From Phorcus lineatus (taxonomy: Eukaryota > Mollusca > Gastropoda > Trochida > Trochidae), in contig OV121087.1 of NCBI GenBank assembly GCA_921293015.1, positions 12,908,501 through 12,972,500 of the forward strand: a stretch of DNA of 64,000 nucleotides. Direction: 5' to 3'. Shown one piece after another: positions 1 through 64,000 of this stretch (the stretch's first letter is position 1; each line of letters opens with the position of its first letter). The notes below the pieces were generated by a model. It saw nothing but the letters and a program-made list of their open reading frames with translations, searched no databases and had not been told where the DNA came from. Both the position numbers and the translations under genes were made by a program.

Positions 1-589
1 TTACCTTTTACCTTAAAAGATATACATTTTGCTTAATCAGATTAAGTTTTGAGTATCTAATATAACACACAAAGCAAAAGAGAATAAAACACCAAAGATA
101 TACCACTTTTTTCATTGGTAATAAAAAAATAATTCGAAGAAAACCAGAATAGTATATCGAGACTATATTACTGATCTAAAACCTGAACTACATCATTAAT
201 GAAGAAGTGTTTGCTCGTAACAAAAACAAACTTAGTTTGCATGCTACTAAAAAGGGAAAAAAAACGAAAGATTGAGTGAGTCACGGGACACTGTTTTTTA
301 AGTGGATATTAGAAGTGAACCATCAATAACAGTGTCCACACTTCGGAAATGCAAACACCGAAGACTCTTCTTCTTTCATGAGTGTTGATGGTGTTTGTAC
401 AATATAATGGTGACGTGATCAGATTATATTTGGAATAAATATATTACAAGATAGGAGTTGACTTTATGTTATAGGAGACGATTCGTCCGATTATAATGCT
501 TATGTAGTGACTCTTAGGCAAAAAGCAAACCATTGCCTTAGAGTAAACTTTAACACACATTATCATGTTTTATTTGAAATATCTCGGGT
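1..589. other. No gene seen
   Basis: AT-rich sequence without a convincing open frame, splice-flanked exon, RNA gene or recognisable repeat. Being left of the block W remnant, it may be decayed module DNA, but I could not align it to the later units. Confidence 0.4.
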
Positions 590-960
590 AGTAACACAAA
601 CTGCATTAAGTTAAGTGGTCGTTGTGAAGTTGGAATGGAAAGGCTGAATGATGTGGTCATCAAGGAATTGATAAACTACTGATCTACCAATGCAGTGGTC
701 AATAAATTGTCATCTATTCCCGGCTGGTCAGGGCAGCGGTGTCTTTAATATCACGTCTTCTTCGATTACGATTTTGATCAACTGAAACCTTTAATTTCCC
801 CACTGCGACTCAGGTCAAAAGGACATTGTGACGTCGTACTGGTCAGTTTAAATAGACAATGCCCTTGTGACAATTGAAGTAATTAGCTATCATCTATGCC
901 ACTGAATGTCTAACCCCGACTTTTTGCATGATAGAGTTAAAGCATCTTCAGACAAATTAG
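590..960 (+). repeat. Module block W, left remnant (W0)
   Basis: This stretch aligns with 43,590-43,935. Shared stretches include the ordered words 'gctgaatgat', 'ctcaggtcaa', 'acattgtgac' and 'tttaaat', followed by an AT-rich tail. Weaker copies lie at 17,990-18,400, 27,530-27,860 and 40,915-41,290. It shows that at least one more copy of the 12-kb module once lay to the left. No open frame is shared between copies. Confidence 0.6.
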
Positions 961-2923
961 CACTATAGGAGGCGTGCTATGCAATTGAACGATTGGCCTC
1001 TTTCTTTTAAACTGATTTCAACTTTTAGATACTGCCTATATAACATTTTGCATGCACATATGTAATGAGGGGGAAACATGCGAACATCCGCTGAACTTTC
1101 ACTATATTTTCGTTCCATCTTTATGATCATTTATACCCTAATACTTACTGTACGGTTGCATGATTTCAGTTAGCGCTGATAGTACATAGATGTAAATGTT
1201 GACCATGAAAATTTGGTTAAAAATTAGGTATTATTAATTGTAGATTATCGCATGTCTTTTTGTTAATCGATGCAGCAAGTTGGACGACCAATCATTTGCT
1301 GGATTGGTGCAGAGATTATTATTCGTATCATATTAATTCTTACAGGGGACGCTCACCTTGAACAGAAGTCAGAAAAAAATGCTAGAAAATGTGGGGATTG
1401 ATTTTGTAGGTAAGTACTGATTTTTAAGTCAAGTTCTCTCCGTCATATGCCACAATTCTGAAGGTGCCCATTGAATCCTGCCGAACATGAAATACGCGTA
1501 TCTCAGATGTATAACTAGGGCATGCTTGAAAACTCCTTTTCTGCGATGGAGAGACGGACAACCACACGAAATAAACATATCATCCTGAGGGGGTCGACAA
1601 GCTCTTAATCTTTATGTGATCGTAACTGTCAAATATTCAGTTAACCAAACGCTTTTGAATGAATTTTATTAATGAAAAATGAGGCAGTTCTCAAGATCAC
1701 CCATTACTCATAATGACACATCTCCTGCAAATACTAATTTAACCATCTCAACCCTGTAAACTCTTTTTACATTGAACTGTCGTTGTTGTTAGGTGATTGA
1801 AAATGTTTCATTCGTGCTACGTTAACTCAAAAATGAGATTGACAACATTTGAATATCTCTGTCTCGGTCGTAACATATTGTTCAAAACTTAATAGTCCTT
1901 ATGTCAAGTAGATAAGATGTGGTTAACAGTAGCACAGACTCTTTTCATACAGGAACGCCATATACAGCTGCATGCCAAAAGATTGTTCACATACCTGTAT
2001 ATACTAGTTCAAATATCATGTAATTTGAGATGCCTTTAAGGTATCGTAGCGTTGCGAAAAACAAACGTATAATATTGAATTTTCAATACACATATGCAGA
2101 TCAATTCCTCTTTAAGATAAATGTTTATCGTACCCAACAAATACCCGTAACAGTCTTGGCAGGTCATTGAAGTCGCCAGGGATCAAAATTCCGAAAACAC
2201 TAATTTTTATTTTTTCTCCATAAAATCCTTTTTAAGTTGTCATCTTCTTTAAAAATACGTCACGTTTGTTCCTTAGCATCAATGGGATTAGGTTGTTTTT
2301 AATCTCAGAGAGTCGATATGGAACATTATAATTGACATTTAACACAATCAAAATTTCGAAAATGTGACCCCCTCTGTCTATATTAGTGCGCCAAAATTCG
2401 AATTTTTGCATGAGAGACCAGACGATCTCAAAAAGAGTTTAAAAATGGCTATTTCACACATGGACAGTGGTTTATCCATTGTCAGTTCTGCATAAGTTAT
2501 TCTATTGACGTTGAAACGAAACCCAAATTATATGATATTTGCACTACGATTCAGTGGTAAGTGAACAAATTTTCGGTATACAGCTGTATTGTGGTCAAGG
2601 GATTAACAATGATCTGTTGGCAATCAATCAAAAAACACAAAGTCAGTTCTTCATCATTGTTCCAAAGGCTAGAAAAAATATTCAAATCTCACAAATCAAT
2701 TATTGAATCAATCAGCCGATCTCTTTGGAGGGGTGTCTTTTCCCAATACATAAAAACAATTTTTAGAATACGGTTTCGGTGCAATGCTACACTGAATATC
2801 AGTCTATTACGGCATATCGAATTACCAGAGCTGTAGCTCATATTGAAAGGTAATCATACCTTTGAGGTTTTTTTACTCGGTTGATTGCCAACATATCATT
2901 GTTTATACTCATTTGAAAATAAT
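961..2923. other. No gene seen; a possible SINE scrap near 2780-2830
   Basis: AT-rich DNA without supported genes. An open frame of 91 codons at 2561-2836 has no recognisable domain and its end overlaps 'gcaatgctacactgaatatcag', which resembles the head of the SINE-like family seen at 8270, 37,283 and 51,005. I read it as a repeat fragment rather than a gene. Confidence 0.35.
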
Positions 2924-3306
2924 GTCATACTAATAAAAGAGTACGTTTGTATATTTCGGTCCATTATTTCGCATTCAAGAATCGGAGTCACTATTCTGTT
3001 TACGTAACAACCTACGCCCAAACAAAGACCTGACTGTTTTCTAAGAATCGTCAAGTCATCATGTTCAGTAATGTAAGCGCTTAGTCTATCTCTGCAATCA
3101 CTGTGCGTATGTCATACTGATAAAAGAGTACGTTTGTATATTTCGGTCCATTATTTCACATTCAAGAATCGGAGTCACTATTCTGTTTATGTAACAACCT
3201 ACGCCCAAACAAACACCTGACTGCTTTCTAAGAATCGTCAAGTCATCATGTTCAGTAATGTCAGCGCTTAGCACACAAGTCTATCTCTGCAATCACTGTG
3301 CGTATT
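2924..3306. repeat. Tandem duplication, 187-bp unit, two copies
   Basis: The first copy (2924-3110) starts 'gtcatactaataaaagag' and ends 'cactgtgcgtat'; the second (3111-3306) repeats it with a few substitutions. The second copy carries an extra 'cacacaag' after 'gcgcttag', so it is about 196 bp long. The junction is exact, which points to a simple unequal-exchange or replication-slippage duplication. No open frame spans it. Confidence 0.95.
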
Positions 3307-4099
3307 CTGCTGGCCAGTAATCGACACTACTGAACATGCCTCCATCTCTCCTATCGTCTCTCTCTTCTGTAACAAACGCAAAACATGAACATTAATTTTG
3401 GTTTACTAGTTTTCGTTGAAATCACTTGAATATCAGTTCAAACTTTGTGTCACTATCAGCGAAGATGCTTCAAAGCAATTTTGTGCATGGTGACTTAAAT
3501 ATCGAAAGCGAGATATCGCATTCCTCTAAGATGGAAGACGGCCATTTCCTCTGTAACTCACTTGTCCTATATACTATTTCTTTAATAACTTTGAAAAAAG
3601 GAATGAAACAATCAAACTTTAGAGCATTTGCTGTTTTTTCAGTTCATATATATTTGGTGTTGAACTTTTCGGTTGCAATTCATTCATAACCTGGCTTGCG
3701 AAGTCAAATCATCGTTGACCGTCGAAATTTTGGCATGCTTTCTAATTTAATATGTCTATCTACATCTTTCAATCAATTGAGATGAGAAACGCAGTTAACT
3801 TTTAAATCATTTGATGGTCAACGAAGTTAGAATACTGACTGATATTGCTAGACCAAGTCTCGTTGCCTCTATTTAACAATAACCTTGCATGTTATGATAT
3901 TTACAACGACGTGAGCAGATACATTTAGCATTTAAAATAAAAACAAGAACATGTATTTTACCATTTGCACTCGAAATGTATTTCATAGAATTTTAACTCG
4001 AATTGACAGTTATAAACAAATTAATGCTCTTATACTTATGACTGCATAATTGAAATTAATGTGTTATTTGAAAAGAAAATATATAAATTTCTTTAAAAG
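3307..4099. other. No gene supported
   Basis: An open frame at 3426-3689 (87 codons) has no recognised domain, no codon bias that I can see and no counterpart in the other modules. The rest is AT-rich DNA without identifiable features. Confidence 0.35.
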
Positions 4100-4630
4100 A
4101 AATGAAGATTAGTTCTTATTAGAATGGTAACAAAACTGACTGTAACAGAAAATTACAATTCAGATAACAGTCCATTATCAAAGATACCATCAAAATTCAA
4201 ATTTGAGATGTTGATATAATAGCGATATAAGTTGAATGACACTCAAGCTTAATAAGTATAATAAGTTGGTAAACATATTCTCATTAAAACTACCAGAGAA
4301 ACCAGACTTAAACTAATCCCGTTCATATTGGAAATGAATTGGCTTTGCACAAATTGTGTCTTGATAAAGGACAAAGGGCGATGGTATAAACGTACATTGT
4401 ATTGTGTGGTTTATAAAGATATCGAACATTATAAATACCATCTGTTCTTCTAGGTATCGAAATTTCCATAAGAGATCAATTATAATGCCCAGGACTTTCG
4501 AAAATAGTTTCAAGAAGGTTGTATTGTTGTACAATTTGGTATCGAAGTTTACATTTCAAGCTTCATTTGAATATATCTTGCTTAATACTCTATTATATAC
4601 TAAACTGTGTAAAGGTCTCTATCTATAACA
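4100..4630 (+). repeat. Module tail block T, left remnant (T0)
   Basis: It aligns with 19,430-19,830 in unit A. Shared words in order are 'ttattagaatg', 'aaccaga', 'gaaatgaattggct' against 'gtaatgaattggct', then 'cttgat-aagg-caaag' and 'atggtat'. The match ends just before the fold-back element at 4690. Small open frames here lie on both strands and are not shared between copies, so no gene is called. Confidence 0.6.
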
Positions 4631-4689
4631 ATTTTCTTTCTGTTCAATGGATTTGATGGATATAACCTGTGTGCAATATTCATTTGCAT

Positions 4690-5284
4690 ATGTGCATATA
4701 TATGGAAGGGGATGTGTGCCAAAAATGAAATCATGTAAACTCGTAATTCGCAAGTTGTAACATGTTGTTCTCAACCATGCAATTCTCGAAAAGACAAGTC
4801 CAAGTGTGCAAACCTAACATTTCAATCCTGTAAAACTCAACTTTCTGTTCTCAACTTTACAAAGTTGAAATGTAATTCTAGAAATGTCAAAGTCGAAACT
4901 CATTTTTGTATTTCAAATAAGAGGGATATACACATTTAGCAATGCTACAAGTTACGTTTTACAATTGGTAAATGCAAAATGAAGAGTCGTAAAATCAGCC
5001 TAGCCAAACAGACATTTGCATCTGGAGTTTTACATGAGTTGCATGGTTATGATTGCAATGTTCCGAAATACATCTGTACACGATTTCGCATTTACCATAT
5101 TTGGAAGTTTAACGAAAACTGCCGATGATTTCCGAAGATGATCGGTATTTGACAACAACGAGACCTCCCTGATCCAAGCTCCATGCAACGCTGTGCAAGC
5201 TTTCCGGATAGCGTTCAGTTGAGTCCACCGCAATGCGCGGAGCTTGGGCATGCGACCTTCACCTTTTGCCAAAGTTCTTAGTCA
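4690..5284 (+). repeat. Left inverted arm of the fold-back element
   Basis: It pairs with 6943-7538. On the minus strand it has an 80-codon open frame (5030-5272) with the words 'MPKLRALRWTQLNAIRKAC' and 'SSAVFVKLPNMV'. The corresponding plus-strand frame in the right arm has a TAG replacing a tryptophan codon. I do not recognise the peptide. It may be a captured exon or transposon remnant, or it may be chance. Confidence 0.8.
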
Positions 5285-6942
5285 ATTATTGATCTAGATA
5301 ATGTTTTTCTACTGTTTTTGTAGGGGTTACACGAGGTTTATCTCACGAAAGAATATCATGAACTTTAATTCTGGGTTTGACTTTACTGGACACTAAACCT
5401 CTGCACAACTTACTGCATCGAGATGATTCACTATAAAAAAATCTCGTTTTAGATATCAAGGTACTGTAGGGTTTAAAAAACTCATCAAATTACGAGACTG
5501 GTTTTAGAATAATGAAACAACGGCATACTTGACGCGCAAAGACAAATAACAGTAGAAAGAATATATCTACATTGTAAACCCACGTTACCTCTAAAACACG
5601 GGCATGTGATTCTTTCAAATTAACAGTTAGAAAAATAACTACGCAACGTAAAGTTAGGGGAAAGTTCCAAAATCATTGAAAAGAATTAATTTTTCTTTTG
5701 TTAGTCTTTCATTCGGTCGTTTAACCAATAAATATTATTCCGTTAAAACAAACATTTATTTAAACTAATACAGTTTAAAGTCATGTTTTAAATCTATGAA
5801 CGTTCCAAACCAGACGTTTTTAAACAGTTTGAAGAAATTTGATTGAAGAACATGTCAAAATCACATGACTGGCATATCATGTGAGATGTTATTTTTAACT
5901 CCCGGCCCGATCGACAGTTATTAAAGGGTCGTCTTAAAAGCGAACGGTCTATTAATTTTTGCCCGGTCTGGCAGGCCGCCAGAGAACGTCCGGTCATTGT
6001 TCGATACAAAGTTTGCCAAATATTAAGTCGAAAAGCTCTTGCAAATTCAGATATCATCAACAATTTAAATCAAATACTTTGTAATCATCAAGATGTAAAA
6101 ATTCTAATAATTATTTGAAATACAAGATTATACATTTCGATACGTATAACTTGGGGGTGTACAACTTAGATTTCTCGATAAATCAAGAAAAGTGGCACAG
6201 CAACAAAAACACGACTATTGTATTGTAATTGATAGTTAGTTATCAACGATTCACGTAGTGTATATCTTGAATTTTATCCAAAGGAGTGTTTAATTACAAA
6301 TGTTACCAACTGTGTTCATCAACCGTGTGCAAGTACACAACTGAAGGGATTATTACGCAAGTGCGGCTTAATGAGAACATAAAATCAAACTTCACATCAG
6401 TTAAGTAAATGTAAACCATTTTTCTCCCAGTGATAAATCATAATTAGGTGATGTCATAAAATAATAATCATTTAAAATTAATTGCCAAGAGGACACAAAA
6501 GTATGGTGCTGAAAGATTGTCTACAAAGTAATCATGCTTTAACAAAGGCATCGGAAACGCTCATATTCCATTGTTATACCAATTACTAAACAATAAACAT
6601 GTGCTTTGAAAAAATGATACTTTTCAGTTTTGTACAAAATTTGTTATGGTACGAGATTGATTAAGTATTTTGAACTATTGAAATCGGCCCCCGAAAAGTT
6701 AATATGCGTTGACTACGTCACAAAATCTGAGGGGCTCGAAAAGAGGTGACAAAATTTGCGATCAAATGGACCTTTTCGAAGTTTGGAAATTTTCTTGCAA
6801 TAAACACGGTTATATTTTATAGAATTACGTATTCAAGATTTGTTTTTTGATAATGGTCAGATAAGAATTAATTGCAAATGATATTTGTTCTATTACAATT
6901 GTTGCTATTTGCCTAAGGGGTTCGAAAACACCGTACGCGAGT

Positions 6943-7538
6943 TACTAAGAACTTTGACAAAAGGTGATGGTCGCATGCCAAAGCTCCGCGCATTGCGATG
7001 GACTCAACTGAACGCTATCCGGAAAGCTTGCACAGCGTTGCCTGGAGCTTAGATCAGGGAGGTCTCGTTGTTGTCAAATACCGATCATCTTTGGAAATCA
7101 TCGGCAGTCTTCGTTAAACTTCCAAATATGGTCTATGTGAAATCGTGTACAGATGTATTTAGGAACATTGCAATCAACCATGCAACTCATGTAAAACTCC
7201 AGATGCAAAAGTCTGTTTGGCAAGGCTGATCTTACAACTCTTCATTTTTCATTTACCAATTGTAAAACGTAACTTGTAGATTTGCTAAATGTGTATATCC
7301 CTCTTATTTGAAATACAAAAATGAGTTTCGACTTTGAAATTTCTGGAATTACATTTCAACTTTGTAAAGTTGAGAACTGAAAGTTGAGTTTTACAGGAAA
7401 TGTTAGGTTTGCATACTTGGACTTGTCTTTTCGAGAATTGCATGGTTGAGAACAACATGTTACAACTTGCGAATTACGAGTTTACATGATTTCATTTTTG
7501 GCACACATCCCCTTCCATACATATATGCATATATCTTT
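6943..7538 (-). repeat. Right inverted arm of the fold-back element
   Basis: Reverse complement of the left arm with scattered substitutions and short indels. It ends outward with 'ccccttccatacatatatgc'. The divergence between arms is a rough clock: they are clearly not freshly copied, but they have stayed alignable along their whole length. Confidence 0.8.
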
Positions 7539-8269
7539 GCAATTAAGGTCAGCATTTCCACTTCAAGGTTACGTTTGAAAAAAACAGAACTTCATTGTAT
7601 TTGAAGCCATGATATTGTTTAGTAAATAGGTTAATTGTTTATACAACTTTTCTAAGACAATTTCAATTTTGATCCTTAGAATCCATTTTTTATCAACATA
7701 TTAGGAACAACGTGTAACAAAAACTCTATTTCTTCCAAGCAGAGTAGAGTGAATTCCATATTGTAATTTCCTTTGTATTTTGTAATTCTGATTACTTGTC
7801 AAAAAATAATGGTTTAAGGCTTCGAAGGGAGTTTCGTTCTCCATTTCATACGTCTGTTCTCTCGTGATTAACTTCTGTTTCACAGACAATTGATTTCGAT
7901 GTGGTAAGTTTGTAAATATTTGACGCACACAATCTCTACGGATTACTCAGACTGGTTTGGCAATAAGATTATTCTCCCCTGGTGCTGAGACGTGCTAATC
8001 GTATATGTATTCTGACTAAAATAGCAGGTTTTATATGCAGTACAGTAGTATATGCAACCAGAATCAGGAATTAGAATATATTAGAGTTAGATTAGAGTTG
8101 GATCTCCTTATTTGATTCTTTGTGTAATAGTTTCGGTTTTAATCGAAATTCAAACAGCTTCTGAAAAAAATCTGTGGAATGATAAAATTTCTGTGACGTA
8201 CTTATTACTGTACTCATTAGACCAATGATGAGGCCTTAATCAGTCAGGAGATTCGCAACTTTGACTACG
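7539..8269. other. No gene seen
   Basis: AT-rich DNA between the fold-back element and a SINE-like copy. A minus-strand frame at 7701-7928 (75 codons) has no recognised domain and no support. Confidence 0.35.
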
Positions 8270-8455
8270 GTAGAACTGTTCTACACGCAGTAAGGTTTGG
8301 GTGCAATGCTACATCAATATTCAGCGCAATACCACCCATGGTTCGCTAGTTCGAGCCGACACTCGCAGGTTTCACTACAAGACATAGCCACAATGGCGTG
8401 GATAGCTTTAATACGAGCTAGTAAACTTGAATGCGTTAAACCCTAATTCACCATA
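8270..8455 (+). repeat. SINE-like dispersed repeat, copy 1
   Basis: It shares its whole layout with 37,283-37,500 and 51,005-51,200: 'gcaatgctac', then 'tcagcgcaataccaccc', 'tggttcgct', 'gctcgcaggttt', 'agccacaatggcgt', and a tail near 'gcgttaaaccctaattcacc'. A tail of this kind (GGCGTTAAACCCAAACTCACTC) is, from memory, very common in gastropod genomes. I found no clear tRNA-type promoter boxes, so the SINE label is by analogy. Confidence 0.65.
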
Positions 8456-8744
8456 CCTTAAGATCTGTCTAAACCTGTCAATCAAAATGTTATTGACAGA
8501 ATTTTGTATCATAAATTGTTATATAGAGGAAAATGAAAAGGAAAACTGCAGTCATAAACAGGAATTTATTTCAACGACGGGTAGATAATTTCACAATCTC
8601 AATACGACTATGTCATAAAACAACTTTTTACAGCATCATTTCTATCATATAAATTGATGACTATGACATTTGTTCGTTCATGGTATTAGGTTTATATGCT
8701 TTTCTGTCTACTCTCATGTGTCCACCGCTCGACTAAATTGTAAT

Positions 8745-9290
8745 AGGATTCCCAGGAAAAAACTTGCATCTACCCAACATCCTGAATTACTGGGTTATCT
8801 ATTGTCTGTTTCCTGGTACACATTGGCTTAGTTATTGACGTCGTTATGGCCAGGATGTTTGACCATATTTTACAGCGGTCCCAGTTGGCGTCTCGACTTT
8901 GTGCAGTCATTTTAGTGCCTCTTTAACCGGTCCTGACAAAAGTGTTGTTGTTGTGGTTGGCTGAGTAGATCTTCTTTGCGTGATGAACAAAGTGGTACAT
9001 ATACATGTAAGAAGCATTACTCACGGTGATTAACTTCAAAGTATACATTAGGAGTAAATCCTTATCAGTAGATGTTGCACTTTGAGGGTAACTGTTTTCA
9101 GTCACGTAATATCATTTATGCTTGACCAAGAATCGATTTTCAAACTCACGGTATTCTGAAGAGTTATACAGATGGAACTTTCTTTGATTTTGTCCTTTTC
9201 CGGACACATTGCAGGGGCTTAGTATTATTAATTCAACCGCTGACATTTTGTTTATCAGTGTAACAGATTATAGGAAGCGAGAGTGGTGTT
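8745..9290 (+). repeat. Module block Z, unit A
   Basis: It matches 20,935-21,440 and 32,950-33,475. Shared landmarks in order are 'catcctgaattact', 'ttcctggtaca', 'tgcgtgat', 'aacaaagt-gtac', 'agaagcatt', 'ttcaaagtatacattaggag', 'ttgttttcagtca' and 'atcagtgtaa'. Small frames inside it are not kept between copies. The spacing of the Z blocks (about 12.2 and 12.0 kb) defines the module length. Confidence 0.75.
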
Positions 9291-9439
9291 TACTAATATT
9301 CAAATAAATCTAAATAAACTCTTGAAATGGCTTATTAAGATGCACGTCAAATCTGTATAAATTCAATATGTTCCGACCAAAAGATTGTCTTTAAAAACAA
9401 CTGTAATCCATACAAAGTAGTCGAAAAGGCTTTATGAAA

Positions 9440-10140
9440 GAATGTGACGCTCTACATGGACACGTTTGCATCCAATCAGTTTAGAGTTTGAGAAGGTTGG
9501 CTTTATCAAAAATAAAGTTAAGAGCCCCTGCCGTTATCCTAATCCCTCCGATGATGATCTCCTAACCCTGTAAATTTCGTATGCTACACGAGAATACAAC
9601 TTTTCAATTCTTAAAGATCTTTATGAAGGAAGTCCAAGAACATTGCCTCCTGAAAAATGGAAAATAAAAAGACGATGAATGACTTTATTATCACATCGGT
9701 ATTTACACTTGCAGTAGCATAGAAATTACATTGTTACACCTGTTACATATAAAACCACTTTTCCTGCAGTCCCGTGTTCCCAATCGTAATTGGATTGATC
9801 TATTATTAAATAAGATTAGATTTTTACTCATGTTAGAACTAAGAACAATATAACCCGTGACGTATGAAAATATACAGTGAAACACTGCTTTTGTTACAAA
9901 AGGATTTTGTCTCTAAGGAAACTTCAAGACAACTTCGAAAGGTCAGATCTCATCATCAGATGAAATCAATATCTACAAACGCATTTCTAGTATTATAATG
10001 TCTTCATCACCAGGGTCATGGGAGACAGTGCCTGGATTTCTTGCACCCTCATCAGCCCTTTGCGATGCAAATCACAAAAAATATCAATAAGCTCTGTCAT
10101 ATATACTTACCTCAATGTGGTATGAAATATGGTTATCATA
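9440..10140 (+). repeat. Module block E0, unit A
   Basis: It matches unit B around 21,700-21,830 ('ttgaatgactttat', then 'tacactta-agcag') and 22,800-23,030 ('gacatcttcaagg', 'aggggtcgcttgggacag' against 'agggtcatgggagacag', then 'aaatcac'). Unit C lacks a clear counterpart. Non-coding as far as I can see. Confidence 0.5.
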
Positions 10141-10589
10141 ACTTTTTTTGCACATTTTTAAAAATGTACACATGATATTTAGGCACTATCAAAAATAGGA
10201 TGTATTTGCACTTAAGAATCTGTAAGAACGTTCTACCTGACGTTCAACTATTGGACTTTACTCTCTATGTTAATTTTCCGTTATCAAAATTTGACACTCA
10301 TTTCTGAACAATAAGACAAATACTTTATCAAACTGTCTTTTGGTAGGGCTAAAAAGTATTCAATTCGAAGTATACGATGACTTTAATATAATTCTCGTAT
10401 GTGCTATGGGTACAGTTATAAACTTAAATTAAATCAATATTATATTGATAATAATTTTTTTTAAACCAGATAAACCCCTTGCACAATATGTAATTGCATG
10501 CAATTCACGTCATAGCTTTGAAGTAAAACATATCAGTAAATTGATCAACCTTGTAAACAATATGCCACCAATAGCCAATAAGTGTTACA

Positions 10590-10870
10590 ATCATCGTGAG
10601 ACACAAGCGTGTTTATGGTGTTAGACCTGTAACTCACAAGCACAAAACAATCAAAGATAAACCGTACGTGTATAATTATCTGAAATAGATATTCTCCACA
10701 GGATTTACCAGACAAATATGTTAATCAGAACATTTCCCCTGTCGGAGATATGTGTCTATTATGGATGTATTCTGTCGTTAGCTGCAGCCTTTTCAGCTTT
10801 TACTTGATAAAGAAAATAGGGGAATTACAATTATTGCTGTATTCTTTTATTAAAGTTATAAAGTTTATAT
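10590..10870 (+). promoter_or_regulatory. Conserved block E1, unit A (possible regulatory element)
   Basis: One of the best-conserved blocks, shared with 23,610-23,880 and 35,340-35,600. Landmarks are 'gaacatttcccctg', 'ggatgtattctgtcgtt', 'agctg' and 'ataaagaaaa'. No frame stays open across the three copies. Conservation above the surrounding DNA suggests function or recent exchange; calling it regulatory is inference. Confidence 0.45.
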
Positions 10871-11229
10871 ATTCCTAAAAGTAACATCAGTATGTGGTAC
10901 CGTTTGCTAAATTATTATACAATAATTCATGATTTCATTTGATTGATAAAGATGCAGTCACACCTCCGGAATTCAACACTGACTAAAATATAATGTAAAT
11001 CAAAACGGTTTATTGTTATTGTTGAAAATCTATTTCATAACGATAACAACAAACTTTAATATCAAGCTTTAACACTGTATTTTGCAAATCATAACATCTG
11101 AGGATAGTTAGGATAATTAACATCCTCTGTTGTACATATTTGATGTTATCTACTGATTGTCTCGCAAAAAGTACGAAAGAACAGCAAAAAACACATAAAA
11201 AGAAATAACATTAGAATAAACAAACATAA

Positions 11230-11500
11230 CAGTTTATATGACATATCACTTTACATAACAATTTACAGGACAGTTTCTTAATTTATCAGTAAAAGGAGAA
11301 GGCTCTTCCGGTATGCATACTAATCTAAATGAGATGTTCCCGTATAGATTATATCAACATGACATTTAACGATGTACTCCTGACCGACTCGCATCAAATG
11401 TTCCTGACCTAGGTAATCAACCTCGGCCTAATAATGGGTTCAATGTATTTGCGTTCTAAATGGATTTCAAAGACAAATTTCATTTGTATTCAGAAACGTA
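11230..11500 (+). repeat. Module block F, unit A, left half
   Basis: It matches 24,360-24,600 and 36,700-36,990 ('acagtttatatgac', 'cctgacctag', 'ggttcaatgta', 'aaagacaaatttcatt', 'gagaaacgtat'). The block breaks at 'aaacgta' where the 2.74-kb element is inserted and resumes at 14,246. Confidence 0.7.
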
Positions 11501-11557
11501 TAGGGCCTGTAAGTAGGTCACGAGAACATGCGTGACATCTTACTTCCGGGGAATTTG

Positions 11558-11843
11558 CTAAACTGGTTCCAAATTTTGCGCCTTTGCGCTGTCATTTACT
11601 ATGGCGTTTTCCATCGTGTACTGGGAAGAATATGTGGCCGGATCGAAGAAGTTGGCCAGGAGGAGCGAAGCGTGTGTTGATTGAAGTTCTTCTAGGGTCA
11701 AACAGTTTCTGTTTGATCCTGAGGAGAATGTTGTGTTGGCCCAAGTGCAAGCCAGCATAAGAGACAAGTGCTACAAAAAGTAAGTTCGATAAATTCAGTT
11801 GTGTCGGGTAAAGATACGCGGAGTCTGGATTAAAGATACGCAC
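11558..11843 (-). pseudogene. Unclassified open frames inside the ISL2EU-like element
   Basis: Two overlapping minus-strand frames (11,558-11,767 and 11,592-11,843) lie just inside the left end. The first contains 'LTLEELQSTHASLLLANFF' followed by 'DPATYSSQYTMENAI', which looks protein-like rather than random. It could be part of the element's transposase or an exon carried by it. I do not recognise the family. Neither frame has start or splice evidence. Confidence 0.3.
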
Positions 11844-12436
11844 TTGTAGTCGATGTATGGGAGTTAAGTCTTCATTTGAATTATTTTATTTCGTAATTTT
11901 GAAAATATTATATGTATCAAAATGGTAAAATAAGAATGATGATTATGAGCATGAAACACTAAAACTGAGAAATTTAGCAAAGTTTACAACACTCCTAACA
12001 AATAGGTAGTTATGTTTTGAACAGATTAAAATATTATAAAAATAATTAAATAGGGTACACTATCTAAGGTTCATGGAAAGTCTGCCTTCGTAAGTTTTGC
12101 GTACAATTGATGAGCTTTAGAAATATGGGGGTAGTCATCCTAGTGTTCAGTGTCCCTGAGACAAAAATTTTATCTGGCGTTTCTACATTGATCTTATCAA
12201 TAAAACCTCAAGCTTTAACCACAACATGAGATTTTTAGATTTCTTACATGTTGTGTGAACAATATGACTGTATGTCTTAGAGCTACATGTACAGAGTAAT
12301 TTTATCTATTTCAAAGAAGTATGATATTAATAATCAGGACCTGTACGTAGGTTATGTCATCTTCTGATGACTTTTGTGTGTGTGATGATATTATATGATA
12401 ATCAGCTATGAATTGATGAATAATGTTAACTTTCAG

Positions 12437-12545
12437 GGACATGGCTGCATGAATCTGGTCTTCAAGCAGCCTCACTAGACGACATAGTCAATGATGTGTT
12501 GTTGGAGGTCAAGTGCCCCCTATATTGCGCGGGATATCCCAGTAA
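12437..12545 (+). pseudogene. YqaJ-type nuclease exon fragment
   Basis: After a good acceptor ('aactttcag') the frame reads 'TWLHESGLQAASLDDIVND' and then 'VLLEVKCPLYC'. This fits the core of the YqaJ/lambda-exonuclease family: an 'ASPDG'-like turn, here 'ASLDD', followed by the catalytic 'LEVKCP' with its E and K. In the family these acidic and lysine residues bind metal and cut DNA. The frame then runs into low-complexity AT-rich sequence and stops. The N- and C-terminal parts of the domain are not visible. It supports the ISL2EU assignment of the host element. Confidence 0.6.
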
Positions 12546-14245
12546 AACACGAAAAGGAAATAAACTTTGTTTGTGTGCGATTTTATTTTTATTAAACTCT
12601 ATTTGAAAAACAGTGGGATTTGTGTTGTTTGTAGTATTTTGATCATAGTCACACTCCCCTTTTTCTTATGTGTTTATTGTATTGTGTAAGTAATAAGGAT
12701 ATATTCTTGGATGTTATAATCCTTGAATTGATTTGAAAGGAGATTTGTAGGAGTGGATGGTAGTACATGTAAGTCGGCAAGAGCAGTTCAAGGTTACACC
12801 TTATTAATACTCTCCCATTGAAGATATCACTGTTTAATAAATCTACATTGTTATTACACATTGTTTGATAACATCGCATACCGAACAATTGATGTGACAG
12901 AGACATGACATCATACGTCACAATGTTAGCGGCGCAGCTGCAATGGTCATGTCAGTGATTTTCTTGCAATTTTATTGATGTAAATTTTTAAAGAATACAA
13001 TAAATGATAAATTACCCAACTCAGTCCCCTTTAAAACATTTTTATGAAACTCCTGATAGGAATCGGTATCTAACTCGCTTTAGCTCGTTAAATACCAAAC
13101 CACATGCTTGTTTCATGAAAGTGTTATTAAACAGGATGTCGTTTAGTATTATTATTTATTATGTAATTAATTATTATTATATTAATTTTAAGGATAGGCA
13201 CTTGAATGCTGAACTCTGAAGTCAATATTGTAGATCTGGTGACTCTGTGGTCCATTTTAGGACGTTTTTTACCATGACAAAAGAAAATATTTTCACTTTT
13301 TTATCAGGACACAGTATTTGAATGCTGAAATTACTGTGTACAGACACATTGATCAGTATGGTTCAGTTATAATGGATATTATACACACTGATCAAGCAAT
13401 TGATTACTTCTTATAAAGTTTAAATTGAAATGGGTTTGCTTTATGCATTTAACAAATCCTGTTGAGCTTGAGACAATGCATATATTGTGTAATGATTGGA
13501 TGAAAAATGTGTAATTAATTGGTTGTTTTTCCCATTAAAGTTTCATTTTACTTCATAAATGAATTAAACAAACTTCAAACATTTCAGCCATATAAAATCA
13601 AATTTAAAGAGCATAATAGTTTATAAGAGCATCTCTTCATTTCTCACAGATTTTTTAATTGTTTAATATAATAATTTATTTTTGTGATTTATATTTGAAA
13701 AATTAAACTATCAATTAAATCTAAAAGAGGACACTTCTCAGCCCCAGTTGTGTAATGTCTACTTTGCTTCAACAATATTTCACAAAACATACAGGAAATC
13801 ATTTCAACGGAGAGACGTTAAGTTATAACAGTTACAACAACAACATTGTTTAGATCGTAGATGGTGATGGAAATATGTGTACTAGAACAGTTTCATATAT
13901 CCCGCCAATACAATTCACGAAAAATGAATGTTCATACCAGTTTAACATACGCCTTATTGGCATTTTTTTTCGTACCTTCAAGATCAACTCCCTTTTTCCG
14001 TTGACGCAAGTTACAAGGAAATCGAAAAAAACCGCAAGAATGTTTAATACTTGAATGATTACACCCGAAAGCAAAACAATAAACCATATCGTATTTTAAA
14101 GAAGTCACCACAGACTAGGACTTGCATCATGTAACTGTACAGTTACGTGGTTACTTAGCGCAGCCGCGCTTCAAACGTGATTCAGTTTAGGTATTCCCCG
14201 GAAGTCAAAGGTGAAGGTCGTTCGAAACGAGACTTGCAGGCCCTA

Positions 14246-14440
14246 TTGTGAGACTTCAAATTGATCACAATGACGGATGAAAAATGAATTATGATCAAAG
14301 CGGATTACAATATAGAATATATATCAACCACTATGCTTAATAATTGAATGCACTTATCGTCCTTACATTAATAGGTTACAAAACCCAACAATTCTTTCAA
14401 GAGTTATTTTATTTCTTTTTCAGTCTCAGCTATCTTGTAT
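14246..14440 (+). repeat. Module block F, unit A, right half
   Basis: It resumes the block F alignment after the inserted element: 'ttgatcacaatgacggatga', 'atgatcaaa', 'aatatatatcaacca-tatgctta' and 'cttatcgtcctta', all matched at 24,610-24,800 and 37,005-37,180. Confidence 0.7.
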
Positions 14441-14639
14441 AAATTTAAAATTGCAATGTTTCTGTACTTGCTGCAGGTGAAGGAATTTATGATAATGTAA
14501 TTTTACATGTAACTATGCAAAAGAAAGCATATGTTATATTTCATTAAAACAGGCATTTAACATTCACTGTGTTTCCTCGATCCAAATTAAACATTAAAGC
14601 ATGATTCTGTAACATTCAGTTGATGTCTGAGCATTTAAT

Positions 14640-14880
14640 TCTTTCTTGATTCACTTTGGTTGCAAGTTTCTATCGGCCATGTGATATTTGTATGGCTAGC
14701 TGTATGATCTATTCTTTGATGAAGTTGTGAGTTGACATAGATTAGCTGCTTCATGTACACGTGTGCCCATCGAACACATGACCCGATAACTGACCTGTAT
14801 GGCACATCTGCTGCATGGGGACGAGACCAATTCGTTGTCATCACGTGACTGGTCAATTAGACCCTGCAGGCTAAATAGTG
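14640..14880 (+). promoter_or_regulatory. Conserved block X, unit A, with E-box
   Basis: It matches 25,000-25,230 and 37,690-37,950. Shared landmarks are 'tttctatcgg', 'gatatttg-at-actagc', 'aactgacctgtatgg', 'gagaccaa' and 'cacgtgactggtcaa'. The palindrome CACGTG (14,842-14,847) is kept in all three units (25,182 and 37,894). CACGTG is the canonical E-box bound by bHLH-zip factors. A regulatory role is inference from conservation. Confidence 0.5.
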
Positions 14881-16589
14881 AAGTTGTCTGAGTCGGATTT
14901 ATATCAATTTCAATTTACTTGTGAATAAAGCCTTTTTTCGCATCAGTACATCAACATTGCTTATTTTCAAAGGTCACTGATAACTACATTTGAAGACTTA
15001 ATCAGTTGCCAGGTATATATACAACGGGATGAGCAGTTATCTAAACACATTCATTTAAATATATATCAATTAAACCAAACCCTTTGTATTTGAAAATCAT
15101 AAAGAAAATAAATCAAGTAAATCGTGTGAATGAACTGTTCAACAACAACAAACAAATATGTATATGTTGTGTGTGTATCAGTTTCATTAAAAAGACGTAA
15201 TTAGTCATTGATATCATAGAATATTAAGCTGTAAGTGATAAGTGTATGCTTAGCATACTTAGCGAATATATGTCTATACCTTAACGTAGACTTCATATTT
15301 GCAATGGACATCAAATCATTTGTAAAACATTTTTTTTCTGATACATTTCTCATGAATAGAAGCATCTAAAAAAACCTCTAACAATACATCAACACAGTGC
15401 AATAGTCGCGATGAGATGGTATCGATTTATTTTGTTAACTTAAACTTGATATCCTTTTTTTTAAATAATGAGAAAGCAAAAGGATCACAGTAACGAGTGC
15501 ATAAAATCAAGAGAGTAATGTTTGTCCCGAAATCTATATAAGTCGACTTTATTTGAAGTTATGTATGTAAAAGCAATCTAAAGACAAATAAATCTGAGGA
15601 AGTAGATATTTAGTGTTATGTTAATATCCAGAGAGCCGGACAAAGCCATGAAATCATTAATTAAGATATTAAAATGCTGAGCTTTTCGCCAAGAAAGCTT
15701 ATATATTGCTGTTACATATTTCACAAATACATTTTGATATTCATCACACATGGTTTTGCTTTGATGTGAACCTACATGTAAATGTCGTATATGATTATTT
15801 AAGAAATAGCTTTCATAAAGTGTTACACAGCTGAAATATTGCCAAGACAGCGCTAAACAGTAACTCAATCACTTCATAAAGTGTTTGTTTACTGGCTTAT
15901 CAACTATTTGAGGAGTGCAATTTAAACTGGTGTAATTGCTTGACTTGTCGATGGCATTTGACATGAATACTTTGCGCATGTGATTTTTCAAACGAAACAA
16001 AAGGTGAACGATCAGCTATGTATGTTTAAAGAAAACGTTCTTCTTTTGATTAAGCTCGCTTTTGGCAATGATGATAACTGACTGAATTGAATCATAGCAA
16101 TTTGATATGCCAATTCATATGGAGTTTTGTCACAATTAGGACTGCGTTGACTGATCAACCATTTGTCAGCACGTAATCATCTGATGGATGGATACAAATG
16201 TATACTTCATATTAAAAATTTACAATCATCAACCTCTTGGATATGCATAATTTCAAGACTACAATAGTTATTATCCAAGATGTATATGCACACTGCATCG
16301 TCTTTTGTCTTTGATATATCATCTACTTGAAGCAGAACTGTATGTCCTTAGCAAACTCTGCATCCCCATTTCATTGTATTTGATGTTGATAATTACGTAT
16401 TTGAAGACATATTTTAAGGTCAGCTAACATATCAAAATGAAGAGAAATGGACACGACCGAACTTGCCATACAACTTTATATATAACTTAACTCTATGCAT
16501 GCTAATTGACTTTTCGTTGTAAATATATAATCACAACATTAGCCCTTAGCTCACCACTGTCATGAGTTGTTGGTACTTCGCTTGATCTA
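14881..16589. other. Module DNA between blocks X and Y, no gene seen
   Basis: The first part (to about 15,060) still aligns with 37,945-38,140 ('gcatcagt-catc', 'aggtcactgataa', 'gagcagttatctaa-cacattcattta'). The rest is AT-rich. A minus-strand frame at 15,578-15,868 (96 codons) has no recognised domain and is not kept in the other units. Confidence 0.45.
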
Positions 16590-16716
16590 GCACTTTGTGA
16601 CTCTGAAAAGAACATCAAGAGATTGTCCAGTAGATCCCCCGGGATCCATTTGCTCTGGCCATGAGGGTTTTGGTGACATGTCGACCCATTTGTGCGTCCC
16701 AAAGTGACTAAAACAG

Positions 16717-16862
16717 GGATCTAGGACAATTCCCACCCGGACAATTCCCACCCAGACAATTCCCACCCGCCAATTGCCACCCGGACAATTACCACCTAGG
16801 ACAATTACCACCTAGGACAATTCCCACCCAGGACAATTGCCACCTAGGACAATTGCCACCGA
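16717..16862 (-). repeat. Minisatellite, 14-18 bp unit, about eight copies
   Basis: Repeated 'cctaggacaattgccac' with variants ('cccggacaattcccac', 'taggacaattacca'). It codes by chance for a G-N-W/G-I-V-rich peptide on the minus strand, which is not a protein. Tandem arrays near the ends are known from some MULE terminal repeats. Here it sits beyond the 3' end of the transposase fragment, so it likely belongs to the element. Confidence 0.9.
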
Positions 16863-17302
16863 AAATAAAAATAATAATGTTTATGAGATTTAACACACTT
16901 TATTGTCATGAATTCAACAATATAAATATGATATGTAATATCATGAAATATTTGTTTTAACACTAGCACTGGACACTAATGAATTTAATGCTAAAGCACT
17001 ACTTCTAAGAACTTCCAGATGGATGGATGACAGCAGGCCATGTTGGTTAGAAGACGACGATGCCATCCTTCTAGGTGATTGTTTGTTCGTGGAAGGCCGT
17101 CGTTGGTCCTCCGGTGTTGGTTCCATGATGGAATGGGGAAGAGAGGCAGGCGTCGCCCTCTCCTCTGTGGACGGCCGATGTAGGTGTCCTCAAAGTAATC
17201 TACTACTGGCTGGAGTTCTTCAGGCAGGTTCTCGGACAGGGTCTCAAATGCTGTTGCTACCTCGTCCTCCGGGATGAAGGCAAGGGCTGCGAAACAGATC
17301 CA
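16718..17302 (-). mobile_element. MULE transposon fragment inserted in block Y
   Basis: Units B and C read through 'aaatagatctaatcctgc', so these 585 bp are an insertion specific to unit A. On the plus strand it starts with the 'ggacaatt' minisatellite and ends within transposase coding sequence read from the minus strand. Only the C-terminal part of the transposase and its 3' flank remain, so it is a 5'-truncated piece. Flanks 'ggatct' and 'agatcc' may be remains of a target duplication, but this is weak. Confidence 0.75.
16991..17302 (-). pseudogene. MULE transposase, C-terminal fragment
   Basis: The frame contains 'YFEDTYIGRPQRRGRRLPLF', then 'IPSWNQHRRTNDGLPRTNN', 'HLEGWHRRLL' and 'HPSIWKFLEVV'. 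The succession YFEDTYIGR, W-N-x-H/Y, LPRTNN-x-x-EGWH and P-x-x-WKF is typical of the C-terminal part of MULE (Mutator-like) transposases in animals. The catalytic DDE region would lie upstream (above 17,302) and is missing, because the frame runs into block Y sequence there. The start codon at 17,311 lies in that flank and is not the real start. After WKFLEV the reading frame decays. Confidence 0.8.
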
Positions 17303-17440
17303 ATCCTGCATTTAGGACTCCATTCGGGAAGCTGTTAGTAATCAGACATTAACCTGATTAGATTGGATGTCTGGGAGGCTTTTCCTTAGAAAACTGGTGC
17401 TCGTGAGTTTGTCTCAGAATTTGAGCTGCAAGGAATAACA

Positions 17441-17989
17441 AAAGGATATGCATTAAATATTTTTGTTTAAAATGATGGTCCTATGCCTAACTAAAACGAA
17501 AAGTGAGTAGATAATTGTTTTTACAATTTAGATTTGTATTTGAAAGCTTGCACTTTCAAAGTCTCTTAAAAGCATGTTATTATGCTGACATTTTAAGATG
17601 TTGGTTTGTAAGTAAATGTATATTTCGCTGAGTAGGAAGCTCAACGTTAAACATTTTAAGAATCAAATTATCAGTAGTATTGTCTACTATTATAATTTGG
17701 TTCTTAACAATTGGCTGTTATAAGACGATAGTATCAGAGGGACGGAATGTAATTTATTTTTTGAAAATATTTCAAATTCTAAGTTGATTGTACTTATGTT
17801 AAATGAAATATTCGTTATGTCAACTTGAATAATATTAACTCTATAGAAGAGTGTTATACTCACACTTCATCAGTGAAGCCAATGCTTTACACATTTGACA
17901 ATAGGAAGTTGGCTTGAGCTATGTATAAAAAATCTTCGCTTTTCTTGTATTTAACGTCACAGGATCACATTATGAATTGCAATAAATGA
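17441..17989. other. Module DNA, no gene seen
   Basis: AT-rich sequence between blocks Y and W. It aligns loosely with unit B 27,115-27,530 ('tttgaaagcttgcactttcaaag' against 'tgaaaagcttacactttcaaag') and unit C 40,570-40,900. Confidence 0.45.
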
Positions 17990-18400
17990 ATACATTGAGC
18001 CCAGTATTAACACAAACTAAAGCTGATCAACAGGGTTCAGGTAAATGGAATAAAGTGTCCTTCGATTTGGTCGAGTCGGTCATTAGGTCAGTACTTCGAA
18101 TAAACGGACACATAACAATAATCTATCTATAAAACTATCTCCTCTGAGCTTATTTCATCTGTGTTTTTTAAATAAATGGCTCGAAATAAAATTTTGATAA
18201 TCTTTAGTTCTCAACTTGGCTCAAGACCGAAGCTGCGACGTCACAGTGATCTATTTAAATGCAAAGTGTCTTGGCAGTCTTGTGACATTTAACGGATCAA
18301 CTAAAATTGATTGCGTTGAGTGCCAAGTCCCGCCCATTCCATGACAGCGTCAGTCTAATCATATGACATGCTCACTGGGAAATGTACAATGTTCCTTTTG
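17990..18400 (+). repeat. Module block W, unit A
   Basis: It matches 27,530-27,860 and 40,915-41,290. Landmarks are 'ctgcgacgtcacagtgatc', 'aaatgcaaagtgtcttgg', 'tgtgacattta', 'atcaac', 'ttgattgc', 'gccaagtcccgcccattcc' and 'gacagcgtcagtc'. It contains the palindrome GACGTC, overlapping a CRE-like TGACGT/GACGTCA core on the 5' side. No shared frame. Confidence 0.7.
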
Positions 18401-19429
18401 AACATGCAAAATCATGTGTTTCCTTCGTTTGTACCAGTTATTAATTCTATTTTAAAATGAAATGTAAAACAGTAAGACATTGAGGAGAATATTTTTCCAG
18501 ATAATTAGATATTAAATTATTTTTTTCTAGATTGCAAAACAAAAGATAATATGCTCGAAGATCTTGAGTACTGCTGTGTAAGATCGGGGTATTATTAAGG
18601 AAACGGGTTCATTGATATAGTCAGAATTTTGAAGACATACGTACGTCAATAGTTCATTGCTTTTTCTTGCAGTTAATAATGTGTTTTCTACCATGTACAT
18701 AAATGATATTGAATACATATATGATCGATTCTCTCATTAAGAAACATATAGCAATAGGTTTGAAGATATATTGTAGGAACTTAAAATCGAAATTCAATAT
18801 TGACTTCAATTTTTTAGTTTTACAAATGATGTGTCATTAAGTACAATGTCCAATTACATTTTCCTTGATTCAACCTTTGACAAGGATAATAAATTTTATT
18901 TTCCAGTCAGACAATTACTTGCTTTACTTTGAAATTGATCCCTTAAAATGTATCTTGCGTCATAGAAAAGTTTTAAGAAGTCTTGAAATTGCTCTAATTG
19001 AAGCTGTTAGGCATCATATATCATATGAATGTATGTTTCCTAACTTTTAATTATACAATATTGCATGTTTATGTAAAAACAATGTTTCATAAATTCTCTT
19101 GTTCAATGTTAAATACCAATTATTTCAGTCATTTAGAAATTAGGTTTTATCAATTTCGGCTGAATAAGATTGCCCATGTGTGCAGCCTAGTAACATCTGT
19201 CAACATGGATGGTTTATATTTGCAAGCTGTCAATGCTAGGAATTCGTTAAAATATCTGATTCAATATGGAACAAACACACATGTCATTACTTAGTGCAGT
19301 AAGTAAGTTTTGACTTTTATTGATATTCAACAGAAAGAACATTGTACGAAAGTTGCTATACATAAAATAAACCATTCAAGGTAATTTTGAAATTTTTCTA
19401 TTAAAGTTATTGTTCTGGAGTTCAGATTT
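18401..19429. other. Module DNA, no gene seen
   Basis: AT-rich. Overlapping plus-strand frames at 18,865-19,050 and 18,998-19,294 have no recognised domain and no matching frame in units B or C. Confidence 0.4.
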
Positions 19430-19830
19430 TCTTTAGTTTATTAGAATGATAACCAAACTGTGATAAAACATTTGAATTCCAGTTCCGCTCCAATATTAAA
19501 ACATATCGTCAAAAACCAAATTAGAAACCGTAATGTGAATGCTATGTACGTGGTATTTATGGTTACTGATTAGTAATGTGTCATTGAGGCTAGTTGGCAA
19601 ACAGACTCTCATTAGAAGTAACACAGAAACCAGACACAATCTATTCGACCTTCTTGGTAATGAATTGGCTGGACATAATTTGTTTCTTGATGAAGGTCAA
19701 AGAGGAATGGTATCCATGATGATTCTAAACGGTGGTTCGTTTATAAATACTTCAAATTCAAATTCAAATTACATTATTAATGTTGATTTTAGTATCTCAA
19801 AAAACTATTTTATGTAAAGGCCATTTTCAG
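19430..19830 (+). repeat. Module tail block T, unit A
   Basis: Counterpart of 4100-4630. In this copy a 92-codon plus-strand frame runs from 19,539 to 19,817, but the T0 copy is full of stops and indels in that frame. I therefore treat it as non-coding. Confidence 0.6.
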
Positions 19831-20269
19831 TCGGATTACATTTATTGCAGAATGAATAAATATGTGTAACTACTTTCATGCTCTAGATCTTAGTTATCTA
19901 ACTTTTAAAAATGTTTTGAAAACGTTGTTGTGTAAAAGTATCTATCGCTTACCTTTCAATCAACAATTATAAGATGTAAAGGATATGACAAAATCCTTCA
20001 TTTCACAATTTTAATTTTGAACAGGACATAAAGTTTCCATCTATCAGAATTATTCTAATGAAAACAATGTATAGGGTTACTCAGGATATCGTCAAATCAA
20101 CCGCAATGTTATAGTGAGAAGTATTTGTGGGGAGCAGTTATCAGGTCTTGATCAATATTTTGTTAACGTACACATAAAAAGTATGATAATGCACCAACGT
20201 TAATGATTTAATGGTCATAAAACATACCACATGTATATGATTGTTCTGCAAGAGGCTTACTAAACCTTT

Positions 20270-20274
20270 GACTT

Positions 20275-20308
<34 letters not shown>

Positions 20309-20313
20309 AAGTC
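20270..20313. repeat. (TA)n palindrome with 'gacttacaat' arms
   Basis: 'gacttacaat', then a TA run, then 'attgtaagtc': a perfect 44-nt self-complementary stretch. It can extrude as a cruciform. Expanded TA runs follow at once downstream. Confidence 0.9.
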
Positions 20314-20353
20314 ATATAAGTTGTATATATATATATGTAAAAGTTATATATAT

Positions 20354-20663
<310 letters not shown>

Positions 20664-20934
20664 CTGACACTTAATACATAATACTATGATATATATATAT
20701 ATTCAACGGAGCCGAAATTTATAATCCGACCCTAAAAAGTTGTGCCAAGGCGAGGGAATGACTGTCTCCGATGTTATCATCCATCTAACTACCGCGCTGA
20801 CCTTGTCTGTGTTTTTTACATTTCGCGTCCCGCGTTCAAAATTCAAATTCAATTTATCCCCTTGTTCTAAAAGTTCATAGTGACCGGCGATAGACATAGA
20901 ATGCGGATATATGCTTGGGAATAACAATGACGTT

Positions 20935-21440
20935 TCATGACGTCCCCTGGAAATACCATATCTGTTTATCTACCTAACATCCTAAATCAAGCTATAGCTC
21001 TTGTCCTATTGCTGGTAAACAATGACCTGGTCAGCAGGTTTGTCACATATAATAGCCGTCGCAGTTTCTGTCTTGACAACTTGCCTCTTTGCATCACTGA
21101 ATTTACTTGTTCAAGACTTTTGATATGTTTTTCGTTTGCGTGATCTACAAAGTGGTAGAATCAAGAAGCATTACCGACGATGACTAACTTCAAAGGATAC
21201 ATGAGAGGTATAGCTTATTCAGGTCTTCGTTCTCCTTTTTGGTAATTGTTTTCAGGCAAGTCACATTATATATACCTCACAAGGAATCAATTTTCAAACT
21301 GGCAGTCATAAAAGGAATTTCAGATGGATTCCATCTTTGATTTTCTTTCTCCTTCATAAAACATTACAGAAGCCTAGCATTATGTATTCACTCAGTGTAA
21401 CAGATCATATGAAGCGAGAGGTGAGGTGACCGTCGTACGA
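20935..21440 (+). repeat. Module block Z, unit B
   Basis: Counterpart of 8745-9290 and 32,950-33,475, and the most diverged of the three. It keeps 'atctacctaacatcct', 'tgcgtgatctacaaagtggta', 'caagaagcatta', 'aacttcaaaggatacat', 'ttgttttcaggcaagt' and 'cagtgtaacagatcatatgaagcgagag'; the last word is also near-perfect in unit A. Confidence 0.7.
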
Positions 21441-22263
21441 AAAGGCAATTTAAGCTAAGCAATACTTAACCTGTCTCTTGAAATGAATTAAGTGTGATTC
21501 GCTCCAAAACATTTGAAGTTAGGTGGACATAAATGTTATAGCAGGGGTTGTGATAATGTCAGTTGACAAGTAGAAGACGACTCGCTGCATGTAAAGATCA
21601 CATAGTTGGCATGTTTTACAAATTATCTCCATCAAAACTGACTGATTCTCCCATTCTATGTAATATAGTTACCCCGCCATTCCCCTTTATTTCCAAAAAA
21701 TGGTCTCTCAAAGCCACAAACAACAAACAGGCTTCTTGAAGTGGAAAATTAAAAAAAAAACGTTGAATGACTTTATCAGGAGATTTCCATGTACACTTAA
21801 AGCAGCACATGCCATTAAAATCGTTTATTTGTAATGAATAATGTCCACATTTTTCCGGGTTTATATTGGCAAGTTCGATTTTCTATGTGTTTTTCAGTAA
21901 TATTTGATTAAATTGGAATCAACTTCGTTTCAGACTGTGTAAGATTGAAAAAAATGATTAAAGTAAATCATATTCTTACCATATTTACAATATTCATGAA
22001 CAATTATGTACCATTTCATTCTAAGTAACAAAAAGATTTCCAAAGTGAGAAAGAATAATTTTTTTTATTCAAAATTGGAAATAAAGCATAATTTCTCCCT
22101 TTCAAGAACAATATATGAATATATCTATATTAATGTCATTTTATGAAAATTCTACGTTTGTTTAAAAATTACTTGGGTTAGTAAAATATTAAATTGATGA
22201 CCTTTCATTTATTTACTCATTTCACTGTATGACAAGTTTCGATTTTGTGTTTTAAGACCTAAG

Positions 22264-22405
22264 GAAACATCTATAAACTGGTTATTTGTCCTGTCCTTTT
22301 TTATGGTACTGAATTCATCACCATTCATTCTATAGAAACATCTATAAACTGGTTATTTGTCCTGTCCTTTTTTATGGTACTGAATTCATCACCATTCATT
22401 CTATA
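22264..22405. repeat. Perfect tandem duplication, 71-bp unit
   Basis: Copies 22,264-22,334 and 22,335-22,405 are identical over 'gaaacatctataaactgg' through 'caccattcattctata'. Identity in rapidly diverging DNA marks it as recent, possibly polymorphic or an assembly artefact. Confidence 0.95.
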
Positions 22406-23609
22406 ATTGTCTAATAAAAACGTTTAGTAGTAAATGACATTTAAATTTCTTTAAATCTTATCTACATAATGATTACATTGGAGTTGAAACACATTTATCG
22501 GTTTCCCCTTTAAACATTTCCTGTCGTCTTGGAAGTTTAAGCTACCTAATTGTACTAATAAAACTTTAAACCAACATTTGGATTATACTCATTCTGACCA
22601 TGCATTCACAAATACGTTGGCATTAAAGGTGAAACATGTTCCAAACACAAATTTATCATATGATGTTTGAATGATAATCCAACCACTGTTCAGTTTGGCA
22701 AACAATTATGCTTTATCTAGTGTCAGATCTGGGAACACTACAATTTTAACATATTGAATCATAAGGTGAAAGAATCTCATTACTCAAAACCTAATTCATT
22801 CTAAGGAATTCTGAAGACATCTTCAAGGGTCGGTATTTACAATTACATGTTTATTCCTATGGCTATAATGCCTTCAAGACAGGGGTCGCTTGGGACAGTT
22901 TTTTAAGAAATGCTGGATAGTTGAAACCTCATAATCTCTTTGGCAATTCAAATCACACGAATATCAAGAAGAACTGCCACATCTACTTAGCTTTTACATG
23001 AGATCAATTGGAGTACACTGATCCTAATTAGCCAAATTGCTTTTCAAATGTACTTATAATATAAGCATATTCTAAAAAAAATTAGTTTGTATTTGTTATC
23101 ATTATTCTGTAAAACATACTTCCTAACGATCACAAGTTTACCTTTTTATCAAATCATAAGTTGCACATTTTGCTTAACTAGGAACAATTTATTCATGCAA
23201 TGGAACTTATTCTTCTAACCTGAAAGAGCATTTTCTCATTGTTATCTGTCCTTCTCAATGTCATCATTTATACTTTATCCTGAACATTAAACACCATACA
23301 ATATCACACCGTGGTTACAGTTGGCAGATTCCAAATCTAAAAAGTGTTGAAACTGAAGCATTTGAAATATTCATCTTGCCTCAGTAATCAATCATTATCA
23401 ATGGCAAATATATATGCGGGTTGTATCTGCAATAACGGATGGATAAACCACTCGCAGATTAAGTAAATAGGTAATAAAGTCAGTGTGATATATAATATCA
23501 GCTGCTGGATCAATATTGACAATCTTGTTTTAACACCCATAGCGAAAAAAATGTAACATTGGCAGACGATATGTCTGTGTTAATTAGTTGAAAGGAACTA
23601 ACCACTTTT

Positions 23610-23880
23610 AATATGCGTGTTTCTGGTGTCTGGCATAAATCACAGGAACATATCAATCGAAGTCTAGCTGTAAGTGTGTAATAATCTGAACCTCATATTC
23701 TCCACGGGATTACCAGACACGAATGGTAATGAGAACATTTCCCCTGTTGGTGACATGTGTCCATTATAGATGTATTCTGTCTTTAGCTGCCAGCTTTACA
23801 GCTTTCCCTTTATAAAGAAAATTAGAACACCATGATAAATTTTCAATTCTATGATTAAGGTTATAATGTTTGTATGGTCT
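23610..23880 (+). promoter_or_regulatory. Conserved block E1, unit B (possible regulatory element)
   Basis: Counterpart of 10,590-10,870 and 35,340-35,600. It shares 'tgcgtgtttctg-tgtctg' and 'agctttccctttataaagaaaa' with unit C and 'gaacatttcccctg' with unit A. TTTATAAAG resembles a TATA box, but no transcript start can be shown. Confidence 0.45.
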
Positions 23881-24359
23881 TTTTTAAAATGACATCAGAA
23901 TCTAATCTCTTTTGCTGGAGATAAATTTGGTTAATATCGAATCAATAATTGTAATTGAACTTTTATGATTCTATTTAAATGAGAAAGATGTAATCACATC
24001 TTCATAATTTAATACTTCCCAGAATATAATATTAGTCAAAAGTGGTTATTGTCCTTGTTGAAAAAACACTATTTTATACCCAAAAAAAACCCAACTGTTT
24101 TTAGCACGTTTTGAAAATATATTAAGGATAGATAACTGACATTTGCTGGTGTATGTAATTGATATTATGCACTGAATGAAAAAGACTCCGTGTATTTCCT
24201 CTCAAAATAGCATGTAAAAGAGCAAACACACACTTTTTCCCTTAAGGATTCAAGTTAGAGATGACAAACACATTTTTGTCCTAATTCTTTTCAATAAACT
24301 GTCAACATCCAACACCTTTTTCGATAGACCAAACTATATAAGCATAATTAGACGTTACA

Positions 24360-24840
24360 GGTAATATGACACAGCACTTGACATACTAATTTATAGGACA
24401 ATTTCTAATCTGTATGTTAAAATTACATGCCCGAATGTACTCTTATTCCTGTGCATTATGTTAGTAAATTGATTTTCATCAAAAGCTCTCTTGACACCTG
24501 ACCTAGCTAATCTTCCCCACGTTGTTAGAATAGGCTCAATGTAATTGCTTTCTTAATCAAATTCAAAGACAAATTTCATTAATGAGAAACGTATTGTGGG
24601 GCGTGTCAAATTCATCACAATGAGGAATGAAAATAGATGATAGAAAGTATAATCAAATCAACTCTAGCGGAATACGATGTGGAATATATGTCAACCTTTA
24701 TGCTAAATAAATGTAGGCAATTATTATCGTTCTTAAATTATTAAACTTTCTGGCAAAGTTGCCATTCTTTCCAGAGTTATTCTAACCCTTTCAAATTCCA
24801 AAGTCCGAGTCCATATACTCTAATTCTTTTCATTCCCGAG
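24360..24840 (+). repeat. Module block F, unit B (empty site for the unit A transposon)
   Basis: It reads continuously through 'gagaaacgtattgtgggg', where unit A has its 2.74-kb insertion. It shares 'ctcttgacacctgacctagct' words and 'agagttattctaaccctttc' with unit C. Confidence 0.7.
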
Positions 24841-24999
24841 TCTAAAACGAGTAAGTGTAAGTTATTCTTGTTGTACATGCTTTTGTTAATGATATTTCCT
24901 TTAAACTTTATCCTTATGCCACACATAAGTAAAGCAGGTGCCAGGATATTCAGTTGATATTTGAGAGACGAATCAGAAGAAGATTGTAATGATTAATTC

Positions 25000-25230
25000 T
25001 GGTAAGGATATCAAGTTTCTATCGGTCAGACAATATTTGCATGACTAGCGTTATGACATTCAGTCAGAACGATAAATTAATTTACATAAATCAGCTGCTT
25101 AATATGGAACTGTGTCCGCGACCACACGACCTGGTAACTGACCTGTACGGTAGCATAATGAAGAGACCAACGAGTCGTCATCACGTGACTGGTCAAAAAG
25201 ACGCTTCAGCCAGGCGTATTTTGTTTCTTA
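25000..25230 (+). promoter_or_regulatory. Conserved block X, unit B, with E-box
   Basis: Counterpart of 14,640-14,880. CACGTG lies at 25,182-25,187 within 'tcatcacgtgactggtcaa', identical to unit A. A 70-codon frame at 25,041-25,253 spans the block but is broken in the other units. Confidence 0.5.
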
Positions 25231-26814
25231 GTTTCTGTCTGCATAACATTTAGCAGACAGTGTATCTTCTTTGCAACACAAATATCACTGATCAGTTATT
25301 CCAAAATCTTAGCTATTGCTAGCTATATTTCAAACAGAAGAACCATTCACTCTTCTTGATAACATTAATCTAAAAGGGCAAACAAAGAAGTTGATAAAGA
25401 AATACGAGTAAATCTTGACATTTACATACAGACTTACATTGTACCTATGCGTTTTATCACAAAACATTAAGCAACAAATGATTTTAGAAATGCTTGGTAA
25501 CGTCTAATATTTCTATATCTTGATGTAGCCCTCATCAGACATAAAATCATTGACTAAATATTGTGTATGTCTAATACATTAAAACAAATGGAAGCATCAA
25601 ATGCAAGAATAATTGCCTACATGTTATTGTAGTTGTGCAATATTTAGGACGTGATGACACCGTGTTTTTGTGTCAAATTTTATTGTTTTCTACTTAAAAC
25701 GGTGCTAAATTGAACATGAAAAACAAGGTAAAGAGCGAAAATTGCCAAAAAACCAAACAGCATAGAGGTTTGTCGTAAAGTTTATCTAAGTCGACTTTAT
25801 TTGTAGTCCTGTATGAAACAGCAATAAAAAATTAGTTTAAGCAAAGGGACGGTTATCAAATAATCAGATTCGGGTTCAGCAATCAGATAATTGGTTCATT
25901 CAGATGTTGAGCCTTTCCCTTACAAAGCAAAGACATTGCCGATTCGTAATGAAGTTATCAAAATCTAACAACAGCATTGGTCCTTTTATCAGTTTTTGTT
26001 CATAGTGAATGAATGAATGTATAGCAACATTGTTGAAAATACAGTACAATGGATAAAACTTTACGTATGTCTATTCAGCACCTGGAAGTATGAACTGACT
26101 TCAGGTTTTTTACAGCAAAAAAGCGGCTTCCTTAGTGCACGTTAGTTGTAATATGTAATGTTTTTGTTCTTTTTTTTGCTTTTTGATTTATGTTAGTAGT
26201 GACACTGATTGGCATATTTGATGTAGAAATGTTAATGTGGTCCTTTTACAGTGATGACCAAGTAGTTTGAAAGACGAAATGATATCTTTAACCCCAAAGT
26301 GCTTGTTTATAAACACCTTAATATAATATAGTCTTTCACTTATCCGTTTGACATGAGACATTGTGTGAATATTCGCATTTTATGAACTATTAAATACATG
26401 TTTACGTGTTAATTATTAACTAAAATTGCCAAATATGCTTAACAATTTTATGATATGATTTTTGAATGGATTGATACAAATTGATAGATACTAATCACAA
26501 AAACTTTATACTTATATGACATGTTATTCAGTTTCAAGGTCACAGCCAACAAAGATGCTTATAGCTTTTTGTATTTACATGTATCTTGATACAGTTGCGG
26601 AAAAATAGCACATCCTAAGAAAATTCACAAGCTGTTATGCTGTTCATTCGGTATCTGAAGATTGTCGTGAAATTCAGCTAAGACATCAACACGAAATATG
26701 CTGCATGAGAGTAAAAGTAGCATACGTTTGGACAAAGGACGTTGAATTTGATGCTTGCAATAATACAAATATTCTTAAGTCGTTATCGCACTACTGTGAT
26801 GTGTAGCTGGTAGC
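25231..26814. other. Module DNA between blocks X and Y, no gene seen
   Basis: AT-rich, mostly unalignable with units A and C by eye. Fragments such as 'atctaagtcgactttatttg' (25,785) match 'tataagtcgactttatttga' of unit A (15,537), so the backbone is shared. Confidence 0.5.
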
Positions 26815-27115
26815 TTGCCGAACACTTGGCCAGGTCTGGCGCTTGGTGACCATGAGAATGACATGAAGAGACTGACCAGTAGATCCCCCGGGATCAATTC
26901 GCTGTGGACATGAGGCTTCTCGTTACAAGTCGACCTATTTGTGCGTCCCAGACTATCTTAAATAGATCTAATCCTGCATTTAGGACGCCACTCAGGGAGC
27001 TGTTAGTAATCAAACATTAACCTGATAAGACTGGGCGTCTGGAAGGCTTTTCTTCAGTGGGCCGGTGCTTGTGGTGAGTTTGTTTCAGCACTTGAGCTGT
27101 GAGTTATAACGAGGG
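26815..27115 (+). promoter_or_regulatory. Highly conserved block Y, unit B
   Basis: Over about 300 bp roughly nine bases in ten match unit C by eye, far above the surrounding module DNA. It contains 'ggccaggtctggcgcttgg', the GATCCC-CC-GGGATC palindrome (26,882-26,895), 'cgttacaagtcgac' and 'gagtttgtttcagcacttgag'. Six-frame reading finds stops in B and C (a TAA just after the GTCGAC codons on the minus strand). It could be a control element, a non-coding RNA segment or a gene-conversion tract. Confidence 0.5.
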
Positions 27116-27529
27116 GATTCGAATTAGAATCAATGATTAAGAAAATAAGAATTACAAAAAAATAATTTTCAATGTTTGCAATTAAGATTTGTCCCTGAAA
27201 AGCTTACACTTTCAAAGAATCAGTAAAAATATCCCAAGCTGAACGTTTATGATGTGGTTATCTTATTTGTAAGTGTCATTGTCAACTTGATGAATCGAAT
27301 CAATGAGATATTTCAGATATAAATATCGTTAAATAATAGCTTCATCTTTTCTGTGTAAGACACAATAAATGCTAAAAATATATGGAACTTACTTGAATTT
27401 AGGTGGTTTAAGCTTTAGATATTTTTTACATTCGATGTTATTAACTTAGAATTTATAATGTATATTAATATTACGACACATGAAAACATGTTGTAGTCAT
27501 TTGAATGCATAATTCAGTAGTTCCTTTCA

Positions 27530-27860
27530 ATTGCAGTTTCAGCTGAACATGATTAGAGTGCCGTTGGATTTGGTCATTAAGGAACTAATGTGAAATATGT
27601 TGATAATAGATTTAACGGAAAAGCAAATATAATTTGTCTTATCTTGGCCACTGGATCTGTTTTCATATCAAATATTCCTCGAATAAAACAAATTTCCCTA
27701 AAAATGTCCCAGACCTATCAAGATTGTGCATCGCAATTTAAATGCAAAGTGTTTTGGAATGTCCTTTGAAATTTACATTCATCAACCCTTATTGATTGCA
27801 CTGAGTGCTAAGCCCCGTCCATTCTGTGACAGCATCAGCCTAATTAGCGTGACATGATCG
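27530..27860 (+). repeat. Module block W, unit B
   Basis: Counterpart of 17,990-18,400 and 40,915-41,290: 'atttaaatgcaaagtgttttgg', 'ttgattgcactgagtgc', 'ccccgtccattctgtgacagc'. No shared frame. Confidence 0.7.
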
Positions 27861-28679
27861 CGATGAGGGTTGCTTTTGGGATTCCTCAAGCTACAAAGAC
27901 ATCGTCGTGCGTGTGATTGCTGTGCCATATATGTTGAAAAAGAATATTAATTATGTCTGAGAAAGAAATTTGTGCACCAAGAGTAGGAGGATATCATTCA
28001 TTAAAAAACATAATTTCGTTATTCTAGAATACAAAATAGATATGAATGATATGATCAATGATCTTGTATTATACTTTTTTGTATGAATTCGTTCATGCCG
28101 AAAGAAATTGATTGTGTAATACTAGTAAGAATCACTTGTTTTTGCAATATTATACAAATTATTTCCCACCATGTATATTCTGATGTTAATGATGGTACTT
28201 ACTACACAACACATTTGTTACAGTCATCATAGTCTATTCATAAACTCAAATTTATCATTTGACAATACTTGACTATCGTTTACTGTATATGTATTTTCAT
28301 TTGATATAAGGGAATTCATTGCATTATTGTTTTCATGTTCATGCTGATAATGTTGAAAAAAGTCTCCATGTTATACCAAATACAGGTTTCTGTTTTCAAG
28401 GAACAAGGCTGGAATCTAAAAAATTGTGGACAATACATTGCTATTGGGTTGTTCAACTTTATTCACAAACAGATGATCAGGAATAATCAGGGACTGACTA
28501 CCAGATGAAAAGACAGCTGGACAGCCCATGAAAACTGCATTAACCTTGTAGCCAAATTGGTCCTTCCTTTTTTAGCAATCATTCATCCGTTGATTCGAAA
28601 CTCAAAAGACATTACTGGAGGTTTTCCCTCGCCCGTAGTTTTTCCATTGTTAATTTCATCAACTACTTATCAGTGTTGT

Positions 28680-29650
28680 ATATAAGCGATGTTGTTCGAT
28701 GTCAGTAAGAGGGAAATCACCTCTGTAAGACTAATAGAGATGTTTACACCCTCACGCAGGAACAACACACGTCCGGTAATTATTGTCTTCACAAATAAAA
28801 TTAAAATTTACCATTTGTCAACTTTATATTTTATAACTGTATATTTGGGGATGCATTAGGAGATTGCTAAGCAGATATGTCAATCCGTGATTTACTTTAA
28901 ATATGTAAAAAAATTCCTCATAAATATTTACGATATTTTAGAATAACATTGCCCTAGCACAAAGGAAAATTAACTAAAATATCATTATGTTTTAGTTCTT
29001 GATTGCTTAGTCAGGCATTTGCAACACTCAAAAACGTCGATATTTCTATAGGAACAAATGTAATATTTTGTATCCGACTGACGTTATTCTTGTATGAAAT
29101 AGCTGTGCATCTCACAGATACAAAATTAAACCCTTTTATATCGAATGTTAATTAACAGTTCTCATTTTTTAAAAACTTGCATGTAACCAATTTTTCAAAC
29201 TTTCAAACAGGTGGTTCTGTGTTATTTTCATTAAGATTAACACTCTCTGTGTGTTACGTTTTTTTAGCTTGTCCCACTGGTCATTTCAAATGTTCGGTCT
29301 CACAGTGTTGCAAAATTATACAGGTGGGACTCTAATTTCATTGTTCATTGCTATCATCAACTATCCTTTCATGCCAAATTTTGACGAAATTACGCAATGC
29401 ATCATGTAATTCAATGATGACAAATGATCAGCTTGATAATCATGGTGTAGAATGTGTGATGAAAAGTCAGTAATTTGAGATCAATATGACACGTTGGCAG
29501 AGTTTGCATAACATTGAATTGTCAAGGAATTGGTTTTCTGTAAAATCAGAAAAGAGCTATTGTGAGCAAAACTGTATGTTTATACTTCTTCTTTTGAACT
29601 TGATATAAATAAAAGGGATATGTGTCTTGATTACTTGAAAAGAAAACCCA
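28680..29650 (+). repeat. Module block V, unit B
   Basis: It matches 41,340-42,230: 'aaatcacctctgtaagactaatag', 'tttacacac/cctc', 'ttgtcttcacaaat', 'cctagcacaaaggaaa', 'gcaacactcaaaa-cgtcg', 'ctctctgtgtgttacg' and 'gtcccactggtcatttcaaatg'. Non-coding by inspection. No equivalent was found in unit A. Confidence 0.65.
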
Positions 29651-30019
29651 AAATATTATAATGAAATTTTAAATTTTTGAAAAAATCGAATTTTCAATTG
29701 AACAGTATTTGAAATTTTTGTATTTTGAATTATTTTCAAGTGTCAATAATAAATAAATTAGTTCAAGTTATAAGTTGTTAAATTAAAGCTTGGATAATTC
29801 AACAGGAACATTGTTGATATTGAAACATATACTGTAACTTATGATGAATCACTTATGATTATAATTAACTTTATTAAAAATGATAACATTACATTTAATT
29901 CCTTTCAAAGGACTACATTTCGTATATACATTATGAAAAAATAATTAATAAATAATGAGTTTTGAATGATCTAGATCTCATGTTTTAAATAAACACATAA
30001 TTATTTGAAGAGGAATAAT

Positions 30020-30440
30020 CCAATTGTTTCAACTGTTAATAATTTCGATTCATTCTCAATCCAAACAGATGTTCATATTATTGAAGAATTGTAAACAAAT
30101 GCTGAATGAGGGAAATCAATTAATAAGATACAACAATAAAAGATTGAGTGCGTCAAGTTTCTTTTTTGAACAAAAGGATTTAAGAGAACTATTCATTAAT
30201 GAGACAATGGATGACATGATATGTGTTTGGTGAGTTTAAAATTCAACACAAAATTAAACGAAATTCATCAAATGTCTCACACCAACACGGCCTCAAGTAT
30301 ATGCTTTAAGTAAAAGTTTTAAACTTATATTGATAAAAATCTAAATCTAATAGTTTTATTGTCGGGGCAGCAATAATGAAGTGCCCGTTTTTCGTACAAA
30401 AGAATGTAACAAATCACAAGGGACCAATCATCAAACCTTG
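30020..30440 (+). repeat. Module block U, unit B
   Basis: It matches 42,840-43,265 ('cattctca-tccaaacagatg', 'gggaaatcaatta', 'caa-aaaagattgag', then 'tacaaaagaatg' and 'atcaaacctt/cgacatcaac'). A weaker third copy may lie at 50,280-50,460. A 69-codon frame at 30,024-30,233 covers it, but unit C has stops and indels. Confidence 0.55.
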
Positions 30441-32949
30441 ACATCAACGAAATTGCGTTTGAAGTTTGAGTGAATAAAGGCATAGATTAACCTTTATAGA
30501 TTTGATGATATGATTTGTGATGTGCTTTTTTGTACAACTAAGTGTAGACACCTGTCGTTTTATTTTTCAATCTTTCATACGACACAATTGCCTTATATAA
30601 ATAAAAATTGTAAAACGAAAATTGTATGAGGAAATTTTACAGCTTTACGATCCTTAATTAATGGTTATATGGAACTACAGAGTGTATGTGTTGTTTATCA
30701 TACGAAAATCATACTAAACAACACAAAAAATCATCTTACAGCTTTGACAGATAAATGTGTATATGTTCTGAAGAACACTAAGATGTTTTTGGCTAAAATG
30801 AGTTTTTCATATCTTTAGAACCTGAGTAAGAAGGTATTATCTTGCCCATAACTCTTATAGCGAGTAACAGTTTTTGATTAATACATGATATGCTTCTTTA
30901 TTTAAAATAAAAAATTTAATTACTATTTGAACCTTTTTGAATCGAATAAAATTTTGAAATTTGTGTTTGTTAATGTGATTTAGCATCTCGTGCTTAATTA
31001 ACAAAATTGTAAAGAGGTATGCATTGAAATTAAAATAAACAGAATGTAAAACTTTTGTTTAACCTTGTTATATCGCAATATGTACTGTTTCCAACAACAA
31101 AGAAGATGTAAAGTTCCGTCATATGAAATATATTTCCAACACACATTTCAGGTATTAAAATAGAATAAAATTTGCTTAACCTTGCTACTTATACGTATTC
31201 CAACACCTCACAACATGTAAGAAGTCTAACAAGAAACATCTTTCCAAAATACTTTTCAGGGATTAAAACGACTGTGAAATGACAGGTTCTAAGGCAAACA
31301 TGCCAATAACATACGTCAAAATTTATGAATAATAATTTTAAGCTTAATTAACTATTTTGATCAATTCTGATGAAATAATAGGACCTGTTTAATTACCTTA
31401 ATATTTGTACTTATTATGACATTTGATAGAAGGAGTTCATTGAAATGTCAAAACATGCATATGAATATATGGGTATTTAGAATATATATTTATAAGCTAA
31501 TGATAAAAACGAATCAAATTTGACTTTCAAACAAAGGCATGCTATGGATGCTACCAAATTATGTCTGTCCATAAAATATATGCATTATTCATTGAGATCC
31601 CCTTTTGTATTATGTCATAAGTTACAGTGATGTGAAAATAAATTTTGCATAATTGACAATTGTCATGTCAATATTGACAGGTTCTAACTCCCGTATGGAC
31701 AGGAGACTGTTTCATTTCAGAGAATATTATGTGGCAACTTGCGGTTATCATTTCTATTTTGACAAATATTCAATGTTGAATTTTGATAAATAGACAAATC
31801 TAATTAGCAGTTGTCATGCTAATTCTATTCATGTATAATATGCAAACTGTCAAGTAAAATTAAATAGATGTATGCACGAATAATCGTTTATAATGTGACA
31901 AATATGCCAAAGCATCTTTCGAATTCATTGAATTTACATGATCATGAAAGTTAAATAACATATGAATATCATGAAAAATTAAATAGCGGATTTCTTCTCG
32001 GGATATCGATATGTTAAATAGTCACTCGTTTGGCTATTTTTATTGACAGGACTGACATAAAATTGTTAACATTGACAACACGTTATTGAGTGACGCTTAA
32101 CCTTGTGTCCTTTTTACATGATTTTTAATATTATTCAGTTTTAGCTCTGCCCAAAGCATAGTGTATGCACTCAAAGCTTAATGGCAAACATTTCCTTGCT
32201 TAATAACATAACCCCATAACACATAATGCAGATCAGCCACCTTGCACCCTAGTGTTTTACATGAGCAGATAAGCCATCATTATGTGTCAATTAATCGCTG
32301 TCTGGGGTCACGTGCCGGAAAATAGTCAATGTTCAAGTGAAAAGTGAAAGTGTGAATCATCATTGAATTAACTATTCCTCCAAAACTAAAGTCTTTTCTT
32401 TTCAAAATATTAGTCTATGAGTGAGCAACAAAAGACATGTTCTGTACATTTTGAGCTCATTTATTAGTGTCATGAGACTATATCGTCAAGACAACTTTTC
32501 AATTTTAGAAGGTAAGTTCTTTCAAAATCAACTCCTCCCACACATTTGTATCAATCTTTTTAAAACTATAAACTTACCTTTGGTCACATCATTGATGCAC
32601 ATATCGAAGTTAATGGCTGTTGTAATGAATAATATCAATAATAATGAACACTACACAATCACTTGAAATGCTTCTTAAGAAGGTAAAGGTGATGTTGCTC
32701 TCTCAGTCCAATCTTGTTTTAAAAATGCATTGTGTGGTCAAAATAACACATGAATTAACTGGATTAAACAAAAGCACATTCGTCCTATATTAAATTGTAA
32801 GAGGCATGTAAATATATAATCAGCAACGTAAGCTGACATTTGTCGTTACAATTGATGTCTTGACAAAATTACCGTTTAAAATGGTATCATTTACCCTAAT
32901 ATGACCACATCTCCACCAATCGGATGTCCAGACAATATGCGAGCATAAT
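30441..32949. other. Module end of unit B (block S), no gene seen
   Basis: Parts align with 44,530-46,380: 'aaattaaaataaacagaatg' (31,030) against 44,570, 'ttgagatccccttttgta' and 'caatgttgaat' (31,590-31,800) against 45,460-45,690, and 'gaatcatcattgaattaactat' (32,353) against 46,297. A frame at 32,421-32,666 has no recognised domain. Confidence 0.5.
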
Positions 32950-33475
32950 AACAAACATTCTGATCTACCTGACATCCTGAATTACTAATTTATCTACTGC
33001 CATCTTCCTGGTACAATGTGTCTTACTTATTGACGTTTTCTTGGCCAGGATATTTGGTCACATTTAACATCCTAACGTCCTAGTTGCTGTCTAGACTGCT
33101 TTTCACCTTGTGATCAATTTGGTGTCTCTTAAAGCGTCCTTACCGAAAGTGATTTGTTTGATGTTTACTGAGTAAATCTTATTTGCGTGATCAACAAAGT
33201 AGTACAAGTAAGAAGCATTCAATAACGATGATTTCAAAGTATACATTAGGAGTAGATCATTATCAGTACTTCCTGCAATTTGATGTTAATTGTTTTCAGT
33301 CAGGTAACATATTCATGCCTGACCAGGATTCAATTTTGAAACTTAAACTCATAAAGGAATATATAGTTGGAAGTATCTCTGACTTTGCCTCTCCCACTAA
33401 CAAACTGCAGAAACCAAGCACTATGTATTCAATTCTCTACACTTTGTTTATCAGTGAAATAAATAATTTGGTGCC
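32950..33475 (+). repeat. Module block Z, unit C
   Basis: Counterpart of 8745-9290: 'gacatcctgaattact', 'cttcctggtaca', 'tgcgtgatcaacaaagtagtac', 'gtaagaagcatt', 'tcaaagtatacattaggagt', 'tatcagta', 'attgttttcagtcaggtaa'. A 98-codon frame at 33,183-33,479 covers much of it, but the aligned frame is broken in unit A. Confidence 0.75.
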
Positions 33476-34919
33476 GTAGTAATAAAAGGGAACATCAAGA
33501 ATTTCGTAGAATCTGCATGATGTAACAATGAACTACTTCCAAATTATCATTAAACTTAGAATGCAATCTTTTCCGCAGCTAGTTACAACATATTGCAACC
33601 ATTTGTAAGCCCAACTCACACTACGCACTATTGCACTACGGTAACATTAAGATTCGATCTGTTATGTGAAAACGGGTTTCTGTGAGTGAGGTTCACGATG
33701 TTGGTACAATCAAAAGATCACAATTCTAACTCCGTTGGAGCATAATCAAAACAAACTTGACACAACGCTTTCACAATGCAATCACGGATGGTGTAAGAAT
33801 AATTCACGATTTTAAATTGCTTTGTGTTAATGCAAAATAAGTTAACCATTGCTTTTAATGATCAACGTGGAATTGTAAAATTGTGAAGTACAATGGCATT
33901 GCGATAAAGATGAGGGCATATATTACTATTTCTAACATTATCTTCGGACAATCTTCCTGAGGTATTCTATCATCTTCTGCCTTTATGCAAATAACTACCG
34001 ATGGTGTTTCACAGGCATTACATCTGATTCAAACCAGTTGAATTTCCAGATCATGTAAGGAAGTATACATCTTGACATCGAGAAACTTGCCAAGTCAATC
34101 GATAATTGAGGACATTATAATTAGTTTCCTACCTAATTATGAAACATCCGAGATTCTACATGCTCTTCATCACATTCCCTTGTTCTATAAGAATATTGAG
34201 CGCCAAATACCTTTTTCGAGTAGTAGGTCATTAATTGTTATCATTCCAAAAACCTGATTAAGTGGCAAATACTTTATAATTGGCCAATGTCATGTGAGTC
34301 CAGCGCAATATAAGTATCAACATTGTTATCAGTATTACATGTTTTGTGCAAAATGATTCAGTTTAATTTCTTATTGATAATAAGTTCATCTGCGGTTTCA
34401 TTCTAACAGAGAACAAACCAAAGCAAACATTATATTCCATTTACCAGTGAAATCACTATTTCTTTGTCTAATGTGTTCGGGAGTTGATTTGTATTTACTT
34501 ATTTGAATTTTCGTATGATTGCCTATGAAAATTATACATATTTGGATAAGTCCTATGCGTATAATCTTCACAATAGCATGAAGATCTTGAACACTGATAT
34601 GCGACTTTTGCAGTATACAGTTTAAATGTATACCATACCTTTGATGCGCTACCAAAAAAGTTGGCTTGTGATGAATTTTTGTTGCATTTTATCATACCTT
34701 GAATCAAAATCTTGCAAAATTTGTCACCTTTTTTCTTCCCTATTATTAAAAGGTATAATTTAATGTCGAAAATTCCTTGTTAGTTTTCACAAATATTGCA
34801 CATTTATGCATATTTAAACTTTGTATTCTGCACAATAAAATTTCAAATAATCATAAACTCAAAAGTACACAAATATATTATATCGAGTATGCACTTTGCA
34901 CTTTGAGTCTTCTTTACAC
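33476..34919. other. Module DNA, no gene supported
   Basis: AT-rich. Two overlapping minus-strand frames (34,398-34,655 and 34,495-34,707) and one plus frame (34,072-34,257) have no recognised domain. Confidence 0.4.
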
Positions 34920-35383
34920 AGCAAAGCATCTTAAATAGCCTTGTGTGAAGACAAAGTATTTGTTCATGAAAGGAATGTCTGCTCACGAAAGACATGGTCG
35001 ATACATTGGGTGATGACTCCCTTGCAAATTACCACGGGTGCCAATTGGTGCAAAGAATGTAAACTGGTGACCAGAAACAGACCAGACATTTCAAAGGAAC
35101 TTTGGGCTCGATTCAGGGGAGACAGGGATAATTTCCAAAAACCAAAGCAAACAGTGGAAGCATGCCTATTCCCAATTCCAAAACCTGTGGTAAAATCTGC
35201 AGCTATCAGACACTGGATCAATCCTGTCAAAATCATTATGACAACCATTGGAAAAAATTGCAACATTAAGTCAGGATAAATCTGTGTAAAATAGATGAGA
35301 GAAACCATGCAACTACATGTACTGTGAATATGCCCTGAAACATTAGCGTGTTTCTGATGTCTGATTTGTGAACAAATCAATCG
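34920..35383. other. Unclassified segment with long open frames on both strands
   Basis: It is less AT-rich than its surroundings. The plus strand is open at 34,941-35,279 (112 codons, with 'TRNRPDISKELWARFRGDRD') and the minus strand at 34,964-35,380 (138 codons, the longest in module DNA). Neither has a recognised domain. It is absent from the same place in units A and B, so it is probably an inserted fragment of a gene or transposon. The minus frame is rich in hydrophobic residues, as often happens opposite a coding strand, so I slightly favour the plus strand. Confidence 0.3.
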
Positions 35384-35600
35384 AAGATATCTGCAAGTTA
35401 ATATTATCTTATATGATTAACAGAAACTCTCTACAAGTTTATCAGATAAGTATGTTTATAAGAACATTTTCCCTGGTGGAGATTATAGATGTATTCTGTC
35501 GTTTGCTGTCAGCTACATAGCTTTCCCTTTATAAAGAAAAGTAAAGCACCATGATAAATGTTTAATTCCACGATTAAGGTTAAAATGTTTAATGTTTTTT
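35340..35600 (+). promoter_or_regulatory. Conserved block E1, unit C (possible regulatory element)
   Basis: Counterpart of 10,590-10,870 and 23,610-23,880. It keeps 'tagcgtgtttctgatgtctg', 'ataagaacattttccctg', 'agatgtattctgtcgttt' and 'agctttccctttataaagaaaa', followed by 'caccatgataaat' as in unit B. Confidence 0.45.
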
Positions 35601-36699
35601 AAATGAGGATAAAGAGGATTAGGATCGAATCACGATTAATGATTTAATTTTCATAATTTCTTTGACTGATACAGATGTCATCTAACCTTAAAAAAATATT
35701 GACCAGAAAATAATGTTCATCAAAACCGTTAATGTGTATGTTGAAAACACAATAATTCATAACGAAAACAACAACATGTTTAAAGAAAAAATATATCAAA
35801 TAATAACAACAACTGGGACAGTATAGTATGGATAACACTTCATGAAAAACACTCCTGGTAATTAGCATTCTCAAACGATAGCAAAGAACAGAAAACAAAC
35901 ACTTGTTCACTAATATACTATTTTCAAAGACAGCAATCACAATTTTCTCATTAGTTTTTTTTTCATTAACTGTCAATGAGAAATGTTTTTTAATACTTTT
36001 CTGATAAACCAAACTACTTTAGGGTTGTTTTGTGCCTCTGTTGATGTATAATAACAAACTATATAAAATATGGTACAGCGATTTTTTTTACAAAATCCTT
36101 TGCTGTTAAACATCGATAGAGGCACGAAATATGTGAATCCTTGCATATAATTAAGATATTTACATTTACACAATATAACATAGTTGAATGACAATTCAGA
36201 AATCTATCAAATAAAACGGCAGAAGATTTAATTTCGTTTCTTCAAAATTGACGCAAAGTTCGTCTTAACTCGCATCCGCATTTTTGAAATAATCCTCGAC
36301 ATTCAAAATGGTTACCATTTCTGAAAAGATACGATTTATTCTATAGAACTTTTTAGATATAAAACTCTGAAGTTTTCGGTGAAGGTAAAAATTAATCTTT
36401 GATGACAATACTATTATTTGGTTGTCGACGTTGTAATGAAGATAATGAGATACTTACATTTCTTATTTTTGCAAATAAACCACAATTACGCATAGTTGTC
36501 ATAACTGAACGAGCTGTTGCGTCAATGTCCTCTGTGAGGTTGTAACATCACAAAGTTTTAATGCACGAGCTATTATTGCAAATTTTTTCTACATTCATCG
36601 CGAAATGGTTGCAGGTTTGAGAGAGCTCTTGTCCAATCTGAATCGCCGAATGACATGTACAAAACTTATTATGTATTTATAAAGAATAATTTAACAAGA
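35601..36699. other. Module DNA, no gene supported
   Basis: Two minus-strand frames (35,644-36,012, 122 codons; 35,973-36,194) are rich in F, Y, I and C from AT-rich DNA, without a domain. Unit B shows no matching frame. Confidence 0.4.
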
Positions 36700-37230
36700 C
36701 AGTTTATATGACGCAACAGTAAACCAATTAATTAATATAATAATCTCTAAATTTGTCAATTATTAGAAACGGGCTAGAACAATGTACAAATTCTTATACT
36801 GATTATAGCAAAATGACACTTCCCAATGTATTCTTATTCCTGTTCAGTATTATACTAAATTAATTCTCATCAAAGGTTCTCTTGACACCTGACCTAGCTA
36901 CTCTACCTCACACTGTATAAATAGGTTCAATATAAATTGCTTTCTCGATTAAATATAAAGACTGATTGTATTTATGAGAAACGTATTGTGCGGCTTGTCA
37001 TATTCATCACAATGACGAATGAATTTAGATGATAGAAATTATGATCAAATCAACTTTGGAGGATGTCAACCACTATGTTTAGCAATTGTATGTACTTATC
37101 GTCCTAAAACTAATTACCTCTATGACAAATTTTCAAACCAAACATTTATCATTGTTTCAAGAGTTGTTCTAACCCTTTCCAATTCCCAAGTCTAATGCCT
37201 TATATCATAATCATTTTCTATCAGCCAATG
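36700..37230 (+). repeat. Module block F, unit C
   Basis: Like unit B it reads straight through 'agaaacgtattgtg' at 36,979-36,992, confirming the empty site of the unit A transposon. Confidence 0.7.
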
Positions 37231-37282
37231 TAGGTCTATCTAGTGTAGAAGTGGGGTGTACAAATCCTCGAAGTCTGACGTA

Positions 37283-37500
37283 GAGAACTGTTCGTCATGT
37301 AGTGTGGTTTTAGTGTATTGGTACACTGAATTTCAACGCAATACCACCCCTGGTTCTACCGATGCTCGTAGGTTTCGTGGTTATGATTAGCCACAATGGT
37401 GTTGCAAGCTTTTCCCCTGCAAAAACACTAGCAGCCGTGATATACGTGAAATACTCTTGAAACTGGCGTTAAATCTCAATTCAACTCACCTCACTAGTGT
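37283..37500 (+). repeat. SINE-like dispersed repeat, copy 2
   Basis: It contains 'acactgaatttcaacgc', 'aataccacccctggttc', 'gctcgtaggttt', 'agccacaatggtgttgc', 'cgtgatatacgtgaaatact' and the tail 'ggcgttaaatctcaattcaac'. It is not at the place of copy 1 within the module, so the insertions are independent. A 125-codon frame at 37,457-37,834 starts in its tail and is not a gene. Confidence 0.7.
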
Positions 37501-37689
37501 ATGGTTGACAATCCTCTTGTTGCTGTACTTGCTTTGGCTGAAGGAATTTATGAAAATGCATTTGTGCAAGCAAATATGCAACAATATCATATGTTCTATT
37601 TCCAAATATTTCCTTTGTTACCTCGATCCAAATAAACACAAATTAAAGCAGGTATCTGTAACATTTGAGCAAAGAATTAGACGAATTCT

Positions 37690-37950
37690 GTCTCGATTGA
37701 CTCTCTTGAGGATATCAAATTTCTATCAGTCAGGTGATATTTGCATAACTAGCGATGTGAATGTTTTCTCTGATCAAGTTGTGAGTGGACATAAATTAAC
37801 TAATTTTCGGGCACTGTGGCCATCGAACACATGACCTGATAACTGACCTGTATGGTCCATCTGCTGCATGATGAAGAGACCAAGTAGTTTCACCACGTGA
37901 CCGGTCAATCAGATCATTCAGGCTGAATAGTACTGTTGTCTGGGTCGGAT
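37690..37950 (+). promoter_or_regulatory. Conserved block X, unit C, with E-box
   Basis: Counterpart of 14,640-14,880: 'ccatcgaacacatgac' and 'gataactgacctgtatgg' match unit A almost perfectly. CACGTG lies at 37,894-37,899. The trailing 'gttgtctg-gtcggatt' also matches unit A. Confidence 0.5.
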
Positions 37951-40254
37951 TACTTCTTAAGCCTTTTCAGAGTCGGATTTATGTTTCTTTTTGCGTGAGC
38001 CTTTATACGGATCAGTGCATCCATATTTCACAACATTATTTCATGAGGTCACTGATAAATGCAGCTAAACACTGCATCAATTGCAAGTGATGTATCCAAG
38101 AGGATTAGCAGTTATCTAAGCACATTCATTTAAAACACAAAACTATTAAGACAAAAACTGTGTATTTGAAATACCTACTATTGATTAGGTATGACAAGTA
38201 TATCGTGTGGATGACATTTTTGTTGTTCAAGACAACATTCATCTATTTACTATGATACGCTAATGAAGATTTCATCTACAAAAGAAACATAACTGTCTGC
38301 ACATCAAAAGTCACACACAAAATTGTGTTGACACTACATAAGAATAACAATGTGAATTTATCAGAAACATCAAAATTTTAGTGCGTAATTTAAAAATGCA
38401 GCGGAAGATGAAAACATGATAAAGTTAACACTGAGTAGTAACAACATCATGTCTTATTAAAAAGCTATTGGTCAACAAAGTTGAACATCTGTTTAGAACT
38501 AGAAGCTTATTTCCGAAAATTCTGCTGTAGCAACGTTATATTAACCACCTGAGGCAAAACCTACATTAGTGGCCAAAAAGATCAAAAGATTCAGTGTTAC
38601 TTATTCTATAAATTCACGTACCATTTGTTTTTATCTCATACGGTTTGGTTTTGACACGAACATAAATAACGTATAAGATTATATGCATTAATACGTCTCA
38701 CATGTTTATTCTCAAATGGCAATGAAATGGAATCGTTTAAAAGTCATATTTATACAAAAATAAAAACGAAATCACACATCCAATTTAAATGCATACTAGT
38801 TTTCTAACTAATCATAACCTATCAAATCCTGACTGTTTTTGGACTGCTTTAAATATGTAATTCAAATTATGTCCGGTTTTTGATCACGAATTGTGATCAA
38901 ATGCCTTCCTGTTGTCACTATAAAAAAATTAGCTTTCAATGATACTTTTCTGCAACAGTTAGTTTTTGTTCAAATGTCAGCATTGAGATAGGTTGACATA
39001 TATACCACTATGCACATCTGTGCAATATTAACGCATTACCTATATTTTGGTGTACAGTTTTTACAATTATTTTTCATATCGCAATATATCGCACCCACTT
39101 ATTTCATATCAAACTGATTCAGAATTATTCTAATTCGTTAACGTGTAAGGCGAATTGTTTTGGTGTGCAAGAATATATGTTTGGCTGTATTGCAAACGAT
39201 AGCAGACAGTATAAATGCCATCGAAATTTACTTACAAACTTTATGTTGTTTCCAATACCCTTTTAATAAATCTGAAGGCATTTTAACAATTGTGATGTAT
39301 TTCCAGTCTTGATTCTCATTGGTCGAGACAGTCAAGGCCGTCTGACACCGCTTGGTCAGATCAAGAGAAGTAGCGAGGTAAGAGGGAAAAGTTTTGAGCT
39401 GATTTCAATGAGATTATTGCAAAATATGGAGTCTATTTTGCATTATATTGCGATATGAAATTTTGTGTAATACTCAACCCTACCACTATGTACCATAGAC
39501 TTTTCATATTCTGATGATAATATCTATTGTTATATAGATTTTTAGTCATCTCTTTATGACATGCCATGACCCTCAACAAATATCATCTGATTTAACTTAA
39601 TTCACTAAAATTTCCGCTGTTGTATGACTGAATGTCACAAGCAACAATTATGACACAGAAAATGAGACGTTGCGTGAGGAATGTTAAAAGTGATTAATTG
39701 AAGGCAAGAACAAAACGGGTTGACACTTCAAAGCAAAGAGCATTTCTTGTCATAAAAAATACCGTGTTATGGACTTAGAAAATAAAAAAAATATTTTAAT
39801 AACCAAAATTTAAAACTTTGAGACAAAATATTAAAAGATAATCCAACCATTATATCAAATTTAGCGTTGGCTGAAACTTTTATTTTACATTATGATTATC
39901 GCCGGACAGAAAATATTGTACATTTGAGAACATTATGAGTATATTCCCTAAAAAAATGTCATAAAAGTGACTTGAACTTTCAAAGTTCACATACAACATG
40001 TTAAGTGATAAATTTTGTCTATTTGACATGCTATGGTGTATTTGATACGATATTTTTATATTAACATATGCCAACTGCAAACTTAAATACACTTTAATAC
40101 ACTATAATAATAATAATATTACATCAATTACAACCTGGATGCTTCCAAAAAAATTTCGGATCACCTAAAAATCCAATTTGAAACTCGTAAGCTAATGATG
40201 TAGCTTTAATATGATATTTCAAACTGATATTTTACAGCTAACCAACTCTGATGT
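37951..40254. other. Module DNA between blocks X and Y, no gene seen
   Basis: About 0.5-0.7 kb longer than in the other units. 'tgcaatattaacgca', 'catatcgcaatatatcgcacc' (39,076) and 'ttatattgcgatatgaaat' (39,441) form a diverged inverted pair about 0.38 kb apart, which may bound a small inserted element. No gene is supported. Confidence 0.4.
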
Positions 40255-40570
40255 GTTGCTGGTACCTTGCCGAACACTTTGCCAGGTCTGGCGCTTGGTG
40301 ACCATGAAGAGGACATCAATAGACTGACCAGTAGATCCCCCGGGATCAATTAGCTGTGGACGTTAGGCGTCTCGTTACAAGTCGACCCATTTGTGCATCC
40401 CAGACTAGTTAAAATAGATCTAATCCTGCATTTAGGACGCCACTCAGAGAGCTGTTAGTAATCAGACATTAACCTGATAAGACTGGGCGTCTGAAAGGCT
40501 TTTTCTTCCGTGGGCTGGTGCTTGTGGTGAGTTTGTTTCAGCACTTGAGCGGCGAGGAATAACGAAAGGA
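40255..40570 (+). promoter_or_regulatory. Highly conserved block Y, unit C
   Basis: Nearly the same as unit B throughout: 'gccaggtctggcgcttggtg', GATCCC-CC-GGGATC at 40,334-40,347, 'atagatctaatcctgcattt', 'gagtttgtttcagcacttga'. It also shows the uninterrupted insertion site of the unit A MULE fragment. Confidence 0.5.
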
Positions 40571-40914
40571 TTTGGATTAAAATATTATAAAATGATCAGA
40601 TTAAGATTTGTTTTGCAATTAAGATTTGTTTCTGTAAAGCTTTCACTTTGAAAGATTATGTAATAGTAGTCGTAGTGTAGTAGTTGTTCTCCTCTTTGTT
40701 TGGTCAATGCCAACCTGATTAATCAATTATTATTAATGAGATATTTTAGACATAAATACCATTTACTAATTTACTAACACATTAGATGTCGATAATATAA
40801 GCATACTTGGATTTAAGTTGGCAGCTTTATTTTATGTATGTGGACACATACATGGACACATGTTGTAGTCATTCAAATACATAATTCCGGGTTTCCTTTC
40901 AATACCAACATCAA

Positions 40915-41290
40915 ACACAAGTTCAAATTAGTGCAAGTGGTTTCAGTTCAACAGAAATGGATTGCTGTATGATTTGGTCCTTGAGGGATTAATTGGATGC
41001 TGATTGTTCGAATAAATGAACAAGAAATTGTCATCTGTCTTCCTTAAGCCTTTACATCTGTATTACTAATATCAAAAGCCCCTTTAATAGTATTTTGATA
41101 ACCATTGTTTCCAAACTGACTTACAGACCGAAGGTATAAACGTCGCAGTGATCAACTGAAATGTAAAGTGTCTTGGCAGTGTCCTGTGACATTTAAATTG
41201 ATCAACACTTATTGATTGCTGTGTGTATCAAATCCCGTCCATCTCATGATAGCGTCAGTCATATAAGTATCCCATAGTCGCTGGATGATA
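40915..41290 (+). repeat. Module block W, unit C
   Basis: It matches unit A best: 'cgtcgcagtgatcaa', 'aaagtgtcttggcagtgtcc', 'tgtgacattta', 'gatagcgtcagtca'. No frame is shared. Confidence 0.7.
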
Positions 41291-41339
41291 ACGGTGATAA
41301 GATCATTTCGTGCTGTCAAGAACTCGTGACACTGTTTTA

Positions 41340-42230
41340 TACATTTTGTACTGGTGAAAATCACATCTGTAGACTAATAGCGGCATTTACACACTCGTGC
41401 AGGAACCAAAATCACGTCCATAAACTGTTGTCTTCACAAATCGATATTAAAATTTAGAATTTGTGAACTTGAATATTCGATCAAAGATTGGTCACAAAGC
41501 AAATATGCTCAATTTATTTTATAAAACGGTGTACTTATAAAACTTAAATATGTTTTAAAAAACTATTGCCTCAGCACAAAGGTAAAGTAACTTCTTTATG
41601 ATATTTTGTCAATTCTCGTTCAATTGCCTAGTCAAGAAATCTGCAACACTGAAAGCCGTCGGTATTTCTATGCGATCAAAGGTCATCTGTCGTATCTGAC
41701 CCACAGGTACAAGACAAATCCTTTTTCATATCGAATGTTAGTGAACAGATCTAAAGCTCAACTTCAAAAGAATATCACCAATCGCATATCTACATGTAAT
41801 CATATGAAAGTATGTTCAAGAACATTAATACTCTCTGTGGGTTACGATTTTGAGCTTGTCCCTCTGGTCATTTCAAATGATGGATTTCAAAGTTTTACAA
41901 AATTGCAAAGGAGGGGTTGTGCCATGTTATCATCAACTAACCTTTGACGTAATGTGAAATTCAATTATGACAATTAATCAGCTCGAAACACGCAAATGAC
42001 AATCATGGTGTACAGATTGTGTGACGAAAGTCAGTAATTTTGAGATGAAAATTACACGTTGCGGAGTTTGGCACAGTATTTGACTAGAACACAATCAATG
42101 AATTGATGTTCTACAATATCAGAAAACAGCTCCTATGATGTAATTTATATTCTCTGACTTCTTCATGTGAACTTTATAAAATCTAAGGGATATTTTACTT
42201 GATTACCCCCCAAGAAAAAGAATTTCAATA
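41340..42230 (+). repeat. Module block V, unit C
   Basis: Counterpart of 28,680-29,650. A 113-codon plus frame (41,606-41,947) lies within it, but the aligned sequence in unit B is interrupted by several stops, so no gene is called. Confidence 0.65.
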
Positions 42231-42839
42231 GAACACTATTTTTAATAATTATGTCATTCTGATCCCACAGTTTAATCAATTCTTTGTTTGCTGATCCTAG
42301 GAAACGTATGACTAATTCCATCATGGCAAAGCATGATTTGGATTCTGAGGTTTAAGGCTTATAATTTACTTTAAATCTATTCAGGATAGAAATCACTTTA
42401 ATCATTGGCAGTGATGACTTCACATGTAATCTATGTTATACTGTAGAGCCGTTATTCTGCATTAAAAGGTGTATTAAGAAAAGTATCAACTGCGTTTTCG
42501 ACAAAATATCAACCCAAATTTAACATGACCGGCCGCTTCCATTGCTTGAGAATTTCAAAACATCTTCAGGTGTTAATAATGAATGATGTATTATAATTTC
42601 TAAGTTGTTAAATCTAATTTTAGGATAATTCAACAGGATTTGCAAAAATTTTACAAAGTTATCCTAAAACATATATTGTAAGGTAAAGCCTTTGATAATT
42701 ACAATTCATTTAATCAAAAATAAAAATGATATATTATTTTCATATTAAATTTCATATACAAATTACAAAAAGATGAAAAATATATCATGGTGTTTAAAAA
42801 GTTTCATGTTTCCTAATATAAACATCATGATTTCAAACA

Positions 42840-43265
42840 AACAATTCATTTTTTAAACTGTGAATCAGGTTTATCCATTCTCATTCCAAACAGATGATCA
42901 TTTAATTAAAGAGTTTTAAACGATGGCTTGAATCAGGAAAATCAATTAAAAAACAAAAGATTGAGAGCTTCACACAACTGATGACTTTTTGCAATGAAGG
43001 ATTACAGAGAACAATCCATCATTGTGTCGACACACTTTAAGCAGACACTTGAATCTTCTCTTCGGTACGAACTAGTCTTATATCATTGAGTGTGATGCGT
43101 CTTCGGTGAGAATTATGTTTTCATAAATTAATCTAACACCACCTCTATCATGTCTTATATTAATGAAAATGTAATTATTCTGTGTTCGTGACAGCTATAA
43201 CTAAATGCCAGTTTCTTACAAAAGAATGCCACTAGACGGACAATTTATCAAACCTCGACACCAAC
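42840..43265 (+). repeat. Module block U, unit C
   Basis: Counterpart of 30,020-30,440. The later part, 'gaaggattacagagaacaat' with 'ccatcattgtgtcgac', also resembles 50,402-50,446. Confidence 0.55.
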
Positions 43266-43289
43266 ATGCTGACCAATAAGTCCCATGTG

Positions 43290-43935
43290 ATCAGTTTTGT
43301 TGTCTTCAGAGGGTCAGCTGGGGACCTTATAGTAATCAGACATAATAAAATTAGGTTCAGTGGTTTTCATGTCTGTTCGTCTGGCAGGTGTAACTGTTTA
43401 TTTTGTTTAATCTTGTGGGATTAATATGAATACAAGGTGTCCATACCGAACCTGATGGCGTTCGTTAACGTATCTAAACCAAGCCATTTTCATATATTTA
43501 TTGAGTGTCCTTGACAGACGTTTTCCGGTCAAACTAGAACATGTGTCGCCATTTAAAATATAACGAACAGTATCAGTCAAAGTTCATTATGTCAAGTGGT
43601 AACACTGAGGGGGAAATGGAGAGCTGAATGATACATTATAATAAATGGTCAAGGAAACACCATATGTCCCCTGCTGTTCATGAAGCGGTGTTCTGTCATC
43701 ATACGAAGTCTTCCTTGATTAATATCTTCATTAGCTGTCACCTTTAGGTTTCCGGTCGTGTCTCAGGTCAATAGTACATTGTGACATCACGCTGATCGAT
43801 TTAAATGCAGTGGGTCTAAGCAATGTTCAATACTTGACAGCGTTCATGTGACAATCGAAATAATCAGCCAAAACTGGTTGCATTGAAAATCAAAACCAGT
43901 CAATGTGCCTGTGAAAGAACTAAAGCATTCGCAAC
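43290..43935 (+). repeat. Internal partial module copy (Y end to W)
   Basis: 43,300-43,400 resembles the right end of block Y ('gtagtaatcagacat', 'ggcaggtgt' after a TCTGTTCGTCTGG-like stretch). 43,590-43,935 is a full block W most like the left-edge remnant at 590-960. It interrupts the U-to-S order seen in unit B. It is either a remnant of a deleted fourth unit or an internal duplication. Confidence 0.5.
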
Positions 43936-46500
43936 CAAATTAGTGTGACAGAATGATTTGAAAGGAATAATTGTTACTGAAGGCTACTGACCACTTGGTT
44001 AAGTTTTTCAATGGTTGACGATTTTCTTTGTTTATTCATCTGAGTAAGAACATGTGTAGTAAGTAGGGTTTATTACCCACATGGTTAATCATTAGCGGTG
44101 ACATATTTTCAATATGAGCACATGTTCATATATCTTTTTTACCTAGCAACAATTGTATCAGCGCAAGTTACCGTATTTTAATTTGTCGTCTGTAAAACCA
44201 TTGTTCGTGATGTCACGTTAGCGTGGCGTCACAAGGGAAAGTAGCCGTTTACTGAAAACTTACATGCGTTTGAAATGGAATAGAATCGGTAATAAAAAAT
44301 ATTACCCAAAGAGGGTGATATGACTATTACAAAACTCCTGCTCTTGCTTGGTTATAACAAAATTCACACTCGTTTCGTAAAAGTCACTTCCTCGGGTAAA
44401 AATCTCTATGTATGTAACATGTAACTGGTATAATAATAACATTTAATAGAGATTTGGTTAGTGCCTGATAACTTCAAATTAACTATCAAAAGATCTGCGT
44501 CTGTTAGAATGATTCATCGTATATCAAATCGTGCTTAAATAACAAAGGAGTAAAAGGGACACGCAATGAAATTGAAATAAACAGAATACAAAATGAAGTG
44601 TGAAATATCACATATCTTGTGTTTTAATTGATTGATGAAATCGTTGATGATCAATCATGGTCATGGATTGCTGTCAAGAGAGTAATAAATCCATTTTGAG
44701 GTGAGCTTTTCATTTTTTCTTCCTGATGAGCGATTACTTCCAAGACCCAAGAGAGTCTTTAAAATTGAAATAATTGAAAACAAATTTGTCATTTGTGGAA
44801 AAAAGGAACAGATTTGCATCTGAAAATAGATTGATGAAGTGTGGTGATATCTGGAATGAACTGTCACTGTGAACACTTTCAAAACCACAGCAAGCATATA
44901 CAAGTGTGATCTAAACAATCTAAAGCATATCCAATTTGTGAAATGTTGATAGTGACAAAGACAAATCGTGATAATCTACATACTGAGAACAGTGGTTTAT
45001 TTCAATGAGGCGATCACCTTGAAACCTTTATTAAGTATGCACCTGTCGCCATCAATTTTAACATGTTAAAATCGGAATCAAAATTTTGCTAACCCCGGGT
45101 GTAACATTGCACGAATCACCAAATGCTTATTTAAAGATCCGTACCTCTTCTTTTATTAATTATCCTTTTTCCTCAGGTATTAATGTGTACGCCACACGTT
45201 TAACGTATATGAATATTATGAACAACGAAATATAAATTTAATCAAATTAAATAAATAAATCTATTTTTGTTTGTTTAAGTATTCGACACTTTTACATTTG
45301 CACTTTTTATGATGTTTGAGAATTCGTTTATTTTTGGATGAATAAACCACTCACTTGAATGGAATTATCTTTTTTTTGGCATATAAATGTATCAACACTT
45401 TAAAAAAGACAATTAAACTTGTATTTCTAATTTTGGTCAGTCCACCGAATTTTGCATTATCTATTGACATCCCCGTTTGTATATTGTCAGCAGTTACAAT
45501 CATTTGAATACTAGTTTTACATATTTGCCAATCGAAAAATAGATATTGACAGACTGTAATCCTCGTGATATGAAACAGGAGAATATTTTATTTCCTATAG
45601 TAACATGTTGCAACTTACCATTAATCTCAAACGTTTGACAACTTTTCAATGTTGAATCTAATTAAACCGACAAAATCTGAATAGCAGGTACTGTGTGGAA
45701 TCCACTACCACAAGAAATGCCAACTTTTATGTAAATGTTTAAAGATATCTGTTCAAACAAACATTGATAAGTCGGACACAGCTCCTTATTTGCATTCAAT
45801 GGAATATTCATCATGATGCTAGTAGTGTCAAAATTTAAAGAGAAATAAAAAATATATTCTCGTGGTGACAAACTTTATCTTTTACTTTTGACTAAACCAG
45901 CTTGAAACATATTTGTTGACAAAGTTGAAAGAAACAAAAAATAACATAAAAAAGTCCTAATTGTGGTAATTGTAGCTTTTAACATGCATTTGTTCGTGAG
46001 ACTGAAAGCTTAAAGGGTAAAACAGTGACAAGTGTGATTACTAAAAATATATTGTAAACGCTCAAAGCTAGGAAGGGTGTTTTAATGTATTCGATTAGAC
46101 TTAACACTTTATTCTGAACCCAAATGATACATGCACAATATCCACCCTACGTCTTACTTAAAGAGCACAATATGAGTCCCTGGGGGGTCTACACGAGTGG
46201 ACAAGCATAGACTGAGGGTTAATTCATCTCTGATGGTGGTCAGCTGGCCGTAAATGGTCACTCGACGTTCATCTGAAAACACAGAATGGAAGTGAGAATT
46301 ATCATTGAAGTAACTATCTGAGGTCCTTTCTCTGTAGTGATTCATCCATAAATCAGCTTTAAAGGAAATGTTTGCCAATCTGTAAAAGTGGAAATTGTTT
46401 AAGTTGTTTCAGGACCGTCATCCCGAGTCTTTCAGGTCATGTCGAGTTGTTAATCAGTAGTCGTTTACAAGTCTCATGAGACAAAATTTGCTCTCTGGTA
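43936..46500. other. Module end of unit C (block S), no gene seen
   Basis: It aligns in part with 30,990-32,390 of unit B. Several minus-strand frames of 69-85 codons (44,661, 45,662 and 46,154) have no recognised domains. Confidence 0.45.
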
Positions 46501-49500
46501 TGTTAGATGAATTAATGTGCAGATTTTATACGACCGGATGGTGTCTCTTGGGTCTGACTGTCTTTGATGAAAAGTTATATTTAGGGAAATTGTAATCAAA
46601 AGGAGATTAAGGTTGTTTGACTACTGAAGGGAAAAAACCAGTAAAACACAAACTGGATTCCATATACAAATATCATTAAATCACCATCAAGTGTTGTAAA
46701 ATGTGATAGTATGTCTACCCAAGAATATAACTTTATACAATTCAGGTTTTTGTATGGAAAGCGTACATAATTATATACATATATTTGATGCTCACTTCTT
46801 TTTTGTTTTTAGTAAGATCTCTTCAACACGATCATGTGAGATAATTTTAATGCATAAAAGACAGTGCTTGTAAAATACATAACCTTCAATTGCGCAAAGA
46901 ATTGTTTAAAACTTATATAAATGGGCAAAATCAGTTTGTTGTGTTGATAGTTGTTGACTTGCGCTTTCGGAACCATTTTGTTCATTAGCGAACATCCATT
47001 AGAAACATGTTTGAATGACTGTCAATTGTCCTTAGTCCGTGGTCCGAGTTTGACGCTTATAGTAGACTATAGATAGTTGAAACAGGTTAATAGTCAGTTA
47101 TTGTTCAACGCTAGGAAAATGACACGCGTTGGTAACCATATCAACCTTTTACTTTCAAATACTCCTCCACTTACAGCAATTTGGCACCGCAATTTCTGAC
47201 TGCGTTATGACAATTGATGTCGATACCATTATGAGCAACATTTGTATTTTCAACGTTTCAGTCAGAGGTCGTCTACATGAATAAGTAAATGTTTTTAAAA
47301 ATAAGATATGCCATTAAAGGACCTTAAACTGCACAGAAAGTCTTAATTGATAAGGATTTCAATCAACTATGTCAAAAACTCTGCATATTCCGCTACTTTT
47401 GCTGCATGTTAACAAAGGATATGTCAATAAATTCTGCACACGTCTACAATTAACAATATTACCTTTAAAGTAACGCAGAGTGTGTGAATTTTGTATGTGG
47501 ATGAATTAAGCTAAAATATCTTTACAAAAACCCTGTCAATATATTCTGTACACATCTTTCTAGATATGGGCATTATACAAACTAAAACTATTATTGTTGC
47601 AGTAACAGAGAGACGTGAATGTGTCATGAATTTTGTATATGGCTAAAATTATGTTAAAATATCTTGTCACCTGATTTAATTTCAAATCGCCTATCTCAAG
47701 TTGCCCTATCTCTTTAATTCCAAAATTGTTACATTTTCTTATTTTCGATTGTAAATTTAAACGGCCATATTAATGTAGGGAAGTCGAAACTCTGCGTCCC
47801 ATAAATATGTCTATTAATGATTTGACCCACCATGCAGAACCAACATTTCTTGTTGTGTCTGCTATAAATAGCTTTTCAATACTACGTTTGAGTTATTGGC
47901 GAGCGCCATTTTGCGATTTTCGATCATAGATCTATACTTTTTTCGTGTTAAGTGTCATGATGTTCACTAATAAGCATTGAGATATTAATTTTCAGAAAAA
48001 TAGCTTCTTTATGAAATAACGCCATTTTTTAAGTTTGAAATATTTGACACACCAACATACTCTCTTGCTCTTTACAACCAAATATTTCAAACCAGAATTT
48101 ATACTTTATTACTTATCATAGACGGCGTTTTGGTCAGATAATATTTTTCCTGTCTTCTTAACAATAAGGATGAACATTGATTAGAAATACTGATAACAGA
48201 CAATATGACGAGACAAAACATTAGTTTAGGAAGAGAGGGAAATTGGAATTTCCATTTCAATCTTATCAGCCTGTATAGATTCTGACAGTACATACACAAA
48301 GGTAATTCGTCTCCTGCCTCAAGCAATATCTACTACTGATAAACATCGATGGAAAAAAAGAAGTAAGTTTCAAACTATCCAAATTAGCCCATATCCTTTT
48401 GAACATGCACATGATTTCATTTGGTACCAAGCTTTGTTCAAACACTTTATCATTTAGATGGAGAAAAAATAAATTCCATTTGCAATACAGAATAAAGTGG
48501 TACAATAATATATAGTTGTATCAACAATTGATGCAAACAAGGTAAATCCGTTCAAGCGTAATCAATATGTGTCTTAAATGTAGAGTTTATCAAATATTAT
48601 TGCATTAATCTAAAGTTGTTTCATTTACCACTTGCATTGTGCGACTTTTTAACTTTGCTTGTGACCTACAGAATTTAACCTAGCTGTGTATCAGAAGAGA
48701 ATATTTTGTTTTTATAAGGTTAATTTGAGAGTGGATTTTGCAGTGTCACACGTGTGCTTTGCAAATGGCTTAGCTGTCTATTTTGACTTTTAAAACTCTA
48801 TGTTTACTCTTATTAGCTCTATGTGAATGGAATATTTTTAGGACTATTATCTTGTATTGCTTAAAATGAAAAAGCGATTTCATTTTACACAAAATTTTCA
48901 AAGAGATTACCCGAGCAGACGTCGTTACATCCCTCTGTCTAATATTGTGCAATTAGGTGGAATCCAACTTTCTTATAGGCTGTTGTTTTCGAAAGCAAAT
49001 CTCTTAAGCATGGCTACTTTTCAGTGTACATGTACTAGCATGCTTACACACTTATGTGATCGACTCCGAGCGTGTTATGCCCATTTCATTCTCTCAATGT
49101 GACAAGTCATCCATTCAAAAAATACCATGCATTTAATCCAAGTCAAGTTAGAGCTAATCATCGATCATGGCTTAATTCTATCACACATAGGATTAATTCA
49201 GTCCCTGTTATCGGCAATTAGCATATAATTAAACAACCACGATGACATCTAGTAAGATGCAATTGTTAAGATACATTTGCACGAAGAGCTTACTAACCAC
49301 TACTAATGATAAAAGAATACAAGAGAAGAAAATCATAATATGTATATCTGCAAGGTTTTAAAGGTGGCATACATTCTAAGCTTTTGACTGCGCTCTGTGA
49401 CCCTTAAAATAACCTCGAAAAAGTAAAAAAACCATGCAAATGGCGGCCGCCATGACATGACCTTATTCATTGATAGATAACTCTTACCTGTTCTCGAGTA

Positions 49501-51004
49501 GAAGAATTTTATCTTCCATACGCTTCATTTATGACGATTAGTTTCATCATAACAGACAATTGTACACACTTCATTATACCGAGAATCAACGTTGGAATTT
49601 ATCTTATAGGTGTGAATATATATCCGTACTTAAGCTTATTAACATCGCTAGGAGGTGGTTTGATATTCATCTGCTGTTCCGTTCCTTTATAGGCAGGATA
49701 CAAACTTGTAAGAAAAAACAATAAATCGCATGGAAAACAAGTTGGTAAAAATAAGATGCATAAAACGCCTGCCTTTCGCTAAGGCTCCGGGCAATGCAAA
49801 ATTATTTCACTCGTGACATCAACTTGATATGAAAGGGGAAACTCGTTAGATATCCAATAATTATCTAAAATGAATTTTGAATACAGTAAGATCATTTACT
49901 GGACGAAAACAAGTCAGAAGAGTTGGTTTTCCGGCATTTGTTTAAGTTAGCATGTGATGATCTTTTGCCTGTTTTCATTATCATAACTCTTCGGAAAATT
50001 ACTTAGTAGAAGTCGATGTTGACCGGTATATGGTACCTACAATGTTATCAAGAACAGTAATTGATAATTTCATGCGTATTAATTAATTAAGACTTGTAAA
50101 GCATTTGAGTTCTCTGTTAGGAGACTGTTAACTCGAGAGATAGGAAAATGCATGCTGTTTTATCCTTTCATTCCGATCCTTGTTTGAAACAAACAAAAGC
50201 ATATAGAAAAACTACATGAATAGAAAAGTTAACAACTTCTTACGAGTCGTTCCTCTTTATACATTCATTTCATTAAAATTGTTTCAATTTCGGGATATAA
50301 AAAATCAATGCCATTCATTTTAAGTACTATAGCCCTAAGACCATCAATCAAATTCTGCAAGGTTGATAAACACACTATGGTGGGGCATTTTTCGTGGTGA
50401 AGGATTACGCTTCCTACAGTGAATTATCCATCATTGTGTCAACTCACAAGCAGCTGCTAATTGAATTTTCGTCCCAGTCTGGCCAAGGGACTCAAGCAGA
50501 CTGTGTGTGATGTGATATGGTTTAAACTGTTAAAACATAACTTTAATCCCCAATATGGAAATGTAAAATTTACAAAAAAATGCTTAAGTTACGCGAAAAT
50601 AACGCGTTTTTGCTCAACCAATAGTTTTCTTTTGTTACTTTAACGCATAAAGTATGCAATAAGTTAGGCTAAATCCAAATGTGTCTTTATTTTTTTTCAA
50701 AAGGAAGTCTTAATACCACTGACAACTGTTTACGGAACACTGTTTTAGATGTTAAATTGGTAATTTAGAACTGAAACCTTGGTTTTACAGTATCAATGCT
50801 TTATTTTCTTTCTGATAATTCCCAATAGTAATATCTTGGATGAAAATTGGATCTCTATAAAAATCAAAATTACTTGGGTTCCACTGGGCATTTCTAGTTT
50901 CAACAAACAATGTTAGCTTATTTTCTACTCATCTTAACTTCGGAACTTTTATGACATGTTTTCTTCGGGGGTTCGGCAACTTCGTCTGCAGCAGAGAACA
51001 GATG
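46501..51004. other. No gene seen; possible block U scrap at 50,280-50,460
   Basis: AT-rich DNA. I looked for Ig-like, kinase, homeobox and transposase motifs in the listed frames and found none. 'tggtgaaggattacgcttc' and 'ccatcattgtgtcaactcac' near 50,395-50,450 resemble block U. 49,440-49,453 is a 14-bp perfect palindrome with a NotI core (see findings). Confidence 0.35.
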
Positions 51005-51200
51005 AAACACGCAAGGTACGATGCTACACTGAATTTCAGCGCAGTAGCACCCATGGTTCGCTGTTTCCATTCGATGCTCACAGTTTTCACAGCAATGCAT
51101 ATCAACAATAGTGTTGCGAGCTCTCTCTGTCAAACATTATTCGCAGCCTTGATAAATCTGAAAAACTCTTGAAAATCGCGTTAAGCCCCAAATCACCTTT
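51005..51200 (+). repeat. SINE-like dispersed repeat, copy 3
   Basis: It contains 'gatgctacactgaatttcag', 'cgcagtagcacccatggttc', 'gatgctcacagtttt', 'aatagtgttgcgagct', and the tail 'cgcgttaagccccaaatcacc'. Both-strand frames of about 70 codons in it are shadows of the repeat. Confidence 0.7.
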
Positions 51201-51766
51201 GTTATTGTGGTGAATGTATTTCATTTTAGACAAACAGTAAAGCGATAAGTAGTAGTTTCATAAGTCTAAACAGGACATCGAAATGGCATGGACAGGATTT
51301 TGCAGTATTTTTGGCTTATTATTTTTCTTAGGTCTATACTGCTAACAATATATGGTTGTCTTTAAGAGTGCGGGTCATCATCAAACTATTTATTCTTCCC
51401 GAAAACGTCGCTAATGTTTTTATCATCGCAACTTGTGCAATCACTTCTAGAAGGTCAGATTCGTGCACGGGTAAGAACCTTAGCATTATCAGTCGGGTTG
51501 CAACTCAGTTATGAAGTAGGAGAATACTAAAAACATTTTGTGTTGGATATGTTTTATAAGAACTTAGTCAGACAAAGTCCGCCATGACGGAATTTATTAT
51601 TACTAATCACAGTCTAGATATTGGCTACATTACCATATTAGTAGAACATAATCAGATATCGGTAGAGTCTTTTAGACCCATTATCTAGGTATATATTTCC
51701 GTTTTTAGGACTGAAAAGATAAACGCTTACAAAGACAATCTTCTTTCATTACTAGGGTCTGCGATT

Positions 51767-51768
<2 letters not shown>

Positions 51769-51839
<71 letters not shown>
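51769..51839. repeat. (TA)n microsatellite, 71 bp
   Basis: Uninterrupted TA run. It gives rise to spurious Tyr-Ile repeat frames on both strands. Confidence 0.98.
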
Positions 51840-51841
<2 letters not shown>

Positions 51842-54800
51842 AACCCTTATTTGCATACTCTCTTCTAGTACAGTAATTTTCCCCGCTCAAACTCACATGC
51901 ATGTCAGAAAATGTTATCACACTGGATCACATTGGTGTGTCGCTGAGCCTTTTGTATGTTTCATTCACTAATTTGCAAAATTTATGCAAATGTTACGTTA
52001 TGTGATATATTTCTTTTGACGTCTTTCGTGAGGTAGCCGGTATCAAAAGTTCGATTTACATAAAGGTATATCCAGTTACATATCAAACAATATCCACTCC
52101 AGTCTGTCTTTTGTTTGTTTCCTTAAGTTGCCAAATACGTCGCTGATGGCCGAAATAATGCCATAGCGGCGAAAAATAATAATACAACTTTACATCGCAT
52201 CATTGTTAAAACGTTCAGCGTTTCTCGATAAAATTACTCCATATCTTTGTAATATGTGCTCTTAAAATCATGCTAGTTATTGTTTTAAATTCATTCAAAT
52301 CATAAACATAACAACGTTTAGACGTGATATTCTGTAAACTGAACCTCCCCTTTACAGAGGTATGATATCATCTAAAAACGAAAACATTTACTAGCATAAA
52401 AATTCCAGTATCAAACTCAGTGTCCATGTAATGTTACTTATTTCAGTAGCTGAAAGAGAAAATTTCTATATTTGTCAATCGATATTGGGAAACGAATTTG
52501 TTGCGACAATATATAGTGTAAATAATCATGAATCTATAAATGAGCTTAGGATGATTTTGAAACATTGAATTTCACTAACGAGTGTCATTTTCTCCCTAGC
52601 GATAGTATACTCTTATACTAACTTTTGTTTCAATACGAGCTCTTCTCTAGCTTCCCCTCGCGGCATAATATTGTTGCATAAACATTTTGCACTCAATGAA
52701 AACGCCGAATGCGTTGATAATAAAGATGTTGTCACACAGGCCTATGCAATGATGCATGACTCGAAATGAAAAGAATAATTTGAATAAATGATATTTTCCC
52801 CAAACCATTCAGAAATAGCTTAGGCTTCTCGAAAGCTAACCTTAAAAACGGAGTCGCCGACTTCACATTTAACTAGCAGGGTCTCACATTCTTAAACATA
52901 GGGACGCTCGTAAATGGACAGAGGTGAGACTTTGAGGCGGAGCTACATGTGCATATATTATCAAAACTTAAACTAGTGGAATGACCTTTGCTTAAGAAAC
53001 AAACAGGTTAGTTTTGTTTGAAACAAAAGGTTATAAATCTTGACGCAGTATTGTATGCAGACGTATTTTAACATTCACGTTTTGATTAATTATTTTCAAA
53101 ATAACGACGTGATAAGAAAGCTTTCCGCAAATGTTCAATAAAACCTTCTCTATATATTCAATTGACACGATTTGTTTAGTTTTAGATACAATATGATATT
53201 TTCATATTTCAAATTTAAGCATTTAAACTATTTATCAAGTAAATGGATTGAAGAACTTTCAAAAGAGTCAATTTAGTAATTCATTACATTTATTTGAAAT
53301 TAATTATGTTTGTCAGTGAGCAGGTGTTCAGTGGCACAATTGATATGCAACATTACATGCGGTTTAATTATATTACCAAGTCATCAAAGAATCTCATTTG
53401 GGCCTGTTTGGAAGCAGAGGTAGTTACGTAGGAATTAATAACAAGGTTGCCTCCTTTGGAAGAGATTGGCTGGGAAGTGTCTTGGGCAACTAAATGGAAT
53501 TGTAAACGATTGCGTGGTGTCTGATTTACAGTAATTAACTTTGTGACCCTGCTGAATTCTGCATTTTGCTTATTAAAATATCAAATGTGTTAAAATGAAA
53601 ATCAAAATGCATTCGAACCAGACCGAAATTGGAATCGGTTTTCCTCGTATTCTCTATTTTGTCTAAACAAACATAATAAAACATCAATGTTGTATAAACT
53701 CGATTATTTCCCCCCTTAAAAATATTACCTGTATCTCTGTTTATCTTTTTTTAAGCTTAGGGTTATAACGTAGACAGTATTGATTCAAATATCTGGATTG
53801 ACCTTAATGGGTAATAGAGGTATCTTACAGTTTGCTCGAAAATGCAAAAATGACCAACTTAAAATAAGAAAATATTTCGAACATAACGTTAAGCATGTCA
53901 GTATACCAAAAATGGAAAGTTTTTGAATTTTTTATTTTATTTTGCCTCCTCGCAATCTATCTAGACAAAATGCTGATAATCCATAAATGTCATTAAAACC
54001 AAGAAAAATCTGTTTATAAATGAACATAAAATCAAAGATGATGCAAAATTTGTTTATGGTCTGAAAGGATGATAATATTATCACAAAAATATCCCAAGAC
54101 CCTGTGTTGAACCGTGAAATTAATTTCAGTAAGCCAAGTACATTTACACTATTTACATATGTTAGATTTATGGAAATGCCTAGTACTTTAAAGGACTCAA
54201 ATGGCCAATGACGGTTGTCAAGAGTAATGTTTTATGATCACAAAAACAGCCATTTGATTTTTTTTAATTTTGGCACCATGGCATTTAGACGCATTTTGTG
54301 AATGAACAAACATACTTTTATAACAAAACTTTGTTCCTTTTTCCCAGTGAAGATATTAAGAATCTGAAGATGTACAACTTGCTAGTTCAGCCGCGTTCAA
54401 TAATCAATATTTCCAATTCCGTTCACAACCGAGTTTTCCTTTTTTTTTAATTCCTTATTTCCTTAGTGACTTCAGCCGTCTTGATCATTTCAGTAATGAT
54501 TGCAGGTCAACTGTAGACAGTGATATTTCAAAGTGTTGCATTTTCATTCGACCAAATTTATCATTTGTCAAACCTTTAAGCATTACAAGGACAATATAAA
54601 TTACATAAGTGCATAGTTACAGGACAACAGAGTACAACTCACGGACTCTTGAACTTCTTGACCTCTTTTGAAGAGGAGCAACAGCTGACAAAAGTTGACT
54701 AGTTCTAGGCCACTGCAGATAGATATGTTTCTTGAATTACGTAAATATCTACCGTTAGAAAAAATAGCCTTTCAAACAATCAATGGTTATGATTTACCAG

Positions 54801-54997
54801 TTCATTCTTATACATTTTAGGACAGTCACACATATTCTTGTCTTTAAAAGGAATTTTATTGCTGAACTCGTACTATTACAAATTAATAGCCCGAAATACA
54901 ACAGTGCAAAGACATGAAAAACAAATAGTTTTTCTTTTTTTTTGTATTGCATTTATAAACATTACTTGAATACAATTAATTTTTAAAACGTCTATAG
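51840..54997. other. No gene seen upstream of the coiled-coil exon
   Basis: AT-rich. A first exon or promoter for the gene that follows would be expected here or further upstream, but I cannot point to one. Confidence 0.35.
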
Positions 54998-55602
54998 TTC
55001 CAGACAGAATTCAGAGAAATGGCATCGCCTTTTTAGCCTGGTTATTTTTTTGAGGTTTGTTGTTTTGTCCTGTTACGTGCAATGTGTAGTAACGAATTAC
55101 GTTTCGCGGAAACTACGTTATCTGGAGGCGGAACATTTGGAAATCAAGAAGACGTTAATCACAATGGAGGAAAATCGCAAGCTGGATTTTAATGCATTTG
55201 AAGAAGATATATATCGAATAATTAATGAAACATATCAGAGACGAGAGGAAAGAAACAGTGCTAGTAACAATGTGAGGGTAACCATTAAACACCAGCAGAG
55301 ACAGATACATCAACTCAAGACGTTGCTCTATGGCTTACAAAGAGAAAAGAACACGATGGAAAAGTATGCGTAGAAAAAAGCTAACTCGCAAAAGCTATCA
55401 AAACCTATGCAACGTAAGATCACAAGGATGGAGCGTCAGTTGAAAGAACTCAAAAAAGACTTTAGTCATTTGCTTGACTGGAAACAACAAGTGCAATCTA
55501 GTGGAAATATGATTCATAGGATCAACAAATTCTCGTCAACAATTGCCCCATTGATAAACTCAAGTCATGGAACATCTTTTCGACTGCCCACAAGAAATAG
55601 AG
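54998..55602 (+). pseudogene. Coiled-coil membrane-anchor exon with one in-frame TAG
   Basis: After the acceptor 'tctatag' one frame stays open for about 200 codons except for TAG at 55,371-55,373. It starts 'SRQNSEKWHRLF' and then has a hydrophobic stretch, 'SLVIFLRFVVLSCYVQCVV', that fits a membrane anchor or signal-anchor. A long charged coiled coil follows ('LEAEHLEIKKTL', 'KHQQRQIHQLKTLLYGLQRE'). After the TAG the coil continues ('ITRMERQLKELKKDFSHLL'). The possible donor 'AGAG|gtttgc' ends the exon in phase 1, matching the phase-1 start of the Ig exon at 57,444. No ATG precedes the membrane segment, so an upstream exon is expected. Alternatively the exon ends at 'gaaaa|gtatgc' (55,363), before the stop. 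Type II membrane proteins with a coil and Ig domains include colmedin-like proteins; that name is a guess. Confidence 0.55.
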
Positions 55603-57443
55603 GTTTGCATTTGTTTGGCGTTTTTAAAATAAATCAGTAGTCATTTGTGATTTCCGATATTATTTCTTAAATTCCATATGTTGTTTTCCACTGATCCTAG
55701 ATATAATTATGTTCTTAAGCTCAAAGGACTTTCTAAAAATGTTGTTTAAACTACATTTTATCCCCCTCGTCATAAACTCCTAAGCTACCCTCTGTTTCAA
55801 ACAAGAACTTTTTGGAGCTAAATGATTGGATGTCTTTCCACCTCCAACTTCTTGCAGTCGATGTGCAGAAATGTATATACTTTAAACGACTGATTTGTAG
55901 GAAGACTTATTTGTAAGCTCCATTAGTTGTGATCAATAAGTCAAAGCTCCATGTAAACATTTAATGTTTAATTAATTTTGGAGCGGGAAATGTCAAAGGC
56001 GGTGGATAAATCTGTTTTTATTTTCCGGATGGATTATTTAACTATATCCTAACAATCTTAATCATCTGAAATTTAAATGCTAACTCTAAAGTATATTTTT
56101 ACATTTATTGTAATATAAATTTCATATATATTCATATTCATGTTTATATTTTCTTTACACAAGACTGGATTTATGTAAGTTACGCCAACCGATTTATTTC
56201 GCTCTTAATGGTCTTTAAGTTGACAATAACCTTACTTAGCAATAAAACCTGAATTTATCACTGTTTAAATATTTGTGTATCACAGCTTCACGATTTTGTC
56301 AGGCAACCGTTGTATTTGCATTTAGACGCGTGTGCCGTAATCGTACAGTCCTCTGTGACATCACGTGAGCAGACACTCGCATCGAGATTGGGTCGTTTTT
56401 TGGATACTGGTATGCTTAATAAATATAAAAGAATTCATTGTAAAGAACCTTGTGCCATATAACTCACACTTGTTCGGGTGATATATAATCTCCTTTGTTT
56501 CCCGAAGGTCGTCTGACACTTCGTCTGCAAATGATATAGTCATCATAAAATTTCCATTTCTTTTAAATGTTATTTAAGCATATATTCATTTAGGAATTAC
56601 TCAAACGACGTCACTTATTTCTGATTCTACTGATGAAGCGACTTAAGTCTATTACAAAATTGTAAATGTCATATATGTCAGCGTTTTGTTTTCTAAGGTG
56701 AAAAAGGGTTGAGTGAGTCTGATTATTGACTTTCCATTAATATTTTGTATGACCTGCATGTGAATCGAACAAACGACTGATTCAAGTCGGTCTAAAACCT
56801 GCTCTCTATCTCTCACTAAGCCTTTTTTCCGTATCTTCCCTCATCCTGTCAATCTTTTTGTCCCTGATTTGTTCACTCTCTTTTGGGTGCTTGTCATCCA
56901 CATGTTTAATAACTAAAATAATGTTCAAAACACATTAAACCCAAACTCACTCACTCACTATACCCTAACGAGATAAAGTAAAATCGTTAAGAGAAAGTCC
57001 ATCTGTGTTCAAGTTCTATTGAAATGAGAACAGGAACCATGGCTGATCATGAAATCGTCTTTACTTGATTTTTGTGCAAGAACTCTATGGGCTCTATGTG
57101 ATCGGCAAGTACATAGTTATCAAACAATGTATGAACGAGTCTCTAGTGATATTTCCTTGGATGGTATTGAGATTCAACTTTCAAACCATGGAAATTGACC
57201 CATAACCATTATTGACCCTCCCCAAGGGAACTGTTTCTGCAATATTACGGAAAACTATTGCTTTATATCTTTTCCTCCACTCACGTCCATTTTATGTCAC
57301 ACATTTATATCATTTTGAAGCTTTCATTCTTTCAGCAAAAGTAAAACACGTACATTTGCTTCAAACCTCCCATCTTGAGGTTTTTCTTTTCAGAACAAAT
57401 AGTACCACCTTTGAACCATTTCAAAATCCCCAATTTATTCCAG
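55603..57443. other. Putative intron; holds a SINE-like copy
   Basis: No collagen-like Gly-X-Y repeat or further exon was seen. The sequence just before 57,444 has the usual pyrimidine-rich run and 'ttccag' acceptor. Confidence 0.5.
56745..56975 (+). repeat. SINE-like dispersed repeat, second family, copy 1
   Basis: It shares with 59,395-59,700 'tctaaaacctgct-tcta-ctctcact', 'gcctttctttccgtctt', 'tttggntacttgtcatccac', 'gtttaataactgaaat' and the tail 'cattaaacccaaactcactc'. This tail also ends the other SINE-like family, which suggests related 3' ends. Confidence 0.75.
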
Positions 57444-57589
57444 AAGAAGCACCGAAAGTAATGCTCGAGGGATCGACTAAGTATATCGTAACAGGAACCT
57501 CAGGTAAAATCGAATGTATCGTTACTGGGCGGCCAAAACCTATCGTCACCTGGAAGAGAGCTCACAGAGAACTGTCAAGCAACCATCAA
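57444..57589 (+). CDS. Ig domain 1, first exon (I-set immunoglobulin)
   Basis: Flanked by 'ttattccag' and 'gtaagt'. The frame starts in phase 1 and ends in phase 0. It reads 'EAPKVMLEGSTKYIVTGTSG' and then 'KIECIVTGRPKPIVTWKR', with the B-strand cysteine, the proline-rich turn and the core tryptophan of an I-set Ig domain. The other half is in the next exon. Such tandem Ig domains serve adhesion or matrix binding outside the cell. The apparent ATG at 57,212 lies in the intron and is not the start. Confidence 0.8.
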
Positions 57590-57782
57590 GTAAGTATAAA
57601 ACATACTTATTAAATACTTATTAAATAACAATGTCAAAGGGAGGGATATATGTGAATATGTATATATTTATAAACAAAGCCAAATTCCAATGATTGTTTG
57701 ATGTGGGATCCCACTTCCGGAACTCGCCAAGTATGACAATATTCATGGTTGCCAGACACTAAACCATAAACACTATAACCAG

Positions 57783-57912
57783 GTAAGCAAGAATGGAGAG
57801 ATCCTCAAAATCACTCCGGCATCAATCGACGATCGCGACGGAGGAGTCTATATCTGTCTGGCAGAGAGTGCTGCTGGCAGGGCGATGGCATCAGGCAGGG
57901 TTGTTGTGAAAC
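57783..57912 (+). CDS. Ig domain 1, second exon
   Basis: Flanked by 'aaccag' and 'gtaagt'. In phase 0 it reads 'VSKNGEILKITPASIDDRDG' and then 'GVYICLAESAAGRAMASGRV'. It has the D-x-G-x-Y-x-C motif and the N/S-x-x-G turn of the F-G strands. It ends after 'VVVK' in phase 1, the usual phase for Ig-module borders. Together the two exons give a complete domain of about 90 residues without defects. Confidence 0.85.
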
Positions 57913-59172
57913 GTAAGTGAATGTACTCCAATAACCAACTTTCCTTGCAAATCATAATTTTCTCCAGCCCCAATGATTGGCTAAGTTAAGCCTTGCAGCA
58001 ATTCAAAAACTTTCTGTGCCTGGCTTCTAGGCTACAACGACAGTGTTAAAGAATCCATGTGAAACCTTATAATGATTTAATTTTTCAACGAAGAGAGCGC
58101 AGCACTAAAATCTGGAATTTTGACAGATATCACCATGAATTAGGTTTAGGTAATCCAGTGATCGAATTTTGCCTTACGAGGGAAAGATACTCTAACCCCA
58201 ATATTAAAACGATATAATCTTATTCATCAATATCCCTTTGTAACATAAAACGTCCTCAACGTTATTCTATGTTTTAGTATAGGCCCTCTAGAAAACGGTG
58301 CATGGGGTTTGAAATATGTTGCCTTCATTGGCTAACACAATACATGCTATAAAAAGCCTTGAGTTTCCAAGATTTAGCGATATGACTTCTGTTTACTTTG
58401 CTAATACAAATACCCTGATGTAGCATGATGCATCATCGCCAACCTCTGTTTTTCTTTTTTCTTCTTCATTTCTGAATGTCCGGCAAATCAGCTGACGGCA
58501 AACATTGTAATACAATCAAAATTTATTCGCCTAGTTTCAGCCAATAACATTTAATCCATAGCAATCTTTTTTGATGTAACCAAGACTGATGCCTTGATAT
58601 AGTCGTGACCGTGCTCCGTCAAGAAATGATATTTTGACAGTGTACAGTCCAACCAATTCTGGATTTTTAAAAGTCATACTGAAATGACTGAGACGTTTAC
58701 GAATCATTACTATTCAAACGGTATTATTGATTATTTTGATTGATCAAATCGGACTTCTCCATTTCTAGTGAAGAAATTTTCCAAAAATACGCAGGTCGGT
58801 CTAAAAAGACCTGACTTCAGCTACTACTTTCAGGAAAGAATGGGTCTTAAATGCTTTGCCTTTCATTTGATACATTTTCAGGCGGGTTTTGCTCTTTACT
58901 TAAAATCAAGTTTTAATTTGTATACGTATCTAGATCTATGACAACAATAGTTGATTGAAAGTTCATGTGTGAATCGTAATGTATGGCACTAATGGATGAC
59001 ATTAACGTTGGAACTTGAATATATGTTAACATTTTCATACGACGTACATACTTAACAGATCTAGTCGAATTACAAACACAATTAAGAAATGAAAATTTCA
59101 TGTAGTTTAGAAATGATATTAATCAATACGACAAACCTTCTAAACGTACATATAAAGTAGTTTTCTCCTGAG

Positions 59173-59296
59173 ACGGAGAATTGCCTATTGTTGAACTTTA
59201 CCCAAGAGGTAGTGTCACCATTAGCCATGGGGATAGTGCCCTCTTCCAGTGTCGTGTGATCTCCGGATATCCTTTCCCAACTGTATCATGGACTAG
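59173..59296 (+). CDS. Ig domain 2, first exon
   Basis: Acceptor 'ttttctcctgag', donor 'gtacgt'. The phase-1 start joins domain 1. It reads 'GELPIVELYPRGSVTISHGD', then 'SALFQCRVISGYPFPTVSWT'. The cysteine and tryptophan are in place. The exon ends in phase 2 right after the tryptophan, so its intron sits at a different point from that of domain 1. Confidence 0.8.
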
Positions 59297-59810
59297 GTAC
59301 GTAACCTTAAACATTTTTCGCATCTTAACCAGCTAAGACCTACGTGAGCAGGTCACAGCAGGTCACTTCACAACTCCACCACTGGATTCAGTGCCTTATC
59401 GTGGTGTGGTGGTTTGCGTGCTTCAGAGACCCCCGAGAGCTATGCCAGCGGGAGCGTACATGCTCCTGGTAGGGACACCCAAGCTGGACAGGTCGATGGG
59501 TAGAAACCAGACCAAATTTGAGTCCTTCTAAAACCTGCTTTCTACCTCTCACTATGCCTTTCTTTCCGTCTTTTCCCTCTTCCTGTCGATCCCTTTTACC
59601 CTCATCTGTCCACTCTCTTTTGGATACTTGTCATCCACGTGTTTAATAACTGAAATATTGTTCAAAGCACGTTAAACTCCATCTCACTCACTTCACAACT
59701 ACACCTTCAAGAGTGAAGGTTATCTAGTGGAATAACAGATTGTACAGTAAGAAGAAAAACGTCTTTGATATGGTTGGAACAGATGTTTGAGTAGTCACTT
59801 GACCTTTCAG
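59297..59810. other. Intron within Ig domain 2, holding a SINE-like repeat
   Basis: GT-AG intron (gtacgt ... ctttcag). Most of it is a dispersed repeat (59,395-59,700). Confidence 0.75.
59395..59700 (+). repeat. SINE-like dispersed repeat, second family, copy 2 (longer)
   Basis: It extends the family to the left with 'cttatcgtggtgtggtgg', 'gcgtgcttcagagaccc', 'gagagctatgcc', 'ggtagggacacccaagctgg'. It ends 'cacgttaaactccatctcac'. It lies inside an intron, in the same orientation as the gene. Confidence 0.8.
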
Positions 59811-59961
59811 GGCTGGAGACAAAGTCTTCACCTCCAACACTGACATCATGGAGAATGATGTGATCATGTTCAAGCGAGTAAGGGGAAAAGAGCGGGGTTC
59901 GTACGTGTGTACCGCCATGAACACCATGGGAAGAGTCTTTGTTATGGCTTCAGGATCGAAG
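59811..59961 (+). CDS. Ig domain 2, second exon
   Basis: Acceptor 'gacctttcag'. It reads 'AGDKVFTSNTDIMENDVIMF', then 'KRVRGKERGSYVCTAMNTMG', giving the G-x-Y-x-C and N-T-x-G signatures. The nearest donor, 'AAG|gtgaga', leaves phase 0, whereas the next Ig unit needs phase 1. A base may have been lost here, or an exon in between is missing. The domain itself is intact. Confidence 0.75.
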
Positions 59962-60874
59962 GTGAGAAGTGTGAGACAGTGTTAGAGAGTTCTGAAATAG
60001 CCAGCATAAAAGTCTCATCATGTACAAAGAGATTCATGAGACAAATCAAAACAAAATATAAGCATATGGTTGCAAGTTTTGATGCAAAGATTCAAGTTTT
60101 TGGTGTAATTGTTTCGGAAGAAAAAACATACTGCTTGCACCAACACATTACTCGTGCGCTATTTAACAACTTTATCTATGGTCTGTCAATATTGATGGAT
60201 GAGATTGAATGTTTTCAACTTAAGACACACCAGTAAGAGGGATTTACAGGTTAACATCTTTGCTATATGAGATATAACAGATTCCCTAACGGTGATTTAC
60301 CATCAAAATCGTTCATGATTGACTCTATCTTTGACGCAAATATTTTATTAGAAAATTGAAGTTGCCATGCTTATTATTCAAAACAATTATGAAATTGAAT
60401 TTAAAATGTGTTTGTTCACGTTCTTATAAACGATATGAAGAGTGCAATTTAAATTGTTAGAAATGCTTGAGCTTAATAGTACTACAGTTTCGATTGAAAA
60501 ATTTTTAATATGCAAAGTAATTAATTATTTTAAAGAAACTATTTTTATCAAACATTTAACTGAATTATGAATATTCAGTCGAACTAAGCACTTTCAAGAT
60601 GATTACTGTGAAAACAGCATTTTATGTCTGTTTCATCACTACGCAGTGCTACCTTGATAAAGTAGTCGTAATGTTCACTTTACCTGGTGTCGTCACATCA
60701 GAAGATTGCATTTTGTGTAAACGCTAAAATACTCCGTTTATACTTTGTAAACTTGCAGTTAAGGGTTAATTGGAAAGTATAAAGGCCAAATAACCTCGTT
60801 AAGTCCACACAAAAGGGAGCATATAGCTTTAACTTCAAAGTCTGACTTTTTTGTGCTTTATATTTCAACCTCAG

Positions 60875-61165
60875 GACCACCGGAGGTCATCGTGGAAAGC
60901 GTGTTTCCACGTCGTCAGATTTCAGCCATCGAGGGTAGTCGTGTGGTGCTGGTATGTACCGCTGAGGGTGAACGATGCCTAAAGTGTTCTGGAGAAGCAC
61001 GAAAAAAAGAAGTGGAGACCCCCTAGAAGTCTCGCAAAACTATGACGGTTCCGCAAGTTTAATCTTCGAGTCTCTTGCTGTGTAGGTGAAGGTCTCTACG
61101 ACTGCATCGGTGCCAATGATCGAGGATTTGATGAAGCTAGCGTTAATCTAACTGGCAGAGGAACT
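60875..61165 (+). pseudogene. Ig domain 3, single exon with two frameshifts
   Basis: Acceptor 'caacctcag'. The phase-1 frame reads 'PPEVIVESVFPRRQISAIEG' and 'SRVVLVCTAEGE', then shifts at 60,973-60,974. The next frame gives 'MPKVFWRSTKKRSGDPLEVS' and 'NYDGSASLIFESLAV', then shifts at 61,083-61,084 to 'GEGLYDCIGANDRGFDEASV'. Each break fits the loss of one base. No GT donor follows 'NLTGR'. Unlike domains 1, 2 and 5, both cysteines lie in one exon. The whole domain is recognisable, so decay is recent or the breaks are sequencing errors. Confidence 0.75.
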
Positions 61166-61256
61166 TTCTTTTTAAATATGACTTAATAAGAGGTCATTTT
61201 CGCTGCTACTATGACCAGCCCGGAGAGAATACATGTGTAAAATACTCGAATAGATA

Positions 61257-61652
61257 GCTCATATCAGAAAATGCGAGTATACGGCCTCATCCAAGACCGT
61301 TGTGGATAGGCACCCCGGTGGCCTTTATGTCTAGGAATACGGGAAGAAACTATTCAGAAGTGCAAATTTTTTGGGATTAGTTGAATGAGGGGCTTGGTAC
61401 TGTGGGAGGTTATCAGTTTTATGGATGGATACCATTATAAAGAATAAATTGTTTAGAGGCGCACTGTTCACTTACACCGCAACTTGTTATTGTTTTTTAT
61501 TTGCTACCTTAGCTCACATCAGAACATGCGATTATACGGCTTGATCAAAGACCGCGTACCCGGTTCACTTTTATGTTTAAGAATACGGGAAGAAACTATT
61601 CAGTAAGGCAAATATTAATGGATTAGTTGAATGCGGGCATGGTACTTTGGGA
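61257..61652. repeat. Diverged direct duplication, about 150 bp, offset 255 bp
   Basis: 61,257-61,410 and 61,512-61,652 share 'gctca-atcagaa-atgcga', 'atacggc', 'aatacgggaagaaactattc', 'gattagttgaatg' and 'ggtact-tggga'. The second copy ends where Ig domain 4 becomes recognisable, so the duplication may have replaced the upstream half of that domain. Confidence 0.85.
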
Positions 61653-61660
61653 CTGAAAAG

Positions 61661-61875
61661 ATGTTTAACTTCATGCCAGATGTGGAATTACCTTATATAA
61701 GATGGAAGCGCCCCGGGAACCAGCTCCTACCGCCTATGCACTCCGTGAGTGGGGGCGTGCTGTACATCCCAAAGATTACCTCTGACTACGAGGGGGAATA
61801 TGTGTGTTGTCAGGAGAACTCGAGGTTACGATCGTAACGACCACTTCACCGCCTCAGTAATTATCGATGTCGAAG
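61661..61875 (+). pseudogene. Ig domain 4, partial and frameshifted
   Basis: It reads 'PDVELPYIRWKRPGNQLLPP', then 'HSVSGGVLYIPKITSDYEGE', then 'YVCCQENS'. The frame breaks at 61,823 (one extra base) and continues 'GYDRNDHFTASVIIDVE' before a good phase-1 donor 'GAAG|gtgaga'. The first half with the B-strand cysteine is not recognisable and no proper acceptor precedes it. The style of 'WKRPGNQLLPP' and 'GGVLYIPKIT' recalls Ig domains of perlecan-like matrix proteins. Confidence 0.7.
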
Positions 61876-62543
61876 GTGAGAAATTAAACTTATCGATGAT
61901 AAGGCAAAACAAAATAATTTCACAGCTGAACTAGGTTTGTTCAGATACCAATCTAGTTAAAACTATATGTTAATATTACATCTTAAAATTTACTGAATAA
62001 GGTCATGTCCAGTTGACCTTTGACGACGATTCAAGCAGCCAATAACATGAGAGCAGGAAGTCAGCTTTCAGCCAATCTAAGACTAGTTTATTTTGTTCCC
62101 GGTTAATGTCACATCCTTTCGTTTACCCTAAACTTGATTTGTGATTGTTAAGTGATTTGAAGATTAAAGTTTGCTCAAATGAATAAATAAAAAACACACA
62201 GATGTTCCGTCAACAATATCTGCACAAAACTGATGCCGTTATCACATTTTTCTACACAATTCACTGCGATAAATTGGTAACATTCCGATTTTGTAATCAG
62301 GTCTTTACCCTGATTAGTGTGATTTTTTTATATCGTTTTACCCTATAAACATTCTTCCCCGAAACGTTCAATGTGAATTTTATTAGCACTGTTTTGGTTT
62401 TGACTGTGTTGAAAATAAGAGGACGTTTCTTTTGAACGTGAGAGATATGATATTTACTTACGCAAAAAAGACATTGCATTATATATAGTGTATAAACAAT
62501 ATAGATATTTATTCAATATTTTAACCTTATCATGTGAAACCAG
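61876..62543. other. Putative intron between Ig domains 4 and 5
   Basis: AT-rich, no further exon seen. Frames at 61,749-61,934 and 62,297-62,479 are shadows. Confidence 0.5.
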
Positions 62544-62705
62544 TACCCCCTCTGTAAAGGCGTTCACGACAAACCGATTCGTGAAGACAGGGTAGATGGT
62601 TGCGATGAAGTGTTCAGCAATTGGCAACCCGCCACCAAACATCCACTGGAAGAAGTACGGAGGCAGACTCCCACTCAGGCATGACGTCGCGGATTCAATC
62701 CTTAC
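62544..62705 (+). pseudogene. Ig domain 5, first exon, with TAG and a C-run indel
   Basis: Acceptor 'gtgaaaccag', donor 'gtgaga'. The protein frame reads 'SVKAFTTNRFVKTG', TAG (62,593-62,595), then 'MVAMKCSAIGNPPPNIHWKK' and 'YGGRLPLRHDVADSILT'. Joined in phase 1 to domain 4, the frame is off by one base at the CCCCC run (62,546-62,550); one more C would give the expected V-P-P-S-V. The exon thus has one nonsense change and one homopolymer-type shift. The longer minus-strand frame (62,454-62,849) is its antisense shadow. Confidence 0.75.
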
Positions 62706-63009
62706 GTGAGAACAAGTTTTCTTAAGCTGTGTGTAATCAGAAGAGTATATACGAGCAAAAAAACATTTTGTTTCCTTTGAGAAAATCTTAGAAATGTGAG
62801 AAAGAGGTAAGAGCTTCCTGACGACCTGAGTCATTGCATTAGCTACCATAGTTTTTCATTTACAGGTGAAACAATTGTATAAAGTCTTGATCAGCGACAT
62901 ATTTTTATTAGTGTTACAGTACATTTAAAGTCGGTCTAAAATGAAAGCTTTCTGGGATCATCTTGGTAAATATTTTATAAACTTGAACTCAGTTTTGCAA
63001 CTTTAACAA

Positions 63010-63021
63010 CCCCCCCCCCCC
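63010..63021. repeat. C12 homopolymer in the intron
   Basis: Twelve C in a row close to the 3' end of the intron. Such runs are prone to slippage and to assembly error. Confidence 0.9.
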
Positions 63022-63065
63022 TTTATCAATGCTACCACTGAAAACGCTTTTTGACCCTATTGTAG

Positions 63066-63165
63066 TATCTACGAGGTGACTGCTGAAGATGCTGGCGTAT
63101 ACATCTGTGTACAGCGGAAAACAAGATTGGCAGCGATCAGGACTTAACTTCACTCGAGGTCACTG
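63066..63165 (+). pseudogene. Ig domain 5, second exon, frameshifted
   Basis: It joins the previous exon in phase 2 to give 'SILT' followed by 'IYEVTAEDAGVYIC'. At 63,109-63,111 one base is missing; the next frame continues 'TAENKIGSDQDLTSLEVT'. It ends at a weak donor, 'ACTG|gttcat', in phase 1. Apart from the shift it is a standard F-G strand exon. The phase match over the intron strongly supports the pairing with 62,544-62,705. Confidence 0.75.
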
Positions 63166-63589
63166 GTTCATAGATAAATCTTTCCATTTGGTCAACTGTT
63201 AAAGCACTACTGTCCTTTTCATGTCGTTCAAACATTAAATATGTTCACTGTTGTGATCGTTGTATTCAAATGGTTTCTATGTTTGCTTTTTCCCCTTGAA
63301 ACTATACTCAATTATTATTTCACGGTGAGCCTTTGCGCTATAGGTTCTATATGTATCATAAAACATTAACACCTTGTTCACATCTGTAGTCAATTGATGA
63401 TTGATTATCCCAAAATGAGACCTCTGAAATTGTGACAAGCAAGATGTCTGAAAATGGTTGACAAAAGAGGAAGGTGTACAGGGGAGCCTAGGCAGAAGAA
63501 TTGGAATCGTATTACATGAATATATCAAATGCAATACTTTGAAACTAAAGATAACTTGTCGGTATGAATTGTTAGATTGTTAGATTGGC
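63166..63589. other. No exon seen
   Basis: AT-rich. The minus-strand frame 63,277-63,534 has no recognised domain. Further exons of the Ig gene would lie beyond the window. Confidence 0.4.
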
Positions 63590-63940
63590 ATTTAGAAGTT
63601 ATAAACACAAGAAAGACCAGATTTATCGATGATCAACTTCTTGATGTGTATGAGAGCGACGTTTCGGTATAGGTTTCACATACCGTTATCAAGCAAAGAT
63701 GCGATGGACAGAAATATATATACATATAGGGTAATTTACAAAAACAAAATATGTTGATTTATACACGGCACTGTGACGAAGATGAATTCGTTATTACATA
63801 ATGTGAATAATAACCATCATCGCAATAACTAGCCAAAGCCGTCAGAAAATCAAATAACGTTATCATGTACCTAAATTTATATTACGGTTACTGATTACAT
63901 TACAAGTACTTGAATGGTAATGTAATCATGTATGAAATGT
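63590..63940. repeat. Probable dispersed repeat at the right edge
   Basis: 'gatgatcaacttcttgatgt', 'gagcgacgtttcggtat' and 'accgttatcaagcaaagatg' look like a MITE-type or satellite-linked repeat known to me from many invertebrate genomes. A perfect inverted pair, 'tgattacattac' (63,892-63,903) and 'gtaatgtaatca' (63,917-63,928), follows. No second copy is in the window, so this rests on recall. Confidence 0.4.
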
Positions 63941-64000
63941 CTAGACATAGTATCAAAACCTCTACTAAAACAAATGGTGGCTCCAAAAGCACTAATAAAG

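Follow-up and report, generated by a model that had tools for sequence, protein, structure and literature searches.

An old head-to-tail array of a non-coding region with slowly diverging blocks in the genome of Phorcus lineatus

Here we address the question of why a region of the Phorcus lineatus genome should recur head to tail with the same blocks in the same order, when the DNA between the blocks has become barely alignable and no coding signal is found in it. We refer to the whole stretch of 64,000 nucleotides analysed (contig OV121087.1, positions 12,908,501-12,972,500, plus strand) as the window, and give all coordinates as window positions, with negative values lying upstream of it. 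Sequence beyond the window was examined for 100 kb on each side and for a further 50 kb upstream (314 kb in total), and the genome that we searched with the blocks comprised 957,807,699 bases in 74 contigs. An initial annotation had interpreted the locus as an old, non-coding array retaining defined islands, and had offered a repeated control region, a family of long non-coding RNA genes and large dead mobile elements as its possible origins; the age, the islands and the non-coding character are supported by the analysis, the mobile elements are not, and the array may be either of the other two.

Architecture and extent of the array

Self-BLAST of the window placed blocks Z, E, G, F, X and W collinearly and in the same orientation in three units, B, C and D, starting at 8.7, 20.95 and 32.9 kb, respectively (Table 1). 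Identity between units is 65-81% in the main blocks; for block X it reaches 78% between B and C and 81% between C and D, and an insert of ∼570 bases (∼16724-17291) interrupts the unit B copy. The collinear matches confirm the three-unit array of ordered blocks that had been proposed, and the array is larger than was then claimed. Successive Z cores lie 12,160 and 12,047 bases apart, in agreement with the suggested period of 12.0-12.2 kb.

Table 1. Units, blocks and remnants of the array within the window (boundaries of units B, C and D are approximate).
Feature	Position	Strand	Basis and remarks
Unit B	8745..20950	+	Self-BLAST; collinear with C and D
Unit C	20951..32930	+	Self-BLAST
Unit D	32931..46500	+	Self-BLAST; six-frame Pfam search without match (E<=0.5)
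Block Z, unit B	8768..9283	+	Self-BLAST, Z alignment, profile; core at 8975
Block Z, unit C	21135..21420	+	Self-BLAST, Z alignment, profile; core at 21135
Block Z, unit D	32963..33467	+	Self-BLAST, Z alignment, profile; core at 33182
Block E, unit B	10607..11052	+	Self-BLAST, genome search
Block E, unit C	23496..24305	+	Self-BLAST, genome search
Block E, unit D	35204..35976	+	Self-BLAST, genome search
Block G, unit B (short)	14244..14372	+	Self-BLAST, genome search
Block G, unit C	24398..24831	+	Self-BLAST, genome search
Block G, unit D	36786..37218	+	Self-BLAST, genome search
Block F, unit B	14457..15095	+	Self-BLAST, genome search
Block F, unit C	24959..25209	+	Self-BLAST, genome search
Block F, unit D	37518..38171	+	Self-BLAST, genome search
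Block X, unit B (interrupted by insert)	16575..17476	+	Self-BLAST, genome search
Block X, unit C	26793..27337	+	81% to unit D over 551 columns
Block X, unit D	40245..40770	+	Self-BLAST, genome search
Block W, unit B	18185..18373	+	Self-BLAST, W profile
Block W, unit C	27734..27859	+	Self-BLAST, W profile
Block W, unit D	41086..41260	+	Self-BLAST, W profile
Second W-like copy, unit D	43776..43978	+	W profile, 47.7 bits
W-like copy ∼3 kb past W of upstream unit A	821..967	+	W profile, 35.6 bits
Remnant matching 19592-19713	4264..4387	+	Self-BLAST
Post-W blocks, unit C	28714..30155	+	Match 41358-42972 of unit D
Post-W blocks, unit D	41358..42972	+	Self-BLAST
Last larger shared block, unit C	31563..31810	+	Matches 45436-45687
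Last larger shared block, unit D	45436..45687	+	Self-BLAST

Upstream of the window, additional Z copies at about -35.0, -23.6 and -13.8 kb bring the total to six, a fourth X/W set is present (X at -3.3 kb, W at -2.1 kb), and blocks linked to the upstream Z units extend to -47.6 kb. Across the 314 kb, a Z profile recovered nothing beyond the six copies from which it had been built. Besides its four source copies, the corresponding W profile picked up those at 821 and 43776, a copy in inverted orientation near -109 kb and, weakly, a match at 53430 (E 0.014), and other parts of the array gave weaker inverted matches near -112 to -107 kb (E 6e-7 to 0.004). Apart from the inverted piece near -109 kb, the units are thus collinear, in the same orientation and at one locus, as in a tandem segmental duplication. 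We conclude that the array is the product of old local head-to-tail duplications of a non-coding region and that it is larger than the window. Local tandem segmental duplications in animal genomes likewise form large head-to-tail units at one locus, diverged with age and interrupted by transposons; in the P. lineatus unit, by contrast, no gene was found, and its blocks are alignable far beyond the rest.

Separate tandem arrays made of other units occur at -145 to -134, -101 to -71 and 120 to 137 kb, and the self-comparison listing contained no chain of tandem units between 46 and 119 kb; the 314 kb examined are the only control for the frequency of such arrays, and a small one. The two upstream arrays (-145613 to -134310 and -101463 to -71600) have same-orientation units of roughly 5-8 kb with some longer spacings, and neither the Z nor the W profile matched within them. 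The downstream array (119811-137032) looks non-coding; its units measure ∼5-6 kb, and its CpG ratio of 0.62 is the lowest in the region.

Apparent confinement of the blocks to one locus

All genome matches of Z (4/4), X (4/4) and E/G (6/6) fell inside the array, and for the query 36786-38171 five of 43 matches did so, the other 38 lying on its SINE part. These counts are lower bounds, since two of the six known copies of Z, those of units C and Q, escaped the Z search and the upstream X escaped the X search, and they apply to the queries used (Z, X, E/G and F). Within this sensitivity, blocks Z, X, E/G and F are found only at this locus, SINE aside, and more diverged copies could exist elsewhere. 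The same-genome search that the initial annotation had recommended for X and Z gave confined matches and not a scatter at high copy number. The SINE-like element itself (∼240-265 bases) is very common genome-wide, with copies at 8255-8409, 37273-37494 and 50968-51198 that adjoin or sit within units; we regard it as unrelated noise, a query containing one having produced 2491 initial candidates.

These results bear directly on the suggestion that the units arose by tandem insertion of large mobile elements that are now dead. The region does contain transposon-like fragments, labelled Tc1-like, Penelope-like, LINE and SINE from their translations, as such an origin would lead one to expect. However, copies of the blocks at other loci were not recovered within the search sensitivity, Pfam found no element protein in the six frames of unit D, and window self-BLAST found no inverted repeat at the unit ends, all of which make this origin very improbable. 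Among the fragments, a Tc1-like sequence is present as two inverted copies that are 93-96% identical (-106740 to -105633 and -8145 to -6778), the first close to the inverted W piece, the second within upstream unit A. Inverted repeat arms of ∼590 bases at 4688-5282 and 6944-7534, 94.6% identical, may represent a foldback or mobile element of recent origin.

Divergence of the blocks and of the DNA between them

Interblock segments were aligned pairwise and compared with shuffled controls, leaving out segments shorter than 60 or longer than 3500 bases. Between units B and C all six tested segments were homologous (z 6.0-15.8; z 8.6 for one pair of 997 and 998 bases), between C and D six of ten reached z>=3.8 and the two largest, at z 1.9, had no clear homology, and between B and D homology was found in two of five. 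Plain identity from the same aligner was 0.64 for interblock DNA, against 0.62 for shuffled sequence and 0.77 for blocks, which bears out the earlier description of interblock DNA as heavily diverged. In 24 simulated 1-kb pairs, identities of 68-74% gave z of 44-117, 58% gave 12-23 and 50% gave about 0-13; on this scale the B-C interblock segments score like DNA of roughly 50-58% identity. The exception is a short C-D segment (27532-27733, z 19.2), which probably belongs to the X-W block.

Because the B-C interblock DNA is still homologous yet far more diverged than the blocks, the islands are not merely an artefact of detection, and the description of an old array that keeps defined islands holds. 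Among paralogous units the blocks have diverged less than the interblock DNA, most clearly between B and C, so that in this comparison they behave as an array of conserved non-coding elements would, slower than the neighbouring DNA. Part of the contrast could stem from insertions, deletions and gene conversion in the past.

The Z block differs from the others in having a core. Among nine block sets, some of which are interdependent (W entered once with four copies and once with six, and X with three of its four), Z alone had a core that reached significance (0.93 in a 20-column window, p 0.0005), near-invariant across the six copies; for the other eight, p was >=0.21 at 20 columns and the lowest p at 40 columns was 0.04. 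The upstream and window groups of Z also share longer matches of 68-69% identity over about 230-310 bases, so that their kinship rests on more than the core alone, although the seeds by which these matches were found favour such a core. Folding of the Z alignment yielded no covarying pair, none of the 21 pairs having changes on both sides. A pattern of the core written from the six copies matched exactly nowhere else in the genome, and with up to two mismatches it had 184 matches, compared with 31 for a reversed control. At each of the 12 two-mismatch sites examined the clear match was limited to ∼20-28 bases around the core; eight of them belong to one dispersed repeat family, for which chance and remote kinship are both possible.

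Coding potential, RNA signals and possible function

The initial annotation had described the array as non-coding with no shared reading frame, and this is supported within the power of our tests. Between -150 and 64 kb, 156 aligned pieces were put through a codon-substitution test and six gave p<0.05, the chance rate; a test for 3-base periodicity did so for two of 145 gap-free runs, below chance. The six-frame Pfam search, which covered unit D of the three units, returned no match at E<=0.5. Nine window ORFs and mechanical ORF lists likewise revealed nothing coding in the units, ten hand-picked upstream ORFs gave one weak match under the cut-off (E 0.022), and the three plus-strand frames of one further segment gave none. 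Long ORFs and a few Pfam queries identified no host gene between -150 and 54 kb.

These tests argue against a tandem family of small-protein genes with short exons, living or dead, as the origin of the array. Short exons would readily escape the codon test, which detected 30 of 40 simulated exons of 60 codons, 16 of 40 at 40 codons and 4 of 40 at 25, and on the minus strand each of the six Z cores lies in an open frame (YHFVDHANK-like). This candidate peptide failed the codon test (p 0.94) and was rejected, and with the pairwise codon test at chance, no excess of periodicity and no Pfam match in unit D, we consider such a gene family improbable. The array is thus without coding signal, and very short exons could still be present in it.

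Structured RNAs were likewise not apparent, with no Rfam match at the gathering score and no tRNA in the window. By eye, the 45 most stable places between -50 and 64 kb included no hairpin recurring at the same place in each unit, as in a microRNA cluster. A donor-like GTRAGT motif was conserved in 5 of 11 cases on the plus strand and 1 of 16 on the minus strand (background 16-21%); we did not rely on it, since one site can be scored several times in overlapping pairs.

The ratio of observed to expected CpG was 0.62-0.71 in four of five arrays, 0.85 in the fifth and 0.81 in the remaining 182 sequence windows. Genes are frequent sites of methylation in those invertebrates whose methylation is mosaic (PMC8549274), so the low CpG of the arrays hints at transcription; the age of the DNA could explain it too. 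In each of the five arrays, C-to-T changes occurred at CpG with 1.4 to 2.3 times the frequency seen at other C, and CpG transversions were also raised in four of the five. We rejected this transition bias as a mark of the Z/X/W array, which it does not set apart from the others. A P. lineatus RNA-seq run, ERR10377999, is named in PMC10444997.

Our best reading, in which confidence and doubt are evenly balanced, is that the slow blocks are under purifying selection. A non-coding region would have been duplicated head to tail several times, long ago, and its units would have decayed to 65-81% identity in the blocks and to barely alignable sequence between them, with selection presumably retaining the blocks as cis-regulatory elements or as exons of a tandem non-coding RNA gene family. 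The main rival is a relic with no function, in which old tandem segmental duplications are in neutral decay and the blocks survive through uneven rates of mutation and indels, insertions between blocks, chance or ancient gene conversion. We take this to be a serious possibility, though one that falls short of even: eight of the nine block sets have no significant core, other tandem arrays occur within the 314 kb examined, Z folding, the hairpin scan and the GTRAGT count provide no signal of a transcript or structure, and homology is not evident in two of the large interblock segments compared between C and D. Neutral decay is harder to reconcile with the identity of X (see above) when B-C interblock DNA scores at roughly 50-58%, and with a Z core that is near-invariant in six copies. 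Going beyond selection on the blocks, one could picture a protein-free locus that selection maintains in at least six tandem copies, either as a cluster of non-coding RNA genes or as a regulatory domain present in repeats, and in which the Z core is the functional part common to all copies; we regard this proposal as tentative and somewhat unlikely.

Known systems resemble the array in part. Duplicated conserved non-coding elements beside vertebrate paralogues are also paralogous non-coding blocks whose order has long been kept, whereas the P. lineatus copies are in tandem at one locus, not beside paralogous genes, and are compared within one genome. The macrosatellites DXZ4 and D4Z4 likewise have kilobase-scale tandem units; in contrast, the copies described here are few, old, unequal, AT-rich and not homogenised (65-81% in the main blocks). 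Tandem long non-coding RNA gene families would account for ordered non-coding blocks and lower CpG if the P. lineatus array is transcribed; the analysis brought out no conserved splice signals in it. A partial literature search returned nothing on such an array in P. lineatus or on non-coding tandem families in molluscs. If the blocks are functional, the array would represent a tandem family consisting of non-coding DNA, in which six Z copies would reveal constrained bases from the paralogues of one genome; if they are not, it would be a good case of how long relics of tandem duplication stay recognisable in a mollusc genome.

Downstream of the array, a Pfam search of the three plus-strand frames from 54.9 to 64 kb identified Ig-domain matches at 57452-57592 and 62548-62679 and, less strongly, at 59211-59300 and 61688-61810. 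These exons, which begin at ∼55-57 kb, probably belong to one plus-strand gene, which would be a possible target of the candidate regulatory blocks. An open frame at 54987-55370, itself without a Pfam match, resembles a membrane anchor and coiled coil when inspected by eye and is a possible exon.
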